The notes under the pieces were generated by a model that ran no database searches, was not told where the DNA came from, and saw only the letters and a list, made by a program, of their open reading frames with translations. The position numbers and the translations under genes were made by a program. Positions 1-64,000 of a stretch of DNA of 64,000 bases are shown piece by piece (positions within the stretch are counted from its first letter, which is position 1; every line of letters begins with the position of its first letter). This DNA comes from Ancylobacter sp. Lp-2. Its GTDB lineage: Bacteria > Pseudomonadota > Alphaproteobacteria > Rhizobiales > Xanthobacteraceae. Location: positions 186,001-250,000 of the forward strand of contig NZ_JAJALI010000005.1 in the NCBI RefSeq assembly GCF_020523795.1, read 5' to 3'.

Positions 1-372
1 ATCGCGGAATTCAACGAAAGCCTCCCTATTGAGCTGGTCGAATTCAAGCGCCAGCTCAACATGACCGGGCTGTCGAGGCGGGAATTGGCGTCGATCGCAC
101 GCGTCTTGTTGGATATTGGACAGCATATTGATGAGTTTCCGCGGCGCCCGGATCTCGATTGGATCCCGGCTTCGGAGATGGCGGCGTTCATGAATTGTTT
201 TGCAGCAGCGAATGCGCAGATTTTCGCGATGATGACCGATCCACCCACGCGCGACACGCTGTTCCCGTCCGGGCGCATGCGTTCGGAGGTGTTCGAGGCG
301 CTGTCGCCGGAACGCTTCAAGGCGATCAACGCGCTGGTATTGCGGCGGCTGCTGGCGGATCCTGCCACCTGA
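1..372 (+). CDS. C-terminal part of an unidentified protein (truncated by the window start)
   Basis: The frame is open from the first base and ends in TGA at 370-372, so this is the last 123 or so codons of a longer gene. An internal ATG at 61 exists, but the reading continues upstream without a stop and with similar codon use, so the true start is outside the window. The visible part is mostly helical and charged, with no signal or membrane segment and no motif I recognise. It lies 276 bp upstream of the capsule lipid synthase on the same strand, so a capsule role is possible but only by proximity. Confidence 0.55.
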   Translation: MAEFNESLPIELVEFKRQLNMTGLSRRELASIARVLLDIGQHIDEFPRRPDLDWIPASEMAAFMNCFAAANAQIFAMMTDPPTRDTLFPSGRMRSEVFEALSPERFKAINALVLRRLLADPAT

Positions 373-648
373 AGCGACCCGGTATCGACGCACCGAAGAC
401 GCGTTGCGGGGCTTTTTCAGGCTTGCGAAGGATGGATACAGGCCGGGCGAGCGGCACGGATCTTGATTGTCGGCACACAGGAGGCGCGGGTTCAGGCCGC
501 GGAAGACTGGTGCGTTGCCGTCGATGTTATATGGTCTCTACGGGGCGCGGAAATGCGGTGTGAAGTTGCGGGGGCGATCTGCTCGATGGCAGGGAGGGAT
601 CCGGAGACGTTCTTCCGCGGCGAAGCGTCCGTTGTTCGGTACTAGAGA

Positions 649-3600
649 GTGAGCGGCTGGATGGCTCGTGGCGTCAATCGATCTCAGCCTGAAGTGGCAG
701 TCCTCGGATATGCCTGCCGGCTCCCGGGCGCGCAGTCGCCGGACGAATTCTGGAATGTTCTGGCCAAGGGCGAGTGCACCGTTTCCGACAAGCCGGTCGG
801 CCGCTGGGACGTCGACCGCTTCCTGCATCCCGGCCCGGCTCCCGGCTACAGCTACACCTTCGCCGGCGGCTATCTCGATGACCCGCTCGGCTTCGACGCC
901 GGCGTGTTCGGCGTCTCCCCGCGCGAGGCGGCACAGATCGACCCGCAGCAGCGGCTGCTGCTCGAAGTGGTGTGGGAGGCGCTGGAAAGCGCCGGCATGG
1001 TGCCCTCGCGCCTGAGCGGCAAGGGCGTCGGCGTCTATGTCGGCGCCTCCAATGTCGACTACCAGACCCACACCTCGGTCGACCTCGCGGCGATCCAGAG
1101 CCATTTCATCGCCGGCAACTCGCTGTCGATCATCGCCAACCGGGTCTCCTACGCCTTCGACTGGTCCGGCCCCAGCATGACCATCGACGCGGCCTGCGCC
1201 TCGTCCTTCGTGGCGCTGCACCAGGCGCTCCGGGCGCTGCGCGACGACGAGATCGACCTCGCCGTGGTCGCCGGTGCCAACCTGCTGCTTTCCCCGGCGC
1301 CGTTCATCGGCTTCTCCGCCGCGCGCATGCTCTCGCCGACCGGCCGCTGTCGGCCGTTCTCCGCCAAGGGCGACGGCTATGTGCGCTCCGAGGGCTTCGC
1401 CGCCATCGTGCTGCGCCGCCTTCCCGATGCCCGCGCCAAGGGCGAGGCGGTGCGCTCGGTGATCGTCGCCTCCGGCATCAATTCCGACGGCCGCACCACC
1501 GGTATCTCGCTGCCCTCGGCCAGGGGCCAGCAGGCCCTGCTCGAAGCGGTCTATGAGGAGCACGGGATCGACGTCGACCGCCTCGCCTTCATGGAGGCGC
1601 ACGGCACCGGCACGCCGGTCGGCGACCCGGTGGAAGCGGGCGCCATCGGCGCCGGCATCGCACAGAAGCGCTCGCGGCCGCTGCCCATAGGCTCGGCCAA
1701 GTCGAATGTCGGCCATCTCGAACCAGTCTCCGGCCTCGTCGGCCTGCTGAAGGCGTCGATGGCGCTGCAGAAGCGCTGGCTGCCGCGCACCGCCATGCTC
1801 GACGAGCTCAACCCGAACATCGATTTCGCGGCGCTGAACCTCGCTCCGACCACCGAGCCGATCGCGCTCGACGATGGCGACGAGCCGTTGCTGGCCGGCG
1901 TGTGCAATTTCGGCTTCGGCGGCACCAACGCCCATATCGTGCTGCGCGGCCCCACCCCGCAGGAAGCGGCGGGCGCGCGCGCCGCGCAGCCCCCGGCGGC
2001 GCAGATGCTCACCATCTCCGCGCAGACCCCGGACGCGCTGTCCGCGCTGGCGCTGCGCTACGCCGACGCGGTGGAGCGCGAGAGCGTGCCGCTGTCGGCG
2101 CTCGCCAATGCGGCCGCGCATCGCCGCGAAGCCATGGAGCACCGGCTGGCGATCCCGCTCGGCGCGACGGATGACGTCGTGCAGTCGCTGCGCGAGGCCG
2201 GCAATGGCGGGGCACCCGCCTTCGGCGCGCGGGGCACCGCCGTGAAGACCGGGGCGAAGGGCAGCGATGCCAGGCCGGACGGCAAGACCGCCTTCGTGTT
2301 TTCCGGCAATGGCTGCCAATGGGCCGGCATGGGCCGACGCGCCTATGCGCGCAACGCGGTGTTCCGCGCCCATATCGACCGGATCGATACCCTGTTCGCG
2401 CCGCTGGCCGGCTGGTCGATCGCCGAGCGTCTCGACGCCGACGACCTCGCCGCCAAGCTGAAGGAAACCTCGACCGCGCAGCCGCTGCTGTTCGCCATCC
2501 AGTCGGCGCTGGTGACGGCGCTGGGCGCGCAGGGCATCGCCCCGCATATGGTGCTCGGCCACAGCGTCGGCGAAGTGGCGGCGGCCTGGGCGGCCGGCGC
2601 GCTCGACCTCGCGGAGGCGGTGCGCCTCATCCATCTGCGCAGCCTTCACCAGGAGCGGATCAAGGGCCAGGGCCGCATGGCGGTCGCCGCCGCCGGCGCT
2701 GCCGACGTGCAGGCCTTCCTCGACCGCCACGGGCTCGACCGCGTCGCCATCGCGGCGGTGAACGGGCCGGCCTCGGTGACGCTGAGCGGCCCGGCCGAGG
2801 ACATCAAGGTGACCCAGAAGCGGATGCGGCAGGACCGCATCCCGGTGATCCTGATGGACCTCGACTACCCCTTCCATTCGGCGCTGCTCGACCCGCTCGA
2901 GGCCGAGATGATCGCCGATCTCGGCGACCTGCATGCCCTCTCCGGCACGCTGCCCTTCATCTCCACCGTCACCGGCGACGTGATGGACGGCGCGGCCTGC
3001 GATGCCGGCTATTGGTGGCGCAACATCCGCCAGCCGGTGCTGTTCTCCGCCGCGGTGGAACGCGCCGCCGAGCTCGGCGCCTCGCTCTTCCTCGAAGTGT
3101 CGCCGCGCCCCATCCTCACCGGCGCGATCTCCGAGACGCTGAAGGCGCTCGACAAGCCGGGCGAAGCCGTCGCCGGGCTCAGTGACGACGAGGGCGCCGC
3201 CGACCCGATCTGGGACATCACCGCGCGCCTCGTCGCCCGCGGCGCCGAGGTCGACACCGCAGCGCTCTATGGCGAGGAGACCGCCAACACCACCGAGTTG
3301 CCGCTCTATCCCTGGCAGCGCTCGCGCCACTCGCTGCCGCAGACCTCCGAGCGGCTGAAGTTCTTCGGCGCCAACTTCACCGTCGGCCAGCGGCGGCATC
3401 CGCTGATCGGCTCGCGCGTCACCGAGGGCGCCAATGAGTGGCGCCAGTCGCTCGACACCAAGATGCTGCCCTATCTCGCCGACCATGTGGTCGACGGCAC
3501 GCCGCTGATGGCCGCCGCCTGCTATCTGGAGATGATCCTCGCGGTCGGCCGCGACGTGTATGGCGCGGTGCCGCTGGCGGTGCGCGACCTCGACATCGAA

Positions 3601-6600
3601 CGCCCGATGAGCCTCCCGCCCGAGGTGATGCGCGAAATCTCCATGCGCTACACGCCGGAGAGCGGGGTGGTGGAGATCTGGAGCCGCCGCCGGCTCTCCT
3701 CCGACGACTGGGTGCGCCATGCGCATGGGCAGGTTCTGGCCTTCACCGGCACGCCGGGGCTGCCGCCGGAAGGCCCCGGCGAGGCGCGCAAGCCGCTCTC
3801 GGGAGCGCGCGAAGTCTATAACGCCACCCGCGCCGCCCGGCTGGACTACGGCCCCAGCTTCGCCCGTGTCATCCGCCTCGACCGCGATGCCGACGCCCAG
3901 ATCGTCGACATGAACGAAGGGGAGCTGCCGCTCGGTGCCTTCGCCGCCGAGCACGTGCTCGACCCGACCGGCTTCGACGCCAGCCTGCACGGGCTGCTGC
4001 TCTCCCGCGCCGCCACCGCCGAGGGCGAGGTACGCTGCGACCTGCCGGTGCGGCTGCGCTCGGTCGTCGTGCTGAAGCCGCACAGCCCGATCCGCAAGGC
4101 GATCGTGCGGCGCACGGTGGAGACCAGCACCTCCACCACCGTCGACATCGCCCTGCTGGCGCCGGATGGCGAGATCGTCGCGCTGCTGGAGGGCGTCTAT
4201 CTGCGCGCCGTGGTGCTGTCGCGCCGCAGCGCTGACCAGCGCGTGCTGCGGCTCGACGAGGTGATGAGCCTCGCCCATGCCGCGCCGCCGGTGCTCGACC
4301 TCGCGCATGGGCTGCCCATCGTCGCGACGGACGCGGCGGCGCCGGATGCCTGGCTGCTGTTGCAGGCCTTCACCCTGTCGCTGGCGCGCCGCTTCCTGGA
4401 ACGCGAGGGCACCGCGCCGCACGGCGTCGCCGAGCTCACCGCCACGCCGCTCGCCCGCCGCATCGCCGCGCTGGTCGAGCAGTTCGAGGCCCGCGACGGC
4501 CGGCTCGACCTGCCGGAGCCGGAAGCCATTCTCGCCGCCATGGTCGAGGGCATGCCTTCGGCTCAGGCCGAGATCATCCTCGCCGCGCACGCGCTGGCGC
4601 ATCTGGAACCGGCCGCCCGCAGCGGACAGGCGACCGCGCATGCCGCGACGCTGACCGCCTCGCAGAAGGAACAGGTGAAGGCGGAGCTGTCCATCTTCGC
4701 CGCCGGCCGCGAGCGGTTCGCCGCCACCCTCGCCGCCGCGGTGAAGGCCAGCGCGCCGGCGCCGCTCGCGGTGCTGTGGGCGCAGCCCTGGGATCTCGGC
4801 GCCTGGCGCCTGCTGGTGCCGTATCTGCGCAACGATTCCATCCTGCTGTCGCTGGCGACCGACAAGCGCGAGGCGTTCGACGCCTTCCTCGCCCATCACG
4901 GCCGTGGCCTGACGCTCGGCCATGTCGACCTCACCGAAACGGACGGCAATGGCGGCCGCTTCGACCTGCTGCTCGGCGGCGAGGCCGGTGCGACCCGCGC
5001 CGCCGCCCGACGCGTGAAGGCCGGCGGCCTGGTGGCGCAACTGGCGCAGACACCGGACCCGGTGGCCGAGCTGCTGCTGGGCCTTGCCGGCCTGCTGGAC
5101 GAGCCAAGGCCCGGCGAGCCGGGCGGCGAGCGGGCGGCGTTCCATATCGGGCTGCTGCGCGACCAGTTCCGCGTCGAAGACGCGCTGCCGGAATGGGGCG
5201 ACGGCTTCACCCGGCTGACCACGGGCCGGATCGCGCCCAAGGAGGCCGAACCGGCCGCCCCGGTGGCGATCCTCGTTCATGGCGCGACCGGCGCCACCGC
5301 GCAGGCGGTGCTGCGCGAACTCGCCGATCTCGCCGAGGTGAGCGTAGCCGGCGAGCGGCTCGACGACGCCGATCTCGGCGACGCGACCGACCTGCTGCAC
5401 TTCATCGACACCAGCCTGCCCGCCACCCGCGCCAGCGACGCGCTGAGGCAGCGGCTGCTCGACCTGGTGGCCGCTCTCGTCGCCGTTGCCCCCAAGACCG
5501 AACGCCTGCGCTACTGGCTGGCGCTGCCGGTCGGCGCCGGCAAGGAGCCGAAGCCGACGGAGCCGCGGGCGGCGAGCAAGCCACCGGCGAGCGAGGTGCT
5601 GGCGACGGCGCATGCGCTGCGCGCCTTTGCCCGCGTCGCCCGCAACGAATTCCCGATGATCGACATCCGCGTCGTCGAGTTCGATACGCGGGTGGCGCCG
5701 GCGACGGTGGCTCTCGACCTCGCCGCGACGCTGCTGCAGAACTCGCCGGAAACCGAGCTGCGCATCGGCGATGCCGGCGTCTACGTGCCGCGGGCGCGGC
5801 GCGGCACCCGCCAGCGCCTCCGCCCGGTCTCCGACACGGCGCGCGCGGTGCTGCGGCCGAAGAACGCCCTGTCGACGCAGGATGTCGCCTGGAGCCTCGA
5901 GGCGCGGCCGACGCCGGAAGGCGACGCCGTCGAGATCGAGGTCGCCTATACCGGCCTCAATTTCCGCGACGTGATGGTCGCCTTCGGCATCCTCGACGAG
6001 GACCTGCTCTCCGGCGGACTGACGCGGGCGGCCTTCGGCTTCGAATGCTCGGGCACGGTGACGAGGGTCGGACCGGACTGCCGGGACTTCGCGCCCGGCG
6101 ACCGGGTGATGGCCTTCACCTCCGGCGCCTTCGCCTCGCATGTCGTCGCGGCGCCGGCGCATGTGCAGAAGGTGCCGGACGGCCTGTCGCTGGAAGAAGC
6201 CGCCACCATCCCGGTGGCCTTCGCCACCGCCTGGTACGCGCTGGAGGAAGCCGGACGGCTCCGCACCGGCGACCGGGTGCTGATCCACGGTGCCGTCGGC
6301 GCGGTGGGCATGGCGGCGATCCAGATCGCACGCCGGCGCGGCGCCACGGTCTATGCCACCGCCGGCACGCCGGCGCGCCGCGCGCTCGCCTGCGCGCTGG
6401 GAGCCGAGAAGGCCTTCGATTCCCGCTCGCTGGAGTTCGTCGACGCGCTGACCCAGATCGGCGGTGTCGACGTGGTGCTCAACTCGCTGTCGGGCGAGGC
6501 GATGCGCGAGGGCGTCCGGGTGCTGCGTCCGTTCGGCCGCTTCCTCGAACTCGGCAAGCGCGACTATCTCAACAACACCACGCTGCAATTGCGCCCCTTC

Positions 6601-8073
6601 GTGCACAATCTCAGCTATTTCGGTATCGACCTCGACGAGTTGCTGAAGCACGACACCGACAGCGTCGCCCGTATCATGGGCGCGCTCGGCACCCATCTCG
6701 CCGACGGCTCGCTGCGCCCGCTGCCCTATCGGCGCTTCGCCGCCGACGACGTGGCGGACGCGCTGCACCTGATGCGCAGCGCCGAGCACCTCGGCAAGCT
6801 GATCGTCCAGCCGGCGCGGGCCGGCGCGGAGGATGCCGGCGTATTCCGCGCCGCCGCCGATGGCGTGCATCTGGTGGTCGGCGGCACGGCGGGCTTCGGC
6901 CTCGCCACCGCCTTCTGGCTCGCCGATCGCGGTGCCACCCATGTCGCGGTCGCCTCGCGGCGCGGGGTGATCGACCCGGCCTTCGCCGACACCGTCGCCG
7001 CCTTTGCGGCGCGCGGCGTGACGTTCTCGGCCTATACGCTCGACGCGACCGACGCCACGGCCGTGGAGGCGCTCGTCGGCGACCTCAGGGCGCGCTTCGG
7101 CACGCTGCGCGGGGTGGTCCACACCGCGCTGGTGCTGGAGGACGGCATGCTGTCCAGCCTCACCCCGACGAGCCTCGACACGGTGCTGAAGCCGAAAGTC
7201 GCCGGTGTGCTGGCGCTGGACAAGGCGACGCGGGCGGCACCGCTCGACTATTTCGTCGTCTATTCCTCGGCGACGACGCTGATCGGCAGCCCCGGACAGG
7301 GTGCCTATGTCGCCGCCAACGCCTTCCTCGAAGGCGTGGCGCGCCGGCGCCGGCAGGAAGGCCTGCCGGGCCTCGCCATCGGCTGGGGCGCGATCTCCGA
7401 CACCGGCGTCATCGCCCGCGACGCCGAACTCGCCGAGCGGCTGCGGCGCACCACCGGCGTCAACGGCATCACCTCGGCCGACGGCCTCGCCCAGCTCGGC
7501 CGGCTGCTCGCCGACCAGGACAGGGCCGGGCCGGTGCATTTCTTCGCCGATATCGGCCATTCCATGGTGGCGGAGAAGCTCGCCATCCTCACCTCCCCGA
7601 CCTTCGCCGGCCTGCTCGGCGGGGAAAGCCGGGACTTCGAGGAAGGCGAGGTCGATTTCGCCAGCCGGCTCGCCGGCAAGTCGGAAGCGGAAGCCAAGCA
7701 GATCCTCGGCGAAGCCATCGGGCGCGAGATCGCCAAGATCCTGCGGCTGGCGCCGGAAGCGGTCGACATCAAGCGGCCGCTGGGCGAGATGGGCATGGAT
7801 TCGCTGATGGCGCTGGAACTGCGGCTCGCTTTGGAGCAGAGCTGCGGCATCGAGCTGCCGATCATCTCGATCAGCGACCGCACGGTGGAGGACATCGTCG
7901 TCCAGGCCTTGCCGCTGCTGCAGGGCGACGGGCAGGAGGCCGCCGAGGTTGCCTCCGAGGCCGATGCCATTGCGGCCGCCAAGCTGGAATCCTTCAGCCT
8001 GGCGCCGAGCGAGACCGAGAGCACCGCGGCCGCCATCGCCCAGCTCGATTACAGCGGAGAACGCCTGACATGA
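649..8073 (+). CDS. Single-module, fully reducing type I polyketide/fatty acid synthase (RkpA-like), KS-AT-DH-ER-KR-ACP
   Basis: This 2474-residue cytoplasmic enzyme probably builds a saturated acyl chain iteratively. Domains in order (numbering from the GTG at 649): ketosynthase about 15-430 with catalytic Cys183, His318 and His356; acyltransferase about 545-850 with GHSVGE and Ser639; dehydratase about 915-1200 with His946 and Asp1110; a linker without a visible SAM motif; enoyl reductase about 1750-2050; ketoreductase about 2070-2250; ACP with DSL Ser2385. No thioesterase follows the ACP, and only about 90 residues remain. The stop overlaps the next start (ATGA), so the alpha-oxoamine synthase probably offloads the chain. 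Closest idea from known systems is RkpA of the Sinorhizobium rkp-1 K-antigen region. An ATG at 661 is an alternative start; neither start has a strong ribosome site. Confidence 0.9.
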   Translation: MSGWMARGVNRSQPEVAVLGYACRLPGAQSPDEFWNVLAKGECTVSDKPVGRWDVDRFLHPGPAPGYSYTFAGGYLDDPLGFDAGVFGVSPREAAQIDPQQRLLLEVVWEALESAGMVPSRLSGKGVGVYVGASNVDYQTHTSVDLAAIQSHFIAGNSLSIIANRVSYAFDWSGPSMTIDAACASSFVALHQALRALRDDEIDLAVVAGANLLLSPAPFIGFSAARMLSPTGRCRPFSAKGDGYVRSEGFAAIVLRRLPDARAKGEAVRSVIVASGINSDGRTTGISLPSARGQQALLEAVYEEHGIDVDRLAFMEAHGTGTPVGDPVEAGAIGAGIAQKRSRPLPIGSAKSNVGHLEPVSGLVGLLKASMALQKRWLPRTAMLDELNPNIDFAALNLAPTTEPIALDDGDEPLLAGVCNFGFGGTNAHIVLRGPTPQEAAGARAAQPPAAQMLTISAQTPDALSALALRYADAVERESVPLSALANAAAHRREAMEHRLAIPLGATDDVVQSLREAGNGGAPAFGARGTAVKTGAKGSDARPDGKTAFVFSGNGCQWAGMGRRAYARNAVFRAHIDRIDTLFAPLAGWSIAERLDADDLAAKLKETSTAQPLLFAIQSALVTALGAQGIAPHMVLGHSVGEVAAAWAAGALDLAEAVRLIHLRSLHQERIKGQGRMAVAAAGAADVQAFLDRHGLDRVAIAAVNGPASVTLSGPAEDIKVTQKRMRQDRIPVILMDLDYPFHSALLDPLEAEMIADLGDLHALSGTLPFISTVTGDVMDGAACDAGYWWRNIRQPVLFSAAVERAAELGASLFLEVSPRPILTGAISETLKALDKPGEAVAGLSDDEGAADPIWDITARLVARGAEVDTAALYGEETANTTELPLYPWQRSRHSLPQTSERLKFFGANFTVGQRRHPLIGSRVTEGANEWRQSLDTKMLPYLADHVVDGTPLMAAACYLEMILAVGRDVYGAVPLAVRDLDIERPMSLPPEVMREISMRYTPESGVVEIWSRRRLSSDDWVRHAHGQVLAFTGTPGLPPEGPGEARKPLSGAREVYNATRAARLDYGPSFARVIRLDRDADAQIVDMNEGELPLGAFAAEHVLDPTGFDASLHGLLLSRAATAEGEVRCDLPVRLRSVVVLKPHSPIRKAIVRRTVETSTSTTVDIALLAPDGEIVALLEGVYLRAVVLSRRSADQRVLRLDEVMSLAHAAPPVLDLAHGLPIVATDAAAPDAWLLLQAFTLSLARRFLEREGTAPHGVAELTATPLARRIAALVEQFEARDGRLDLPEPEAILAAMVEGMPSAQAEIILAAHALAHLEPAARSGQATAHAATLTASQKEQVKAELSIFAAGRERFAATLAAAVKASAPAPLAVLWAQPWDLGAWRLLVPYLRNDSILLSLATDKREAFDAFLAHHGRGLTLGHVDLTETDGNGGRFDLLLGGEAGATRAAARRVKAGGLVAQLAQTPDPVAELLLGLAGLLDEPRPGEPGGERAAFHIGLLRDQFRVEDALPEWGDGFTRLTTGRIAPKEAEPAAPVAILVHGATGATAQAVLRELADLAEVSVAGERLDDADLGDATDLLHFIDTSLPATRASDALRQRLLDLVAALVAVAPKTERLRYWLALPVGAGKEPKPTEPRAASKPPASEVLATAHALRAFARVARNEFPMIDIRVVEFDTRVAPATVALDLAATLLQNSPETELRIGDAGVYVPRARRGTRQRLRPVSDTARAVLRPKNALSTQDVAWSLEARPTPEGDAVEIEVAYTGLNFRDVMVAFGILDEDLLSGGLTRAAFGFECSGTVTRVGPDCRDFAPGDRVMAFTSGAFASHVVAAPAHVQKVPDGLSLEEAATIPVAFATAWYALEEAGRLRTGDRVLIHGAVGAVGMAAIQIARRRGATVYATAGTPARRALACALGAEKAFDSRSLEFVDALTQIGGVDVVLNSLSGEAMREGVRVLRPFGRFLELGKRDYLNNTTLQLRPFVHNLSYFGIDLDELLKHDTDSVARIMGALGTHLADGSLRPLPYRRFAADDVADALHLMRSAEHLGKLIVQPARAGAEDAGVFRAAADGVHLVVGGTAGFGLATAFWLADRGATHVAVASRRGVIDPAFADTVAAFAARGVTFSAYTLDATDATAVEALVGDLRARFGTLRGVVHTALVLEDGMLSSLTPTSLDTVLKPKVAGVLALDKATRAAPLDYFVVYSSATTLIGSPGQGAYVAANAFLEGVARRRRQEGLPGLAIGWGAISDTGVIARDAELAERLRRTTGVNGITSADGLAQLGRLLADQDRAGPVHFFADIGHSMVAEKLAILTSPTFAGLLGGESRDFEEGEVDFASRLAGKSEAEAKQILGEAIGREIAKILRLAPEAVDIKRPLGEMGMDSLMALELRLALEQSCGIELPIISISDRTVEDIVVQALPLLQGDGQEAAEVASEADAIAAAKLESFSLAPSETESTAAAIAQLDYSGERLT

Positions 8074-9455
8074 CGGAGCGGGACACGCCGGGCCGGCTCT
8101 CGCAGGGCCAGGTCGGTGCACTCATCGCCCAGATGCGCTCGGTCAAGACCGCGGAGGCGCCCGCCGCCGCGCCCCAGCGTGCCAAGGCCAAGGGCTTCAG
8201 CCAGCTCGCCGCCTTCCAGACCATGGCGCAGCAGAAGGCGGTGAGCGAGATGCTGGGGGTGAAGAGCCCCTATTACCGCGTCCACGAAGCCAAGGCCGGG
8301 CGCTTCACCCGCATCGACGACCGGGAGGTGCTCAACTTCACCTCCTACGACTATCTCGGCCTGAACGGCCATCCCGAGGTGTCGCAGGCCGCAGCCGACG
8401 CCATCGCCCGCTTCGGCACCTCGGTGTCGGGCAGCCGCATCACCTCCGGCGAACGGCCGGTGCATGCGGCGCTGGAGCGCTCGCTCGCCGCGCTCTACGA
8501 GGCCGAGGACGCGGTGGTGTTCGTCAGCGGGCACGCCACGGCGGTGTCGTCGATCGCCGCGCTGCTGGGACCGAACGACCTCCTGCTGCACGACGCCTGG
8601 ATCCACAACTGCATCGTCGTCGGCGGGCGGCTGTCGGGCGCGGCGCGGCGCAGCTTCGCGCATAACGACCTCGCCGAGCTCGACGCCATGCTGGCCGCCG
8701 AGCGCGGGCGCTTCGACAATGTGATGATCGTCACCGAGGGGCTGTTCTCCATGGACGGCGACGGCCCCGACCTCGCGGCGCTGGTCGAGCTCAAGGAGCG
8801 CCATGGCTGCTGGCTGATGGTGGACGACGCGCATGGGCTCGGCGTGCTCGGCGCCACCGGCCGCGGCATCGCCGAGCAGTGCGGTGTCGACCCCAGGCGC
8901 ATCGACATCTGGCTGGGCACGCTGTCGAAATCGCTGGCGAGCTGCGGCGGCTATGTCGCCGGCTCGGGCGCACTGGTCGACCTTTTGAAATTCGGCGCGG
9001 CAGGCCTCGTCTACAGCGTCGGCATGCCCACCGCCACCGCCGCCGCCGCCAATGCCGCGCTGGCGGTGATGCTGCGCGAGCCGGAACGGCTCGCCCGGCT
9101 CAAGGCGAACGGCCATCACATGATCGCCCGTCTCGCCGAGCACGGCCTCGACCACGGGCCCGCCTGGGGCTACGGCATCGTGCCGGTGATCATCGGCGAC
9201 GCGCTCCAGACCATCCTGCTGGCGGAACGTCTGCTGGAGCGCGGCGTCTACGCCTTCCCGGTGCTGCCGCCGGGCGTGCCGAACCACTCGGCCCGACTGC
9301 GCTTCTTCGTCTCCAGCGAGCACACGCGCGAGGACATCGACCACGCCGTCGCCGTGCTGGCCGAGGAAAAGCAGGCACTCGCCGAAGCCGGCCTGTCGAT
9401 TGCCAATCTCACGCAATTGCTGGCCCAGCGAAACGGTGCCGCCCGCGCGCGCTAG
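8070..9455 (+). CDS. Alpha-oxoamine synthase, PLP-dependent (RkpG/AONS/serine palmitoyltransferase family)
   Basis: This 461-residue fold-type I PLP enzyme should condense an acyl thioester with an amino acid, with decarboxylation, to give an alpha-amino ketone. The PLP-ring Asp and His are in DDAHG (Asp253, His255) and the Schiff-base Lys287 is in TLSKSL. The core matches 8-amino-7-oxononanoate synthase and serine palmitoyltransferase. About 50 extra N-terminal residues, rich in Ala and Lys, could dock to the ACP of the upstream synthase. Translation is coupled by a 4-bp ATGA overlap with that synthase, and the KpsS-like gene starts 3 bp downstream. With the SDR at 16046-16960 it resembles the SPT/3-ketosphinganine reductase pair and the rhizobial RkpG/RkpH pair. 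The amino acid substrate is unknown; biotin synthesis is unlikely in this context. Confidence 0.88.
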   Translation: MTERDTPGRLSQGQVGALIAQMRSVKTAEAPAAAPQRAKAKGFSQLAAFQTMAQQKAVSEMLGVKSPYYRVHEAKAGRFTRIDDREVLNFTSYDYLGLNGHPEVSQAAADAIARFGTSVSGSRITSGERPVHAALERSLAALYEAEDAVVFVSGHATAVSSIAALLGPNDLLLHDAWIHNCIVVGGRLSGAARRSFAHNDLAELDAMLAAERGRFDNVMIVTEGLFSMDGDGPDLAALVELKERHGCWLMVDDAHGLGVLGATGRGIAEQCGVDPRRIDIWLGTLSKSLASCGGYVAGSGALVDLLKFGAAGLVYSVGMPTATAAAANAALAVMLREPERLARLKANGHHMIARLAEHGLDHGPAWGYGIVPVIIGDALQTILLAERLLERGVYAFPVLPPGVPNHSARLRFFVSSEHTREDIDHAVAVLAEEKQALAEAGLSIANLTQLLAQRNGAARAR

Positions 9456-9457
9456 GA

Positions 9458-10768
9458 ATGTCCCGCATGTCCGGTCCGGTGAGGACGCTGCTCTTTCTCC
9501 AGGGGCCACCGTCGCATTTCTGGCGTGATCTGGCCGGCTCGTTCGAAGCCGCCGGCCATCGCGTCATCAAGGTCAATTGCTCGACCGCCGAATGGCTCTA
9601 TTGGGGGCGCCGGCGCGCGGTCTCCTATCGCGGCCGGCTCGACGACTGGGGGGCCTGGCTCGCCGCGCTGATCGCCCGCGAAGGCGTGACCGACCTCATC
9701 TATTACGGCGACCAGCAGCCTTATCACCGCATCGCCGCCGAGATCGCCCCCAGGCTCGGCGCCACGCCCCATGTCATCGAATTCGGCTATCTGCGCCCGG
9801 CCTGGATCACGCTGGAGCGCGGCGGCATGGGCGGCTGGTCGCATTTTCCCAGCGACCCCGCCACCATCCGCGCCGTCGCCGGACAGGTCGACAAGCTGCC
9901 GGAGGAGCGGGTCTTCCCCTATTCCTTCGCGCAGGAAGCCTTCAACGAGGTCTTCTACCACCTCGTCAACTACTTCTATTTCTTCTTCTTTCCCCGCTAT
10001 CACGCGGACCGCTTCTATAATCCGCTGCTCGAATATGCCAGCGCCCCGCTGCGCTGGTGGCGGCAGGCACGCCGCGAGAAGGCGGCCACCGCCGCACTCG
10101 CCGCGCGGATGGAGAAGCCGTTCGTGCTCATCCCGCTGCAGCTGCAGAGCGACTACCAGATCCGCGACAACTCGCCCTATTCCGACCAGCGACAGATGCT
10201 GCGGGAGATCTTCGGTTCCTTTGCCCGCCACGCGCCGCCGGAACTCGGCATCGTGGTGAAGCAGCATCCGCTCGACGTCGGGCTGATCGACTGGTGCACC
10301 GAGGTGATGCGGCTGGCCCGCGAGGCCGGTATCGCCGACCGGGTGACCGCGATCGACGGCGGCGCGCTGCCGGACATGCTGGAGCGCGCCACCTCGGTGA
10401 TCGTCATCAACTCGACGGTCGGCCTGCACGCGCTGCGCGTCGGGCGCCCGACCAAGGTGATGGGCGTGGCGCTCTACGACATCGAGGGCCTGACCTCGGA
10501 TGTGCCGCTCGACCGGTTCTGGAGCGATCCCGGCAGCGTCGACATGCAGTTGCTCGACGCCCTGGTGCGCGGCCTCGCCGGCACCATCCAGCTGCGCGGC
10601 TCGTTCTACAACCCGGAAGGCAGCGCGCATGCCCGCGCGATCATCGTCGAGCGGGTCGTGAGCGGCAGCGTCAACGGCGCCGGCGCCTTCGTCGATCCGC
10701 CGCCGCGGCTCGCCGCGGCCCGGGCCGCCAACGCCCGCCGGCGCGCGCGGATCGCCGCCAAAGACTAG
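9458..10768 (+). CDS. Capsule polysaccharide biosynthesis protein, KpsS-like (beta-Kdo transferase family)
   Basis: This 436-residue protein matches the KpsS/KpsC capsule family, whose members add beta-linked Kdo to the lipid terminus of group 2 capsules. Visible family features are the N-terminal LLFLQGPPSHFW stretch, FGYLRPAWITLE in the middle, and a C-terminal GIVVKQHPLD followed by a NSTVGLHAL segment. An aromatic run near residues 168-178 (NYFYFFFFPRYH) may be a membrane-facing surface. The start chosen is the ATG 2 bp after the preceding stop; another ATG lies three codons in. It is the third gene of the lipid-synthase operon, which puts the Kdo-linker enzyme in the same transcript as the presumed lipid acceptor. 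No KpsC-type partner is seen in this window. It converges with KpsT, only 4 bp apart. Confidence 0.8.
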   Translation: MSRMSGPVRTLLFLQGPPSHFWRDLAGSFEAAGHRVIKVNCSTAEWLYWGRRRAVSYRGRLDDWGAWLAALIAREGVTDLIYYGDQQPYHRIAAEIAPRLGATPHVIEFGYLRPAWITLERGGMGGWSHFPSDPATIRAVAGQVDKLPEERVFPYSFAQEAFNEVFYHLVNYFYFFFFPRYHADRFYNPLLEYASAPLRWWRQARREKAATAALAARMEKPFVLIPLQLQSDYQIRDNSPYSDQRQMLREIFGSFARHAPPELGIVVKQHPLDVGLIDWCTEVMRLAREAGIADRVTAIDGGALPDMLERATSVIVINSTVGLHALRVGRPTKVMGVALYDIEGLTSDVPLDRFWSDPGSVDMQLLDALVRGLAGTIQLRGSFYNPEGSAHARAIIVERVVSGSVNGAGAFVDPPPRLAAARAANARRRARIAAKD

Positions 10769-10772
10769 GCCG

Positions 10773-11426
10773 CTACTGCATCATCTGACGATAGCGCTCG
10801 ATGGCCTCGTTGAGGTCCTCATACATGGTCAGCTGGCCATTGGACAGGATCATGCCGGTATCGCAGTAATTCTTGATGGTGGACACCGAGTGGGACACCA
10901 TGATGATGCCGGCCCGCGAACGGCGCTCGGCAAAGGCCGCCGCGCAGCGCTGCTGGAAGCGATCGTCGCCGACCGCCGTGGTTTCGTCCACCAGGTAGAA
11001 GTCGAACTCGATGGCCATGGACAGGGCGAAGGCCAGGCGCGAGTTCATACCCGAGGAATAGGTCTCCACCGGCGCATCGATGTCGGGACCGAGCTCGGCG
11101 AAATCATAGACGAAATCCAGCGTCTTCTTGAGATCGGCACCATAGACGCGGGCGAGGAACATCACGTTCTCCCGTCCGGTCATCTTGCCGTGGAAGCCGC
11201 CCGAGAAGCCCAGCGACCAGGACACGCGGGAATTGCGCCAGATCCGCCCCTTATTGGGCTCCTCGGCGCCGGCGATCAGCCGCAGGAAGGTGGATTTTCC
11301 CGCGCCGTTCTGCCCGAGCAGGCCGTAGCTGCGGCGGGGATTGAAGACCACCGAGACGTCGTTCAGCACCACCTTCTTGCGGAAGTTGACGGTGTAGTAC
11401 TTGGTGACGTGATCGACGATGACCAT
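10773..11426 (-). CDS. kpsT: Capsule export ABC transporter, ATP-binding protein (KpsT family)
   Basis: This 217-residue ATPase powers polysaccharide export across the inner membrane with the KpsM permease. Walker A (GQNGAGKS) is at residues 38-45, the signature is the capsule-type YSSGMNSRL (instead of LSGGQ) near residue 120, Walker B is FYLVDET, and the switch His is in MVSHS. Length and the short single-domain form fit KpsT/BexA/CtrD. It is preceded 13 bp upstream by a KpsE-type gene on the same strand, so the two probably share a transcript. The permease gene lies about 17 kb away at 28260-29126, which is unusual because kpsM and kpsT are normally adjacent. Confidence 0.92.
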   Translation of the reverse strand: MVIVDHVTKYYTVNFRKKVVLNDVSVVFNPRRSYGLLGQNGAGKSTFLRLIAGAEEPNKGRIWRNSRVSWSLGFSGGFHGKMTGRENVMFLARVYGADLKKTLDFVYDFAELGPDIDAPVETYSSGMNSRLAFALSMAIEFDFYLVDETTAVGDDRFQQRCAAAFAERRSRAGIIMVSHSVSTIKNYCDTGMILSNGQLTMYEDLNEAIERYRQMMQ

Positions 11427-11439
11427 GGTCGCCTTCCTC

Positions 11440-12723
11440 TCACTTGGTGGGGCGCAGCGTCTGGCGGAAGCGAAGCAGGGCGGTACCGCCTCCCCACAGG
11501 CACAACAGCACGAGCATGCCGAGCAGGACGTCGCGCAGCCGCTTGGGGCCCGAAGGCTCGTCCGGCAGGTTCGGTTGGACGAAGGTGTTGAGGTAGAGCT
11601 GCTGACGCTCGCTGTTGATGCGCGCGCGCTCGAAATTCGACGATGCCAGCGTGTAGAGGCTTTCCGCCAGCGTCCGGTTCAGCTCGATTTCCTCGAAACG
11701 GGAGATGACGTTCGAGATCGAGGCGTGCCCCTGTCCGGCCGGCGAGGTGAGCTGGCGCTCCAATATGTCGATCTGCTCCTGCGTGGCCTCTTCGCGCCAT
11801 TTCAGCACCTGAAGCTGCGGGGCGGCGCTGTTGAGCGTCTTGGAGCCGGTGGAGATCTCCTGGCGCAGGCGCAATTGTTCGGTCTTGAGCGTGGCGATCA
11901 GCCGCTGGATGCCTTCCGCCGCGCTGGTGGGGTCGAGCATGCCGACATCGTTGCGCCAGTCCTTGAGCGCGGCGCGCGCATCACGCAGGCGGGCCTCGGC
12001 ACGCGCCACCTCCTGCTCGCTCGAGGTGATCAGATCGCGCCGGGCGCGCTCGCCCAGCCCGTTGACCAGCTGCTCGCTGAGCTCGACTACCGCCTTGTTG
12101 ATGGTGACGGCGTCCTCCGGCGAGAAGGCGTTGACCCGCAAGGTGATGATACCCGACGGCATCTCGATCGACGTCGTGATGCGGCGGCGCCAGTAGCTCA
12201 CCACATCCTCGATCGACGCCGACGAGCCGAGCCGGCTGAACCAGTCGATGCCCGGCCTGTCGAACATCTTGGAGAGTTGGATCTTCTGCTCGAGCGCCTC
12301 GACGATGGCCCGGCTCTTCAGATACTCGATGACGATCGTCGTATCCTGGTACTGGGTAACCGACGGCAGGCCGGTGAGCGCCGTCACCGTGTCGATGGAG
12401 GTGGTGTCGCCGGCGCGCACCGCGAAGCGCGCCTCGGAGGCGAACTGATCGGAGGCGATGAAGGCGAAATAGAAAATCAGCAGAACAGACGGCGCGACGA
12501 CGCAGAGAAGGAAGCTCGGCCGCGTCACAACCTGCAGGGGTATCGCCAGCCAGGGCACGCGTCGAACGAAATGAACGGCCCGGCGCTGTCCCTTGGCAAT
12601 GCCGCGGACGCGCGCCTGCCGCGCGGTGCGCCGCAGCTCGTCCGACAACCGGGAGCTGAAGGCCAGCAATTCGTTGCGACGAGTCGTGTCAGTCATGGGA
12701 TGCGAGGCCGACTCGACACTCAT
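11440..12723 (-). CDS. Capsule export inner-membrane protein, KpsE-type (first of three)
   Basis: A 427-residue polysaccharide co-polymerase/export protein. It has a basic cytoplasmic N-terminus of about 65 residues, a transmembrane segment at about 70-90, a long periplasmic part with coiled-coil helices (about 200-370), and a second transmembrane segment near 399-417 followed by a short basic tail. The stretch after the first segment (FASEARFAVRAGD) resembles the equivalent part of KpsE/CtrB/BexC. In group 2 capsule systems these proteins bridge the KpsMT transporter and the outer-membrane KpsD channel. It is the upstream member of a kpsE-kpsT operon. The start at 12723 has no clear ribosome site; ATG at 12696 is an alternative. 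Two more homologues lie at 20769-22268 and 32451-33737. Confidence 0.85.
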   Translation of the reverse strand: MSVESASHPMTDTTRRNELLAFSSRLSDELRRTARQARVRGIAKGQRRAVHFVRRVPWLAIPLQVVTRPSFLLCVVAPSVLLIFYFAFIASDQFASEARFAVRAGDTTSIDTVTALTGLPSVTQYQDTTIVIEYLKSRAIVEALEQKIQLSKMFDRPGIDWFSRLGSSASIEDVVSYWRRRITTSIEMPSGIITLRVNAFSPEDAVTINKAVVELSEQLVNGLGERARRDLITSSEQEVARAEARLRDARAALKDWRNDVGMLDPTSAAEGIQRLIATLKTEQLRLRQEISTGSKTLNSAAPQLQVLKWREEATQEQIDILERQLTSPAGQGHASISNVISRFEEIELNRTLAESLYTLASSNFERARINSERQQLYLNTFVQPNLPDEPSGPKRLRDVLLGMLVLLCLWGGGTALLRFRQTLRPTK

Positions 12724-12977
12724 CTGGATTCAGGGCTTTCTACCAGAGAAAAACAAAACATGGTCCACATGGATAAAACAATACTTAAAAATACATCACG
12801 ATACATAACCGCCGCACGCACCACCCACTGAAGAGCATGCCGTAGGAAGAACACCTACTGACGCACTTTACTCCAAATAGGGTGCCGGATAAAAGCTGGT
12901 CTCAAGGGCCAATCGTCAAGGTGGGCCCGAGCGATGATCGACAGGAGCATGGCGAGCAGGTGGGGAGCGGGTTTCGG
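12724..12977. promoter_or_regulatory. AT-rich intergenic region with divergent promoters
   Basis: This segment separates the minus-strand kpsE-kpsT pair from the plus-strand GW-repeat and glycosyltransferase genes. About 12745-12820 is strongly AT-rich against GC-rich surroundings (runs such as AAAAACAAAAC and ATACTTAAAAATAC), which suits back-to-back promoters. No textbook -35/-10 pair can be picked with confidence. A frame open from GTG at 12882 could extend the downstream gene, but the GGGGAG just before ATG 12978 is a better initiation site. Confidence 0.4.
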
Positions 12978-13949
12978 ATGCTGTCTGGCCAATCCGCCTT
13001 GAAGGGGCCGCCCGTCGGCCAAGGCATCAAATCCCAACTCGTCACCGGAAACCTCGAATCCTTTTCCGCCTTCGGCGTCGGTGGATGGGTGATCGCCAAG
13101 AACCCGTCCATGGGGCCGCTGGCGGTACATGTCGTCACCCCGCGGAGCTTCGACATCGGAACGCCGACGCTGCCGCGCCCCGACGTGGTGATGGGTGGCT
13201 ACGATACACTGCATTGCGGCTTCAGTTTCCCGCTGACCAATTGGCTCGGTCTCGGCATTCAGCCGGACGATACTGACGAAACCGTGACGCTGCTGGTGAT
13301 GCAGGGCGGCACGCCCTGCTACCGGGCGAATTTCAAGATGTCGCCCGGCAGCCTGCTGGTGCCGCAGTTCCGCTTCAACGTGGAAGCCTGTGCCCGCACC
13401 CACGTCACCGGCTGGGTCGCCTCGTCCGATCCCACCCCGCTCGTGCTGCTCGCGGTCAATGAGCGCGGCGAGGAACACCGTTTCGCACCGGGAATGGAGC
13501 GCGCCGACCTCGACGCCGACGCCCGCGCGTTCTGGGAGCCGCTGCCGCTGCGCTTCCTGCTGCGCCAGAGCCGGCTGCAGCTGTTCGCCGAACAGAGGGG
13601 GCGGCGCTCCCTCCTCGCCGAATTGAGCCCGCCCAAGGTCGTGACCTTCCTCGAGCAGCCGATCGAGGAACAGCTACGCGCCGGGCTGCGTCCCGATTTC
13701 CTCAAGGGTTGGGCGGTCAATTTGCTGGCGCCGGGCCGACGTCCCAAGGTGGTGCTGAGCGCCGGCGCGGAGGAGATCTGGTCCGCCTACACGACGCTCT
13801 ACCGCCGCGACATCGCGGCGCAGACCGGCATGGACGGTTTCTGCGCCTTTTCCGCGCCGCTCGGCATGATCCCCGCCGACACGCCGTGGACGCTGTCGGT
13901 CCGGGACGGCGAGGAGGTCCACACACTCGCCAGCTCCGAGGAAGCCTGA
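12978..13949 (+). CDS. Protein of three GW...GF repeats, function unknown (capsule locus)
   Basis: A 323-residue protein with no signal peptide, membrane helix or known catalytic motif. It contains three copies of a roughly 50-residue pattern: Gly-Trp, then a Pro-containing turn, a beta-rich stretch and, in two copies, a closing Gly-Phe. Gly-Trp occurs at residues 36-37, 145-146 and 244-245, and Gly-Phe at 81-82 and 287-288; the middle copy ends in Leu-Pro-Leu-Arg-Phe instead. The same pattern starts the protein at 33787-34893. The ATG at 12978 is chosen for its GGGGAG site ten bases upstream; a GTG at 12882 would add 32 residues. Its stop overlaps the next start by one base (TGATG), so it is translated with the GT4-GT2 fusion and may be its partner. 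Function is not known. Confidence 0.7.
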   Translation: MLSGQSALKGPPVGQGIKSQLVTGNLESFSAFGVGGWVIAKNPSMGPLAVHVVTPRSFDIGTPTLPRPDVVMGGYDTLHCGFSFPLTNWLGLGIQPDDTDETVTLLVMQGGTPCYRANFKMSPGSLLVPQFRFNVEACARTHVTGWVASSDPTPLVLLAVNERGEEHRFAPGMERADLDADARAFWEPLPLRFLLRQSRLQLFAEQRGRRSLLAELSPPKVVTFLEQPIEEQLRAGLRPDFLKGWAVNLLAPGRRPKVVLSAGAEEIWSAYTTLYRRDIAAQTGMDGFCAFSAPLGMIPADTPWTLSVRDGEEVHTLASSEEA

Positions 13950-16033
13950 TGTCCGCTTCGATCGCCATCGCCACCGCGGACTTCGCCGGGCCGGTCCGCA
14001 ATGGCGGGGTCGGCACGGCGCTGCGCGGCCTCGCCGAAACCCTGGTCGATGCCGGCCACAAGGTGACGGTGATCTACGCCAACCCGAATTACGAGGTCGG
14101 CGACGCCGCCATGTGGCGGGAATCGCTCGGGCGCGACGGCATCGGCTTCCAGGAACTGGACCCGTCGGTCCTCGAGAACGTCGCCGTCCCGGCCATGGCC
14201 GGCGGCGGCTCGGACCCGCTGCGCTCCTATGCGGTGTACCGGCATTTGCGCGAGACGCATTACGACATCGTCCATGTCGCCGACTATCTCGGCATCGGCT
14301 ACTACCCGGCTCTGGCCAAGCGCGCCGGCCTGCTCGACTGCGGCCCGATCGTCGCGCAGCTGCACGGCCCGACCGCCTGGTCGATGCGCTGGAGCAATGC
14401 GCCGGTGATCAGCCCCAACGTGCTGTTCCGCGAGGCGATGGAGCGTGGCTCGGTGCAGCACGCCGACGCCATCCTGTCGCCCAGCGAGTACATGCTGTCC
14501 TTCCTGCGCAATGACGGCTGGACGATGCCGCCGACGGTGCGGGTGATCCAGAACATCCTGCCGAAGGCGCACGCCCAGGCCGGGCACAATATCCGCGCCG
14601 CCCAGACCGCCGGCGCGGTGCCGACCCTCGCCTTCTTCGGGCGGCTGGAGCACCGCAAGGGCCTGAACCTGTTCATCGACGCGCTGCAGATGCTGCAGCA
14701 GCGGGCGAGCCGGCCGTTCAAGGTACTGCTGCTCGGCAAGATCAACGACCCCGCCTATTCAGCCGATATGTTCGGCCTGCGCATGTCGCGGCTCGACATC
14801 GAATGGGAGCTGCTGGACAACCTCAACGCCAACGAGGCGCTGGACCTGCTGCAATCCACCGGCGCGCTCGCCGTCATGCCCTCGCTCAGCGACAACATTC
14901 CCTGCACCATCCAGGAATGCCTGGCGCGCGGCATTCCCTTCCTGTCGACGGAAGTAGGCGGCGGCGCCGAGCTGGTCGCGCCGCAGGACCGCGCCAACTG
15001 CTTCGTGCCGCCGACCGCCTGGGATGTCGGCGCGGCGCTCATCCGCTTCGTCGAGGCCGGCGGCGGGGTGCAGCGCGGGAACATTCCCGCCACCGACGCC
15101 GCGCGCCAGCATGCCGAGTTCACCCGCGAGCTGCTGGAACAAGACGCCGAGCGTCGCCGGACCTCGGTGCCGGCGACGCCGGTGACGTCCGACATCTCGG
15201 TCTGCATCACCCATCGCGACAATCCCGCCGGCCTCGCCCGCGCCATTGACGGCTTCGCCCGCCAGACGTTGAAGCCGCTGGAGATCGTGGTCGGCGACGA
15301 CCATTCGGCGACGCCGGAGGCGCAGGCCTTCCTCGCCGCCCTGCCGGGGCGCAGCGACCTGCCCTTCCCGGTGCGGGTGGCGCGCTCGGACGGCGCCCGC
15401 TTCCCGGCGGCGGCGCGCAATGCCGCGGCAAAGGCGGCCAAGGGCAAGTGGGTGAAGTTCCACGACGACGACAACGTCTCCAAGCCGCAGGAACTGGAGG
15501 TGTTCTCCCGTGCCCTGAGAGCGGGGGATCTCGACCTCGTCACCTGTGCGCTCGACTTCGTGGCCTCCGACGCCGACATGGCGGAGGAGCGCGCCTATCG
15601 CCGCTTCCTGTTCCTCGGCGACGGCGGCGCCGCCTGCTACGTCTTCAACGTGATCGGCGACACCAACTTCATCGTCGACCGCGAGAAATTCCTCGCCGCC
15701 GGCGGCTTCGTCGAGGACGGCTTCCTCTACCACGCGGAAGACTGGCGGGCGCTGGTGCAGGCCAAGCTCGCCGGCCTGCGCATCGGCACGGTCCCGGAGG
15801 CGCTGGTCTGGTACAAGGCGGAGCCATGGCGCAACCAGACCAACTGGCGCAAGGGCGATCTGTGGGGCGCGCGCACCCGCATCAGCGAGCTGGTGCGCCA
15901 GCATCACGGCAACGAGGTCGCCTCGATCCTGCGCCTCGCCCAGGGGCTGCTGTTCACCCCGACCGCACGACAGGCGCCAGCACCGGCGGAGACGCCCGCC
16001 GAGGCGCCCGCCCCCTCCCCCATCCGGGGATGA
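13949..16033 (+). CDS. Two-domain glycosyltransferase (GT4 fused to GT2)
   Basis: A 694-residue cytoplasmic enzyme with two glycosyltransferase modules. Residues 1 to about 400 are a GT-B (GT4-like) domain: the N-terminal GPVRNGGVGTAL glycine-rich loop, a VAQLHGPTAWS acceptor-site stretch, FFGRLEHRKGLNLF and a C-terminal TIQECLARGIPFLSTEVGG donor-site motif. Residues from about 415 are a GT-A (GT2) domain with SVCITHRDNP at its start, the metal-binding Asp506-Asp508 in KFHDDDN, and a YHAEDW acceptor motif. A fusion of this type can add two successive sugars. The C-terminal 25 residues are a Pro/Ala tail. It is translationally coupled to the upstream GW-repeat gene and converges on the SDR gene. 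Sugar specificity cannot be read from the sequence. Confidence 0.88.
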   Translation: MSASIAIATADFAGPVRNGGVGTALRGLAETLVDAGHKVTVIYANPNYEVGDAAMWRESLGRDGIGFQELDPSVLENVAVPAMAGGGSDPLRSYAVYRHLRETHYDIVHVADYLGIGYYPALAKRAGLLDCGPIVAQLHGPTAWSMRWSNAPVISPNVLFREAMERGSVQHADAILSPSEYMLSFLRNDGWTMPPTVRVIQNILPKAHAQAGHNIRAAQTAGAVPTLAFFGRLEHRKGLNLFIDALQMLQQRASRPFKVLLLGKINDPAYSADMFGLRMSRLDIEWELLDNLNANEALDLLQSTGALAVMPSLSDNIPCTIQECLARGIPFLSTEVGGGAELVAPQDRANCFVPPTAWDVGAALIRFVEAGGGVQRGNIPATDAARQHAEFTRELLEQDAERRRTSVPATPVTSDISVCITHRDNPAGLARAIDGFARQTLKPLEIVVGDDHSATPEAQAFLAALPGRSDLPFPVRVARSDGARFPAAARNAAAKAAKGKWVKFHDDDNVSKPQELEVFSRALRAGDLDLVTCALDFVASDADMAEERAYRRFLFLGDGGAACYVFNVIGDTNFIVDREKFLAAGGFVEDGFLYHAEDWRALVQAKLAGLRIGTVPEALVWYKAEPWRNQTNWRKGDLWGARTRISELVRQHHGNEVASILRLAQGLLFTPTARQAPAPAETPAEAPAPSPIRG

Positions 16034-16045
16034 AGGCGCCGCCGG

Positions 16046-16960
16046 TCAGCCTTCAGGTCGACCGGCTTCCGCCGCCCGGATCAGCCGCCGCTGCCGTGCC
16101 CGCAGCAGCGGCGCGATCACGCTGTGGAACAGGTTGACGAAGGCGGTCGGCAGGCCCGGCGCCACGGTGAAGCGACCGGCGAGCGCGCCGGCAATGATCT
16201 TGCGCGCCACCGCCTCGGCCTCCCACTCGCCGCCGCCGGCGGTGATCAGCCGCGTCGCCGCCGGCTTGGTGCGCCGCTCGGCTTCGAGCTGCGGCGTGCG
16301 CGTATCCGGCGGATAGGCCACCGTCACGCCGATGCCCAGCGGCGCCAGCTCGACGCGCAGCACCTCGGCGAGCCCCCTCACCGCGAATTTCGACGGCGCA
16401 TAGGCGGAATAGCCGTAAATGCCGAACAGGCCGGCCCCGGAAGAGACGAAGACCAGCCGGCCGCTCCCGGCCGCCGCCATGTGGCGCGCCGCGGCGTGCG
16501 AGAGATAGAGCGAGCCGAGATAATTGGTGGCGAGCTGCGCCTCATGCGCGGCCAGCGGCTGGTCGAGAAACAGGCCGGGCTCGGCGATGCCCGCGCTGTT
16601 GACCAGCCAGGCCGGCGGACCATGCTCGGCGACCAGTGCCGCCACCGCCGCTTCGCAGGCGCTGGCGTCGCTCACATCGAGCGGACGGGCGACCAACTGC
16701 GCCGCCGGATGATCGCGCCGGATCGTCTCGATCGCTTGGGCAAGCCGCGCCTCGTCACGGGCGAGCAGCGCCACGCGATGCCCCCTCGCCGCCAGCTCGG
16801 CGGCGCAGGCGAGGCCGATGCCGCTCGATCCGCCCGACACGATGGCGAGGGAATCGCGACGGATGGCACCCGACGGAACGCTTCCGCGCGTCTCGGGTTC
16901 ACGTGCAGATTGAGCGGGCTCGCGGTCCGGCTGCATCCTCGGGCCTGCTGGAGCGGACAT
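16046..16960 (-). CDS. Short-chain dehydrogenase of the 3-ketosphinganine reductase type (RkpH-like)
   Basis: A 304-residue SDR with the NAD(P) loop GGSSGIG at 43-49, NSAG at 121-124, and the catalytic Ser173/Ser174, Tyr187 and Lys191 (YAPSK). The stretch YPPDTRTP at 216-223 matches the YPPDTDTP signature of 3-ketodihydrosphingosine reductases, and the hydrophobic C-terminus is also typical. Known members reduce the 3-keto group left by serine palmitoyltransferase; the rhizobial relative is RkpH, paired with RkpG. It probably reduces the product of the alpha-oxoamine synthase at 8070-9455, although it sits in a separate transcript. The ATG at 16960 is used. A GTG at 17032 would add 24 residues, and neither start has a clear ribosome site. 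Confidence 0.87.
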   Translation of the reverse strand: MSAPAGPRMQPDREPAQSAREPETRGSVPSGAIRRDSLAIVSGGSSGIGLACAAELAARGHRVALLARDEARLAQAIETIRRDHPAAQLVARPLDVSDASACEAAVAALVAEHGPPAWLVNSAGIAEPGLFLDQPLAAHEAQLATNYLGSLYLSHAAARHMAAAGSGRLVFVSSGAGLFGIYGYSAYAPSKFAVRGLAEVLRVELAPLGIGVTVAYPPDTRTPQLEAERRTKPAATRLITAGGGEWEAEAVARKIIAGALAGRFTVAPGLPTAFVNLFHSVIAPLLRARQRRLIRAAEAGRPEG

Positions 16961-17070
16961 GACGGCTGGCTTACACCATTGCCGCAGTGCGAAGGAAGAG
17001 CTTTCCGCCGGCACGAAGCTGCTGTTAAACACGCAGGAGTGGAGTGCGTGATGGCCGAGAGGCGGGGCGT

Positions 17071-18042
17071 ATGGTTGGAAATGCGAGGTCGCCGCGCCAG
17101 CGTGTGCTGGTGCTGGTGCGCGGGGCCAATCCCAGCTCCGACTATTACCTCATGCCACGGCTGGCGAGGATGGATGTGAGCGTCGAGACCATCGACACCC
17201 GCCTGCATCACCCCGCCGACGTCGCGCTCGACGACGCCCTGGTGATCATCTGCCGCTATCTGCCCTGGCGCTGGCTGCGGGCGCTGCGCGCCGCGCCGGG
17301 CGCGCGCCTTGCCGCCTTCGTCGATGACGACTACAAGGCGATGCTCCGCGACCGCCGGCTGCCCCTCGGCTACCGCGCGCTGGTGGCGCTGCAGGGACTG
17401 CTGCCGCTGCGGCTGCTGCGGTCGCGCGGCTGCCGGCTCTGGGTCTCCACGCCGACGCTGGCCCACCGCCTCGCCGCCTGGCAACCGAAGGTTATCACGC
17501 CGCTTCCAGGCGCCGACGACCTCGCCGCGCCGCTGCCGCCGCCCTCGGACCTCGTGCGCTATCATGCCCAGCTCAGCCATCTCGGCGATCACGGCCTCGC
17601 CGCCGACATCGTCCGCCGGGTGCTGGCGAAGCGCCCGGCCACGCGCATCGAGGTCATCGGCCCTGACGCCGCCGCGCCGCTGTGGGGGTTCTCGGAGCAG
17701 GTGCACTTCATCGGCGAAATGGACTGGCCCGCCTATCGCGACCACACCACCGGCGGCGGCGGCGTCCTGATCGCGCCGCTGCGCGACACCGCCGTCAACC
17801 GTGCGCGCGCGCCGACCAAGGCGATCGACGCCGCCCGGCTCGGCGCCGCCGCGCTGTTCGGCGCCGGTCCGGCCTCGCAAGCGCTGGCCGGCACGGTGCC
17901 GCTGATCCCGGAGGATCCCGCCGCCTGGGAGACGGCGCTGCTCGGCCTGCTCGACGACCCCGCCGCCATCGCCGCCAATGCCGCCGCCCTGCGCGCCACG
18001 GTCGCCGACTGGGCCCGGCAGGCGGAACCGCTGGCGCCATGA
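17071..18042 (+). CDS. GT-B-fold glycosyltransferase family 1/4-like protein
   Basis: A 323-residue protein with the layout of a short, divergent GT-B glycosyltransferase. It begins with a VLVLVRGANPSSDYY Rossmann strand, has KVITPLPGADDL in the middle, and ends with the donor-side helix APTKAIDAARLGAAALF. The N-terminal half has HHPADVALDDALVIICRYLP, as in capsule glycosyltransferases lacking the classical EX7E motif. ATG 17071 is preceded by GAGAGGCGGGG; a GTG at 17044 is possible. Its stop overlaps the start of the next glycosyltransferase (ATGA at 18039-18042), so the two are probably co-translated and act in the same repeat-unit assembly. The sugar is unknown. Confidence 0.75.
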   Translation: MVGNARSPRQRVLVLVRGANPSSDYYLMPRLARMDVSVETIDTRLHHPADVALDDALVIICRYLPWRWLRALRAAPGARLAAFVDDDYKAMLRDRRLPLGYRALVALQGLLPLRLLRSRGCRLWVSTPTLAHRLAAWQPKVITPLPGADDLAAPLPPPSDLVRYHAQLSHLGDHGLAADIVRRVLAKRPATRIEVIGPDAAAPLWGFSEQVHFIGEMDWPAYRDHTTGGGGVLIAPLRDTAVNRARAPTKAIDAARLGAAALFGAGPASQALAGTVPLIPEDPAAWETALLGLLDDPAAIAANAAALRATVADWARQAEPLAP

Positions 18043-19463
18043 GGAACCGGGGCATGTCGCAATCCCTGCCGGACCTCACGCCCGGTCTCTCGCCAGAGTT
18101 CCCGCCGGGCCTCTCCATCGCCCTGATGGTGCACGCCTTTCTGCCGGACCAGAATTACGGCACCGAGATCTACACGCTCGAACTGAGCCGGGCGCTGAAG
18201 CAGCTCGGCCATCGCCCGACCGTCATCGCCGCCCGGCGCCACGGCCCGGCGGAGATCGTGCGCGAGGACTGGGACGGCGTGCCGGTCATCCGCGTGCCGG
18301 CGCTCGCCACCGACACCCGCTCCACCTTCGACGACCCCTCGCGGGTGCCGCTCTACCGGTCGCTATTCGAGGAACTGAAGCCGGACGTGGTGCATGTCTG
18401 CCATTTTCTCTACCACACCACGGCGGCGCATGAGGCGGCCCGGCAGCTCGACATTCCGCTGGTCGCCACCTTCACCGACTTCCACGGCTTCTGCCACACC
18501 GGCCTGCTGAGCACGCCCTCCGGGACGCCCTGCGCCGGCCCTTCCCATCTGCGCTTCGGCTGCCTCGCCTGCGGCGTGCACGAGAAGCAGCGCACCGCCC
18601 CCGCCGACAGCTGGTGGAAGTTGCTCGGCCGCTGGCCGATGCCCCAGCTGTCGGCACTGACCGCGCTGCTCTACCGCCCCGTGCTGCCGCGCGCCCTGCG
18701 CGAGGAGATCGACGCGGTGTGCGACCGCCCGGCCGTGCTCAAGGAGGCGCTGAACACCTACCGTGCCGCCATCGTGCCGACCGAGTTCACCGCCCAGCGC
18801 TACCGCGACAACGCCATCACGGTGCCGATGACGGTGTCGCGCTTCGGCGTCGACATCGACCGGACGCCGAAGCCACCGCCGCCTCCGGGGCCGCTGCGCA
18901 TCGGCTATATCGGCCAGATCGCGCCGCATAAGGGCCTGCACGTGCTGATCGAGGCGGTGCGCGGGCTGAGGCCGGCCGCCGGACAGCCGGCGCCGGAAGT
19001 CGACGTGTGGGGACCGCTCGACCAGCACCCGGCCTATGCCGCGCGCATCGCGACGATGGCGGAGGGGATGCAGGTGAGGTTTGCGGGGCTGTTCGACCCG
19101 GCCGACATGGCTAGCATCATGGCCGGGATCGACGTGCTGGTCATTCCCTCGATCTGGCACGAGAACAGCCCGCTGACGCTGCTGCAGGCACTTGCCACCC
19201 ATACGCCCGTCATCATGTCCGACGTGCCGGGCATGCGGGATTTCATCGAGACCGGCGTCAGCGGGTTCGCCTTTCCGGCCGGCGACGCCGACAGTCTCGC
19301 GGCGGCCCTGCGCCCGTTCATCGACGACCCCGGCCTGGCGGCCCGGATGAGCCGCGGCGTCGATTATCCGCGCACCTCCATCGACATGGCCCGCGACGTG
19401 CTCGCAATCTACCGCGCCTGTGGCATAGTGCCGGCCGAATTGCCGGTATTATTGGGTGGCTAG
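18039..19463 (+). CDS. Glycosyltransferase family 4 with a four-cysteine insertion
   Basis: A 474-residue GT4 enzyme: an N-terminal HAFLPDQNYGTEIYTLEL loop, VVHVCHFLYHTT in the acceptor half, IGYIGQIAPHKGLHVLIEA opening the C-terminal half, and a donor-site motif near IPSIWHENSPLTLLQAL. Just after the TFTDFHGFC stretch it has a Cys-x12-Cys-x9-Cys-x2-Cys insertion that could hold zinc. The glycosyltransferase at 30237-31559 keeps the same spacing and is clearly its paralogue. Translation is coupled to the upstream gene by ATGA; a second ATG at 18054 lies behind AGGA and may also be used. The Pro-rich first 25 residues look unstructured. Substrate is not known. Confidence 0.87.
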   Translation: MRNRGMSQSLPDLTPGLSPEFPPGLSIALMVHAFLPDQNYGTEIYTLELSRALKQLGHRPTVIAARRHGPAEIVREDWDGVPVIRVPALATDTRSTFDDPSRVPLYRSLFEELKPDVVHVCHFLYHTTAAHEAARQLDIPLVATFTDFHGFCHTGLLSTPSGTPCAGPSHLRFGCLACGVHEKQRTAPADSWWKLLGRWPMPQLSALTALLYRPVLPRALREEIDAVCDRPAVLKEALNTYRAAIVPTEFTAQRYRDNAITVPMTVSRFGVDIDRTPKPPPPPGPLRIGYIGQIAPHKGLHVLIEAVRGLRPAAGQPAPEVDVWGPLDQHPAYAARIATMAEGMQVRFAGLFDPADMASIMAGIDVLVIPSIWHENSPLTLLQALATHTPVIMSDVPGMRDFIETGVSGFAFPAGDADSLAAALRPFIDDPGLAARMSRGVDYPRTSIDMARDVLAIYRACGIVPAELPVLLGG

Positions 19464-19469
19464 ATGCAT

Positions 19470-19487
19470 GTGGCACCCCGGCCACAG
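19470..19487 (+). terminator. Weak hairpin after the glycosyltransferase pair
   Basis: Six bases after the stop at 19463, TGTGGC pairs with GCCACA across a six-base loop. No T-run follows, so this is at best a weak terminator or an mRNA end stabiliser. The rest of 19488-19586 probably carries the promoter of the export lipoprotein gene: TATAAA at 19556-19561 is a possible -10 box, and AAGGA just before ATG 19587 is a good ribosome site. Confidence 0.25.
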
Positions 19488-19586
19488 GTAGCATTTCAAT
19501 AACCAAAACCGCGTTGCACCGAGGTCGTCGCCTCGCTTCGGCGCCAATGAGCGGCTATAAACTCCGCCGAATATAAGGAAGGCAGT

Positions 19587-20768
19587 ATGATTGTCTGGAA
19601 GACTTTACCCCGCGTAGGCGTTATTTCTACGCTCCTTTCGGCGATCATTCTGAGCGGCTGCGGCATCGTTCCGAGTGCTGGCCCCAACCGTCAACAGATT
19701 ACCGAAGCTTCCCAGTCTAAAGACCCCGAGATCTCCGACTTCATGCTGGTCGACATCAACAGGGATGTCCTGACCTCGTTGTCGCAGTACGCTCCCCCCA
19801 CGCTCGAAGGTCGTTTCAGCAACCGGAAGCGGCCGTCGAAATATGTCATCGGCGTCGGCGACGCCGTCACCGTGACCGTGTGGGAAGGCGCCGCCGGCGG
19901 CCTGTTCTCGCGCCCGGCGGTGGACGGTCTCGGCACCGGCTCGCAATCCGCGGCGATCCCGGAGCAGCAGGTCACTAAGGACGGCACCATCTCCGTGCCG
20001 TTCGCCGGCCGCATCAAGGTGGCGGGCAAGACGGCCGAGGAAGTCGAGGAGACCATCGTCTCCAACCTGACCGGCAAGGCGATCGAGCCGCAGGCGCTGG
20101 TCGTGGTCACCAAGAGCGTCAACAACACCGCTACGGTGATCGGCGAGGTGAACGCCCCGGGGCGCATCATGCTCACCCCGCGCGGCGAACGCATCCTCGA
20201 CGTGATCGCTACCGCCGGCGGCAACAAGATCCCCGTGCACGAGGCGTTTGTCGTCATGTCCCGCGGCGGCGTCAATGCCGCCGTGCCGCTGCAGACGATC
20301 ATGGGCCGGCCGTCCGAGAACGTCTATGTGATGCCGGACGACACGATCAGCATCATCCGCGAGCCGCAGACCTTCACCGTGTTCGGTGCCGCCGCGCGCA
20401 ACGCGCAGGTGGCCTTCAGCACCGCGGGCATCAGCCTGACGGAAGCGCTGGCGCAGGTCGGCGGCCCGATGGACAACCGCGCGGACCCGCGTGGCGTCTA
20501 CCTGATGCGCTTCGAGACGGAAAAGGTGGCCCGAGCCCTGAACCCGGAGCACACGGCTTCGTCGCAAAATGGCTATGTTCGGGTGGTCTACCAGCTTAAC
20601 ATGCATCAGGCGGATGCTATCCTGCTGGCCAGCGGCTTCCGTATGCGCAACAAGGACGCGATCTATATTTCCAACGCGCCGCTGTCGGATCTGAACAAGG
20701 TATTGTCGGTGTTCAGCACCGTGGCCTCGCCGATATCGCAAGCCACAAATATTGCGGATGGGTTCTGA
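19587..20768 (+). CDS. Outer-membrane polysaccharide export lipoprotein (Wza/KpsD/BexD family)
   Basis: A 393-residue exported protein. Residues 1-24 are a lipoprotein signal peptide ending in Leu-Ser-Gly-Cys, so Cys25 would be lipidated. A polysaccharide-export (PES) domain follows at about 85-190, marked by YVIGVGDAVTVTVWE and a QVTKDGTISVPFAG strand, then SLBB-type repeats at about 190-340 (VIGEVNAPG and TVFGAAARNAQ). Proteins of this family form the outer-membrane channel for capsule or exopolysaccharide. A good AAGGA ribosome site precedes the ATG. The next gene, a KpsE-type protein, starts directly after the stop, giving a channel plus bridge operon. This is the only channel candidate in the window, so it may serve all three KpsE homologues. 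Confidence 0.9.
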   Translation: MIVWKTLPRVGVISTLLSAIILSGCGIVPSAGPNRQQITEASQSKDPEISDFMLVDINRDVLTSLSQYAPPTLEGRFSNRKRPSKYVIGVGDAVTVTVWEGAAGGLFSRPAVDGLGTGSQSAAIPEQQVTKDGTISVPFAGRIKVAGKTAEEVEETIVSNLTGKAIEPQALVVVTKSVNNTATVIGEVNAPGRIMLTPRGERILDVIATAGGNKIPVHEAFVVMSRGGVNAAVPLQTIMGRPSENVYVMPDDTISIIREPQTFTVFGAAARNAQVAFSTAGISLTEALAQVGGPMDNRADPRGVYLMRFETEKVARALNPEHTASSQNGYVRVVYQLNMHQADAILLASGFRMRNKDAIYISNAPLSDLNKVLSVFSTVASPISQATNIADGF

Positions 20769-22268
20769 TTGGAGAAGCTGGACGAAGACCGGGAGCGCGA
20801 AGAGCGCAAGCAGAGGGCGATGAAGGCCAAGCGCCAAGCGCAGGCCAAGGCAGCCGCCAAGAAGGTTGCGCCCAAAGAACCGGTTTTCGTTACGGCACCT
20901 CCACTCGCGAGTTCGGAGCTTCCGCCCCCCCAGGCGGCGCCGATCGCCAAAACGGCGCCGGCGGGCAAACCGCCCGCAGCCAAGCCCGCACCAGGCACAA
21001 AGCCGGCTCCGGCCGCCAAACCAGCTCCGGCCGCCAAGCCGGCCCCGGCGGCGCCGGACGTACCCGCCGCCCCCCAGGCTCCGGCCACCGAGGCCCCGGC
21101 GAGGGCGCCGGCGACCAATCTCGAGGCGGAAATATCGGCGCTGCTGACCGCCCGGGAGCAGCGCACGCGGCGGCGGCTCGGCATCAGCTTCGTCCTGGCC
21201 GTCCTGGTGCCCACGCTGATCGCTGCCATCTACCTGGCGTTTTTCGCGACACCGCGTTTCCTCGCGGAATCGAAATTCGTCGTGCGCGGCACGGTGGAAA
21301 TGCTGGGGGGCGAATCCAGCCGCTTCTCACGGGACTTGTCCGCGCTATCCGGCGCCACCAACAACCAGGAATCGCACATCCTGGTCGACAATGTGATGAG
21401 CCGCGCCATGGTCGAGCGGGTTCTCGACAAGATGGATCTCTACGCGGTGTTCCACATAGCGCGTCAGACTCCTGAGTCCCCCCGCTCCCAGGACCCCGCC
21501 TTCGATCGGCTGATGGCGCAATGGAACTCCATGGTCCATCTGTCCGTGGACGCCATCACGGGAATCCTGGTCCTCAACGTGCAGGCCTACACGGCTCAGG
21601 ATGCGCTCTCGCTGTCGCAGGCCATACTGGACGAATCCACCGCGCTGATAAACGCGATCACCGCCCGGGCGCGCCAGGATCGGCTCGAGCGCGCCACCAA
21701 GGAAGTCGATCTGGCGCGTGCGGATCTCGCCAATCTGCTGAAGCAATTCGAGGCGTTCCGCAACGAGCAGGGAACGGTCGACGCCAGCTATTCGGCGCTC
21801 GCCCTCCAGGGACTGGCATCGATGCTGCGCGATCAACGGGTCGCGCTCAATGCCGAGCTGACGACCGCACGCTCATCGATGAGCAACGATACGGCGCCGA
21901 CGCGCAACCTGTCCAATCGGCTCGACTCGCTGGACAACGAAATCTCCGGCCTCGACGCGCAGATCGGTGGCAGCACCCATGCCGGCGACCGCAAGAGCGT
22001 GCCGCAATCGCTGGTGATGCAGGAGAACCTGGAAACCAGGCGCAAGCTGATGATCGACCGCGTCTCCCGCGCCGAGGCCGCGCAGTCCATGGCGCTGTCG
22101 GACAGCCTGCGTCAGCAGGCGTTCGTCATGATCTTCGAGCCGCCCTTCCTGCCGCATCTGGCCGCGTTTCCGCGTGTCTTCATCGATACATTCATCGTGC
22201 TGCTGGTGTTCTTCGGCTTCTGGTGCATGGGGGCGACCTATGCCAAGAACCTGCGCGACCACGGCTGA
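20769..22268 (+). CDS. KpsE-type export/co-polymerase protein with long Ala-Pro-Lys cytoplasmic tail (second of three)
   Basis: A 499-residue inner-membrane protein. The first 135 residues are cytoplasmic: a charged helix (about 1-35), then a low-complexity Ala/Pro/Lys stretch (about 45-115) with several copies of Lys-Pro-Ala-Pro-Ala-Ala. Transmembrane segments lie at about 138-160 and 471-492, with a coiled-coil periplasmic part between them. TTG at 20769, immediately after the preceding stop and followed by GGAG, gives the longest form; the ATG at 20820 is an alternative start 17 codons in. The low-complexity tail is absent from the homologue at 11440-12723 and shorter in that at 32451-33737, so it may be a linker that contacts a partner in the cytoplasm. 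It is coupled to the export lipoprotein gene. Confidence 0.85.
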   Translation: MEKLDEDREREERKQRAMKAKRQAQAKAAAKKVAPKEPVFVTAPPLASSELPPPQAAPIAKTAPAGKPPAAKPAPGTKPAPAAKPAPAAKPAPAAPDVPAAPQAPATEAPARAPATNLEAEISALLTAREQRTRRRLGISFVLAVLVPTLIAAIYLAFFATPRFLAESKFVVRGTVEMLGGESSRFSRDLSALSGATNNQESHILVDNVMSRAMVERVLDKMDLYAVFHIARQTPESPRSQDPAFDRLMAQWNSMVHLSVDAITGILVLNVQAYTAQDALSLSQAILDESTALINAITARARQDRLERATKEVDLARADLANLLKQFEAFRNEQGTVDASYSALALQGLASMLRDQRVALNAELTTARSSMSNDTAPTRNLSNRLDSLDNEISGLDAQIGGSTHAGDRKSVPQSLVMQENLETRRKLMIDRVSRAEAAQSMALSDSLRQQAFVMIFEPPFLPHLAAFPRVFIDTFIVLLVFFGFWCMGATYAKNLRDHG

Positions 22269-22393
22269 AGACAGGCGCTGCGACGGGCCGCGACAACCTC
22301 TCGCGCACAGAGCGGGCCGGGGCCCACGGCGAATTCGGGGGCAATGCATGCGGGCCGATGAACTCGGGCCACCGTGACGCTGGCGCGACGGAA

Positions 22394-23941
22394 TCAGCGA
22401 AAGATCTGCGCCGGCGGGAAGCCGGGCATGTCGAGTGCCGGAACCAGCTGCTCGTAGAGCGCCGCATAGCGCTCCACCATCTCCTCGACTCCGAACATGG
22501 CGCTGCGGGCCCGGTTGCGCTCGCCGAGCGCGGCGCGGCGTTCGGTGTCGTTCAGCAGCGCCACCGCCTTTGCTGCGGTGTCGGCGGGATCGCCTCCGAG
22601 CGTCTCGGCGCCGTCGAGGATCTCCGACAGCGCGCCGATATCATTGCCGCAAACCGCCAACCCCATATTCATCGCGAAGGGCACGACCTGGCCGAAGCTC
22701 TCGCGCACCACCGGCGCGATGAAGGTGCCGGCCCGGCCATAAAGCTCCGGAAGGGCCCCGAAGGGAACGCTGCCGGTGAACTCGAAATTCGCCCGCACGC
22801 CCCTCTCGACCGTGCGCTGGATGAACAGATCCAGCAACGGCCCGTCCCCGACGACCAGGAAGCGCGTGGCCGGCCGCTGACGGGCGATCTCGATCAGCAC
22901 CTCGATCGAGGCGTCGTCCAGCTTGTCGCGCTCCAGGCGGTACACCATGACCACGGTGTCGGCGACGTCGGCATCCCCCGCCCGGGCGGCGGGGACGGAC
23001 CGGAACAGGCTGCGGTCGATCCCGGGATGGATCACATGCGCCAGCGCCGGATCGAGATCGGCGGCGAAGTGGGTGCGCACATAGTCCGAGACGAACACAT
23101 AGGCGTTCACGCCCGGATCGAGCAGCGGCGGCACCGGCGTGTTGACGTTCTCGATGATCGGCAGACCGCGCCCGCGCAGGGCCGCGAAGGCCTCGGCATA
23201 CCACGGGTCGTCGGAACCGCCCCAATACTGCACATGGACGAGCTCGGGCGAGAAGGCGTCCAGCACATGGGCGAAGGCCGGCGCCCGGCTGCCGAGGGGC
23301 ACCAGATGCACGATCGCTCCCACCGGCGCCCCGCCGGCGGGAAGCTTGGCCGTCAGGATCTGCATCTCGTTCTCGAGACCGAGATACTCGATGAGATCGA
23401 TCACCAGCTGCGTCGAGCCGCCGATATTGAGGTTGGGAATGACGTGCAGCACCTTGCGACGGCGCCCGGCCAGCCGCCGCCCGCCGCGATGGACGATGCG
23501 GTAATGCGGAGCCGCCTTGCCGAACAGCAGTTCCCTCAGCGCCCCGGTGAGGCGACGCAGATAGGTGACGGTGGAGAACTCCAGCTGCCAGGGCGCCGAC
23601 GGCCCGGCGCGGCGCGTGCGCCGGCTGACCTCGCGCGCATGGCGCTCCAGCTCCGCGAGGAAGGCCAGCGCCTCCCCCGGCGAGCGCATCAGTTCGAAGA
23701 AGCGATAGAGCAGCAGGCCGGGGCCGGAGGTCGGCGGCCGCGACCAGCCGATCAGGCGCTTGTCGCGCACCTGTTCGAGCACGCCGCCGATGACCAGAAG
23801 CTGCTCGCGAACCCCCTTGATGTCTTCGAGAAGTTCGGCCTGCCGGGCTTCGAGCCGATCGAGCCGATCATGGATGTCTTCCCAGCGGCCGGAGACTTCC
23901 TTCTCTCCAGGAGGCTCGGCGCGGATCATTCGCAATTCCAT
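22394..23941 (-). CDS. Glycosyltransferase family 4 with N-terminal coiled coil
   Basis: A 515-residue protein. Residues about 15-60 form a heptad-like charged helix (RWEDIHDRLDRLEARQAEL), probably a coiled coil for oligomerisation. The catalytic GT-B part begins near residue 165 with VLHVIPNLNIGGSTQLVIDL, followed by VHVQYWGGSDDPWY, a VMVYRLERDK strand opening the C-terminal half, and a donor-side APVVRESFGQVVPFAMNMGLAV motif with the EX7E-like spacing. It is a single minus-strand gene, divergent from the P450 gene, with an 18-bp palindrome in the 156-bp promoter gap. The 125-bp gap to the convergent KpsE-type gene shows no clear terminator. Its role in building the capsule repeat is inferred from location. 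Confidence 0.85.
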   Translation of the reverse strand: MELRMIRAEPPGEKEVSGRWEDIHDRLDRLEARQAELLEDIKGVREQLLVIGGVLEQVRDKRLIGWSRPPTSGPGLLLYRFFELMRSPGEALAFLAELERHAREVSRRTRRAGPSAPWQLEFSTVTYLRRLTGALRELLFGKAAPHYRIVHRGGRRLAGRRRKVLHVIPNLNIGGSTQLVIDLIEYLGLENEMQILTAKLPAGGAPVGAIVHLVPLGSRAPAFAHVLDAFSPELVHVQYWGGSDDPWYAEAFAALRGRGLPIIENVNTPVPPLLDPGVNAYVFVSDYVRTHFAADLDPALAHVIHPGIDRSLFRSVPAARAGDADVADTVVMVYRLERDKLDDASIEVLIEIARQRPATRFLVVGDGPLLDLFIQRTVERGVRANFEFTGSVPFGALPELYGRAGTFIAPVVRESFGQVVPFAMNMGLAVCGNDIGALSEILDGAETLGGDPADTAAKAVALLNDTERRAALGERNRARSAMFGVEEMVERYAALYEQLVPALDMPGFPPAQIFR

Positions 23942-23962
23942 ACTCAGTCGCCATCAGGATAT

Positions 23963-23980
23963 ATGTGCAAGATTGCACAT
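23963..23980. promoter_or_regulatory. 18-bp palindromic operator candidate
   Basis: ATGTGCAA-GA-TTGCACAT is a perfect inverted repeat (8-bp arms, 2-bp centre) between the divergent GT4 gene (starts 23941) and the P450 gene (starts 24098). It begins 22 bp upstream of the GT4 start, where a bound protein would block that promoter. The half-site GTGCAAGAT recurs at 30190-30198 in the divergent promoter region of the epimerase and GT4 genes, and TTGCAC occurs at 19514-19519 upstream of the export lipoprotein gene. The regulator is unknown. Confidence 0.5.
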
Positions 23981-24097
23981 GGATTCCCTAAGAGGAAGAC
24001 AAGACCGGCGACGGGTCGCCGGGGCCGCCGTCGGGAACGCTCCGGTGGCTGTCGGGCGCGACGACGGCAACGAGCGTAGGCGGCGGAGAGCGTAGGC

Positions 24098-25501
24098 ATG
24101 GGTGGATGGGGCTATCAGCGACCGCGGATGATCGAGCGCCGCGGCGCCGACTTCTTCGAGCCGGCCCATCCCGAGCCACGCACCCAGCGCGCCAACCTCG
24201 TCGAGACCATTCTCGGCGCGCGGCACAGCCTGATCTCCAACTGGATGGAGAAATCCTACGCCAGCGGCTGCGACAGCTTCCGCATCATGCGCCGGCAGAT
24301 CGTGATCGCCAATCGCCCCGACGCCATCCGCCAGGTACTGGTGACCGACAATGCCATCTTCGAGCGCAAGGGCCCGCCGGTGCGGCGGGCGCTGGAAGGA
24401 GTCATCGGCAAGGGCCTGTTCATCAGCGATGGCCCGCTCTGGGCGGAGCGGCGGCCGCTGGTCGCCGACGCCGTCCACAAGAACCGCCTTTCCGCCTTCG
24501 CCGCGCCGATGGAAAGCGTGACCGCCGAATTCGCCGAGCGCTGGGCCGCCCTGCCCCCCGGCACGACGCGCGACGCGCAGGCGGACATGGCGGCGCTGAC
24601 GGCCGAGATCATCACCCGCGCCGTGTTCGGCGCCCAGTTGCGCGCCGGGGCCGCCCGGGCGGTGATCGAGGGCTTCACCCAGTTCCAGGACCGGGTCGAT
24701 TCGTTCAACATCGGCTACTTCCTCGGCCTCGACGAAGGATTGCGCGTGCGGCACGGCTGGCGCGTGCGCCGGGCCATCGCCGGCCTGCACCGGACCATCG
24801 AACAGGTGGTCGCGGACCATCTCGCCTCGGATTCCGGCGAGGATTCGCTGCTCTCCCGGCTCATCAGCCATCGCGACGACGAACACCATCGCAAGCTCGG
24901 CGTGCAGGCGCTGCACGACGAGGCGGCCACGCTGTTCCTCGCGGGGCACGAGACCACGGCCACCACCCTCACCTGGGCGTGGTACCTGCTGGCCAACGCC
25001 CCCTGGGTGGAGGAGCGACTGCATGAGGAGATCGACCGCGTCGCCGGAGACCGCCCGATCGGTTTCGCCGACGTGCCGAAACTCAGCTGGTGCCGGGCGG
25101 TGATCGACGAGACGATGCGGCTCTACCCGCCGATTCCGATCTATTCCCGCCAGGCGAGCCAGGCGGCGCGGATCGGCGACATCGAGGTCGAGCCGCAGGC
25201 CATGGTACTGGTGATCCCGTGGCTGCTGCATCGCGCCCGCGATCTCTGGGAGGATCCGAACCTGTTCCGCCCGGAACGCTTCCTGGCCGGCCGCCCAGCG
25301 CCCTTCAGCTACATTCCGTTCTCGGTCGGTCCGCGCGTCTGCGCCGGGGCGAGCTTCGGCCTGACCGAGGCGGTGCTGTGCCTCGCCATGCTAGCCCAGC
25401 GCTTCGTCGTCCGCCCGACCGGCGCGCCGGTGATGCCGATCTGCCGGCTGACGCTGCGCCCGGAGGGCGGGCTGCCGGTCACCCTGGAAAGGCGGCGCTG
25501 A
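24098..25501 (+). CDS. Cytochrome P450
   Basis: A 467-residue soluble P450 without an N-terminal membrane anchor. The I-helix oxygen-binding motif AGHETT starts near residue 282, the K-helix ExxR is in DETMRLYPP, and the heme loop FSVGPRVCAG carries the axial Cys415. The sequence around the K helix and heme resembles fatty-acid-hydroxylating bacterial P450s, but the substrate cannot be fixed this way. The stop is one base before the start of an LpxL-like acyltransferase gene, so the two are almost certainly one operon. Placed inside a capsule locus with its own lipid-chain synthase, hydroxylation of the capsule lipid anchor is a reasonable inference. No ferredoxin or reductase gene is nearby, so electrons must come from elsewhere. 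Confidence 0.9.
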   Translation: MGGWGYQRPRMIERRGADFFEPAHPEPRTQRANLVETILGARHSLISNWMEKSYASGCDSFRIMRRQIVIANRPDAIRQVLVTDNAIFERKGPPVRRALEGVIGKGLFISDGPLWAERRPLVADAVHKNRLSAFAAPMESVTAEFAERWAALPPGTTRDAQADMAALTAEIITRAVFGAQLRAGAARAVIEGFTQFQDRVDSFNIGYFLGLDEGLRVRHGWRVRRAIAGLHRTIEQVVADHLASDSGEDSLLSRLISHRDDEHHRKLGVQALHDEAATLFLAGHETTATTLTWAWYLLANAPWVEERLHEEIDRVAGDRPIGFADVPKLSWCRAVIDETMRLYPPIPIYSRQASQAARIGDIEVEPQAMVLVIPWLLHRARDLWEDPNLFRPERFLAGRPAPFSYIPFSVGPRVCAGASFGLTEAVLCLAMLAQRFVVRPTGAPVMPICRLTLRPEGGLPVTLERRR

Positions 25502-25502
25502 C

Positions 25503-26393
25503 ATGACCGCGAACGACGTCATCCGCGAGGGCTTTCGCGAACGGCTGGAAGACTATTGGCATCTCGGCCTGCATCAGGTGCTGCGCCGGGCGCCGATCGA
25601 CGCGGCGTCCGACCTCGGCAGCCTGCTGGTGCGGCGCAACGTCAAGCGCAACCTGCCGCACATCATCACCGGCGCCCGGCACAATCTGCGGCGGCTCAAG
25701 CCGGACTGGTCCGACGACGAGGTGGAGGCCGGTGTCCAGCGCTTCCTCGACAATGTCGGGCGCGTCTACGCCGAGTTCTCGCTGCTGCACCGCCTCATCG
25801 CCGAGGGACGCGTGAGCTTCGACCCCGACAAGTTCCGCACCGGCTGGTCGCCGCCGCGCCCCATGGTGATGGTGATGCTGCACACCGGCAATTGGGAGGT
25901 GTTCCCGGCGGCGCTGTCGCATCTTGGCCTGCCGATCAACAGCTTCTACCTGCCGCCGGAACCGGCGGTTCACAATGCCATCGTGCAGAAGGTGCGGGCC
26001 GAGCTCGGCGTTACCCTGCTGCATCCGGGGCCGCGCGGCGTGCGCGACGCGCTGCGCCTGCTGAAGAGCGCTCGGCCGTTCGCGATCTTCGGCGACGATG
26101 CCCGCGGCGGCGAGACCATGGCGCCGCTGTTTGGCCGGCCACCGCATGAGGGCGGCAATCTCGGCCTGGTGTCCCGCTTCGCCCGCAGCTGCGACGCCGA
26201 GCTGGTGATCTGCCACTGCGTCCGCCTCCACAAGAGCCGCTTCGAACTGCATGCCGGCGACATCTTCCGGCTGTCGGACGCAGTGGGAACCCGGGCCGAC
26301 GTTCTGGACGACATCGCCTATCTGAACGGGCTGATCGAGCCGATCATCCGCGCGCATGCCGACCAGTGGTACTTCCTCGACGACCGCTTCTGA
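25503..26393 (+). CDS. Lipid A-type acyltransferase (LpxL/HtrB family)
   Basis: A 296-residue member of the lysophospholipid/lipid A acyltransferase family, which transfers an acyl chain from acyl-ACP to a hydroxyl (or amino) group of a membrane lipid. The catalytic HX4E motif is His127-Glu132 in HTGNWE; FGDDARGGE and APLFGRPP match the later substrate-binding blocks of LpxL proteins. Unlike typical LpxL there is no strong N-terminal membrane helix, which suggests peripheral association. It follows the P450 gene by one base. Genuine lipid A synthesis is possible, but the context favours acylation of the special capsule lipid produced by the synthase at 649-8073. Confidence 0.82.
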   Translation: MTANDVIREGFRERLEDYWHLGLHQVLRRAPIDAASDLGSLLVRRNVKRNLPHIITGARHNLRRLKPDWSDDEVEAGVQRFLDNVGRVYAEFSLLHRLIAEGRVSFDPDKFRTGWSPPRPMVMVMLHTGNWEVFPAALSHLGLPINSFYLPPEPAVHNAIVQKVRAELGVTLLHPGPRGVRDALRLLKSARPFAIFGDDARGGETMAPLFGRPPHEGGNLGLVSRFARSCDAELVICHCVRLHKSRFELHAGDIFRLSDAVGTRADVLDDIAYLNGLIEPIIRAHADQWYFLDDRF

Positions 26394-26521
26394 CTGCCGG
26401 CCCGGAGGGCTACGTGGACTGAAGCGCTCGGGTTCGATAGTTTCGTGCCCTTGATCACGCCGTGGCGGCCGACGGCCTCCGCTGCGGTCGAAATTGCAAC
26501 GTTGTCCCGTCAAAGAGACCA

Positions 26522-28132
26522 ATGTCGAAAACGATCACAGCCCCGTCTGCCAAGGCGCCTCATCAGGACGTTTTTTCCTCCTCCGAGTTCGACTTCGATT
26601 TCGACCTCGAGCAGGGCGGCACCTATGAGGTGACATCGCAGCCGCTTCCCTACGGGTTTTTGTTTTCTCCCAAGGGAAAGGGCCTGCCGCTGATCGTGCT
26701 CAGCCCGCACGGGGCGGACAGGACGGCGGAAGGCTCGCGCGGCTTCCTGCGTGCCGACTGGCTCCGGAAACTGCCGTACAACACGCTGGTGTGGCAGGAT
26801 CCGACCGCCGCGCTGGGCGATATGGTGCAATCGGGGTTCGGCCTTGGAACGGCGGAGCACTGGACGCTGCCGAACATCGCCCATGTGGTGGCGAATCTCC
26901 GCGACCAGCTGGGCATCGCCAACGAGAACATCGTGTTCGTCGGGTTTGGCGGCGGCGGTTTCACCTCCCTCGTGCTGGTGTCGCACTTTCCCGGGGCCAG
27001 CTGCTTCGTCAACAATCCGAACACCGATCTGCTGAAGGAGCGCCGGGGCGCCCTCTCCAAGGTGCTCGGCCTCGGCTATCCCGACCTGTCGCTGGTGGAT
27101 CTCGCGCGGACATTTCCCGAGCGGTTCATCGCCATTGAGGCGCTCAAGGCCAATCCGACGCCGCCGCGCCTCTACTGCCTGCAGAATGCGCGTCAGGACG
27201 TCCGGCAGTTCAGGGCCTTCATGACCGGCATGATCGGCATCAAGGCCAAGGCGCCGCCGTCGACGGAAGACCATGGCGGCGACGGCCTCATCGTCGACTA
27301 TTACGTCGACGACCAGACCAGCAACAAGGCGGTCAAGCCGGAGCTGTGGGCGCATCACCTGGAGCGGATAGCCGACTGGTTCGCCACGCCGCAGATGCGC
27401 GCCGCGTCGAGGCTCACCTCGCCCAGGACCGCCCCGCTCGCGATCGAGCAATCACCGGTGCGCGGCTCGTGGCACGCGCTGCTGCCCACGGAAGTCGCCT
27501 ATTGGGAAACCGTGATTTCCGGCCGCCACGGCAAGCCGGAAACCGTCAAGAAGTTCCGCGAGCGCGCCGCCGGGCACTATCCGGTGCCGCCCTCCGTGGT
27601 GACGCTGCTGCAGCGGCTCGACATCGTCCGCGCCCGGCTGCTCGACGTCGGCGCGGGGCCGCACACCACCATCGGACCGGTACTCTACGGCACCCGCCTC
27701 AACATTGTCGCCGTCGACCCGCTGGCCGAGCCCTATAACGAGCTTCTCGACAAATACGGGATCGAGCCGGCCATCCGCACCGTCAAAGGCGAGGCCGAGA
27801 CCCTGTCGCAGCAGTTTACGGATGAGCGTTTCGACCTCGTCTATTGCCGCAACGCGCTTGACCACATGCGCGCGCCCTGGACCGCGCTCCAGCAGATGCT
27901 CGACGTCTGCACCCCCGGCGGCATGGTGCACATCGAAGGTTCGGTCAATGAAGGGCTGAAACAGGGCTATGGCGGACTTCACCAATGGAACGTCATGCCA
28001 GCCGAACGCGACCTGATCATCTGGAATGACGAGGGCGCCAAGCTCGCCAGCAGGACGCTCACCGGCGTCGCGCAGATCAGGACGGCCGGGAAGGACGCGT
28101 GGTTCTCTGCCACTCTGATCAAGGAACTCTGA
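26522..28132 (+). CDS. Fusion of an alpha/beta-hydrolase-like domain and a class I methyltransferase
   Basis: A 536-residue two-domain protein. Residues about 30-310 look like an alpha/beta-hydrolase fold (LPLIVLSPHGADRT strand and oxyanion region, ENIVFVGFGGGGF at the expected nucleophile elbow). The elbow reads Gly141-Phe-Gly-Gly-Gly-Gly, with no serine or other nucleophile, so this half is probably not a working hydrolase. Residues from about 365 form a SAM methyltransferase: motif I LLDVGAGPHTT from 373, acidic VAVDPL, and FDLVYCRNALDH. ATG 26522 is preceded by AAAGAGA; an upstream ATG at 26462 lacks a site. It converges on kpsM. A role in methyl modification of the glycan or its terminus is inferred from location only. 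Confidence 0.72.
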   Translation: MSKTITAPSAKAPHQDVFSSSEFDFDFDLEQGGTYEVTSQPLPYGFLFSPKGKGLPLIVLSPHGADRTAEGSRGFLRADWLRKLPYNTLVWQDPTAALGDMVQSGFGLGTAEHWTLPNIAHVVANLRDQLGIANENIVFVGFGGGGFTSLVLVSHFPGASCFVNNPNTDLLKERRGALSKVLGLGYPDLSLVDLARTFPERFIAIEALKANPTPPRLYCLQNARQDVRQFRAFMTGMIGIKAKAPPSTEDHGGDGLIVDYYVDDQTSNKAVKPELWAHHLERIADWFATPQMRAASRLTSPRTAPLAIEQSPVRGSWHALLPTEVAYWETVISGRHGKPETVKKFRERAAGHYPVPPSVVTLLQRLDIVRARLLDVGAGPHTTIGPVLYGTRLNIVAVDPLAEPYNELLDKYGIEPAIRTVKGEAETLSQQFTDERFDLVYCRNALDHMRAPWTALQQMLDVCTPGGMVHIEGSVNEGLKQGYGGLHQWNVMPAERDLIIWNDEGAKLASRTLTGVAQIRTAGKDAWFSATLIKEL

Positions 28133-28144
28133 CGTTTCCGAGCC

Positions 28145-28241
28145 CCTCTCACGCGGGGGTCCGCCATCGGCGCGCCCGGGGCGACGGCTGCCCCGCGAGA
28201 GGCATATGTCGGTGACATGCCGCGGCGCGGAGGCGCGCCGC
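28145..28241. terminator. Hairpins between convergent genes
   Basis: Two inverted repeats lie between the convergent fusion gene (stop 28132) and kpsM (stop 28260). GCGGCGCG (28222-28229) pairs perfectly with CGCGCCGC (28234-28241) over a four-base loop. A longer outer repeat joins CCTCTC-A-CGCGGGG (28145-28158) to CCCCGCGAGAGG (28191-28202) with one bulged base. Neither has a long T-run, so Rho-independent termination is likely but not certain. Confidence 0.4.
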
Positions 28242-28259
28242 CCCCGCCATGGAATGAGG

Positions 28260-29126
28260 CTAGAGCGCTTCGCTTATCTTGGTGCGGAGCGCATGCATCA
28301 TGATGACGGCAACGGTCACAAAGGCCAGCATCAGCCCCGCTATGTAGTAACCATTGTAGAAATCGCTGATGTAGTAGCCGTAATAGGCCGTGCGTGCCGC
28401 ATCGACGATCTGGGTCAGCGGCAGGAACCAGATCCAATAGGAAAGCTGCTCGGGCAAGCTGGACGGCAGATACATCACGCCGCAGGTGATCCAGGACAGC
28501 GGCACGAACAGGTTGGCGATAATCAAGAAAAATGGCGACAGAAGAGCCAGGATGGCGAAGAACACCCCGATGCTCACGCCGAGCAGATAGGCTTGAAACA
28601 TAACGAAGACGAATTGCGGCACGTTGAAAACCACGACATCGAAGCCGAGAAGCGCAAGTGCCGCCAGCGTGAAGATGACGACGCACGCCGAACTGAGCAA
28701 TTCGCCGATGGAGCGCGCCACGAGAAGATCGACCAGGGTCACCCCGGGAAACGAAAGCAGCCTCCGGTTTGAAACCGGCCCGGTCTTGACCTGACGGAAT
28801 CCATAAAGCCAGACGACGAAGGGCAGCGCGCCCGTCGCGAGAAACATCGTCGTGTCCGTGCCCATCGGCCCGGTACGCCCCAATATGTAGTAAATCGACA
28901 GCATGATGCCGATATGGCTGAGCGGCTGACCGAGCGACAGCAGAAAGCCGAAACGGCTACCGGCGACGCGTGTTCGGATGTCGCGCAGGAAAACCGCCCG
29001 AACGACTCGGAAATGCGCCAGCAGCCTCTGATTGAAGCGCGGGGCGGCGGCGTCGAGCTCGGCAAGCGCCCGCCGCGTGTCGGCGACGGTCAGGGCCGAG
29101 GCGGCCGGTACGGGAGCACTCTTCAT
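28260..29126 (-). CDS. kpsM: Capsule export ABC transporter permease (KpsM family)
   Basis: A 288-residue ABC-2 type permease. After a 45-residue cytoplasmic N-terminus with the VRAVFLRDIRTR amphipathic helix, there are six hydrophobic segments (LSHIGIMLSIYYIL, MFLATGALPFVVWLYGF, LSSACVVIFTLAALALLGF, FVFVMFQAYLLGVSIGVFF, the FFLIIANLFVPLSW group, and YYIAGLMLAFVTVAVIMMHAL near the end). MYLPSSLPEQL precedes the last pair, as in KpsM/BexB/CtrC. It should pair with the ATPase at 10773-11426, about 17 kb away. It is the downstream gene of an operon with the sugar epimerase 19 bp upstream. Confidence 0.9.
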   Translation of the reverse strand: MKSAPVPAASALTVADTRRALAELDAAAPRFNQRLLAHFRVVRAVFLRDIRTRVAGSRFGFLLSLGQPLSHIGIMLSIYYILGRTGPMGTDTTMFLATGALPFVVWLYGFRQVKTGPVSNRRLLSFPGVTLVDLLVARSIGELLSSACVVIFTLAALALLGFDVVVFNVPQFVFVMFQAYLLGVSIGVFFAILALLSPFFLIIANLFVPLSWITCGVMYLPSSLPEQLSYWIWFLPLTQIVDAARTAYYGYYISDFYNGYYIAGLMLAFVTVAVIMMHALRTKISEAL

Positions 29127-29145
29127 GACCGTCGCTCGCCAGCGC

Positions 29146-30081
29146 TCACTGCGCCGCGCGCAGCGGCAGCAGACTCTGGAAATGGCTGCACAGGAAATCG
29201 ATTCCAGAGTGCAGGTTGACCGCAGGCTTCCAGCCCAACCGATCCTCGGCCAGACGAATGTCGAGCTGGGAGGCCGGCACGTCGAAACGCCGGGCCTCGC
29301 GCATGATCACATTGGGGCGCGCCCTCAGATGATGCTCCAGCTCGTCGATGATGCTGAGCAGCGTGGAGCCCACCCCGGAGCCGACATTGACCGGCCCCGT
29401 CACGTCCCGCCGCCGGCCGGCGGCGATGAGCGCGCTCACCACATCGTCGACCCACACATAGTCGCGCAAAGTCGATCCATCGCCATAAATGGTGATCGGA
29501 CGCCCCTCGATCGCGGCATGGGTGAAGGCGGTTACCGCCCCCAGCCCCTTGGCGATGTTCTGGCCGGTGCCATAGGCGTTGCTGATCCTGAGGCTGACGC
29601 TGTTGACCTCATATTGAGCGGCATAGAAGGCGAGATAGTTTTCCGCCGCGAGCTTGGAGGCGCCATAGGCGCTCACCGGGCTGGTGGGATGCCCCTCATC
29701 GATCGGCAGATAGCGGGCGGGCCCATAGACAGCGCCGCCCGACGAGGCGAAAACCACGCGTACGTCCGGACGTTTGCGGACCGCTTCCAGAAGCTTAACC
29801 AGTCCGACGACATTGTTGCGCAAATCGGAAAGAGGATCGGCGGTCGCGGTTTGCGGTATCGACGACCAAGCAAGATGGTAAACGGTGTCGACGTCCTCAA
29901 GGAGCCGGCAAAACACCTTATGGGAAGTCTTGGCGAGATCCACGCGATGAATGGGAAAGGGGCCGTCAGTGGTGGAGTGTCCGCGAAAAACAGTACCCTT
30001 CAGCGGCACGCCCTGCCGCACAAGCTCGCGACACAGCGCCGTTCCAAGAAAGCCTCTCGCTCCAATGACCAAAGCTGTCAT
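29146..30081 (-). CDS. NAD-dependent epimerase/dehydratase (nucleotide-sugar SDR)
   Basis: A 311-residue extended SDR. The NAD loop GARGFLG is at residues 7-13 and the catalytic YGASK (Tyr and Lys) lies near residue 135-140 after FASSGGAVYG, which provides the Ser/Thr. IYGDGSTLRDYVWVDDV is the usual C-terminal sugar-nucleotide contact of UDP-glucose 4-epimerase-like enzymes. It should epimerise or dehydrate a nucleotide-activated sugar for the capsule; which one is not decidable here. It leads the epimerase-kpsM operon and is divergent from the GT4 gene at 30237, separated by a 155-bp AT-richer gap that should hold both promoters and contains a GTGCAAGAT motif at 30190-30198. Confidence 0.86.
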   Translation of the reverse strand: MTALVIGARGFLGTALCRELVRQGVPLKGTVFRGHSTTDGPFPIHRVDLAKTSHKVFCRLLEDVDTVYHLAWSSIPQTATADPLSDLRNNVVGLVKLLEAVRKRPDVRVVFASSGGAVYGPARYLPIDEGHPTSPVSAYGASKLAAENYLAFYAAQYEVNSVSLRISNAYGTGQNIAKGLGAVTAFTHAAIEGRPITIYGDGSTLRDYVWVDDVVSALIAAGRRRDVTGPVNVGSGVGSTLLSIIDELEHHLRARPNVIMREARRFDVPASQLDIRLAEDRLGWKPAVNLHSGIDFLCSHFQSLLPLRAAQ

Positions 30082-30236
30082 GTGCCGACTGAGCTGATTC
30101 TCAGGATCACGGATTGCCCTACCCGCATTAAAATGACCTTATCGCCCATCCCGTTGCGGACCCCGAATTCGTACAGAAGAATGTGTGCAGTGCAAGATAC
30201 ATGCAATCAGTCGACAAGGCGACCCGGAACCGCACG

Positions 30237-31559
30237 ATGAAAATCGTCCTTTTCGTTCACTGCTATTTCCCGGACCATTTCTATGGCACGGAAAGCTATA
30301 CGCGCGTGGTGGCTAGAAACCTCCGAGACCTTGGACACATTGTAAAAATCGTCACCGCAACATTCGCCGGAGAAACCGCGCAGACCGCCTTTATCGAGGA
30401 ATACGAGTGGGAAGGTACCGGCGTTCTGCGCTTCGACCGCAACCTCATTCCAAACCGCGTGGTTCGCGACACCTATTACATGCCGGAGCTGCGCACCGTG
30501 TTGGAGCGCATCCTACGACGCGAAAAACCGGACGTCGTCCACGTCTGCCATCTGATCAACCATACCACGGCCCTTCTCGAAGTCCTAGATAGCCTCGGAA
30601 TCCCAACCGTGGGCACGTTCACCGACTTTTATGGCATTTGCTTCAACAACAAGTTGCAGACCCATGACGAGGCGCTTTGCCTCGGACCCGACCGGCAGCG
30701 GACGAACTGCCTGAACTGCTTCCTCAAGGAAGTGGCGGGGCATGCGAATGCCGGCCTGACCCGTTATGCCGGCCATCCGGCGCTGCGTCCGCTGTCGGCA
30801 CGCGTCGCGCGCCTGGCCATGCCCGCTCTCAAGGCGGCCTGGCGGGAAGACATAGAGGCGATCGTCGAGCGCCCGGCCATCCTCGCCGACGCCTATGGCA
30901 AGTTCGACGCCGCCGTCGCCCCGACCCGTTTCCTGTATGACGCCTATCGCCGCAACGGCTTCGAAGGGCGGCTCGACATCAGCCATTTCGGCATCGATAT
31001 CGACCGCACTCCCAAGCCGGAACGGTCGGACGGCAAGACCCATTTCGGCTTCATAGGTCAATTGGCGCGGCACAAGGGCGTCCATCTGCTCGTCGAGGCC
31101 CTGGGAGCCATCGCCCACGACAACACCCGGCTGAGCATATGGGGCGACGAACAGTCGGATCCCGCCTATTCGCTCGAACTGCGCCGGAGCGCCGCCTGGC
31201 TGCCCGTCAGCTTCCGCGGCACGTTTCCCGTCGAGGAGATGGCGCAGCGACTGGCCGAGATCGACGTGCTGGTCATTCCCTCCCTGTGGTATGAAAACAG
31301 CCCGCTGATCCTGCTCCAGGCCCTGGCGACGCACACGCCCGTCATCATTGCCGACGTCGCCGGCATGACCGAATTCGTCCCTCCGCTGACGTCTGGCGTA
31401 TATTTTGCGCGGGGAAGCGCAACCTCCCTCGCCGCAGCGATGGAGCATTTTGCGAAGGACCCGGCGCTGGCGCGTGCCATGAGCCAGCAGATCGGCTACG
31501 AAAGGACCACGCGCCATATGGTCGACGACCTGCTGCGCATCTATGAGGAAGTCGCATGA
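30237..31559 (+). CDS. Glycosyltransferase family 4 with a four-cysteine insertion (paralogue of 18039-19463)
   Basis: A 440-residue GT4 enzyme closely similar along its length to the protein at 18039-19463: HCYFPDHFYGTESYTRVV at the N-terminus, VVHVCHLINHTT, FGFIGQLARHKGVHLLVEA, and IPSLWYENSPLILLQAL at the donor site. It keeps the Cys-x12-Cys-x9-Cys-x2-Cys insertion with identical spacing. ATG 30237 gives a start directly at the first beta strand; an ATG at 30183 would add 18 residues of unlikely sequence. The 5' end uses more AT-rich codons than its neighbours. Its stop overlaps the next start (ATGA), so it is co-translated with a methyltransferase. The paralogues probably recognise similar acceptors or donors. 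Confidence 0.86.
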   Translation: MKIVLFVHCYFPDHFYGTESYTRVVARNLRDLGHIVKIVTATFAGETAQTAFIEEYEWEGTGVLRFDRNLIPNRVVRDTYYMPELRTVLERILRREKPDVVHVCHLINHTTALLEVLDSLGIPTVGTFTDFYGICFNNKLQTHDEALCLGPDRQRTNCLNCFLKEVAGHANAGLTRYAGHPALRPLSARVARLAMPALKAAWREDIEAIVERPAILADAYGKFDAAVAPTRFLYDAYRRNGFEGRLDISHFGIDIDRTPKPERSDGKTHFGFIGQLARHKGVHLLVEALGAIAHDNTRLSIWGDEQSDPAYSLELRRSAAWLPVSFRGTFPVEEMAQRLAEIDVLVIPSLWYENSPLILLQALATHTPVIIADVAGMTEFVPPLTSGVYFARGSATSLAAAMEHFAKDPALARAMSQQIGYERTTRHMVDDLLRIYEEVA

Positions 31560-32467
31560 AGGGATTCAGCTTTCAGGGATTGAAAGCTGCGGTTTGGGCC
31601 CAAAGGTTCGACGCGCCGTCCGCAACGCCCGAATTTTCCGAGCCCCTCGCATCCACGCCCGGTATCAACGGCGATCTGGAAGAGTGGCTGCAGTCGAACC
31701 TCGCCACGCAGACGCCTGCCGACCGCGCGCGGCTGGCGCCGTTTCCGCCCGCCGAGCTGATGCACAACACCAGCGGCCTGATGAGCGAGCAGGACTTTGC
31801 CCGGCATGGCATCGACCTCGTGCGCGCCCTGGCGAAAGCCAGCCCGCGCCCCCCGGCGCAGTTCGGCGACCTGCTCGATTTCGGTGTGGGCGTCGGCCGC
31901 CTCGCGCGGCTGTTCCACGGCTACGACCACCGCTATGTCGGCGTCGACATCGACAGGCGCCACGTCAACTGGATCGGCTCCAGCCTGCGTCACGTCGAGG
32001 CGTACCACACGCAGCCGGCGGCTCCGCTTCCCCTCGCCGACCAAAGCTTTGACACAGTCGTCAGCATTTCTGTGTTCAGCCACCTCTGCGAGGCCGACCA
32101 GTTGATCCATCTCGCCGACCTGTCCCGACTGACCCGGCCCGGCGGCTATCTCTTCCTGTCCGTGCACGGCCAGCGGGCCCTTACCCGCGCGTTGACGGAG
32201 ACCAAGATCGTCGACATGCTCAGCATTCCGACCTGGGACATCGAACGGGCGCGGCGTGTCTTCGAATATGGCTCGGGCTACAGCTTCGTGGTGCAGGCCG
32301 GACATTTGACCACCGACGAACACCCCTACGGGATCACCTTCATCTCCGAACGCTACATACGCAGTGTCTGGAGTCGCTGGTTCGAGGTCGTCGATGTGGC
32401 ATCGGGCGCGATTCACGATTTCCAGGATATCGTCGTCCTGAAGGCCACCCATGCCGCAAGCCGTTAA
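31556..32467 (+). CDS. SAM-dependent methyltransferase (class I)
   Basis: A 303-residue soluble protein. Motif I is LLDFGVGVGRLARL (near residue 108), followed by an acidic end of strand 2 in YVGVDIDRRH, a SFDTVVSISVFSHL motif IV, and RPGGYLFLSVHG motif VI, the usual order for class I methyltransferases. The first 70 residues contain no known motif. It overlaps the upstream GT4 gene by 4 bp and the downstream KpsE-type gene by 17 bp, so all three are one translational unit. O-methylation of a capsule sugar is the natural inference. Confidence 0.83.
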   Translation: MKGFSFQGLKAAVWAQRFDAPSATPEFSEPLASTPGINGDLEEWLQSNLATQTPADRARLAPFPPAELMHNTSGLMSEQDFARHGIDLVRALAKASPRPPAQFGDLLDFGVGVGRLARLFHGYDHRYVGVDIDRRHVNWIGSSLRHVEAYHTQPAAPLPLADQSFDTVVSISVFSHLCEADQLIHLADLSRLTRPGGYLFLSVHGQRALTRALTETKIVDMLSIPTWDIERARRVFEYGSGYSFVVQAGHLTTDEHPYGITFISERYIRSVWSRWFEVVDVASGAIHDFQDIVVLKATHAASR

Positions 32468-33737
32468 GCAGAAACCACCTGCCAAGGCAAAAAAGGGCCT
32501 CGCGCCGGTTCCGGTCCCCCAGGCCGGCGGTGCCCTGGTGGCGGAATCACGGGGCCTCGGACACGCTCTTCGCGAGTTTGTTCTGAAGCACCGTTTTCTC
32601 TCCGCGACCCTGTTGCTGGCGGTGGCGATATCTGTCGGCTACGGCTTCTATGTCTTTGGCGTATCCTCCAATCTCTACGTCTCCGAAGCGCGCTTCGCCC
32701 TCCGGCTCTCCCAGCAGAACTCGCCGACCGACCTGCTGGGAGACACCAGCAAGGGCACGACCGGGATCGACGAGGCATCGCTGGCGCGCAAGGCCATGTC
32801 TTACATATCGGGAGGCTCCGGCGGCGACGCGGACTTCGAACAGAATCCCTTCGTCATCGCCAATTTCCTGATGAGCCGCGCCTTCGTGCAGGAACTCCGG
32901 CAGCAGGACTGGTTCCAGCGCTTTTCACGGCCTTCCATAGACTATCTGTCGCGGCTGCCGGCCGAGGCCACTCTCGAGGAGACCTGGCGGTTCTGGATGC
33001 GCCACGCGATGGCGGCGGTCGACCGGCGCTCCAACACCATCGTCATCAAGGTCTGGGGCTTCACCCCCGAGGACGCGCAGGCGACGGTGGAGCTGATGAT
33101 CCGGCGCAGCGAGGCGCTGTTGAACGACATGGAAACGCGCGGGCGCAAGGATGCGCTCGATCGGGCCCAATTCGAACTGGACCGCGCCAACGAGGAATAT
33201 GCGAAGCGGCTGCTGCAGATCAGCGACATGCGCCAGATGCTGGCTACCGTCGATCCGAAGCAGGCGGCGACCGAAGCCCAGAACTCGATGACCCGCTTCG
33301 AGGGCGAGCGGATCCTGATGCAGCGCGAGCTCGAGGTGCTCAAGACGGCCGAGAACGCCAATTCCCCCTCGGCCGCCACCTTGCGCCAGCGGGCCAAGTC
33401 CCTCGTCTCCGAGGTCGACACCCTGCGCAACCGCATTACCGGCTATGAGGCGGATGTACGCGCCGCCGTCAACGCGCTGGCGGCCTATGAAGAGCTTGAC
33501 CTCAATCGGCGCTTCGCCCTGACGCGGGTGCAGGTCGCCTCGCTGGCCGTGGAAAGCGCGGCGCTGCTGATGCGCCAGCATTCCTATTTCATCTATACGT
33601 TCATCTCGCCCTCGCTGCCGGTCGAGGCCTCGCAGGCGTGGCGCATGCAGCAATGGGTGCTCGTCACCTTCCTCGCCTTCATCGCCTGGCTGGGGGCGAT
33701 AACCTTCGCCACATTGAACCACGACAGTCGCTTTTAA
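32451..33737 (+). CDS. KpsE-type export/co-polymerase protein (third of three)
   Basis: A 428-residue inner-membrane protein with a 45-residue basic, Pro-rich cytoplasmic start, transmembrane segments at about 49-71 and 402-421, and a coiled-coil periplasmic part (about 230-370). LYVSEARFALRL after the first membrane helix matches the FASEARFAVRA and LAESKFVVRG stretches of the other two homologues in this locus. It overlaps the methyltransferase by 17 bp. Three KpsE-type proteins for one KpsM, one KpsT and one channel protein is more than the single copy normal for a group 2 system. They may build mixed oligomers, set different chain lengths, or serve different polymers. Confidence 0.86.
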   Translation: MPQAVKQKPPAKAKKGLAPVPVPQAGGALVAESRGLGHALREFVLKHRFLSATLLLAVAISVGYGFYVFGVSSNLYVSEARFALRLSQQNSPTDLLGDTSKGTTGIDEASLARKAMSYISGGSGGDADFEQNPFVIANFLMSRAFVQELRQQDWFQRFSRPSIDYLSRLPAEATLEETWRFWMRHAMAAVDRRSNTIVIKVWGFTPEDAQATVELMIRRSEALLNDMETRGRKDALDRAQFELDRANEEYAKRLLQISDMRQMLATVDPKQAATEAQNSMTRFEGERILMQRELEVLKTAENANSPSAATLRQRAKSLVSEVDTLRNRITGYEADVRAAVNALAAYEELDLNRRFALTRVQVASLAVESAALLMRQHSYFIYTFISPSLPVEASQAWRMQQWVLVTFLAFIAWLGAITFATLNHDSRF

Positions 33738-33749
33738 GCGCATTTTCGA

Positions 33750-33769
33750 AGAGCCGGCATGACGGCTCT
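33750..33769 (+). terminator. Intergenic hairpin
   Basis: AGAGCCG (33750-33756) pairs with CGGCTCT (33763-33769) over six bases, 12 bp after the third KpsE-type gene and 17 bp before the next start. There is no T-run. It could weaken readthrough into the downstream gene or protect the upstream mRNA end. Confidence 0.3.
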
Positions 33770-33786
33770 CACCTGGAGCGGACGAC

Positions 33787-34893
33787 ATGTTGTTCAGCGT
33801 CGACGAGGATGCCGGCACGCGGATCGTGGGCTGGATCATGCCGGACAACCCATCGCACACGCCCAGCGTCACCGTGTTCGAGGGAAGCGAGAAGCTCGCC
33901 GAGGTCCAGGCCCGGATCACGCGCCCGCTGCTGCGTGAACAAGGCCTGCACGACACCGGGCTGTGCGGCTTCGTCGTCGACGAGGCTGCGGTGTCAGGCC
34001 TGGCGCGGCGCCATCAACTCGACGTCTACGATGCGCATACCCAGACGCTCGTCTATCGGCGGCGCTACGGCACCCCGACGATCCAGCGCAAGCTCTTCCG
34101 CCTGGAGACCCAGATACTGCCGAATGTGCGGCTCAACCGTCTGTTCGATTCGCTGTTCCAGATGAGCTATCCGCGCATCGAGGCGCTGCCGCCGGACACC
34201 ACGCGCAGCGTCATCGACATCAATTTCAGCAACTCCATCTACATATCCGGGCGCATCTATCTCGCCGAGTTCGAAGTGTTCCTGCAGCGAAGCGGCTTCG
34301 ACATCTGCGCCTGCCTGCGCGACCCGATCGAGGAACTCGCCGAGCAGATGCTCACGCTGGAATGGATCTCCCGCAACAGCGACGACACGGTGAAGCAGCT
34401 CGGCAATATCGGGCTGGCCAGCCTGGTGGACGCGGTGAAGGGGAAGGAACTGAAGGACGCCGACGATTTCGGGGCGTGGCTGCTGCGGCTCTCGCCGGGG
34501 GATCGCCGCCTGTTGTCGAATCCCCTCACTCGCCTGCTGACCTGCCACAACGGCGATGAGGAGCTATCGCTGGTCGCCGTGCCGAGCGCTCTCGATGCGC
34601 TCTCCAATATGAAAGCGGTGCAGTTGCGCTCCAATCTGGAGCATTTCCTGCTGCTGGTCGGTGCCCAGCTCGAGCACGACCTCGGGACATGGGAAATCCC
34701 GGCGCCGTCGCCGGGCGTCACCAAGCTCGCCGAAGGCCTGAACGACAAGGAGGTCGTCCGCGAATTGCTGGCAGCGGACATCGAATTGTACCGGGAGTTC
34801 TCCAACGCCGTCGAACGCGCGGAGGACGCAATGCGCGACCGCGATTCGAAGATCGAGGGTCCCGGCCCGCAGGCCGCCATCGCCCAAGGCTGA
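33787..34893 (+). CDS. GW-repeat protein with an unassigned C-terminal domain
   Basis: A 368-residue soluble protein. Its first 65 residues carry one copy of the Gly-Trp...Gly-Phe pattern (Gly15-Trp16 to Gly61-Phe62) found three times in the protein at 12978-13949. From about residue 135 a second domain begins with SVIDINFSNSIYISGRIYLAEF. ACLRDPIEELAEQML faintly recalls the Arg-Asp-Pro motif of sulfotransferases, but no PAPS-binding P-loop is visible, so I do not assign that function. The last 40 residues are charged and helical. It is the last gene of the capsule region on the plus strand and converges on the 3-hydroxyisobutyrate-dehydrogenase-family gene. Confidence 0.65.
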   Translation: MLFSVDEDAGTRIVGWIMPDNPSHTPSVTVFEGSEKLAEVQARITRPLLREQGLHDTGLCGFVVDEAAVSGLARRHQLDVYDAHTQTLVYRRRYGTPTIQRKLFRLETQILPNVRLNRLFDSLFQMSYPRIEALPPDTTRSVIDINFSNSIYISGRIYLAEFEVFLQRSGFDICACLRDPIEELAEQMLTLEWISRNSDDTVKQLGNIGLASLVDAVKGKELKDADDFGAWLLRLSPGDRRLLSNPLTRLLTCHNGDEELSLVAVPSALDALSNMKAVQLRSNLEHFLLLVGAQLEHDLGTWEIPAPSPGVTKLAEGLNDKEVVRELLAADIELYREFSNAVERAEDAMRDRDSKIEGPGPQAAIAQG

Positions 34894-34930
34894 GAGGCGC
34901 GCCGTCTCAGGTCACGCCGCCACCCCTGTC

Positions 34931-35860
34931 TCACCCGCCAGAGGGATCAGTCGCGGGACGCCCCCCCGTCGCCATCATGGGACCGCCGGCCGCGCCGCTG
35001 CCGCCGATCAGCCGGGCGATGGCGGTGATGTCCTCCTGCCCGCCGAGCCGGTCGCGCGCCGCCGACCAGAAGGCGAGCAGCGCATCGAGGGTCGGTGTCT
35101 CCGCATCGGCCCGCCGGGCGAGATCGACGGCGATGGAGATGTCCTTGCAGAACAGCTCCAGCGTCTGGCCGAAATCATAGGTGCCGGTGAGCACGTGGTT
35201 GGGCAATTTCACCTGCGTGGCGTGGCTGGTGCCGGATCCCGCGCTCCACACTTTCAACATCACCGCCGGATCGAGTCCGAGCCGCTCGCCGACGATCAGC
35301 GCCTCGGTAGCGCTCCACAGCGTCGCCGCCGACAGGTAGTTGTTGAGCGCCTTGATCACATGGCCGGAACCGACCGGCCCGACATGGATGACCTCGCCGC
35401 ACATCAGCCCGAGCAGCGGGCGAAGGCGGGCGAAGGCCTCCGGTGCGCCGCCGACCATCGCGGTCAGCGTGCCGGCACGGGCGCCCGCCATGCCGCCGCT
35501 CACCGGAGCATCGAGCACCGCCACCCCCTGCCCGCCGAGATCGGCGGACAGCGTGATGGTGCTGGCCGGCGCGGCGGTCGACATGTCGACGACGATCTCT
35601 CGCGGCAGGCCGGTGCAGGCACCGCCCTCGCCGAGCAAGGCCTCGCGCACGTGCCGATCGGTCGGCAGCATGGTGACGACGATCGCGCCCGGCAGATCAG
35701 CCGCCCGCGTCGCCACCGGCAGGCCGCGCGCGCGGAACGGGGCCAGCGCCTCCTCGGAAAGATCGGCGACGGCGAGCGGCACGCCGCTATCGGCGAGACG
35801 GGCCGCCATCAGGCCACCCATCCGCCCGGCGCCGATGAAAAGCACACTGTCCATGCTCAC
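34931..35860 (-). CDS. NAD(P)-dependent 3-hydroxyisobutyrate dehydrogenase-family oxidoreductase
   Basis: A 309-residue beta-hydroxyacid dehydrogenase. The N-terminal nucleotide loop is FIGAGRMGG (residues 8-16), the substrate motif DAPVSGG is at 118-123 or so, and the catalytic lysine is Lys170 in GHVIKALNNYL. Family members oxidise 3-hydroxyisobutyrate or tartronate semialdehyde-type substrates, or reduce short semialdehydes. It follows the enoyl-CoA hydratase-type gene by 22 bp and forms a two-gene operon with it. The divergent promoter is shared with the hydrolase-GntR-decarboxylase operon. A role in the last steps of the ring-catabolic pathway is inferred from this arrangement. Its physiological substrate is not known. 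Confidence 0.85.
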   Translation of the reverse strand: MSMDSVLFIGAGRMGGLMAARLADSGVPLAVADLSEEALAPFRARGLPVATRAADLPGAIVVTMLPTDRHVREALLGEGGACTGLPREIVVDMSTAAPASTITLSADLGGQGVAVLDAPVSGGMAGARAGTLTAMVGGAPEAFARLRPLLGLMCGEVIHVGPVGSGHVIKALNNYLSAATLWSATEALIVGERLGLDPAVMLKVWSAGSGTSHATQVKLPNHVLTGTYDFGQTLELFCKDISIAVDLARRADAETPTLDALLAFWSAARDRLGGQEDITAIARLIGGSGAAGGPMMATGGRPATDPSGG

Positions 35861-35882
35861 GGCCTCCCCGCTCGGCCCGATC

Positions 35883-36590
35883 TCAATGGGCGCGCGCGGC
35901 CAACGCGATCGCCATAGTGGCGACGGCGTTGTTCGCCTCGGTCGCGTCCGACAGGCCGGCGACGCGGCGTGAGAACGCCCGCAGCATCGTCACCGATTCG
36001 GCATCGAGCCCGGCGATGAGGCGGGCGAACTCGACGGCGCGGCGCAGCGCCGTGCCCGGCGGCACCACCTCGGTGACGATGCCGATCTCCTTCGCCTCGG
36101 CGGCGCCGAAATGCCGGCTGGTCAGCGCCAGCTCGAAGGCCTTCTTGAACGGCACGAACTTGGCGAAATAGGACAGCACGATCAGCGGCGGCAGCCTGTG
36201 CGACATTTCCGGCAGCGCGAACACCGCATCCTCGGCGGCAATGGCGATGTCGCACTGGGTGGTGAAGCCGCAGCCGAAGCCGAGCGCCTTGCCCTCCACC
36301 GCCGCGACGAACGGCACCGGCGAATGGCGCAGCCGGTCGTTCACCTCGAGGATCAGGTTGAGGTCGTCGCGCACATCGGCGGCGGAGGTCAGGCCCCGCA
36401 GGCCGACGCGGCCAGCGCAGAAATGCTCGCCCTCGCCGGACAGCACCACGGCGCGCAGGCCGGGCATCGCCAGCACCTCGTCGAGCGTGGTCGCGAACTC
36501 GGCCAGCTGCGCCGACGAGATGTGGTTGCCGTCGGCCCGGCGGGTGTACTCGACCCCGTAGACGCCATCGCCATGCGCTTCGATCTTCAT
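35883..36590 (-). CDS. Enoyl-CoA hydratase/isomerase (crotonase) family protein
   Basis: A 235-residue crotonase-fold protein, slightly shorter than the usual 255-265. The oxyanion-hole segments are visible: LSGEGEHFCAG (first peptide NH) and KALGFGCGFTTQCDIAIA (second). At the position of the usual second catalytic glutamate the sequence reads FALPEMSHRLPP, where a Glu is kept. Members hydrate, isomerise or hydrolyse acyl-CoA esters. It is the first gene of a minus-strand operon with the dehydrogenase. The region 36591-36736 between it and the divergent hydrolase holds two GntR-type boxes. It may handle a CoA ester late in the ring pathway. Confidence 0.83.
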   Translation of the reverse strand: MKIEAHGDGVYGVEYTRRADGNHISSAQLAEFATTLDEVLAMPGLRAVVLSGEGEHFCAGRVGLRGLTSAADVRDDLNLILEVNDRLRHSPVPFVAAVEGKALGFGCGFTTQCDIAIAAEDAVFALPEMSHRLPPLIVLSYFAKFVPFKKAFELALTSRHFGAAEAKEIGIVTEVVPPGTALRRAVEFARLIAGLDAESVTMLRAFSRRVAGLSDATEANNAVATMAIALAARAH

Positions 36591-36655
36591 GTCACTCTCC
36601 TTGAGACTGCCGGCTCGACGCCCCGCCCGGAAGGCAGGCGCGGGGGCATCGCCGT

Positions 36656-36692
36656 TTGACTTTTATTGTACGACAATAATACGGTACGACGA
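36656..36692. promoter_or_regulatory. Divergent promoter with two GntR/FadR-type operator boxes
   Basis: TTGTACGACAA (36666-36676) fits the FadR-subfamily consensus T-N-G-T-N3-A-C-N-A exactly. CGGTACGACGA (36682-36692) fits all but the first base, and both share the core GTACGAC. TTGACT at 36656-36661 and TAATAC at 36677-36682 could be a plus-strand -35/-10 pair with a short 15-bp spacer, which puts the first box inside the promoter. The GntR regulator encoded at 37511-38242 is the obvious candidate to bind here and control both divergent operons. Confidence 0.6.
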
Positions 36693-36736
36693 AGATAGGG
36701 AGCCGGAGCCGGCCGCCCCACTGAGGAACCTTCGCG

Positions 36737-37510
36737 ATGGCACTGATCGACCTGAACGGCGAACGCCTCGGCTATGACCGGGCCGGAAGCGGCGAGAAGC
36801 TGCTGCTGATCCACAGCCTCGGCACCGCCGCCTGGTTGTGGGGCGAGCAGATCCGCCGCTGGTCGGCGCGGTTCGACGTCATCGCCGTCGACGCGCGCGG
36901 CCATGGCCGCTCGACCCGCAATGGCGGCTTCACGGTGCGCGACGTCGCCGGCGATCTCGCCGCGCTGCTCGATGCGTTCGGCGGCCAGCCGGCCCGGGTG
37001 GTGGCGATCTCCATGGGCGGCCCGATCGCCGCGCATCTCATCGACCTCGCGCCGCAGTTGGTGTCGCGCCTCGTCATCGCCGGCAGCTTCGCCACCCAGG
37101 GCGAGGCGGGCGCGGTCCGGGCGGCCACCATCGAGAAGACCATCCGCGAGGGCTCGATGGAGGCCTATGCCCGCTTCTATGCCGGCGACACGCTGGTCGA
37201 GGACGGCGATCCCGCCCATGTCGGTGAGCTCGTCGCCTCCATCGCCGGCATGTCGGCCGACGCCTATGTCGAGGCGGCGCGCTCGGTGTTCACCGCCGAT
37301 GTGGTCGAGCTCTACAAGGCGGTGAAGGTGCCGACCCGGGTGGTGGTCGGCACCCGCGACAACCGCACCCCGCCGAAGCTGTCGCAGGAGATCGCCGCCC
37401 TCATCCCCGGCGCCGACTATGTCGAGATCGAGGGCGCCCGGCATTTGTCCAATCTCGACCGGCCGGACGGCTTCCATGCGGCGGTCGACCCGTTCCTGCT
37501 GGCCGACTGA
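36737..37510 (+). CDS. Alpha/beta hydrolase (enol-lactonase/NicD-like)
   Basis: A 257-residue alpha/beta hydrolase. The triad is readable as Ser92 (AISMGG), Asp208 (GTRDNRT) and His236 (GARHLSN). The oxyanion His-Ser-Leu-Gly is at 26-29. Length and motifs match 3-oxoadipate enol-lactonase, and are also compatible with N-formylmaleamate deformylase (NicD), the enzyme acting just after NicX in nicotinate degradation, or with acetamidomethylenesuccinate hydrolase of vitamin B6 catabolism. Because a NicX-like dioxygenase is encoded in the same cluster, an amide- or lactone-hydrolysing role after ring opening is likely. It is the first gene of an operon with the GntR regulator, which starts at the next base after its stop. 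Confidence 0.82.
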   Translation: MALIDLNGERLGYDRAGSGEKLLLIHSLGTAAWLWGEQIRRWSARFDVIAVDARGHGRSTRNGGFTVRDVAGDLAALLDAFGGQPARVVAISMGGPIAAHLIDLAPQLVSRLVIAGSFATQGEAGAVRAATIEKTIREGSMEAYARFYAGDTLVEDGDPAHVGELVASIAGMSADAYVEAARSVFTADVVELYKAVKVPTRVVVGTRDNRTPPKLSQEIAALIPGADYVEIEGARHLSNLDRPDGFHAAVDPFLLAD

Positions 37511-38242
37511 ATGAGCGCCCCTCCAACCGGCTCCCCTCCGACCGGCTCCTCGCTCGGCATCGGCCCAATCGGCCAGGAAAGCGCGCCGCTGCGCCGCAAG
37601 CTGGTGGCGACGCTGCGCCAGCTGATCGAGACCGGCCGGCTCCCCGCCGGCCAGCGGCTGATCGAGAAGGAGCTGTGCGCCGAGCTCGCCGTCAGCCGTA
37701 CCGTGCTGCGCGAGGCACTGCGCGAGCTGGAGGTCGACGGCCTGCTGGTCGCCGGCGCGCGCGGCCTGTCGGTCGCCGTGCTGAGCCGCGCGGAGGCGGA
37801 GAACATCTATGCGGTGCGCGCCGTGCTCGAAGGGCTGACGGCGCGCCAGTTCTGCGAACGCGCCGACGAGGCGGCCCTGGCGGCGCTCGCGGCGGCGCAT
37901 GTCGAACTGCGCCGTGTCTACGAGGTGGGGTCGCTCAGCGACCTGCTCGCCGCCAAGCTCGACTTCTACCGTACGCTGTGCGCCGGCGCCGCCAACCCGG
38001 TGGCGGGCGACCTCCTCGACCGGCTGAACGCCCGCATCAGCCTGCTGCGCAGCCGCTCGCTGGCCGATCCCGCCCGCAAGTCGGCCTCCCGCTCGGAGAT
38101 CGACGCCCTCGTCGACGCGCTGCACCGGCGCGACGGCGACCGCGCCGCCGCGCTCGCCGAACGGCATGTCGCAGCGGCCGCGCGCGTCGCGCTCGACCCT
38201 CCGCCTTCCAACCCGCTCAACGATCCGGAGACCCATCAATGA
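37511..38242 (+). CDS. GntR family transcriptional regulator (FadR subfamily)
   Basis: A 243-residue regulator with an N-terminal winged helix-turn-helix at about 26-90 (LRRKLVATLRQLIETGRL, then SRTVLREALRELEVDGLL) and an all-helical FCD ligand domain at about 98-225. FCD domains usually bind small organic acids through metal-ligating Asp/His residues. The first 20 residues are Pro/Ser-rich and probably disordered. It begins directly after the hydrolase stop and overlaps the downstream gene by ATGA. It is the likely local controller of the divergent operons through the two boxes at 36666-36692. The effector is probably a pathway intermediate, not identifiable here. Confidence 0.88.
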   Translation: MSAPPTGSPPTGSSLGIGPIGQESAPLRRKLVATLRQLIETGRLPAGQRLIEKELCAELAVSRTVLREALRELEVDGLLVAGARGLSVAVLSRAEAENIYAVRAVLEGLTARQFCERADEAALAALAAAHVELRRVYEVGSLSDLLAAKLDFYRTLCAGAANPVAGDLLDRLNARISLLRSRSLADPARKSASRSEIDALVDALHRRDGDRAAALAERHVAAAARVALDPPPSNPLNDPETHQ

Positions 38243-38637
38243 CCGACGACCTCTTCGAAAAGGGACTTGAGATCCGCCGCGCCGTGGTGGGCGCCGCCTA
38301 TGTCGACAAATCGCTGGCCGAGATGGACGAGTTCACCCGTCCGCTGCAGGAGCTGGTGACCAAATATTGCTGGGGCGAGGTCTGGGGCCGCGAAGGACTG
38401 GCGCGCCGCGAGCGCTCCATCCTCAACATCGGCATGATCGCGGCACTCAATCGCCCGCATGAACTCAAGCTCCATGTGCGCGGCGCCCTCAATAACGGGC
38501 TGTCGCGCGAGGAAATCCGCGAGCTGCTGCTGCAGGTCGCGATCTATTGCGGCGTGCCGGCCGCGCTCGACAGCTTCCGCGTCGCCCGCGAAGTGTTCGC
38601 GGAAGAGGACGCCAAGGCCGCCGCCGCGAAGGCCTGA
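38239..38637 (+). CDS. Carboxymuconolactone decarboxylase family protein
   Basis: A 132-residue helical protein of the CMD family. ERSILNIGMIAALNRPHELKLHV and the LSREEIRELLLQVAIYCGVP stretch are the conserved blocks of 4-carboxymuconolactone decarboxylase (PcaC). There is no CxxC pair, so it is not the AhpD peroxidase type. The Ala/Lys tail is unstructured. It is coupled to the GntR gene through ATGA and is the last gene of the hydrolase-regulator operon; a strong terminator follows. Together with the enol-lactonase-like hydrolase it looks like the PcaD/PcaC pair of protocatechuate degradation, but there is no ring-cleaving protocatechuate dioxygenase here, so the substrate is probably different. 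Confidence 0.84.
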   Translation: MTDDLFEKGLEIRRAVVGAAYVDKSLAEMDEFTRPLQELVTKYCWGEVWGREGLARRERSILNIGMIAALNRPHELKLHVRGALNNGLSREEIRELLLQVAIYCGVPAALDSFRVAREVFAEEDAKAAAAKA

Positions 38638-38647
38638 CAGCCAGCCA

Positions 38648-38678
38648 TTCCGGCGGCGGAGGCGCTCCGCCGCCGGAA
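38648..38678. terminator. Bidirectional terminator hairpin
   Basis: A perfect 14-bp inverted repeat (TTCCGGCGGCGGAG at 38648-38661, its complement at 38665-38678) with a three-base GCG loop lies between the convergent decarboxylase-like gene (stop 38637) and the NicX-like gene (stop 38684). It is a good candidate to stop transcription from both sides, although the T-run is missing. Confidence 0.6.
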
Positions 38679-38683
38679 GCCGC

Positions 38684-39727
38684 TCAGTTCTGGTCTTCCG
38701 GGATCACCTTGCCGTCGATGGTCATCGGCTCGCCATCGAGCGACAGCGAATGGCCGCGCAGCGGGATGTCCATGTGGCAGGGCGTGTCGCGGGTGCCGCC
38801 GGCCTCGGTATTCGGGCCGCTCGACCACAGGAAGTTGCCGTAGAAGGAGCGCGCGTCCATGGAGAGCCCCGCCTCGCGGTCATAGAGACCGAGCGTGGTC
38901 CAATGAGCCTTCTTGTGCAGGCCCCAGCCGACATGCGCCATGGCGTAGGCATCGAGGTCGTTGAAGCTGTCCATGTAGCTGCGCAGGTACTCCGCCTCAA
39001 AGCCGCCCTCGATCTTGCGGATCCAGCCGCCCTCAATGGAGATGTGGATCGGCTCGCGGGCATAGCGCTTGAACGGCAGCAGGATGTCGCCGGTATCAAT
39101 GACGATCACTCCCTCGCAGGAGCCCTCGTCCGGCCAGGTGGCGACGAAGCAGCTCGGCCAGTGATCCCAGCCGCCCTTTTTATCGACGAAGCCCTGCTGC
39201 TTCAGCACCGGGTACTGCCCGATCTTGCAGCGGAAATCCGTGCCCGCCCTCGAAGTGACGGTCAGCGTCTTCGCCTTGGCGAGGCGGGCGGCGGCATTGG
39301 TCGCGCGGCGCGCGTCGTCGAGCGTCGGCTTCATGCGCAGCATCACCTCCGGCGGCTCGCAGGCGAGCAGCATGCGGGCGCCGGTCTTCAGGATCTCCTC
39401 CTGCTCGGGGGAGAACAGCAGCATCATGGTGTCGATGACGAGATCGGAATGCTTCATCGCCTCCAGCGCCGGGCGGTTGCCCTTCAGCGCGGTATGGCCG
39501 ACATAGCCGGATTTATCGCGCGACAGCGCCACATCGCCATTGAGCGGCGGCAGCTGCAGGATGGTGAGCACGCCGCCAAGCTGGCCGACCGCGGTACGGG
39601 CGGTCGAGACGAGCTGCGGGTTGCTGTCGTCGCTGACCAGCAGCGACACCTGTTCGCCGGGCGTGAGCTTCGAGAGCGTCAGCACGTCCTTCCAGGCGTC
39701 GATGAGCGCCAGATCACTGATTGCCAT
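38684..39727 (-). CDS. nicX: 2,5-Dihydroxypyridine 5,6-dioxygenase-like enzyme (NicX family)
   Basis: A 347-residue non-heme iron protein that looks like an aminopeptidase-family member turned dioxygenase. In Pseudomonas putida NicX the iron ligands are His265, His318 and Asp320; the same residues stand at exactly these positions here (MAHVGWG and CHMDIP). The length also matches NicX. The known reaction opens 2,5-dihydroxypyridine between C5 and C6 to N-formylmaleamate. It is the last gene of a six-gene minus-strand operon with a two-component flavin monooxygenase and two amidases, which could supply its substrate and process its product. ATG 39727 is used; longer upstream sequence in this frame belongs to the shadow of the next gene. 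The exact pyridine substrate is not proven. Confidence 0.87.
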   Translation of the reverse strand: MAISDLALIDAWKDVLTLSKLTPGEQVSLLVSDDSNPQLVSTARTAVGQLGGVLTILQLPPLNGDVALSRDKSGYVGHTALKGNRPALEAMKHSDLVIDTMMLLFSPEQEEILKTGARMLLACEPPEVMLRMKPTLDDARRATNAAARLAKAKTLTVTSRAGTDFRCKIGQYPVLKQQGFVDKKGGWDHWPSCFVATWPDEGSCEGVIVIDTGDILLPFKRYAREPIHISIEGGWIRKIEGGFEAEYLRSYMDSFNDLDAYAMAHVGWGLHKKAHWTTLGLYDREAGLSMDARSFYGNFLWSSGPNTEAGGTRDTPCHMDIPLRGHSLSLDGEPMTIDGKVIPEDQN

Positions 39728-39777
39728 GATTGCCTTCCCTTGCCGGGGTCCCGCGGAAATGTGAGGTCGATGCCGGC

Positions 39778-40329
39778 TCAGGCCAGCGAGCGATAGGCGC
39801 GGTCGAAATGGACGAGCGGCGGCGCCGCCGCGCCGAGCCGCACCGCCCGCACCGTGCCGAAGAAGACCGTGTGGGTGTAGGCATCGACATGCTCGACCAG
39901 CGTGCAGTCGATGCTGACCAGCGCATCGCCGAGCACCGGCGCCCCGGTCGCCAGCGACAGCCATTCGGCGGCGTCGAACTTGTCGGCGCCGGCATGGCCG
40001 TGTCGGCCGGCGAAGCGGTCGGCGATCGGCCGGTCGTGCTCGGCGAGGACATTGACGCAGAAGGCTCCGGACCGGGCGATGGCGTGGTGGGCCTCGCCAT
40101 GGCGGTTGACGCAGACCAGCAACGTCGGCGGCGCGACCGACACGCTGCACACCGCCGTCGCGGTAAGGCCGCGCGCCTCCTTGCCCTGGCCGGCGGTGAT
40201 CAGCGACACCGCGCCGGCGAGACGGCCCATGGCGTGCTTGAAGGCGCTGGTGAGCTCCGGATCGGCCGCATGCGACAGGCTCGGCGCCATGGCACCGGCC
40301 TCCCCTTCATGCGCCGCGCGCGCGCTCAT
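39778..40329 (-). CDS. Flavin reductase (HpaC-like)
   Basis: A 183-residue flavin reductase domain protein. FKHAMGRLAGAVSLITAG opens the FMN-binding split barrel, GLTATAVCSVSVAPPTLLVCVNR is the conserved flavin-binding block, and SGAFCVNVLAEHD is the third block. Such enzymes reduce free FAD or FMN with NAD(P)H and pass it to a monooxygenase partner. The partner is almost certainly the HpaB-type enzyme at 43599-45095 in the same operon. The start overlaps the stop of the upstream amidase (ATGA). An ATG at 40290 would remove 13 poorly conserved residues. Confidence 0.85.
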   Translation of the reverse strand: MSARAAHEGEAGAMAPSLSHAADPELTSAFKHAMGRLAGAVSLITAGQGKEARGLTATAVCSVSVAPPTLLVCVNRHGEAHHAIARSGAFCVNVLAEHDRPIADRFAGRHGHAGADKFDAAEWLSLATGAPVLGDALVSIDCTLVEHVDAYTHTVFFGTVRAVRLGAAAPPLVHFDRAYRSLA

Positions 40330-41618
40330 GACGGCCGGGCCTTCAACGCGTCTTCGATAGAGGCGGCGGCGGCCAGCGTGTAGGCGTCCTCGCCGATGCG
40401 GCCGATCACCTGCACGCCGACCGGCAGGCCGTTCGGCCCCACCCCGGCCGGCACCGTCAGCGCCGGGACATGCAGCAGCGTCCAGGGCTTGTTGAACACC
40501 GGATCGCCAGTGCCGCCGAGCCCGGCCGGCGCCTCGCCCGGCGCCGCCGGAGTGATGAGCACGTCGCAGCCGTCGAGCAGTTCCTCGACGATGGCGTCGC
40601 GCCGCTTCAGCACCGCAAGCGCGGCGTCGTACTGGTCGCGCGTCGCCTTCGCCAGCGTATCGAGGAAGCCGAGAGTGATCGGCGAGATGCGCTCGCCCAG
40701 TGCCCGACGCTCATAGGCAAGCGTGTGCGGCGTCTCCCAGCCCATCACCGCGTCGAACAGCGCATAGAGCTGCTCGAACACGTCCGGCACCGGCAATTCG
40801 CGGACCGTACCGCCAGCCGCCTCGATCGCCGCGACCGTCCGATCCAGCGCCGCGCGGGTGGCGGGCTCGGCGGAGGCCCAGCGGGAGGTGCGGAACAGCC
40901 CCACCCGCAGCGGGCCGGTGATCGCCCCCTGCGCCAGCGCCGAACGCTCGGCGAGCGCCGCGACGGCGAAGGCGGCGTCGCGCACGTCGCGGGTGATCAA
41001 TCCGAGATGGTCGAGACTGTCGGACAGCGGCTTCATGCCGGCGCGGTTCAGCGTGCCGAAGCTCGGCTTGTAGCCGACCACGCCGCAATAGCTCGCCGGC
41101 CGCACAATGGAGCCGGCGGTCTGGGTGCCGAAGGCGACATGCGCCATGCCGGCGGCCACCGCCGCGCAGGAGCCGCTCGACGAGCCGCCCGGCGTATGGT
41201 CGGGATTGTGCGGGTTGCGGGTCTTGCCCGGGCTCGACATGGCGAACTCGGTCGACACCGTCTTGCCAAGCACCACGCCGCCGAGCCGGCGGGTGAGCGC
41301 CACGATGGGCGCGTCCCAGGCCGGCCGGTAGCCGGCATAGACGGACGAGCCGTAGCCGGTCGGCATGTCGACGGTGTCGATCACGTCCTTGACGCCGAAG
41401 GTGACGCCCGCCAGCGGCCCGGCCGGGGCGGCCAGCGCCTCGGCCAGCGCGCGGTCGCGGTCGAAATGCGCCCAGGCCTGCACGACCGGCTCGCGGGCGG
41501 CGATCCGCTCGGCGAAGGCGGCGGCCACCGCCTCGGCGGCAAGGGTGTTGGCGGCGACCCGCGCGGCCGCCTCGCGTGCCGATAGGGCAACCAGGGAAGA
41601 AGGCGTCGTCTCGTTCAT
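40326..41618 (-). CDS. Amidase (amidase-signature family), first of two
   Basis: A 430-residue Ser-cisSer-Lys amidase. The triad is Lys77 (TFGVKDVI), the GGSSSGS loop at 144-150 holding the cis-Ser, and nucleophile Ser170 (TQTAGSIVRPAS). These enzymes hydrolyse amides to acid and ammonia; in this operon a ring-cleavage amide such as maleamate or formylmaleamate is a plausible substrate. Known NicF is a different (cysteine hydrolase) family, so this would be an analogous solution. ATG 41618 is preceded by GAGGT; ATG 41630 is an alternative. It overlaps the flavin reductase gene by 4 bp and follows the second amidase by 8 bp. Confidence 0.85.
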   Translation of the reverse strand: MNETTPSSLVALSAREAAARVAANTLAAEAVAAAFAERIAAREPVVQAWAHFDRDRALAEALAAPAGPLAGVTFGVKDVIDTVDMPTGYGSSVYAGYRPAWDAPIVALTRRLGGVVLGKTVSTEFAMSSPGKTRNPHNPDHTPGGSSSGSCAAVAAGMAHVAFGTQTAGSIVRPASYCGVVGYKPSFGTLNRAGMKPLSDSLDHLGLITRDVRDAAFAVAALAERSALAQGAITGPLRVGLFRTSRWASAEPATRAALDRTVAAIEAAGGTVRELPVPDVFEQLYALFDAVMGWETPHTLAYERRALGERISPITLGFLDTLAKATRDQYDAALAVLKRRDAIVEELLDGCDVLITPAAPGEAPAGLGGTGDPVFNKPWTLLHVPALTVPAGVGPNGLPVGVQVIGRIGEDAYTLAAAASIEDALKARPS

Positions 41619-41626
41619 CGGTGACC

Positions 41627-43090
41627 TCATCGGCTGGCTAGCGACGGCCGGCGGCCGAACCACGGGCGCGCCCGCTCCAGCTGCCCGGCCAAGGCGAACA
41701 GCAGCCCGTCCTTGCCGAAGCCGGCGCCGAAATGCGCGCCCACTGGCAATCCGCTCGCCGACATGCCGAGCGGCACGCTCATCGCCGGGCAACCCGACGC
41801 GTTGAAGGCGCAGGTGAACGGCGCATGCGTCCAGAAGGCGTCATAGAAATCGTCGAGACCCTTGCCGGCGCCGGCGAGCTTGCCGAGCGGCGGCGGCAAT
41901 TCGCCGGCGGTCGGCGACAGCAGCACGTCGTATTTCTGGAAGAAGCGGCCGAGCGAGCGGGCGGTCTGGTGCAGCATGTTGACCGCGCCGAGATAGGCAG
42001 TCGCCGGCAGCGCCCGCGCCTCGCGCACCCATTCGGCATTGACCGGCTCGATATGGCCGAGCGGATCGGAGAGACCGAGCGCCCGGCCGCGCATCTCCAC
42101 CGCCGGCGTGATGTTGACGCCGACGATGATACGCCATGCCGCCTTCAGCGCATGGGCGTCATAGCCGGCGTCGCAGATCTCGACATGATGGCCGAGCTCG
42201 GCGCACAGTGCCGCCGCCTCCTCCGCCACCCTCCGGCATTCCGGATCGACCGGAGTGCCGAGCGGCGATTCCGGCGTGAAGCCGATGCGCAGCGGCGGCG
42301 GGTCGCGCTCGAGCTGCGAGAGGTAGCTTTCTGTCCCGACCGGCGAGAGATAGGGGTCACCGATATCCGGCCCGCCGCTGGCGTCGAGCAGCGCGGCGTT
42401 GTCGCGCACGCTCCAGCTGGCGGCATGCGGAGTCGACATGCCGGCAATCGCTTCGACCACCACCGGGCCGAGCGGATTGACCATGCGGCTCGGCTTGAAG
42501 CCGAACAGGCCGCAATGCGAGGCTGGCAGGCGGGTGGAGCCGGCGCCGTCCGAGGTGTTGGCCATCGGCACATAGCCGGCGGCGATGGCGGCGGTAGAGC
42601 CGCCCGAGGAACCGCCGGGGCTGAGCGCGGGATTCCACGGGTTGCGCGTCGGGCCGAAGGCATCCGGCTCGGTGGTGAAGCTCAGCGCGAATTCCGGGGT
42701 GTTCGTCTTGGCGATGATGACCAGGCCGGCCGCCTTGTAGCGTGCCACCAGCGTCGAATCGCGGCTCGACACTACGTCGCGGAACAGATTGGAGCCGGTG
42801 GACAGGATCGTCCCGTCCATCTCGAAGCCGGTGTTCTTCACCAGGAACGGCACGCCGGTGAACGGCCCATCCGGCAGGCCGGCGGCGATCGCCTGCCGCC
42901 CCTTCTCCTCGAAGCGATGCACCAGCGCGTGCAGGCGCGGCTCATGCGCCGCGATGCGCGACAGGGCGGCGTCGAGCAATTCGTCCGGCGTCACCTCGCC
43001 GGCGCGCACCAGCGCCGCGAGGCCGGTGGCGTCATGGGCCTCGTAGTCGGCGAAGCCGGCGTGGCAGGGCGTGTCGGCGTCGGCGCTCAT
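41627..43090 (-). CDS. Amidase (amidase-signature family), second of two
   Basis: A 487-residue amidase-signature enzyme. Lys85 (PFLVKNTGF), the GGSSGGS loop at 159-165 with the cis-Ser, and nucleophile Ser185 (DGAGSTRLPAS) are all present, so it should be active. It is longer than its neighbour at 40326-41618 and clearly divergent from it, so the two probably act on different amides. Its start overlaps the stop of the SnoaL-like gene (ATGA at 43087-43090). Two amidases in one operon fit successive release of formate and ammonia, or of two amide nitrogens, from an opened N-heterocycle. Confidence 0.85.
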   Translation of the reverse strand: MSADADTPCHAGFADYEAHDATGLAALVRAGEVTPDELLDAALSRIAAHEPRLHALVHRFEEKGRQAIAAGLPDGPFTGVPFLVKNTGFEMDGTILSTGSNLFRDVVSSRDSTLVARYKAAGLVIIAKTNTPEFALSFTTEPDAFGPTRNPWNPALSPGGSSGGSTAAIAAGYVPMANTSDGAGSTRLPASHCGLFGFKPSRMVNPLGPVVVEAIAGMSTPHAASWSVRDNAALLDASGGPDIGDPYLSPVGTESYLSQLERDPPPLRIGFTPESPLGTPVDPECRRVAEEAAALCAELGHHVEICDAGYDAHALKAAWRIIVGVNITPAVEMRGRALGLSDPLGHIEPVNAEWVREARALPATAYLGAVNMLHQTARSLGRFFQKYDVLLSPTAGELPPPLGKLAGAGKGLDDFYDAFWTHAPFTCAFNASGCPAMSVPLGMSASGLPVGAHFGAGFGKDGLLFALAGQLERARPWFGRRPSLASR

Positions 43091-43518
43091 GCTGCGGCCT
43101 CGATCTGACGCTGGAACATTGCCGGGTCCCAATAGTCGCACGTGCCGAGCAGGCGGCCATCGGCGATGTCGAAGAGATGCGCGCCCTTGAGCTCGATGGC
43201 GAGCCCACGGGTCGGCCGGCCCTTGATGTCGACGCCAAGCCGGCCGGTCAGCGTATAGACTACGGCGACGCGCGGGCCGGCATCGATCCGCTCGCGCGGC
43301 TGCCAGTGCGCATCGACGATGAAGCCGAAGAAGCGGTCGAGACCCGCCTTCAGCGCCTCGCGGCCCTCGCGACGGGCACCATTATGCGCCTCCTCGTGCC
43401 AACCATCCTCGGTATAGAGCGCAGCGGCGGCAACGGCGTCATGGGCGTTGTAGGCGGCGTAGAAGGCCTCGACCGGATCGACGGCGGGGCGGGACGGGTC
43501 GGCAGCTGGCTGGGCCAT
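43087..43518 (-). CDS. SnoaL/NTF2-like fold protein
   Basis: A 143-residue protein of the NTF2-like superfamily. VEAFYAAYNAHDAVAAAALYTEDG is the characteristic first helix and strand, and a GREALKAGLDRFF helix follows. The fold covers small polyketide cyclases, isomerases, dehydratases and many binding proteins without catalysis, so the role here is open. ATG 43518 has a GGAGG ribosome site. It is the second gene of the operon, 80 bp after the monooxygenase gene, and it is coupled to the following amidase. It may isomerise or stabilise an unstable hydroxylated pyridine. Confidence 0.72.
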   Translation of the reverse strand: MAQPAADPSRPAVDPVEAFYAAYNAHDAVAAAALYTEDGWHEEAHNGARREGREALKAGLDRFFGFIVDAHWQPRERIDAGPRVAVVYTLTGRLGVDIKGRPTRGLAIELKGAHLFDIADGRLLGTCDYWDPAMFQRQIEAAA

Positions 43519-43598
43519 GCCGGGCCTCCGGTCATGCATCGCGGGCTTGAGAGGGCCGGACCGCCGCTGCCGGCGGTCCGGGAGATCGGAACGGCCGC

Positions 43599-45095
43599 TC
43601 AGGGCATGCCGGCGAGGGTCTTCACCTGCGCGATGAAGGCGTCGCGCTTCACCTCGTTGTAGAGACGCTCGCGCAGGCGCGGCGCCGGGCTCGCATTGAC
43701 GTTCTCGAACAGGGCGACACGGCCCGCGAGCGACGAGGAGGTCATGTCCCAGATGAAGTTCATCAGCAGTTCCTTCACCTCGGCGCTGACGCCCTTGCCC
43801 GGCAAGAGGTCGTGCAGGTGATGGCCGATCTCCGGGTTGTCGAACGCCGCCTTGCCGAAGCGCATCACCAGGCCCTGCCCGCACAGTTCCTGCAGGATGT
43901 GGATGATGCGCGGGTACTCCTCGATCGAGTAGAGCCGGCCGGCGGTCAGCATGCCGACGTCGGGGGCCATCACCTCGCCCTCGGTGGGCCTGGCCAGCGC
44001 CTCGGCGGCGGTGATGAAGGCCCGCAGCGTCTGGGCGTACTGGATGATCTCGCCCAGCATGCCCTGCACCGCCGGGATGTGGGCGGTACCGAGCACGTCC
44101 AGCACCAACTGGCCGGCGCCGACGAACAGCTCCGCCTTCACCGCGAGGCGGGTCAGCACGTGCCAGTGGGCGAACACGCAGACCGGCCCATAATAGGACA
44201 TGGCGGTCGGGTCGCCGAGATTGAAGATGCGATCCGTCGGCACGAAGACATTGTCGAAGATGATGAGCTGGTCGGCTTCCTCGCCAAGGCGGGCGACCGG
44301 ATGGTCGAACGGGTCGGCGCCGGGATGCGACACCATCTCGCGCGAGATCAGCTTGATGCCTTCGGCGTTGATCGGCACCGAGGCCCAGATGCAGGCTTCC
44401 GCCGGGGTGTCGCGGATGCCGCCGAGATTGGTGAAGAAGATCTCGTTGGCCTGCGCCGAGATCGAGCCCACCGTCTTGGCGCCGGAGACGCGGATGCCGC
44501 CCTTCTCGACGCTTTTCACCTTGAGCAGCGAGGCCTCGGCGCCCTTGGGGGAGGAGCGGTCGTTCTGCGGGCCGGTCAGGCTCTCCGAGGCAGTGAGGTT
44601 GTTGTCGCGGCCATAGGCGACATAGCGCTCGATATTCTCGCCGAAGTCCGGCGAACAGCCGTCGATCAGCGACTTCTTCGCCTTGAAGGTCGGGAGATAG
44701 GCGAGCAGGCCCACCGCGATGGCGGGCGCCAGATCCGGCGGGCGGCCGAAGGTGCCGGCGGTCTTCAGGCTGGTGTACTCGATCATCTTGCGGCGGGCGG
44801 CGAGGTCTTCCTTGGTGCGCGGCACCTGCCAGGCGCGGCTCGCCACCGCGCCGGTCTCGTCGACATAGGTCGTCGCCTCGGCGAATTCCGGCTTGAACTG
44901 GTCGTCGAACATCGAGGCGACGAGGTCGACGCCGGCCGACAGCGCCGGATCGTCGAACACCTTGGCGATGCGCTTGCCGCCGACCCACAGCGCGCGGCCG
45001 TCGTCGAGCGAGGCCTTGAACTCCTCACCGGTCTTGAGCTTGTGGCCGGCCGGAAGTTCGCCCGGGAGTTCCCGCTTCGCCGTCTGCGCGTTCAT
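43599..45095 (-). CDS. HpaB-type FADH2-dependent monooxygenase (large component)
   Basis: A 498-residue member of the 4-hydroxyphenylacetate 3-monooxygenase (HpaB)/pyrrole-2-carboxylate oxygenase family, an acyl-CoA-dehydrogenase-like fold that uses reduced FAD and oxygen to hydroxylate a ring. Conserved family stretches include SLTGPQNDRS, GIRVSGAKTVGS, and the C-terminal YNEVKRDAFIAQVKTLAG. ATG 45095 has GAGGAG upstream; there is no reason to extend further. The flavin reductase in the same operon is its probable partner. With NicX downstream, hydroxylation of a hydroxypyridine to 2,5-dihydroxypyridine or a related compound is the likely step. Hydroxyphenylacetate is less likely because no homoprotocatechuate genes are present. 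Confidence 0.86.
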   Translation of the reverse strand: MNAQTAKRELPGELPAGHKLKTGEEFKASLDDGRALWVGGKRIAKVFDDPALSAGVDLVASMFDDQFKPEFAEATTYVDETGAVASRAWQVPRTKEDLAARRKMIEYTSLKTAGTFGRPPDLAPAIAVGLLAYLPTFKAKKSLIDGCSPDFGENIERYVAYGRDNNLTASESLTGPQNDRSSPKGAEASLLKVKSVEKGGIRVSGAKTVGSISAQANEIFFTNLGGIRDTPAEACIWASVPINAEGIKLISREMVSHPGADPFDHPVARLGEEADQLIIFDNVFVPTDRIFNLGDPTAMSYYGPVCVFAHWHVLTRLAVKAELFVGAGQLVLDVLGTAHIPAVQGMLGEIIQYAQTLRAFITAAEALARPTEGEVMAPDVGMLTAGRLYSIEEYPRIIHILQELCGQGLVMRFGKAAFDNPEIGHHLHDLLPGKGVSAEVKELLMNFIWDMTSSSLAGRVALFENVNASPAPRLRERLYNEVKRDAFIAQVKTLAGMP

Positions 45096-45573
45096 CGTCC
45101 GCTCTCCTCTGAAGAACCCGTTTCCCGGACGCCGTCTTGATCGACCTGGTCGCAGCTGTCGGCGAGACGACACTGCGCGGGGTACCGCCGCATCGACCTC
45201 GCCATCGGGCTCGGGCTGACACGATCCAACCATTGAATGACCGAAATGGTCAAGACCCCTCACTGTGCCATTCGACCGCACAAAATTCAGCCCGACTTCA
45301 GGAATTTGGAATATTATTATCCATACACAGACTAGAAATGGCGAAAATTGTGCATATCATCAAGGGAATCGCGAGAAAATTCTGCTCAAAAATTGACCAC
45401 AACAAACTGCGCCAACTATCTCGACCAATTTTATCCGACCATATGCGGCACCGTTTCGCTTGACCAAATCTCGTGGTTCTGGCTTTTTGGTTGAGAACGA
45501 CGGACATGTCGGCGCGGTCAGCGCCATTGCGGGAGAATCCGGCATGCCGAGCCCCGGACCAGGACCCGACCGA
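45096..45573. promoter_or_regulatory. 478-bp non-coding region upstream of the monooxygenase operon
   Basis: No convincing gene is seen. The stretch from about 45285 to 45440 is much more AT-rich than its surroundings and probably carries the promoter of the monooxygenase operon. TGACC-GAAAT-GGTCA (45238-45252) is a perfect 5-bp inverted repeat. GACCA half-sites recur at 45395, 45423, 45437 and 45462. Short open frames here (for example 69 codons on the minus strand) lack ribosome sites and neighbour-like codon use. Confidence 0.4.
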
Positions 45574-46023
45574 TCATTCGCCCCCACGCCGGCGGCAGTC
45601 CAGCGCGCGTTCGCCATCCTTGGACGCGCAGACCAGATCGATGGCCGGCTCGGCGGCACCGGCACGACGGGCGAGCGCGATTTCGCTGCGCGTCGAGACA
45701 TCGGCGCCGGCAAAACCGCACCACAGACGCTGGATCGGCATGCGGTCCTGCTTGTCGTTGAGCAGGAACACCTCGCCGGTCGCCGGCTTCGACCAGAATT
45801 TCGCATCGAAGCGGCCGCCCGGCGACAGCATGCCGATCTTGGCCGAATACCAGTGCGCGATGGCGGCCGAGCAGGTGACGGGCCGGCGCGTCGCGTTCTC
45901 GATGTGGAAGGTGACGGCGACGAGCCCTTCCACGCCCCGTTCGACCACGAGGGCCTCCTCGGCCTTCGCCGACGAAGCAGCCGCAGAAGACAATAAGCAT
46001 AGAATAACAAAAATTCTTAGCAT
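45574..46023 (-). CDS. Small secreted protein with four cysteines, function unknown
   Basis: A 149-residue protein. The first 21 residues are a signal peptide (MLRIFVILCLL hydrophobic core, then AAASSAKA as a likely cleavage site). The mature part has four cysteines (in VTCSA, LWCGF, LVCAS, and ALDCRR), enough for two disulfides in the periplasm, and a beta-rich composition (GLVAVTFHIEN, FDAKFWSKP, GEVFLLND). I do not recognise the family. It lies alone between the monooxygenase operon's promoter region and the divergent BMP transporter gene, whose start is 94 bp away, so the two could share control. The last four residues are a Gly-rich tail of uncertain reality. Confidence 0.6.
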   Translation of the reverse strand: MLRIFVILCLLSSAAASSAKAEEALVVERGVEGLVAVTFHIENATRRPVTCSAAIAHWYSAKIGMLSPGGRFDAKFWSKPATGEVFLLNDKQDRMPIQRLWCGFAGADVSTRSEIALARRAGAAEPAIDLVCASKDGERALDCRRRGGE

Positions 46024-46117
46024 ACCCACGTGACTCCAAACATTAATGTCCCTGAAATAGTATAAAATGTCCAAGCATGGAATATAAATTTCCAGCGGAC
46101 CATAAAGAGGACCTTCC

Positions 46118-47143
46118 ATGAAAAAGACCATTCTGCACGGCATGGCGGTTGCCCTGCTGCTCGGTGCGGCTTCTTTCGCTCACGCGGCCGAGCTGAAGTC
46201 GATCGCCATCCTGACGCCGGAGCCCGGCACCGATTACGGCTGGAATCAGCAGGGCATCGATGCCGCCAAGGCGGCCGGCAAGGCGGCCGGCGTCGAGGTA
46301 CTGGTCGCCGACAATCTCGGCTATGGCGACGTGCGCCCGACGCTGCGCGAAATGGCGCAGGACGGCGCCGGCCTGCTGATCGCCCATGCCAGCGGCTACA
46401 ACACCTCCGCCCCGGAAATCGGCGAGGAAATGAAGGTGCCGGTCGCTATCGTCGACCGCCCCGACGCCAAGAAGGCCGGCGCGGTCGCCGACTACACCGC
46501 CAGCGGCCATGAGGGCGCCTATCTCGCCGGCCGCCTCGCCGCCAAGACGAGCAAGACCGGGACGGTCGGCATCGTGGTGTCCGGCGAGCCGCCGTCGTGG
46601 AACTCGCAGTCCGCCGCCTTCGCGGAAGGGGCGAAGGCCGAGAAGGCCGGCATCAATGTGCGCTACGCGGTGATCGGCCCGGCGGCCTATTCCGACGCGG
46701 CGGGCGGCAAGCGCGTCACCGAGGCGCTGATCGCCGCCGGCGCCGACATCATCTTCGGCCAGGGCAACGGCTCGTCCTTCGGCATGCTGCAGGCGGTGGA
46801 GACCAACAAGGCGACCAATGGCGGCCCGGTCTATTTCATCGACGTGATCGGCGACAAGACCGCCATCGACAAGGGCAATCTGCTCTCCTCGGTGGTGTGG
46901 AACCTGGAGCCGGTCTATGCGGGGATGATCGCCGACCTCAAGGCCGGCACCTACGGCTCGCACAATTACGACATCAACCTCAAGGACGGCTCGGTCAAGC
47001 TGCTGAAGACCAAGCACATTCCCGATGACGTCTGGGCGCAGATCGAGGCGCTGAAAAAGGATATCATCGACGGCAAGATCAAGGTGACGGCGAAGTACGA
47101 CGCCGACAGCGTGCACAAGCTGGTGTCGCAGCTGCCGCAGTGA
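46118..47143 (+). CDS. BMP-family ABC transporter substrate-binding protein
   Basis: A 341-residue periplasmic protein with a typical Sec signal peptide (residues 1-23, cleaved after AHA). IAILTPEPGTDYGWNQQGIDAAK is the BMP-family opening (compare Med, PnrA and nucleoside-binding proteins), with YLAGRLAAKTSKTGTVGIV and GADIIFGQGNGSSFGMLQAV as further blocks. Known members bind nucleosides, purines or B-group compounds. It is the first gene of a complete importer (binding protein, double ATPase, two permeases). AGAGGA precedes the ATG. The gene lies next to vitamin B6 catabolic genes at 50884-54828, so a B6 vitamer is a good guess for its ligand. The substrate is not proven. Confidence 0.88.
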   Translation: MKKTILHGMAVALLLGAASFAHAAELKSIAILTPEPGTDYGWNQQGIDAAKAAGKAAGVEVLVADNLGYGDVRPTLREMAQDGAGLLIAHASGYNTSAPEIGEEMKVPVAIVDRPDAKKAGAVADYTASGHEGAYLAGRLAAKTSKTGTVGIVVSGEPPSWNSQSAAFAEGAKAEKAGINVRYAVIGPAAYSDAAGGKRVTEALIAAGADIIFGQGNGSSFGMLQAVETNKATNGGPVYFIDVIGDKTAIDKGNLLSSVVWNLEPVYAGMIADLKAGTYGSHNYDINLKDGSVKLLKTKHIPDDVWAQIEALKKDIIDGKIKVTAKYDADSVHKLVSQLPQ

Positions 47144-47153
47144 CCTCCGGATC

Positions 47154-47183
47154 GTCGCGGGTGCCGCCAGCGGCGCCCGCGAC
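47154..47183 (+). terminator. Strong hairpin after the binding-protein gene
   Basis: Ten bases after the stop, GTCGCGGGTGCCGC (47154-47167) pairs with GCGGCGCCCGCGAC (47170-47183), with one G-T wobble. There is no T-run. Its place between the binding-protein gene and the ATPase gene is that of the stem-loops which raise the binding protein over the membrane parts by protecting the mRNA 3' end and partly blocking readthrough. The function is inferred. Confidence 0.5.
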
Positions 47184-47264
47184 ATGCCCAGCGACGCGTT
47201 GTGTCGCCTCCTGTTCCGACGGCGTCTGGCGCCCGTGCGCCGGCGGCCGTCCCCTGTTCGGATC

Positions 47265-48833
47265 ATGACCCAGACCCTCAGTCCCTCAGAGCCATTGGCC
47301 GATGCCCGGCCGGTCGTCTCGCTCGATCACGTCACCAAGCGCTTTCCCGGCGTGGTGGCGAATGACCGCGTCTCGTTCGACCTCTGGCCGGGCGAGGTGC
47401 ATGTGCTGCTCGGCGAGAACGGCGCCGGCAAGTCGACGCTGGTCGGCATGCTCTCCGGCCTGCAACTGCCGGACGAGGGCGGCGTCCTCGTCGAGGGGCG
47501 CGAGGTGCGCATCGCCTCACCCGCCCGCGCGCTGGAGCTCGGCATCGGCACGGTGTTCCAGCACTCGATGCTGGTGCCCTCGCTCAGCGTCGTCGACAAC
47601 ATGGCGCTCGGCGGCAGTTGGTGGTCCCGGCCGGATCGCGACGGCGTCGCCCGCAAGATGGCGGCCGTCTGCGCCGATATCGGCGTGACCATCGATCCGC
47701 ACGCCAAGGTCGGCTCGCTGTCGCTCGGCGAGCAGCAGCAGGTGGAGATCGTGCGGGCGCTGATGCGCGGCTCGCGCGTGCTGATCCTCGACGAAGCGAC
47801 CGCCATGCTGACGCCCAAGGGGGCCGACGACCTCGGCGCCTTGATGGGCCGGCTGGTGAAGCTCGGCATCGCCGTGGTGTTCATCACCCACAAGCTCAAC
47901 GAGGCGCTGGCCTTCGGGCACCGCATCACCGTGCTGCGGCTCGGCCGCAAGGTGGGCGAGATCGCGCCGGAACGGCTCGCCGCGCTCGGCCCCGCCGCCG
48001 CCACGGCGGAAATCGTCCGCCTGATGTTCGGCACCGGCGCCACTGCCACTGAGGCCGTCGCCACGACGGTCCGCACGCGACCGAACGGCGCGCCGGTGCT
48101 GGAGATCGAGGGCCTCGCGGTCGACGATCCGTCGGTGCCGGTCGCCGGCATCGACCTCTCCGTGGCGCCCGGCGAGATCGTCGGGCTCGCCGGCATCGAC
48201 GGCAACGGCCAGAAGCAGTTCGCCGAGGCGCTGGCCGGCCAGCGGCGCCTCGCCGCCGGCCGCATCCGCCTCGGCGGCGAGACGATCGAGAGGCTCGACG
48301 TCGGCGGACGCCGGCAGCGCGGCCTGCGCTACGTCACCGACGACCGCCTCGGCGAGGGCACGGTCGGCTCCTTCCCCATCTCGCTCAACCTGCTGCTCAA
48401 GCAGGTGGGCGAGGCGCCGTTCTGGCGGCGCGGCATCGAGCAGCCCGAGGCGATCGCCGACCATGCGCGGCGGCTGGTCAGCGAGTTCGACGTGCGCACG
48501 CCGGGCATCGAGACCGCCATCGGCAAATTGTCCGGCGGCAATATCCAGAAGGCGCTGCTGGCGCGCGAGTTGTCCGGGCCGACGCGGGCGGTGATCTTCG
48601 CCAAGCCGACCTACGGGCTCGACGTGCAGAACATCCGCGCCACCCGCCAGCGCATCCGCGAGGCGGCCGATCGCGGACTGGCGGTGATCCTGATCTCCAC
48701 CGACCTCGAGGAGGTGCTCGAACTGTCCGACCGCGTGGCGGTGATGTCGCGCGGGCACATCGTCGGGGTGGTCGACAACGATGCCGGCGCCCGCAACCGG
48801 GTCGGCGAACTGATGAGCGGCGTGACGGCATGA
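47265..48833 (+). CDS. BMP-type ABC transporter ATP-binding protein (double NBD)
   Basis: A 522-residue protein with two nucleotide-binding domains, as in the sugar (RbsA) and nucleoside importers. NBD1 is complete: Walker A GENGAGKS at 50-57, signature LSLGEQQQ, Walker B VLILDEATAML. NBD2 (from about residue 280) is degenerate: its Walker A position reads GIDGNGQKQ (near 308), with no canonical GKS/T, the signature is LSGGNIQKA, and its Walker B reads VIFAKPTYGLDV instead of the usual ILAxPTRGLDV. Degenerate second sites are normal in this group. ATG 47265 is chosen; the ATG at 47184 would add 27 Arg-rich residues. It overlaps the first permease gene (ATGA). Confidence 0.9.
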   Translation: MTQTLSPSEPLADARPVVSLDHVTKRFPGVVANDRVSFDLWPGEVHVLLGENGAGKSTLVGMLSGLQLPDEGGVLVEGREVRIASPARALELGIGTVFQHSMLVPSLSVVDNMALGGSWWSRPDRDGVARKMAAVCADIGVTIDPHAKVGSLSLGEQQQVEIVRALMRGSRVLILDEATAMLTPKGADDLGALMGRLVKLGIAVVFITHKLNEALAFGHRITVLRLGRKVGEIAPERLAALGPAAATAEIVRLMFGTGATATEAVATTVRTRPNGAPVLEIEGLAVDDPSVPVAGIDLSVAPGEIVGLAGIDGNGQKQFAEALAGQRRLAAGRIRLGGETIERLDVGGRRQRGLRYVTDDRLGEGTVGSFPISLNLLLKQVGEAPFWRRGIEQPEAIADHARRLVSEFDVRTPGIETAIGKLSGGNIQKALLARELSGPTRAVIFAKPTYGLDVQNIRATRQRIREAADRGLAVILISTDLEEVLELSDRVAVMSRGHIVGVVDNDAGARNRVGELMSGVTA

Positions 48834-49915
48834 GCGAAACCACACAGATCGGCGGCGACGCCCTCCTCGCCCGGCGCAGCGGCGCCTGGCGCGAGCGTCT
48901 CCGCCTCGTCGCCATGGCGCTCGGCCCGGTTCTCGGCGCCATCGTGCTGTCCGGCCTCGTCCTGCTGGCACTCGGCGTCGACCCCATCGCCTATTATGGC
49001 TATGTCGTCGATCGCGGGCTGATCAACCCCTATGGCCTGCAGGCGACGCTGACCCGCATGGGGCCGCTGCTGCTGATCGCGGCGGGGCTGATCGTCGCCT
49101 TCCGGGCCGGCATCTGGAATCTCGGCGGCGACGGCCAGTTCCTGCTCTCGGCGGTGATCGTCGCCGCGCTCGGCCCGCTGCTGGTGCCGTATCTTCCGGT
49201 CTGGCTGGTGCTGCTGGTCGGCCTTGCGGTCGGCGCCATGGTCGGGGCGGTGTGGTCGCTGCTGCCGGCGCTGCTGAAGGCCTATCAGGGCGTCAACGAG
49301 ATCATCACCACGCTGATGATGACCTTTCTCGGCGTGTCCTTCGCCAATGTGCTGGTGAAGCTCGCCTTTCGCGATCCCGCCACCACCGTGCCGCAGACGC
49401 GCACGCTGATCGTCGCCGACCGGCTGCCGCGCCTGTTCGACACCACCGTGTCGAGCGGGCTGATCATCGGCCTCGTCGCCATCGTCGCGGTGCACCTGCT
49501 GATGACCCGCACCGCCTTCGGGCTGAAGCTGCGCATCGTCGGCGCCAATCCGCGCGCGGCTGTTCATGCCGGGCTCAACGTACCGCTGCTGACCATGGCG
49601 ACCTTCGCCCTCTCGGCGGCGCTGGCCGGGCTCGCCGGGGCGGTCGAGATCATGGGCGTGCAGGGCAATGTGCGCGCCGACTGGAACCCGGCCTACAGCC
49701 TCACCGTGGTGCCGCTGGTGTTCCTGGCGCGATTCAACGGCTTCGCCTCCATCGCCTTCGTGTTCCTGTTCTCGGTGCTGTCGATCGGTGGCGAGAGCGC
49801 GGCGCGGCGCACCGGGGTGCCGAACTTCTTCACCCTCGTGGTGGTGGCGATCCTACTGATCATGCTCGGCATCACCGAATATCTCGACCAGCGCCGCCGC
49901 GCGGCCGGCAAGTGA
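48830..49915 (+). CDS. BMP-type ABC transporter permease 1
   Basis: A 361-residue inner-membrane protein with about eight to ten hydrophobic segments, of the BPD_transp_2 (RbsC/YufP-like) group. GLIVAFRAGIWNLGGDGQFLL and GVNEIITTLMMTFLGVSF are conserved family stretches; TAFGLKLRIVGANPRAAVHAGL is the cytoplasmic coupling loop that contacts the ATPase. It overlaps the ATPase gene by ATGA, and the second permease gene starts 12 bp after its stop. In this family two different permeases form a heterodimer pore. Confidence 0.9.
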   Translation: MSETTQIGGDALLARRSGAWRERLRLVAMALGPVLGAIVLSGLVLLALGVDPIAYYGYVVDRGLINPYGLQATLTRMGPLLLIAAGLIVAFRAGIWNLGGDGQFLLSAVIVAALGPLLVPYLPVWLVLLVGLAVGAMVGAVWSLLPALLKAYQGVNEIITTLMMTFLGVSFANVLVKLAFRDPATTVPQTRTLIVADRLPRLFDTTVSSGLIIGLVAIVAVHLLMTRTAFGLKLRIVGANPRAAVHAGLNVPLLTMATFALSAALAGLAGAVEIMGVQGNVRADWNPAYSLTVVPLVFLARFNGFASIAFVFLFSVLSIGGESAARRTGVPNFFTLVVVAILLIMLGITEYLDQRRRAAGK

Positions 49916-49927
49916 GCGGAGGCGACC

Positions 49928-50863
49928 ATGTCCGGGCTGTTCACTGAAGCTTTCCTCACCTCGCTGGTGCTCGGCGCGCTCACCGCCGGCCTGCCTTTGA
50001 TGCTGGCCGGGCTCGGCGAGCAGATCTCCGAGAAGGCCGGCGTGCTGAATATCGGCATCGAGGGCATGATGCTGTTCGGCGCCTATCTCGGCTTCGTCGT
50101 CGCCTACTATACCGGCTCGGTGTGGCTAGGCTTTCTCGGCGGCGGGCTCGGCGGCGTGCTGGTGGCGGCGCCGATGGCGCTGTTCTGCATCCGCATGGGG
50201 CTCAGCCAGATCGTCATCGGCATCGCCTTGACGCTGGGCGCCGAAGGGCTCACGGCGCTGCTGCATCACTTCCAGTTCGCCCAGAGCTATCCCCGCCTGC
50301 CGGCGGTGCCGACGCTGGCGATTCCCGGCCTGTCGGCGATCCCGGTGATCGGGCCGGCGCTGTTCGACCGCCCGCCCATCGCCTATCTCGCGGTGCTGGC
50401 GGTGGCGGTGACCGCCTATGTCTTCCGCTCGACCCAGTTCGGCCTCTCGTTGCAGGCGGCGGGCGACAAACCGGCGGCACTCGACGCGGCCGGGGTCGAC
50501 GTGGCGCGGGTGCGGACCTGCGCCGTGCTGATCACCGGCTTCCTCGCCGGCATCGGCGGCGCCTTCATGTCGCAGGTCGGCGCCGGCATCTTCGTCCCGT
50601 TCATGACCAATGGCGCCGGCTTCATCGGCATCGTGCTGGCCATGCAGGCGCGCGGCCGCCCGCTGTGGGTGCTCTGCGGCGCGCTGCTGTTCGGCGCCTG
50701 CCTGTCGGCTACCACCGCGCTGCAGGTCGCCGGGGTGAGCATCCCGACCGACGTGATCCAGATGCTGCCCTTCGCGGCGGTGCTGATGGTGCTCGTGCTG
50801 TTCGGTCGCCGCGCCAGCCTGCCGCCGGCTCTCGGCACCCATTATGTGCGGGGCGCGCGATGA
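49928..50863 (+). CDS. BMP-type ABC transporter permease 2
   Basis: A 311-residue polytopic inner-membrane protein (YufQ-like), the partner of the upstream permease. GLGEQISEKAGVLNIGIEGMMLFGAYLGF is the family's N-terminal signature, and STQFGLSLQAAGDKPAALDAAGVDV is the coupling loop for the ATPase. A GGAGG site precedes its ATG. It is the last gene of the importer operon and converges on the pyridoxamine-pyruvate aminotransferase gene, 20 bp apart, with no evident terminator. Confidence 0.9.
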   Translation: MSGLFTEAFLTSLVLGALTAGLPLMLAGLGEQISEKAGVLNIGIEGMMLFGAYLGFVVAYYTGSVWLGFLGGGLGGVLVAAPMALFCIRMGLSQIVIGIALTLGAEGLTALLHHFQFAQSYPRLPAVPTLAIPGLSAIPVIGPALFDRPPIAYLAVLAVAVTAYVFRSTQFGLSLQAAGDKPAALDAAGVDVARVRTCAVLITGFLAGIGGAFMSQVGAGIFVPFMTNGAGFIGIVLAMQARGRPLWVLCGALLFGACLSATTALQVAGVSIPTDVIQMLPFAAVLMVLVLFGRRASLPPALGTHYVRGAR

Positions 50864-50883
50864 TGGCGCCCCGCAAGCCCATC

Positions 50884-52059
50884 TCAGCCGGCGTCGATAG
50901 TGGCGAGCGCCGCCGCGACGCCCGCCCCGACATCCACCTTGTGGCCGAGGGCGTTCAGCGCGCCGCCGAACGCGGTCAACGCGACGACGGCATGGAGCGG
51001 CTGCGCGGTCGGGCCCATATGGCCGATGCGGGTCAGCTTGCCGAGCGTCTCGCCACGGCCGGAGGACAGCACGACGCCGTAGCGAGCGCGGATCTCCGCC
51101 CGGAGCTGCGCCTCGTCGATGCCGTCCGGTGTCTTCACCGCGGTGCAGGTCGGCGAGGCGAACCTCTCCTCCGCCGGCCAGATCGCCAGCCCCATGGCGG
51201 CAATGCCGGCCCGGCAGGCGCGGGCGGTGAGCGCATGGCGCGCCCAGACCTTTTCCGGTCCCTCGGCCAGATAGAGGTCGATGGCCGCCTCCAGCCCGTT
51301 GATCTCCGCCACCGAGGGGGTGAAGGGGAACGGCCGGTCGGCGCGCCAGGCATCCTCCCAGTCGAGTATCGACAGGATGGACGCGCGCGGCGCCTGCGGA
51401 TTGGCCTTCATCTTCGCCCAGGCACGGTTGGACACGCCGAGAATGGTCAGCCCGGGCGGGCAGCCCAGGCACTTGTTCGGGCCGGCGACGAGAAGGTCGA
51501 TGGCGGCCGATTCGGCATCGACCGCCATGCCGCCGAAGGACGACACCGCATCGACCAGGAACAGCGCGCCATGGCGTCTCACGACGGCACCGATCTCGGC
51601 TACCGGATTGACGGTGCCGGACGGGGTATCGTGGTGGCAGGCCGCGACGACGGTGATGTCCGGCCGCTCGGCGAGCACGCGGGCCACCTCGGCGGGATCG
51701 ATGACGCGGTCATAGGGCACCGCCAGCTCGACGATCTCGGCCCCCGAGCGAGCCGCCCACCCCGCGAAGCCCTTGGAATAGACACCGGACACCAGGTTGA
51801 GCAGCACGTCACCGCGCCCGAGCAGCGAGGCGGCCGCCGCCTCCAGCCCGAGCACCGGCTCGCCCTGCAGGACGACCGGCATGGTCTCGGCCTTCACCAC
51901 GGTGGCGAGCTTCTCGGCCACCCGCTGATACGTCGCCTGGAAGGCGGGATCGTAGTCATAGAGCACGGTGGCGGCGAGGCCGCGCAGCACGGCGGGATAG
52001 GCGTCGACGGGACCGGTGGTCAAGGTGAAGACCGGCAGATCGGACGGGGCGTAACGCAT
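50884..52059 (-). CDS. ppaT: Pyridoxamine-pyruvate aminotransferase (class V aminotransferase)
   Basis: A 391-residue class V PLP-fold aminotransferase that converts pyridoxamine plus pyruvate to pyridoxal plus alanine. Compared with the Mesorhizobium loti enzyme (393 residues), key residues fall one position lower: Lys196 (Lys197 there, VAGPNKCLG), Glu67 (Glu68, QGEPVLGLEA), Tyr94 (Tyr95, SGVYSKGF). The stretches TGPVDAYPAVLRGL, CHHDTPSGTVNP and GRGETLGKLTRIGHMG are nearly the same as in that enzyme. It is specific for free pyridoxamine and does not carry PLP itself. It diverges from the GntR gene at 52455 and is close to the pyridoxine 4-oxidase gene. Together they feed pyridoxal into vitamin B6 degradation. 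ATG 52059 is used. Confidence 0.9.
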   Translation of the reverse strand: MRYAPSDLPVFTLTTGPVDAYPAVLRGLAATVLYDYDPAFQATYQRVAEKLATVVKAETMPVVLQGEPVLGLEAAAASLLGRGDVLLNLVSGVYSKGFAGWAARSGAEIVELAVPYDRVIDPAEVARVLAERPDITVVAACHHDTPSGTVNPVAEIGAVVRRHGALFLVDAVSSFGGMAVDAESAAIDLLVAGPNKCLGCPPGLTILGVSNRAWAKMKANPQAPRASILSILDWEDAWRADRPFPFTPSVAEINGLEAAIDLYLAEGPEKVWARHALTARACRAGIAAMGLAIWPAEERFASPTCTAVKTPDGIDEAQLRAEIRARYGVVLSSGRGETLGKLTRIGHMGPTAQPLHAVVALTAFGGALNALGHKVDVGAGVAAALATIDAG

Positions 52060-52454
52060 GGCTTCGCTCTGGATCGTTGGCGGGTTCGCGGGAGATCCGG
52101 TCGTTCGGCGGAGACGATGTCCAACCAAAATTCGACCGAATTCGCCACAATGGTTCAACATTGGCACCAGCCGCGCTCTGGGGCAACTGCGATTGCGTGT
52201 GGGCTGGAAGGATCGACCGATCTACGTTTCCGCAACGTTTTTCGAGCTTTTCAGGGGCGCTCTTCCAACAGGGAAGCAAGTGCCCCACAACGGGGGATTG
52301 CCGCGACAGAACGTTTTGGTCTCGACCAGATGGCAACCAATATTGTAACTGGGCGGTCCCGCTCGTACATTTGGTGGCGGGATCGGCAATCGCCGCGCCA
52401 TCAGCGGATCGATGCGCGGCCGGCGGCCCCCACACGAGAACGGATGTAACCTCG
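52060..52454. promoter_or_regulatory. 395-bp divergent promoter region of ppaT and the GntR gene
   Basis: No gene is seen. TGGTC-TC-GACCA (52317-52328) is a perfect 5-bp-arm inverted repeat of the TGGT-Nn-ACCA form used by several GntR regulators. AACCAATATTGTAACT at about 52335-52350 is an AT-rich stretch that could hold a -10 region, and a TGGTTC/TTGGCACCA pair of half-sites occurs near 52151-52168. The flanking GntR protein is the likely binder. No promoter can be fixed with confidence. Confidence 0.4.
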
Positions 52455-53192
52455 ATGGACGCGATAGCGGACAAGACCGGGCGCAAGGCGCGCAGGCCGT
52501 CCGGAGCCCAGAACCGCTCCGGCGCGGAAGGCCGCGAGCCGGGCGGGATCGAGGAACTGGTGGAATCGATCCGCGGCATCATCGCCCGCACCGGCAGCAT
52601 GCCGCCGGAACGTGCCGTCGCCGAGGAGCTCAACGTCAAGCGCCACACGCTGCGCCGGGCGCTCGGCGTGCTGCGCGCCCGCGGCGAACTGGAGCCGGCC
52701 CGCGCCGGCCGCCGCGCCTCGACCTCCTCCGGCCTCGACAGCAGCCGCAACCTGATCAACTCCACCAATCCGCTGGAGGTGATGGAACTGCGCCTGATGC
52801 TGGAGCCGGCGCTGGCACGGCTGGCGGCGCTGCGCGCCAGCCCGGTGGAGATCGACCGCATCCTGCGCGCGGCGACCACCGACCCGGATGCCGACCCGAT
52901 CGGCGCCGACATGGTGTTCCACAAGGCGATCGCGGCGGGCGCGCGCAACGCCCTCGCCTCCGAGCTCTATGTGCTGCTGCACCGGGTGGCCAGCGACGGC
53001 CGGCTGCGCTTCACCGACAGCGATGCCACCCTGTTGCCCGAGCGCGTGAAGCTGCGCGACGCCGAGCACCGGCAGATCGCCGAGGCCATCGCCGCGCGCG
53101 ATCCCGAGGCGGCCGAGCGCGGCATGTGGCAGCACCTCGCCACCCTCCAGCAGAAGATCGTCGGGCGGCTGGCGCCCGGCGGGCTGACCTAG
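52455..53192 (+). CDS. GntR family transcriptional regulator (FadR subfamily)
   Basis: A 245-residue regulator. A 25-residue basic, disordered start is followed by a winged HTH (about 30-90, with KRHTLRRALGVLRARGEL) and an FCD-type all-helical ligand domain (about 105-235, with MELRLMLEPALARLAALRA opening it and DMVFHKAIAAGARN holding metal-type ligands). ATG 52455 is used. It is divergent from ppaT and 100 bp ahead of the GMC oxidase gene on the same strand, so it probably senses a B6-related or pyridine metabolite and regulates the catabolic genes and perhaps the adjacent importer. The effector is inferred, not shown. Confidence 0.85.
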   Translation: MDAIADKTGRKARRPSGAQNRSGAEGREPGGIEELVESIRGIIARTGSMPPERAVAEELNVKRHTLRRALGVLRARGELEPARAGRRASTSSGLDSSRNLINSTNPLEVMELRLMLEPALARLAALRASPVEIDRILRAATTDPDADPIGADMVFHKAIAAGARNALASELYVLLHRVASDGRLRFTDSDATLLPERVKLRDAEHRQIAEAIAARDPEAAERGMWQHLATLQQKIVGRLAPGGLT

Positions 53193-53292
53193 GCCCAGCT
53201 CGCACTTCTCGCCGACCGAGACCTGCCCGCTCCGCGCGCCCTCGCTCGCGGAAACGCCCTTTCCTTGCCTGACGCCTCGCGGAGACGATGCA

Positions 53293-54828
53293 ATGAAGAC
53301 CTTCGATGTGCTGATTATCGGCGCCGGCTCGGCCGGCAGCGTTCTCGCCGCCCGGCTGTCGGAGAATCCCGACCTCAAGATCGGCCTCATCGAAGCCGGC
53401 GAGCAACCAACCGATCCCGATATCGCCATTCCGCAGAAATGGCCCAGCCTTCAGGACCGTCCCTATGACTGGGCCTACCGCACCGTGCCGCAGGCCGGCA
53501 CCGCCGGGCGGGTGCATCCCTGGCCGCGCGGGCGCATCGTCGGCGGGTCGAGCTGCCTGCATGCCATGGCGCATGTGCGCGGCCACGCGGCGGATTTCGC
53601 CGCCTGGGCCGAGGCGACCGGCGACGCGCGCTGGTCCTATGAAGGACTGCTGCCGGCTTTCCGCCGCAGCGAGAGCTTTTCCGGTGGCGAGAGCGCCGTC
53701 CATGGCGGCAGCGGACCGCTCACCGTCTACCTGCCCGACGAGGAACTGAGCCCGGTGGTGCGCGCCTATATGGCGGCGGGCCTCGCGCGCGGCGTGCCGG
53801 CCATCGGCGACCACAATGCCGGCCCGCTCAACGGCGTCGCGCCCAACTCGCTGACCATACGCAACGGCAGAAGGGTCAGCGCCGCCGATGCCTATCTCAT
53901 GCCGATTCTCGGCCGGCCCAATCTCGAACTGCTCACCGGCGTCCGGGTGCACCGGCTGATCCTCAACGGCGACCGGGTGACCGGGGTGCTCGCCGAGATC
54001 GACGGGCAGCCGCAGCAGCTTTTCGCCGAACGTATCTGCCTGTGCGCCGGCGCCATCGCCTCGCCGCTTTTGCTGATGCGCTCGGGGATCGGACCGGCGG
54101 AGGAGCTCAAGGCCGCCGGCATCGCCTGCCTCGCCGACCGCAAGGAGGTCGGCGGCAATCTGCACGACCATTTGCTGACCGCCGGAAACGTCTATCGCGC
54201 CCGCCGCGAGGTGCCGCCGTCGCGGCTGCAACATTCCGAATCTCTCATGTATCTCAATGCTGAAGACCCGACGCGGCCGGACGGGCCGCCCGACGTGGTG
54301 CTCGGCTGCGTGGCGGCACCCAGCGTTTCGGAGGGCTTCGCCGCGCCGGCCTATGGCTCGGCTTACACAATCCTTTCCGGCGTCACCCACCCGACCAGCC
54401 GCGGCCGCCTCACCGTCACCGGACCCGACCTTGAGGCGCCGCCGCGCATCGATCCCGCCTATCTCTCCACCGAACATGACCGCCGCCTCGCTCGGCGGGC
54501 ATTGGAGCTGGCGCGCGAGATCGGCCACGGCGAGGCGCTAAGTGACTGGAAAGAAACGGAAATCTTTCCGGGCATCGACGTCCGCAGTGAGGCGGAGATC
54601 GACGATTTCCTCGCCCGCGCGGTCATTACCCACCATCACCCGGTCGGCACCTGCCGCATGGGGAAGGATGCGGAGAGCGTGGTGGACGCGGGGCTGAAGT
54701 TGCGGGGATTCGAGGGGCTCTATGTCGTTGATGCGTCAGTGATTCCTTCCATCACCTCCGGCCCGGTGCATGCGGCGATCCTCGCTATCGCCGAGACCTT
54801 CGCGGCCGGATTCGCCGACAAGACCTAG
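53293..54828 (+). CDS. pno: GMC-family oxidoreductase, probable pyridoxine 4-oxidase
   Basis: A 511-residue FAD enzyme of the GMC (glucose-methanol-choline) family. The ADP-binding loop GAGSAGSVLAARLSE is at the N-terminus, PRGRIVGGSSCLHAM is the second FAD block, and HHHPVGTCRMG near the C-terminus holds the catalytic His with the following TSGPVHAAI. Pyridoxine 4-oxidase of Microbacterium and of Mesorhizobium belongs to this family and oxidises pyridoxine to pyridoxal with oxygen. Its place beside pyridoxamine-pyruvate aminotransferase supports that assignment, but general GMC alcohol oxidases (choline-type) have the same architecture. A GGAGA site precedes the ATG; no signal peptide is present, so it should be cytoplasmic. 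Confidence 0.8.
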   Translation: MKTFDVLIIGAGSAGSVLAARLSENPDLKIGLIEAGEQPTDPDIAIPQKWPSLQDRPYDWAYRTVPQAGTAGRVHPWPRGRIVGGSSCLHAMAHVRGHAADFAAWAEATGDARWSYEGLLPAFRRSESFSGGESAVHGGSGPLTVYLPDEELSPVVRAYMAAGLARGVPAIGDHNAGPLNGVAPNSLTIRNGRRVSAADAYLMPILGRPNLELLTGVRVHRLILNGDRVTGVLAEIDGQPQQLFAERICLCAGAIASPLLLMRSGIGPAEELKAAGIACLADRKEVGGNLHDHLLTAGNVYRARREVPPSRLQHSESLMYLNAEDPTRPDGPPDVVLGCVAAPSVSEGFAAPAYGSAYTILSGVTHPTSRGRLTVTGPDLEAPPRIDPAYLSTEHDRRLARRALELAREIGHGEALSDWKETEIFPGIDVRSEAEIDDFLARAVITHHHPVGTCRMGKDAESVVDAGLKLRGFEGLYVVDASVIPSITSGPVHAAILAIAETFAAGFADKT

Positions 54829-54833
54829 ATACA

Positions 54834-54851
54834 TACAATATTGACATTGTA
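54834..54851. promoter_or_regulatory. Inverted repeat upstream of the DUF983 gene
   Basis: TACAAT-ATTGAC-ATTGTA is a perfect 6-bp inverted repeat with a 6-bp centre, just after the oxidase stop (54828) and 45 bp before the next start. TTGACA inside it is also a good -35 hexamer. A regulator bound here would control the small downstream gene. Confidence 0.45.
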
Positions 54852-54895
54852 CGCATGCGGTCTTATCTGGTGTTAACAGCCGGAAGGAGAGCGTC

Positions 54896-55309
54896 ATGCC
54901 TCACAATCCCATGTCCAACGTGCAGTGGCCTCCCTTGTCGCCGTACCGGACCGGTGTGCGTGGCCTGTGTCCGCGCTGCGGCCAGGGGCACATGTTCGAG
55001 GGCTTCCTGAAGCTGAAGCCGCGCTGCGAGGTCTGCGGGCTCGATTATTCCTATGCCGATCCCGCCGACGGGCCGGCCTTCTTCGTGATGATGTTCCTGT
55101 GCGTGCCGGCGGTGATCTTCGGCCTGTGGCTGGAGATCGCCTATCAGCCGGCCTGGTGGGTGCATCTCGCCACCAGCCTGCCGCTGATCCTGCTCACCTG
55201 CATTCCGCCGCTGCGCCCGCTGAAGGGCTGGCTGGTCGCGGCGCAGTATTTCTACAAGGCGGAGGAAGGGCGCCTCGTGCGGCCGCAGGAAAGCGGGCCG
55301 GCGGCCTGA
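54896..55309 (+). CDS. DUF983 family membrane protein
   Basis: A 137-residue protein. Two CxxC knuckles (CPRCGQG near residue 25 and CEVCGLDY near 43) make a small zinc ribbon at the N-terminus, followed by ADGPAFFVMMFL, which is a hallmark of DUF983, and two transmembrane segments (about 60-80 and 87-106). A Tyr-Phe-Tyr-Lys segment and a charged tail end the protein. Members occur widely in Alphaproteobacteria with unknown function. It has its own regulatory repeat, so it need not belong to the B6 gene set. A hairpin follows its stop. Confidence 0.88.
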   Translation: MPHNPMSNVQWPPLSPYRTGVRGLCPRCGQGHMFEGFLKLKPRCEVCGLDYSYADPADGPAFFVMMFLCVPAVIFGLWLEIAYQPAWWVHLATSLPLILLTCIPPLRPLKGWLVAAQYFYKAEEGRLVRPQESGPAA

Positions 55310-55341
55310 GCCGCGCCCGCCCCGGGCCCGCGCCCTAAAGC

Positions 55342-55371
55342 AATTCCGGCGAACGCCAGCTCGCCGGAATT
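55342..55371. terminator. Terminator-like hairpin between convergent genes
   Basis: AATTCCGGCGA (55342-55352) pairs perfectly with TCGCCGGAATT (55361-55371) over an 8-base loop, and TTCT follows. It lies between the DUF983 gene (stop 55309) and the MocR gene (stop 55437). Its AAGCAATTCCGGCGA arm is like short dispersed repeats common in Hyphomicrobiales, so it may be repetitive as well as a terminator. Confidence 0.5.
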
Positions 55372-55436
55372 TCTATAAGTGTTTGTCAACACGCATTTTC
55401 TTCACGCGAACCGGCACCACCTCGCCGGAAAACTCC

Positions 55437-56819
55437 CTAGACGATCATCGGATCGGCGACAGGCCGGTCCGCCAGGATGCCGGCGAGCGTGCGCAGCGCC
55501 GCCAGCAGCCGCGCCCGATCCGGAATGCCGCCGAGCGACAGCCGCACGGCGTCGGGCGCCGGTCCCTCGATGCAGAAGGCATCCGACGGCGTGACGCCCA
55601 GCCCCTCCTGCCGCGCCGCCTCGATGAGGCGATGGCGGTCCCAGTGCGGCGGCAGCGGCAGCCAGACATGCAGCCCATGCGGATGCGCCCGACCCGGCAC
55701 CGGCATGATCTCCGCCGCCGCGCGCTGGCGCTCCGCCGCCTCGCGACGGATACCGCCGAGCAGTTCCTCCGCCACGCCGAGGCGGATCCAGTGCACCGCC
55801 AGCGCCGTCATCAGCGGCGACGGCATCAGGATCAGCCCCCGCAGCGCCGTCACCAGCGCCTCGCTCTGCCGCGCCGACGGCGCCACCACGAAGGCGGTGC
55901 GCAGGCCCGGCGTCAGCGTCTTGGACAGGGTGGCGACGTAATAGGTCTGCTCCGGCGCCAGCGCGGCGAGCGGCGGCGGCGCATCTCCGGCGAGGCGTCC
56001 ATAGGGATCGTCCTCGATGATCTCGACGCCGCGCTGCCGCGCGATGCGGGCGATCGCCTCCCGGCGGGCGGCGGAGAGGGTGACGGCGGTGGGGTTCTGG
56101 ATGGTCGGCGTGAGATAGAGCAGCCGGGCGCCGCTGGCGGCCAGCGCCGCCTCCAGCGCGTCGGGCAACATGCCCTCCTCATCGCCTTCCGCCACCTGAA
56201 GGCGCAGGCCCAGTTGCCGTGCCGCCGTGCGCAGGCCGGGATAGGTGAGCCGGTCCGCCACCACCGCCTCGCCCGGCCGCGCCAGCAGGCCGAGCAGCGC
56301 CGCCAGCGCCGACTGGGCGCCGGGGGCCACGATCAGCCGCTGCGGGTCGACGCCGCCAAGCAGCGGTTGCAGCCACAGGCAGCCGGCCGAGCGGTCGGCC
56401 AGCGAGCCGGCGCCGACGTGATAGCTCATCAGCAGGTCGACATCGGAGCGCCGCAGCACCTCAGACAGGCCGTCCTGCAATTTGTCGGCGAGCCGCACGC
56501 CCTTGGGCGGCGGCGGGATGTTCATCGACAGGTCGAGCAGGAAGGCGGAGGCTTCCGGCCGCGCCGCGACAAAGGAGCCGCGCCCGGTGACGGCGTCGAC
56601 GAGGCCGCGATGGCGCGCCTCGTTATAGGCCCGCGTCACCGTGGTGAGGTCGACGCCGAGGCGAGCGGCGAGATCGCGCTGCGGCGGCAGCCGCTCGCCC
56701 GGCCGCAACCCGCCGGCGCGCACCGCCTCCTCGATCATCGCCACGATCTGGAGATAGCGCGGGCCCGCCGCCTCGGAGAAGCGCCGCAGCCACGGCAGGA
56801 TCGCCCCGCTCTTCGCCAT
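55437..56819 (-). CDS. MocR-type regulator (GntR winged helix fused to a PLP aminotransferase fold)
   Basis: A 460-residue fusion. Residues about 15-85 form a GntR winged helix (RPGERLPPQRDLAARLGVDLTTVTRAY). The rest is a fold-type I aminotransferase domain with the PLP residues Asn242 (QNPTAV), Asp271 (IIEDDPYGRL, with Tyr273) and Lys300 (LSKTLTPGLR), so PLP binding is likely. MocR proteins sense PLP or aminated substrates and often control vitamin B6 or amino acid genes. GGAGGGG precedes ATG 56819. Two direct GACAATA repeats lie 30-50 bp upstream (56849-56869), the kind of operator used by this family. Proximity to ppaT, pno and the importer supports a B6 link, but the target genes are not shown. 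Confidence 0.88.
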   Translation of the reverse strand: MAKSGAILPWLRRFSEAAGPRYLQIVAMIEEAVRAGGLRPGERLPPQRDLAARLGVDLTTVTRAYNEARHRGLVDAVTGRGSFVAARPEASAFLLDLSMNIPPPPKGVRLADKLQDGLSEVLRRSDVDLLMSYHVGAGSLADRSAGCLWLQPLLGGVDPQRLIVAPGAQSALAALLGLLARPGEAVVADRLTYPGLRTAARQLGLRLQVAEGDEEGMLPDALEAALAASGARLLYLTPTIQNPTAVTLSAARREAIARIARQRGVEIIEDDPYGRLAGDAPPPLAALAPEQTYYVATLSKTLTPGLRTAFVVAPSARQSEALVTALRGLILMPSPLMTALAVHWIRLGVAEELLGGIRREAAERQRAAAEIMPVPGRAHPHGLHVWLPLPPHWDRHRLIEAARQEGLGVTPSDAFCIEGPAPDAVRLSLGGIPDRARLLAALRTLAGILADRPVADPMIV

Positions 56820-56848
56820 GGCCCCTCCGACAGAACCCATACATTCGA

Positions 56849-56869
56849 GACAATATAGGGCTGACAATA
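56849..56869. promoter_or_regulatory. GACAATA direct repeats (MocR operator candidate)
   Basis: GACAATA occurs at 56849-56855 and again at 56863-56869, 14 bp apart (seven bases between). On the minus strand the same segment reads TATTGTC twice, which is close to the likely promoter of the MocR gene. MocR proteins are known to bind direct repeats of about this spacing, so autoregulation is probable. Confidence 0.5.
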
Positions 56870-56964
56870 ACGGCTTCACGCGCGCGCCGCCAGAGGCCGC
56901 GACGCGGCTGTCGCGTCAGTATGGTGCGGTGGACGATGCGGCCGATCCGGCGCGATTTGCGTGA

Positions 56965-57651
56965 TCAGGCCAGCAGCGCGTGGACGATGAGGTCGGCGAC
57001 ATGGGCGCGGCGCTCGTCGAGCTCGGCCTTGCTCTGCAGATTGCGGTCGAGAATCACCGACAGGGTGAACTGGTTGGAGAAGTAGAAATAGGACAGGCCG
57101 GCGATGGAGATCCACAACTGCGCCGGGTCGACCCCGGTGCGGAACACCCCGGCGGCGATGCCGCGATTTAGGATGCCCTGCAACAGGCCGATCAGCGGCG
57201 AATGCAGCCCCTTCACCCGCGCGGATTCCTTCAGGTGCCGTGCCTGATGCAGGTTCTCGCTGTTCAGGAGGTTGATGAAGGTGCGGTCGCCGATGAAGCT
57301 GTCGAAGGTGAAGGTCACCAGCGCCCGCATCGCCGCCTCCGGCGCCAGCTCGTCGAGATGCAGCGCCACCTCGGACATGCGGGCCCGCTCATAGGCGCCT
57401 TCCAGCACCGCCAGCCACAGGCCGCGCTTGGAGCCGAAATAATGGTAGATCATCCGCCGGTTGGCGCCGGAGCGCGAGGCGATGGCGTCGATGCCGGCCC
57501 CGGCGAAGCCGCGGGCGGAAAATTCCACCGTGGCGGCGGCGAGGATGCTGGCGCGGGTGCGCTCGGGATCGCGCGCGCGTACCTCGCGCGGCGCATCCGT
57601 CGTCCCGTCCCCGGCGGGACGAAGCTTGCTGCCGGCTGCCATCTCGTTCAC
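56965..57651 (-). CDS. TetR family transcriptional regulator
   Basis: A 228-residue regulator with an N-terminal helix-turn-helix (about residues 30-80: RTRASILAAATVEFSARGF then GANRRMIYHYFGSKRGLW) and a helical ligand-binding domain of about 140 residues containing aromatic stretches (FTFDSFIGDRTF and SYFYFSNQF). GTG 57651 is chosen because GGAGGCGGGG lies just before it; ATG 57642 is the next possibility. It lies 43 bp downstream of the TIM-barrel gene on the same strand and so ends the catabolic operon. It is likely the local repressor. The inducer is unknown. Confidence 0.83.
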   Translation of the reverse strand: MNEMAAGSKLRPAGDGTTDAPREVRARDPERTRASILAAATVEFSARGFAGAGIDAIASRSGANRRMIYHYFGSKRGLWLAVLEGAYERARMSEVALHLDELAPEAAMRALVTFTFDSFIGDRTFINLLNSENLHQARHLKESARVKGLHSPLIGLLQGILNRGIAAGVFRTGVDPAQLWISIAGLSYFYFSNQFTLSVILDRNLQSKAELDERRAHVADLIVHALLA

Positions 57652-57694
57652 GTCCCCGCCTCCCGTTTTCCCGCCCGGAAGGTCTCCGGCCTTC

Positions 57695-58597
57695 CTATAC
57701 GACGGCGCGATGACGGGCGATACAGGTGGACAGCACCTCGTCCATCGGCAGGCCCCACCAGCGCTCGGAGAAGATCTCCACCTCGCTGAAGCCGGCATAG
57801 CCGACCGCCTCCACCTGCGCGCGGATGCCCTTCAGGTCGATCACGCCGTCGCCCATCATGCCGCGGTCGTTCAGCATGTCGGCCATCGGCACCAGCCAGT
57901 CGCAGACATGATAGGCGAGCAGCCGGTCGCGGCCGCAGCGGACGATCTGGGCGGAGAGCTCGGGATCCCACCAGACATGGAACAGGTCGAGCGCCACGCC
58001 GAGCCGGCCGGTGCGGGACGGATCGAGCCGGTCGCAGATATCGAGCGCCTGGGAGGTGGTGTTCACGCAGGCGCGGTCGGCGGCGTACATCGGGTGCAGC
58101 GGCTCGATGGCGAGCTTCATGCCGGCCTTGGCGGCATAGTCCATGAGCGCGCCGATGCCGTCCTCCACCATGGCGCGGGCGCCGCCGATATCCTTCGACG
58201 GCGCCGAGCCGGGACGGGAGAATTGCGGCAGGCCGCCCACCACCAGCACCAGGCAGGGCGCGCCGAGGGCGGCGGCTTCGTCGACGGCGCGGCGGTTGTC
58301 CTCCTGCACCTCGGGCAGGCGGGCGGGATCGGTGGGGAACATGCCGCCCCGGCAATAGCCGGACAGCTTCAGCCCGGTATCGCGCACCGCCCGCACCGCG
58401 CGGTCGAGCCCGACGCCCGCCACCTGGTCGCGCCAGGGCGAGATGGCCGGGATCTCCGCGCGGGCGCAGGCCTCGATGATGGCGAGGAGGTCGCCCTGCC
58501 GGCGCACCGTCGCGGTGTTGATCGAGAGATGGCGGTGATCGGCGGAGAAATCGCGCAGCACCGGAGCGGCGGCGGCGGGAGAGGTGTGCTGGCCCAT
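57695..58597 (-). CDS. Sugar phosphate isomerase/epimerase-like TIM-barrel protein
   Basis: A 300-residue member of the xylose isomerase-like/AP endonuclease 2 family. The metal ligands appear to be Glu165 (LAIEPL), Asp204 and His207 (LDLFH), His230 (YHVCD) and Glu274 (VEIFS), so it should be active on a sugar or sugar acid. ATG 58597 has GAGGAG directly upstream. It follows the hairpin-rich gap (58598-58914) after the DUF993 gene and precedes the TetR gene. Similar proteins (for example hydroxypyruvate isomerase and inosose isomerase) isomerise or epimerise keto sugars. The exact substrate is not decidable. Confidence 0.82.
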   Translation of the reverse strand: MGQHTSPAAAAPVLRDFSADHRHLSINTATVRRQGDLLAIIEACARAEIPAISPWRDQVAGVGLDRAVRAVRDTGLKLSGYCRGGMFPTDPARLPEVQEDNRRAVDEAAALGAPCLVLVVGGLPQFSRPGSAPSKDIGGARAMVEDGIGALMDYAAKAGMKLAIEPLHPMYAADRACVNTTSQALDICDRLDPSRTGRLGVALDLFHVWWDPELSAQIVRCGRDRLLAYHVCDWLVPMADMLNDRGMMGDGVIDLKGIRAQVEAVGYAGFSEVEIFSERWWGLPMDEVLSTCIARHRAVV

Positions 58598-58914
58598 ATG
58601 GGGCTCCTCTAGAATTGGATGGCTATGAAGCCCCTCGCGGACGACGGTGGCTGGGAGACTCCCTCTTTCTTGTCCTCTCCCCAGTGGGGAGAGGTGGCCG
58701 CGAAGCGGGTCGGTGAGGCGGCTACATCGGGAAGCGTCGAGCCCCCTCACCCCACCCCTCTCCCCCACGAGGAGAGAGGGCACCCGAACTTGGCCATGCC
58801 AGATGCTGAATTCGGCAACAGCCGAGTTCAGTGCGGGGAGAGGGAGCCTGCCGCGCCCAATGCAGATCTCTGATCACCGGCAGCGCCCGGAAGGGCGCGG
58901 CTCCGTCCGCCCTC
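58598..58914. repeat. Hairpin-rich intergenic repeat block
   Basis: This 317-bp gap between two genes of one operon holds three stem-loops: CCTCTCCCC/GGGGAGAGG (58674-58694, perfect 9-bp stem), CCCTCTC/GAGAGGG (58756-58780), and GAATTCGGC/GCCGAGTTC (58808-58829, one wobble). The CTCTCCCC and GGGGAGAG tracts are typical of dispersed intergenic repeats in Hyphomicrobiales. Open frames on either strand across it do not look coding. It may act as a partial terminator or RNA stability element between the DUF993 and TIM-barrel genes. Confidence 0.6.
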
Positions 58915-60111
58915 TCACCCCTCCACGCCGCGCACCGCCAGCACGGCACGCATTCGCGCGGCCGCGAGGTCCGGGTCGGCGAGCAGGCCGGCGCGGTCGG
59001 CGAGGCGGAACAGCTCGGCGAGGTGCAGCGTCGAGCGGGTGCTCTCCTGCCCGCCGACCATGGTGAAATGGTCCTGATGGCCGGCGAGATAGGCCATGAA
59101 CACCACCCCGGTCTTGTAGAAGCGGGTCGGCGCCCTGAAGATATGCCGCGACAGCGGCACGGTCGGCTCCAATATGTCGTCGAAGCTCGCCCGGTCGCCG
59201 GCCGCCAGCGCCACCAGCGCCGCCGAGGCCGCCGGGGCGATGGCGTCGAAGATGCCGAGCAGCGCGTCGGAATGGCCGTGATCGTCGCCGGCGATGAGTT
59301 CGGCATAGTTGAAGTCGTCGCCGGTATACATGCGCACGCCGGGCGCGAGGCGCCGGCGCATGGCGATCTCCTTGTCCTTGTCGAGCAGGGAGATCTTCAC
59401 GCCGTCGACCTTGGCGGCATGGGCGTTGATCACCGCGACCGCTGTGTCCATGGCGCGGTCGGCGTCGGCATCGCCCCAATAGCCGGCCAGCGCCGGGTCG
59501 AACATGTCGCCCAGCCAGTGGATGATCACCGGCTCGGCCACCTGCGAGAGGATGCGGTCGTAGACGCGGATATAGTCGTCCGGCGAGGTTGCTACCTTCG
59601 CCAGCGCCCGCGAGGCCATGAGGATGATGCGCCCGCCGACGCCCTCCACCGCCGCGACCTGCTCTTCATAGGCGCGGATGACGTCGTCGAGGCTTTTGGC
59701 GTTTTCCGGGGCGAGATGGTCGGTGCCGGCGCCGGAGGAGACGAGGCCGGGCTCGGCGCGCGCCTTCGAGGCCTCGACCGAGCGGCGGATCAGCTCCAGC
59801 GAGGTCGGCCAGTCCAGCCCCATGCCGCGCTGGGCGGTATCCATGGCTTCGGCGACGCCGAGGCCGAGGTCCCACAGATGCTCGCGGAAGGCAATGGTAC
59901 GGTCCCAGTCCACCGCCGCCGTCAGCCACGGGTCGACATCGGCGAGCGGGTCGGCCACCACATGGCCGGCCGAGAAGGCGACGCGGTTCATCGGGCCGGC
60001 CGGACGATCGGGGAAATCGCGCGGCACTGATAGGCGGAAGTTCTCCACCCCGCCGCCGGCGAGCGGCAGCGTGACGGAAAGGGCGGTGAGCGTGCGGTCG
60101 ATGGAGTTCAT
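58915..60111 (-). CDS. DUF993 family protein (dihydrodipicolinate synthase-like TIM barrel)
   Basis: A 398-residue protein of the DUF993 group, related to the DHDPS/N-acetylneuraminate lyase superfamily. Lys239 in KVDGVKISLL stands where the Schiff-base lysine of that superfamily lies. VIIHWLGDMFDPALAGYWGD and MYTGDDFNYAELIAGDD are family stretches. Members are found in sugar catabolic clusters beside Gfo/Idh and sugar isomerase genes; the reaction is probably an aldol cleavage of a keto-acid or sugar acid but is not proven. The gene follows the Gfo/Idh/MocA gene by 19 bp. Confidence 0.8.
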   Translation of the reverse strand: MNSIDRTLTALSVTLPLAGGGVENFRLSVPRDFPDRPAGPMNRVAFSAGHVVADPLADVDPWLTAAVDWDRTIAFREHLWDLGLGVAEAMDTAQRGMGLDWPTSLELIRRSVEASKARAEPGLVSSGAGTDHLAPENAKSLDDVIRAYEEQVAAVEGVGGRIILMASRALAKVATSPDDYIRVYDRILSQVAEPVIIHWLGDMFDPALAGYWGDADADRAMDTAVAVINAHAAKVDGVKISLLDKDKEIAMRRRLAPGVRMYTGDDFNYAELIAGDDHGHSDALLGIFDAIAPAASAALVALAAGDRASFDDILEPTVPLSRHIFRAPTRFYKTGVVFMAYLAGHQDHFTMVGGQESTRSTLHLAELFRLADRAGLLADPDLAAARMRAVLAVRGVEG

Positions 60112-60130
60112 CGCGTGATCCCCTGCCCGC

Positions 60131-61321
60131 TCACTCGGCGGCCCGAAGCACGGCGTGTTCGGACTCTTCCAGGCTGGGCACGTCGATCCAGCGGCGCTCG
60201 CGCCAGCTCTGCAGCGCGCATTCGACCAGCTGCACGCCCTTGGCTCCCTCGCGCAGCGTGTACTTGTAGGGCGCGTCCTCCACGATGTGGCGGACGAACA
60301 TCTCCCACTGCACCTTGAAGCCGTTATCGTAGACGACGTTGTCCGGAACCTTCTGCCAGTCGGCGTAGAAGTCCATGGTCTGCTTCTGGTCGGGGTTCCA
60401 CACCGGGCGCGGCGTGGCGGTGCGCGGCTGCATCACGCAATCCGACAGGCCGGCCACCGCCGAGCCATGGGTGCCGTCGACCTGGAAGGTGACGAGATCG
60501 TCGCGATAGACGCGGGTCGCCCAGGACATGTTGATATGGGCGATGGCGCCGCCTTCCAGCTCGAAGGTGGCATAGGCGGCGTCGTCGGCGGTCGCCTCAT
60601 AGGGCTTGCCCGCCTCGTCGACACGGCTCAGAATGTGGGTGGTGCCGAGGCAGGACACCGACTTCACCTCGCCGAAGCAATTGTCGAGCACGTAGCGCCA
60701 GTGGCAGACCATGTCGAGGATCATGCCGCCGCCGTCCTCATTGCGGTAGTTCCACGACGGGCGCTGCGCCGGCTGGCCCCAATCGCCCTCGAACACCCAG
60801 TAGCCGAACTCGCCGCGCACCGAGAGGATGCGGCCGAAGAAGCCCGAGTCGCGCAGGAATTGCAGCTTCTGCAGGCCGGGCAGGAACAGCTTGTCCTGCA
60901 CCGCGCCGTTCTTCACCCCGGCGTCCTCGGCCAGCTTGCAGATGCGCACCGCCTCCGGGAGGTTGGTGGCGATCGGCTTCTCGCAATAGACGTGCTTGCC
61001 GGCGCGGATCGCCTTCTCCAAGAGCGCCGGGCGCATCTGGGTGGTGGCGGCGTCGAAGAAGATCTCGTTGTTCGGGTCGGCCAAGGCGGCGTCGAGGTCG
61101 GTGGTCCAGCGCTCGATGCCGTACTGCTTGGCCAGCCCAGCGATCTTCTCTTCGTTGCGGCCGACGAGGATCGGGTCGAGCTGCACCTTCGAGCCGTCGG
61201 AGAGGGTCACGCCGCCCTGCGCGCGGATCGCCACCACGGAGCGGATGAGGTGCTGGTTCATGCCCATGCGGCCGGTGATGCCGTTCATGACGATGCCGAG
61301 GCGGCGGGGGTGCGCGCTCAT
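60131..61321 (-). CDS. Gfo/Idh/MocA family oxidoreductase
   Basis: A 396-residue NAD(P)-dependent dehydrogenase. The N-terminal Rossmann loop is VMNGITGRMG, the conserved EKPIA lies in KHVYCEKPIATN, and the C-terminal half holds SWNYRNEDGGGMILDMVCHW, the usual substrate-side catalytic block with the DxxxH pattern. Such enzymes oxidise a hydroxyl of cyclitols, sugars or glycosides. It is coupled to the enolase-superfamily gene through a 4-bp ATGA overlap (61318-61321). ATG 61321 is used. Confidence 0.87.
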   Translation of the reverse strand: MSAHPRRLGIVMNGITGRMGMNQHLIRSVVAIRAQGGVTLSDGSKVQLDPILVGRNEEKIAGLAKQYGIERWTTDLDAALADPNNEIFFDAATTQMRPALLEKAIRAGKHVYCEKPIATNLPEAVRICKLAEDAGVKNGAVQDKLFLPGLQKLQFLRDSGFFGRILSVRGEFGYWVFEGDWGQPAQRPSWNYRNEDGGGMILDMVCHWRYVLDNCFGEVKSVSCLGTTHILSRVDEAGKPYEATADDAAYATFELEGGAIAHINMSWATRVYRDDLVTFQVDGTHGSAVAGLSDCVMQPRTATPRPVWNPDQKQTMDFYADWQKVPDNVVYDNGFKVQWEMFVRHIVEDAPYKYTLREGAKGVQLVECALQSWRERRWIDVPSLEESEHAVLRAAE

Positions 61322-62721
61322 GCGAAGATCTCCTGTGAGGCGGATGTCGGGGTGAGAGGCGCCAGCGCGTCCCAATCGGGCGCGGCGCCGCTGGCGAAGC
61401 CGGGACCGGCGAGAAGCCGGGCGGCGGGAAGGGTTGCGGTGCCTGTGGCGAGGCGCAGGCCGTCCGGCCCGGCCTCGTAAAGCTCGCGGAAAGCGCGGGC
61501 GAAGGCCTGCGCCTCCGCAGCCGGCGCCGGGCCGAAGCCGGCGACGTAATGGTGTCCGTTGCGCTCGACATGGGTCAGCCCGAGCGCGGCGACCAGCGCG
61601 GTGTCCTGCTGCACGCCGAGGCCCGCCTGACAGGTGAGATCCTCGCCGGTGATGAGGTAGTCCTCACCATTCCGCGCCTTCAGCCGGGCAACGCGGACGG
61701 CATTGAGCACCGCCTTGTAGAGGCCCTTGCAGCACTTCGACGACACGCCGCGATAGCCGCGTGCCACCGCGCGGGGGAAGGCGTCGTAGCTGTCGTCGGC
61801 CTCGTCGATGATGACGGGCACGCCGATGGCAGCGGCGTCGAGCGGCGTCTGGAAGGTGGTGCGACGGTCGAAGGGCTGCTCAATATAGATGAGCCGGCTA
61901 TGGAACCGCGCCAGCGCCGGGTCGTCGCGTAGCGTCGCGGCGAGCAGGGCAAGGCGCGCCGGGTCGTATTGCTCGTTGGCATCGAGGCTGGCGCGATAGA
62001 GCGGGACCCGTGCGTCCAGCAGCGCGGCGATGGCGCGCAGCCGTTCGAGATCGCCGATGACGTCGCCGCCGATCTTGATCTTGAAGAAGGCGAGCGGCGT
62101 GGCGGCGATCGTCTCGGCAAGGCTGTCCGGGCCCTCGATGGCATCGGCGAGCCCGACGGTATGGCGCAGCGCGACCCGATCCACCGGCGCGAGGGCGGCG
62201 AGGAAATCCTCGATCTCGGCGGCATCGAGATCCGGGGTCAGCCGGGCGTCGAGTCCGGGCTCGTTGCGGCGCAGCGCCTCCGCGAGGCCGATGCCGAGGC
62301 CCTTCAAGAGCGCGTCCAGCACCGCCTTGTCGACCAGCGCCACACCGAAATTGCCGGCGAGGCGGGCAATGCCGCGCTCGTCCGCCCACCGGCCCTGGCG
62401 GGCCAGCGCGACGGCGTGGTGGCCGAAGGCGGTGTCGGCGTCGCCGCGCGTGGTGAAGGTCGCGGCAGCGGCTTTGAGGCTGGCGCGCAGATCGTCGATG
62501 GTCCGGGCCGGCGACTTGGCCGGGTCCTTGTCGAACCATTTCGGCATCATCATCTCGGCCGCCACGCCCTCGACCCGCCCGATGCCGGGCAGATCGATGA
62601 TCACCCGGACGAAGGCCTGCGGCGCCGCCTCCACCGCCACCGCGCCGAAGCGGAACGGGTGGGCGAAGGGCATCATCCGCTCGAAGGCGTCGATACGGGC
62701 TATGGTGAAGCAGGGTGCCAT
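61318..62721 (-). CDS. Enolase-superfamily enzyme (mandelate racemase/muconate lactonizing type)
   Basis: A 467-residue protein. The catalytic barrel shows Lys214 and Lys216 in FKIKIGG (the KxK motif on strand 2), metal ligands Asp248 (SLDANEQ), Glu281 (YIEQPF) and Asp306 (IDEADDS), and a lysine cluster (Lys329/Lys332) where the sixth- or seventh-strand base lies. It should abstract an alpha proton of a carboxylate: a sugar acid dehydratase or epimerase is likely. It is longer than typical members by about 60-80 residues, mainly at the C-terminus. It lies between the ABC ATPase gene (22 bp gap) and the Gfo/Idh gene (overlap). Confidence 0.84.
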   Translation of the reverse strand: MAPCFTIARIDAFERMMPFAHPFRFGAVAVEAAPQAFVRVIIDLPGIGRVEGVAAEMMMPKWFDKDPAKSPARTIDDLRASLKAAAATFTTRGDADTAFGHHAVALARQGRWADERGIARLAGNFGVALVDKAVLDALLKGLGIGLAEALRRNEPGLDARLTPDLDAAEIEDFLAALAPVDRVALRHTVGLADAIEGPDSLAETIAATPLAFFKIKIGGDVIGDLERLRAIAALLDARVPLYRASLDANEQYDPARLALLAATLRDDPALARFHSRLIYIEQPFDRRTTFQTPLDAAAIGVPVIIDEADDSYDAFPRAVARGYRGVSSKCCKGLYKAVLNAVRVARLKARNGEDYLITGEDLTCQAGLGVQQDTALVAALGLTHVERNGHHYVAGFGPAPAAEAQAFARAFRELYEAGPDGLRLATGTATLPAARLLAGPGFASGAAPDWDALAPLTPTSASQEIFA

Positions 62722-62743
62722 CGGTTCCGTCCAGCTGGCCGTT

Positions 62744-63577
62744 TCAGTCCAATTGACCCTGGGCGTAGAAATGGCCGCGTATCTGCCGCGCCAGCGCGGC
62801 GAAGGCGGGCTCGCCCATCATCTCCAGCCGGCGCGGGCGCGGCAGGTCGACGTCGTAGATGGCAGCCACCGAGCCGGGCCGCTCACTCATCACCACCACC
62901 CGGTCGGCGAGGAACACTGCCTCGGGAATGGAATGGGTGATGAGCAGGATGGTCTTGCCGGTTTCGAAATGGATGCGCTGCAATTCGAGGTTCATGCGCT
63001 CGCGGGTCATGGCGTCGAGCGCGCCGAACGGCTCGTCCATCAGCACGATCTTCGGATCATGAACGAGGGCCCGGCAGATCGAGGCGCGCTGCTGCATGCC
63101 GCCGGAGAGCTGCCAGGGGTACTTGTTCTCGAACCCCGACAGCCCCGCCGTGGCAATGAGCTTCTTCGCCCGTTCGAGATGGCTGGCGCGGTCGAGCCCG
63201 CGCACCTCGACGGGGAGCATGATGTTGCGCAGCACCGAGCGCCAGGCGAGCAACACCGGGCTCTGGAACACGATACCGACATCATCAGGCGGCTCGACGA
63301 CGCGCTTGCCGTCGATGACGATCTCGCCCTGCGAGGGCGGGATCAGGCCGGCCACCAACTTGAGCAGGGTGGACTTGCCGCAGCCGGAGGGGCCCACGAC
63401 GGCGACGAACTCGCCGTCGTGGATGTCGAGGTCGATCGGCCGCAGGGAGGACACGTCGCCGTCGCGGGTCCGGTAGGTCTTGGACAGGCCGCGGATTTCG
63501 ATGAGGCGCTGGCGCGAGAGCGCATCCTTTTGGGGAGCCTCCTCGCGGGCGACGATGCGAAGGGACGTCGACGACAT
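62744..63577 (-). CDS. ABC transporter ATP-binding protein (NitT/TauT/SsuB type)
   Basis: A 277-residue ATPase. Walker A is GPSGCGKST (near residue 62), the signature is LSGGMQQRASICRAL, Walker B VLMDEPFGALD, and the switch His is in LITHSIPEA. VFQSPVLLAWRSVLRNIMLP is the Q-loop region typical of the nitrate/taurine/sulfonate/pyrimidine importers. A substrate-binding protein gene ends 11 bp upstream on the same strand; the permease gene is not in the window. It leads directly into the enolase gene. Substrate unknown. Confidence 0.9.
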   Translation of the reverse strand: MSSTSLRIVAREEAPQKDALSRQRLIEIRGLSKTYRTRDGDVSSLRPIDLDIHDGEFVAVVGPSGCGKSTLLKLVAGLIPPSQGEIVIDGKRVVEPPDDVGIVFQSPVLLAWRSVLRNIMLPVEVRGLDRASHLERAKKLIATAGLSGFENKYPWQLSGGMQQRASICRALVHDPKIVLMDEPFGALDAMTRERMNLELQRIHFETGKTILLITHSIPEAVFLADRVVVMSERPGSVAAIYDVDLPRPRRLEMMGEPAFAALARQIRGHFYAQGQLD

Positions 63578-63588
63578 GCCCGTGCTCC

Positions 63589-64000
63589 TCAGTTGCTCGG
63601 ATCGGCGGGGAGATAGTCGCGGGTGTAGAAGGCCTTGGGATCGTCCTTGGCCGAGGCGGCGACACCGCCATATTCGACCAGCAGCCCGACCGAATCCTTC
63701 ATGTTGGCGTCGGTGACCTGGAACGGCCGGCGGTTCTTGGTCTCGGCGGTGCGGTAGAGCGGGATGGTGAGCTGGAAGCCCTCCAGCAGCGTCGGCCGCT
63801 GGCCGGCCTTGGGCAGCGCGGCGAGCACGGCGTCGACCGCGCCCTCGGGGTTCTTCTCGGCCTCCTCGAAGCTCTTCGTCGTCGCCGCCATGAAGCGGCG
63901 GACCAGATCCGGGTTCTTCGCCAGGAACTCCTTGTTGACGATGATGCCGGACGAGACGAGGTGAATGCCGTAATCGGCGAACATGATCGGGTGGACGTCC
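63589..64000 (-). CDS. ABC transporter substrate-binding protein (SsuA/NMT1-like), C-terminal part
   Basis: The last 136 or so codons of a periplasmic binding protein of the NitT/Tau type; the beginning lies beyond the window end. The visible LVSSGIIVNKEFLAKNPDLVRRFMAATTKSFEEAEKNP stretch (shown in part) resembles the hinge and second lobe of SsuA/ThiY-like proteins, which bind pyrimidine-like, sulfonated or aromatic ligands. It ends 11 bp before the ATPase gene of the same transcript. The ligand cannot be told. Confidence 0.78.
   Translation of the reverse strand, partial: DVHPIMFADYGIHLVSSGIIVNKEFLAKNPDLVRRFMAATTKSFEEAEKNPEGAVDAVLAALPKAGQRPTLLEGFQLTIPLYRTAETKNRRPFQVTDANMKDSVGLLVEYGGVAASAKDDPKAFYTRDYLPADPSN

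Follow-up and report, generated by a model that had tools for sequence, protein, structure and literature searches.

Two described groups of capsule loci are among the systems close to the one investigated here. According to a review (PMC4881576), the rhizobial rkp-1 region encodes proteins for the synthesis and modification of a specific lipid carrier. The capsule locus of Burkholderia encodes the synthase WcbR (PMC3908369), and the functions of the wcb genes for capsule lipid biosynthesis are described as little known (PMC11766843). In the accessible parts of these sources the lipid of rhizobial K-antigen and wcb loci has so far been termed a specific lipid carrier or assigned to a little-known lipid biosynthesis, without a structure, and no chemical structure of it was found among the matches listed for open-licence PMC titles and abstract openings. 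A dedicated lipid for such capsules has long been proposed. A 2025 review (PMC12220298) gives phosphatidylglycerol (PG) with Kdo as the conserved terminus, and words in rhizob- or sphing- are absent from the accessible part of its text; the Vi antigen is presented there as ABC-exported on a non-PG lipid, an acylated N-acetylhexosamine, with no poly-Kdo. The substrate of KpsS and KpsC in E. coli is (lyso-)PG (PMC7694667). Fumonisin biosynthesis combines a PKS, an alpha-oxoamine synthase (AOS) that takes alanine, an SDR and subsequent hydroxylations (PMC7376913). The SPT pathway of Rhodobacteria has a dedicated ACP, and genes for a separate ACP and an acyl-CoA synthetase accompany spt (PMC9386255).

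The window, the whole stretch analysed, comprises 64,000 nucleotides of the genome of Ancylobacter sp. Lp-2. A preliminary description had placed a gene set for a sphingoid-like capsule lipid anchor at positions 649-16960, and its four genes were all confirmed: an RkpA/WcbR-type single-module synthase (649-8073, plus strand; start codon GTG at 649, with 694 as a possible alternative), the AOS (8070-9455, plus), a KpsS-like protein of family PF05159, a putative beta-Kdo transferase (9458-10768, plus), and an SDR resembling 3-ketosphinganine reductases (16046-16960, minus). The lipid genes, however, reach further than this set. A cytochrome P450 (24098-25501, plus; ATG at 24098 or 24128) carries the motifs FSVGPRVCAG and AGHETT and has CYP97/CYP4B/CYP102-type proteins as its nearest structures, and 1 bp past its stop codon starts an LpxL-type acyltransferase (25503-26393, plus), assigned by its PF03279 match and its HTGNWE (HX4E) motif. 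Export of polysaccharide is represented by a KpsT-like ABC ATPase (10773-11426, minus; Pfam and NCBIfam), a KpsM-like ABC transporter membrane protein (28260-29126, minus) and a KpsD/VexA-like outer-membrane polysaccharide exporter with Poly_export and SLBB domains (19587-20768, plus), together with KpsE/BexC/CtrB-family proteins at 11440-12723 (minus; TIGR01010 244 bits, cut-off 437), 20769-22268 (plus; 137 bits) and 32451-33737 (plus; 118 bits). The earlier reading had overlooked the P450 and the LpxL-type acyltransferase, and also that the SDR is encoded on the minus strand and that a second PF05159 gene is lacking. A promoter and terminator scan gave signals at chance level, a tandem-repeat search nothing of use, and Rfam 0 matches at the gathering score.

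For comparison, the best 80 of 573 confirmed candidate loci were used, and two further loci were added to give 82; loci on short contigs were retained in every count. The synthase, AOS, SDR and KpsS families of the window are also those of Sinorhizobium rkp-1, with rkpA and with rkpG, rkpH, rkpI and rkpJ, which are assigned to these families. The kinship with RkpA/G/H that had been proposed was supported by a search for co-occurrence of the four families: synthase, AOS, SDR, PF00884 and KpsS genes are consecutive in ten rhizobial loci of Rhizobium/Ensifer type among the best 80 of 573 (L044, L045, L048, L050, L058, L061, L065, L069, L070 and L074). The window differs from rkp-1 in the opposite orientation of its SDR gene, in a KpsS gene immediately behind the AOS and in a P450-LpxL pair within the cluster, and neither one Ensifer query nor a 19-row alignment recovered a PF00884 relative in its genome. 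With the wcbPQRT loci of Burkholderia and Cobetia the synthase and the AOS are in common, but in six Burkholderiaceae-type loci the two genes are 0.85-0.98 kb apart, unlike the overlapping pair of the window. The intervening stretch holds an LpxC-like gene in five of the six (one of the five was scanned with Pfam), and no window-type P450 was found in their 10-kb flanks. Clusters for fumonisin and fungal sphinganine analogs have the same enzyme series, in which the AOS puts the chain on an amino acid, but they make secondary metabolites, are not linked to capsule genes and are organised differently. The SPT of Rhodobacteria shares the AOS chemistry and a dedicated ACP, whereas the AOS of the window stands beside a multidomain synthase and in a clade apart from SPT. 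A KpsS-like enzyme and KpsMTED export are common to the window and the E. coli group 2 capsule; in the genome of the window no KpsC was found, and the lipid pathway adjoins KpsS. The Vi anchor would be alike in that an ABC-exported capsule sits on a non-PG lipid, but the Vi lipid is not sphingoid-like.

Pfam recognised KS, AT, DH, ER (ADH_N/ADH_zinc_N), KR and PP-binding domains in the synthase (order KS-AT-DH-ER-KR-ACP) and no thioesterase domain, and its motifs include EAHGTGT, GHSVG and GMDSL. Its stop codon and the AOS start share ATGA, a 4-bp overlap, and the reducing single-module synthase without a thioesterase, overlapping the AOS, was thereby recovered as first described. By direct search, 75 of the 82 loci (best 80 of 573 and the two added) have a synthase immediately upstream of their AOS, with a spacing of at most 50 bp in 68 and a start codon allowing the same 4-bp overlap in 52, the start codon closest to that position being taken. 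Given this recurrence, the adjacency of synthase and AOS exceeds chance. A single-module synthase directly followed by an AOS is one mark of the RkpA-type cluster and is found in the window; the two genes form the rkpA-type pair that capsule loci of rhizobia and Burkholderia also contain. That the synthase builds the chain and the AOS releases it, as originally suggested, is supported by the domain content and the conserved pairing. Neighbour families were Louvain clusters on greedily chosen ORFs, for which reason merged or truncated ORFs were missed; the clusters gave a PKS in 69 of the best 80 of 573 loci, the direct search in 73 and in both added loci.

The AOS, which is RkpG/WcbT-like, belongs to a clade that forms a separate group in the AOS tree (SH-aLRT 100), apart from SPT, BioF, KBL and ALAS. 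The comparison group included 28 genomic AOS, 8 named by NCBIfam and the rest by tree group and motif; the window genome's ALAS, L182, L170, L179, L188, L183 and L186 scored over a cut-off, L176 and L178 over none, and L003 proved not to be an AOS. For the AOS, the KpsS-like protein and the SDR of the window, all NCBIfam scores were below curated cut-offs. The PLP lysine (Lys287) is present in 85/85 clade rows, and the window motif GTLSKS keeps the G-T-F-S-K-S of SPT (PMC10196870) with F replaced by L. At the position of Tyr93, Tyr is found in 84 of 85 clade rows, the window included, and Asn in 30/30 other AOS; the substrate-contacting Asn of SPT (Asn52 in S. multivorum) is accordingly a Tyr in the window. 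With 296 bits for the best SPT model (cut-off 640), the window AOS neither passes an SPT model, as L183 does, nor groups with SPT in the tree. Likeness to SPT is in any case no proof of SPT activity, a cyanobacterial homologue having made no ketosphinganine (PMC8895605). Ser122, at the ALAS-83 position, is conserved in 85/85 clade rows and is compatible with SPT (Ser) as well as with BioF (Ala), but neither with Thr as in ALAS nor with Val as in KBL rows, and serine or alanine would suit the enzyme, glycine less so. An N-terminal segment precedes the catalytic core, possibly a docking helix.

The closest solved relative of the SDR is TSC10/KDSR, with TSC10 (8jat) as best PDB match at 92.8 bits and the next at 78.1. 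Its YPPDTRTP belongs to an [FY]PPDT motif that 20 of the 22 close SDR rows carry and all 32 distant rows lack; RTKPA was rejected as a family motif, since among the compared sequences only the window SDR and TSC10 carry it. Relatives at E<=1e-50 occurred in 2 of 141 other genomes of the class, both next to an AOS, and window-type SDR genes lie beside P450/LpxL in relatives. Several loci from Beta- and Gammaproteobacteria have, close to synthase and AOS, a distant SDR without [FY]PPDT. AOS-SDR groups that stand alone, without a synthase, also exist, one of them (L015) with an inositol-phosphate synthase gene. The signature and the likeness to 3-ketosphinganine reductases suggest that the SDR reduces the AOS ketone to a 2-amino-3-ol. 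This much of the original proposal stands, but the gene is on the minus strand, outside the synthase-AOS-KpsS operon, and hence not co-transcribed with it.

The KpsS-like gene starts 2 bp after the AOS stop codon, and its product covers 309 of 310 positions of PF05159 (252.5 bits) and 376 of 390 of the NCBIfam KpsS equivalog (193 bits, cut-off 600). No second PF05159 gene, and hence no KpsC, was found in the genome, and the pairing of KpsS with KpsC that marks a poly-Kdo linker (group 2/3 capsule) is lacking; the KpsS-like gene does share the cluster with ABC export genes, as in RkpA-type clusters. The operon coupling of kpsS to the AOS is real in the window, but KpsS directly after the AOS recurs only in L013, L079 and L081 among the 82 loci (best 80 of 573 and two added) and is therefore not a general feature. 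Of the best 80 of 573 loci, 41 had members of the KpsS/D/E/T/M clusters at most 10 kb from the AOS, and the other 39 had none of the five, partly because of short contigs. A PF05159 gene is carried by 39 of 50 AOS genomes (from the best 80 of 573 loci), compared to 8 of 142 class genomes, an enrichment inflated by kinship since the AOS genomes were chosen by similarity to the window; the 50, also used for the P450, are those of the 80 loci judged alphaproteobacterial by title, some labelled only Proteobacteria or Rhizobiales. Within the 142 class genomes, 4 of 5 with an AOS carry PF05159 (Fisher p 2e-5). Neighbourhood and enrichment both agree with the capsule setting claimed at the outset. 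PF05159 was not found in 11 of the 50 AOS genomes. The AOS subclade to which the window belongs has 10 rows, of which 6 gave no PF05159 gene (3 of these 6 are metagenome bins), and the Kdo step is thus not constant.

The recurrence of the P450 and the LpxL-type acyltransferase with the AOS pathway is a new observation here. P450 homologues at least 48% identical were detected in 15 of the 50 AOS genomes and in none of the 141 other genomes of the class, weaker matches (33-43%) being excluded. An LpxL-type gene was next to 12 of the 15 fetched P450 copies and adjoined the P450 in 8/8 plasmid records that have such a P450; Bosea and Azorhizobium, carriers from the subclade of the window, have no LpxL-type neighbour. 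A window-type SDR was present in 4 of the 15 regions, and LpxL-type gene and SDR were in one row in 3 of 15 (L158, L168 and L169). In 8 of the 15 genomes the P450 is on another contig than the AOS, and in R. tropici it lies beside NRPS-like and decarboxylase genes, so that some other lipid may be the substrate of the pair.

The locus probably builds a sphingoid-like lipid that anchors a capsule dependent on the KpsMTED ABC transporter, and the product is likely a long-chain aminoalcohol of polyketide origin that is further hydroxylated and carries an O-acyl group. The pathway may be depicted as follows: The synthase would iterate to a long, largely saturated acyl chain, which stays on the ACP for want of a thioesterase. 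The coupled AOS would take this acyl-ACP directly and, by decarboxylative condensation with L-Ala or L-Ser, give a 2-amino-3-ketone, which the SDR would reduce to the 2-amino-3-ol. The P450 would then hydroxylate the chain, and the LpxL-type enzyme would esterify a hydroxyl, probably the new one. On the finished lipid as acceptor the polysaccharide would start, here probably via one Kdo that the KpsS-like enzyme attaches, a single residue being proposed because KpsC was not found; in close relatives without a KpsS-type gene the lipid would serve without Kdo. KpsMTED would export the lipid-linked chain. The order of synthase, AOS and SDR chemistry, the capsule setting and the rkp kinship of the earlier interpretation are retained, and the kpsS operon is given up as a general feature.

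Within the same pathway and capsule role, the LpxL-type enzyme might N-acylate the amine instead, giving a ceramide-analogue anchor. A 3-ketosphinganine-type reductase implies a free sphingoid base, which is N-acylated in sphingolipid pathways (PMC7376913), and in the three regions named above the LpxL-type gene is in a row with the SDR. Even so we regard N-acylation as unlikely, for the LpxL-type gene is tied more to the hydroxyl-making P450 (12/15) than to the SDR (3/15). Characterised enzymes of the LpxL family acylate hydroxyls. Somewhat less likely still is a lipid free in the membrane or secreted, its genes being merely co-inherited with other envelope genes of a capsule locus. The 39 loci of the best 80 of 573 without kps neighbours, the stand-alone AOS-SDR groups such as L015 and the 11 AOS genomes without PF05159 would fit such a lipid, against which weigh the enrichment of PF05159 and the reported role of rkp-1 (PMC4881576).

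A PG acceptor for KpsS as in E. coli, with the product of synthase and AOS serving some other part of the capsule or envelope, we hold to be improbable. The E. coli enzymes KpsS and KpsC do use (lyso-)PG (PMC7694667), and 4 of 8 PF05159-bearing class genomes have no window-type AOS at E<=1e-90, but KpsC was not found in the genome of the window and the ten consecutive rhizobial loci, among the best 80 of 573, tie KpsS to the lipid genes. An AOS that is BioF, in an operon for biotin or another cofactor, is scarcely credible. The bioF model is the top NCBIfam match, yet its 354 bits are below the cut-off of 426, which three other AOS of the class pass; no bioB was found over cut-off in the genome (best 36.5 against 225 bits), GTLSKS and Tyr93 differ from E. 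coli BioF, and the only other AOS of the genome is an ALAS (655 bits, cut-off 339). Synthesis of 8-amino-7-oxononanoate for biotin, one of the outcomes that would have undone the original interpretation, is excluded on these grounds.

More tentatively, and with somewhat more doubt than belief, a whole class of capsules may be held, in place of PG, by a sphingoid-like lipid of polyketide origin, hydroxylated by the P450 and acylated, with Kdo optional and the AOS as a further branch in which Asn of the amino-acid pocket became Tyr. With the lipid constant and the Kdo primer optional, relatives without a KpsS-type gene would start the polysaccharide directly on the lipid. If true, many Alpha-, Beta- and Gammaproteobacteria would owe the anchoring of their capsules to sphingolipid-type chemistry. 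The gene set predicts a definite chemistry, a 2-amino-3-hydroxy long-chain lipid with an extra oxygen and an ester; the P450 and the acyltransferase make the capsule-lipid idea newly testable, and their pairing and the clade-specific Tyr are new handles on it.

The PF00884 protein was present in 28 of the best 80 of 573 loci. No relative was found in the genome of the window with one Ensifer query and a 19-row alignment, in searches run without a positive control. A model of the L061 protein (pLDDT 83) had the phosphoglycerol transferases GacH, LtaP and LtaS as best PDB matches, from which the protein might add phosphoglycerol to the lipid before Kdo. This reading is weakened since phosphoglycerol-transferase domains act outside the cytoplasmic membrane and KpsS inside. 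The P450-LpxL pair was also considered as a replacement of the PF00884 protein and rejected, both being present in a Shinella plasmid locus.

The capsule locus occupied approximately 34 kb at the start of the window, which has a GC content of 68.4%. The synthase (649-8073, plus strand; 2474 codons) contains KS, AT, DH, ER, KR and ACP domains without a thioesterase, and its stop is overlapped as ATGA by the start of the alpha-oxoamine synthase (AOS; 8070-9455, plus). A KpsS-like gene of family PF05159 (9458-10768, plus) follows 2 bp after the AOS, and the short-chain reductase (SDR) is located at 16046-16960 on the minus strand. Several glycosyltransferases lie among the export genes, which are kpsT (10773-11426, minus), kpsM (28260-29126, minus), a KpsD/VexA-like gene (19587-20768, plus) and those of three KpsE/BexC/CtrB-family proteins (11440-12723, minus; 20769-22268, plus; 32451-33737, plus). 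Among annotated genes of the first 36 kb, three KpsE-family proteins stood against one KpsM and one KpsT. The four lipid and Kdo genes of the preliminary description were all present, but it had overlooked a cytochrome P450 (24098-25501, plus) and an LpxL-type acyltransferase with an HX4E motif, starting 1 bp past the P450 stop (25503-26393, plus).

An AOS alignment was used to scan named genomes, and the best 80 of the 573 candidate loci were kept; two loci from the class search were added for pair counts. In these 82 loci the synthase was directly upstream of the AOS in 75 and within 50 bp in 68, and a start codon giving the exact 4-bp overlap of the window was available in 52; the script picked the start codon closest to this point. 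In six loci of Burkholderiaceae type the two genes were 0.85-0.98 kb apart, and in five of them (L080, L083, L086, L089 and L095) the gap was filled by a gene whose cluster is LpxC-like, judged from its one Pfam-scanned member (L083). A weakly GNAT-like cluster had a member 3′ of the AOS in four of these five. No upstream synthase was found in seven of the 82 loci, two of which (L038 and L094) are near contig starts; in the others (L072, L073, L084, L088 and L091) the clade AOS lacked it on a contig extending further. All four loci outside Pseudomonadota, from Nitrospirota (L072), Thermodesulfobacteriota (L084 and L091) and Planctomycetota (L094), are among these seven, and the coupled pair was therefore seen in Pseudomonadota only. 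The genes and their conservation are firm. By eye, the core of many AOS was preceded by a short leucine- and arginine-containing stretch at the N terminus, possibly a docking helix. AOS relatives were also observed on plasmids of Streptomyces and on one of Planktothrix, where the feature bears the annotation type I polyketide synthase.

The alternative that this AOS serves biotin synthesis was rejected. The Ancylobacter sp. Lp-2 genome (5.59 Mb, 99.98% complete) held no bioB at the cut-off (best match 36.5 against 225 bits), and of its two AOS at E 1e-35 the second, besides the one described here, exceeded the NCBIfam cut-off for ALAS; a third, weak match was an O-acetylhomoserine sulfhydrylase. 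In a tree of 115 AOS, made by a quick search without bootstrap and with L015 and L016 as long branches, the synthase-linked rows and two stand-alone relatives formed one group of 85 (SH-aLRT 100), separate from the rows including named BioF, SPT, KBL and ALAS. The column of Asn52 in S. multivorum SPT, reported to contact the substrate hydroxyl via water (PMC10196870), was Tyr in 84 of the 85 clade rows, Cys in L073, and Asn in all 30 other AOS compared. Ser122 was assigned, by alignment with the Thr rows of ALAS, to the ALAS-83 column, a position reported to influence amino-acid choice (PMC7376913). This residue is Ser in all 85 clade rows, a state shared with SPT and E. coli BioF, whereas the ALAS group has Thr and the KBL group Val, which is weak evidence for Ser or Ala, rather than Gly, as the amino acid used.

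The closest solved relative of the SDR was TSC10, a 3-ketodihydrosphingosine reductase (92.8 bits; runner-up 78.1), in agreement with the 3-ketosphinganine reductase (KDSR) function proposed earlier. The YPPDT motif is present in human KDSR; TSC10 differs from it at this site. SDR-like hits from the loci that scored above 130 bits carried [FY]PPDT in 20 of 22 rows, or 18 of 20 distinct genes as two were counted twice via overlapping loci, and the 32 weaker rows lacked it throughout. The latter take in synthase KR domains and also SDRs near the synthase-AOS of beta- and gammaproteobacterial loci, so that not every such pair is accompanied by a reductase of KDSR type. At E<=1e-50, SDR relatives were limited to three of 142 class genomes, the present one and two in which the gene adjoins an AOS. 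Their gene rows read AOS, DUF4833, myo-inositol-phosphate synthase, SDR, CdsA-like and LptF/G-like (L015), and AOS, SDR and CdsA-like (L016). The former (L015:9497-15355), with its myo-inositol-1-phosphate synthase and without a synthase of the window's kind, looks like an inositol-containing sphingolipid operon. The product of the window pathway is likely a long-chain aminoalcohol.

P450 homologues of at least 48% identity were detected in 15 of 50 AOS genomes searched and in none of the 141 other class genomes (best 40%; Fisher p 3e-10, inflated by kinship). Seven of these genomes had them within 30 kb of the AOS on one contig, and eight had them on a separate contig. An LpxL-type gene adjoined the P450 in 12 of 15 fetched regions (14 genomes), and also in L022, and was missing from the Azorhizobium, Bosea and Hongsoonwoonella regions. 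P450, LpxL, KpsD and SDR formed a single row in L158 and L169; in L168 SDR, P450 and LpxL were divergent from synthase and AOS, and in L156 the P450 adjoined the SDR. Within the window's AOS subclade (10 rows, SH-aLRT 99) the P450 was present in seven, always on the AOS contig, and missing in L017, L018 and L023. All eight plasmid records with a close P450, near-duplicates of fewer strains, had the adjoining LpxL-type gene; on a Shinella plasmid some 13 kb separated the pair from SDR-AOS-synthase, and a PF00884-type gene lay in this interval. Near the pair in the Shinella capsule plasmid locus (L117:28798-29601) a fatty acid hydroxylase was seen (PF04116, annotated as sterol desaturase family); such hydroxylases act on sphingoid bases in eukaryotes. 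The nearest structures of the P450 were CYP97, CYP4B and CYP102, and several enzymes of these types oxidise fatty chains. Against a strict tie to the AOS pathway speaks R. tropici, where the pair adjoins NRPS-like, MATE and decarboxylase genes on a plasmid with no AOS of the window's kind among the matches listed.

That the lipid serves as capsule anchor is rather probable. PF05159 genes occurred in 39 of the 50 AOS genomes and in eight of 142 class genomes, four of these eight being AOS-bearing; in one of the four (G022) the AOS is stand-alone and the PF05159 genes are on a different contig. Ancylobacter sp. Lp-2 has a single PF05159 gene and therefore no KpsC of known kind. In six of the 10 subclade rows (L019, L020, L024 and the metagenome bins L023, L025 and L027) no PF05159 was found, and KpsE- and KpsT-like genes adjoin synthase and AOS in three of them (L019, L024 and L025), so that within this subclade the Kdo transferase seems to vary more than the lipid does. 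The competing acceptor is (lyso-)PG, the reported substrate of E. coli KpsS (PMC7694667), whereas in the Vi antigen capsule another lipid is reported to serve instead (PMC12220298). Attachment of Kdo directly to the aminoalcohol lipid in Ancylobacter sp. Lp-2, as the preliminary description had it, is possible but somewhat doubtful.

The general idea of a specific capsule lipid is old, as the sources consulted indicate: rkp-1 products are described in a review as building and modifying a dedicated lipid carrier used in secreting the K-antigen (PMC4881576), wcbPQRT in a 2025 paper as genes of little known function for making the capsule lipid (PMC11766843), and wcbR/rkpA as linked with capsule clusters in a sponge-symbiont paper (PMC3908369), while fumonisin is the nearest biochemical parallel (PMC7376913). 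New, as far as the literature search reaches, are the assignment of the reductase to the KDSR type, a distinct AOS clade marked by Tyr, the P450-LpxL link and the existence of relatives that lack a KpsS-type gene.

A PF00884 cluster (five members Pfam-scanned) was present in 28 of the 80 loci, themselves the best 80 of 573 candidates; searches run without a positive control found no relative in the window's genome. The modelled L061 member matched phosphoglycerol transferases best, GacH (E 8e-13) and then LtaP, with LtaS, EptC and MCR-1 lower. The cluster agrees with the description of WcbQ as LTA-synthase-like (PMC11766843).
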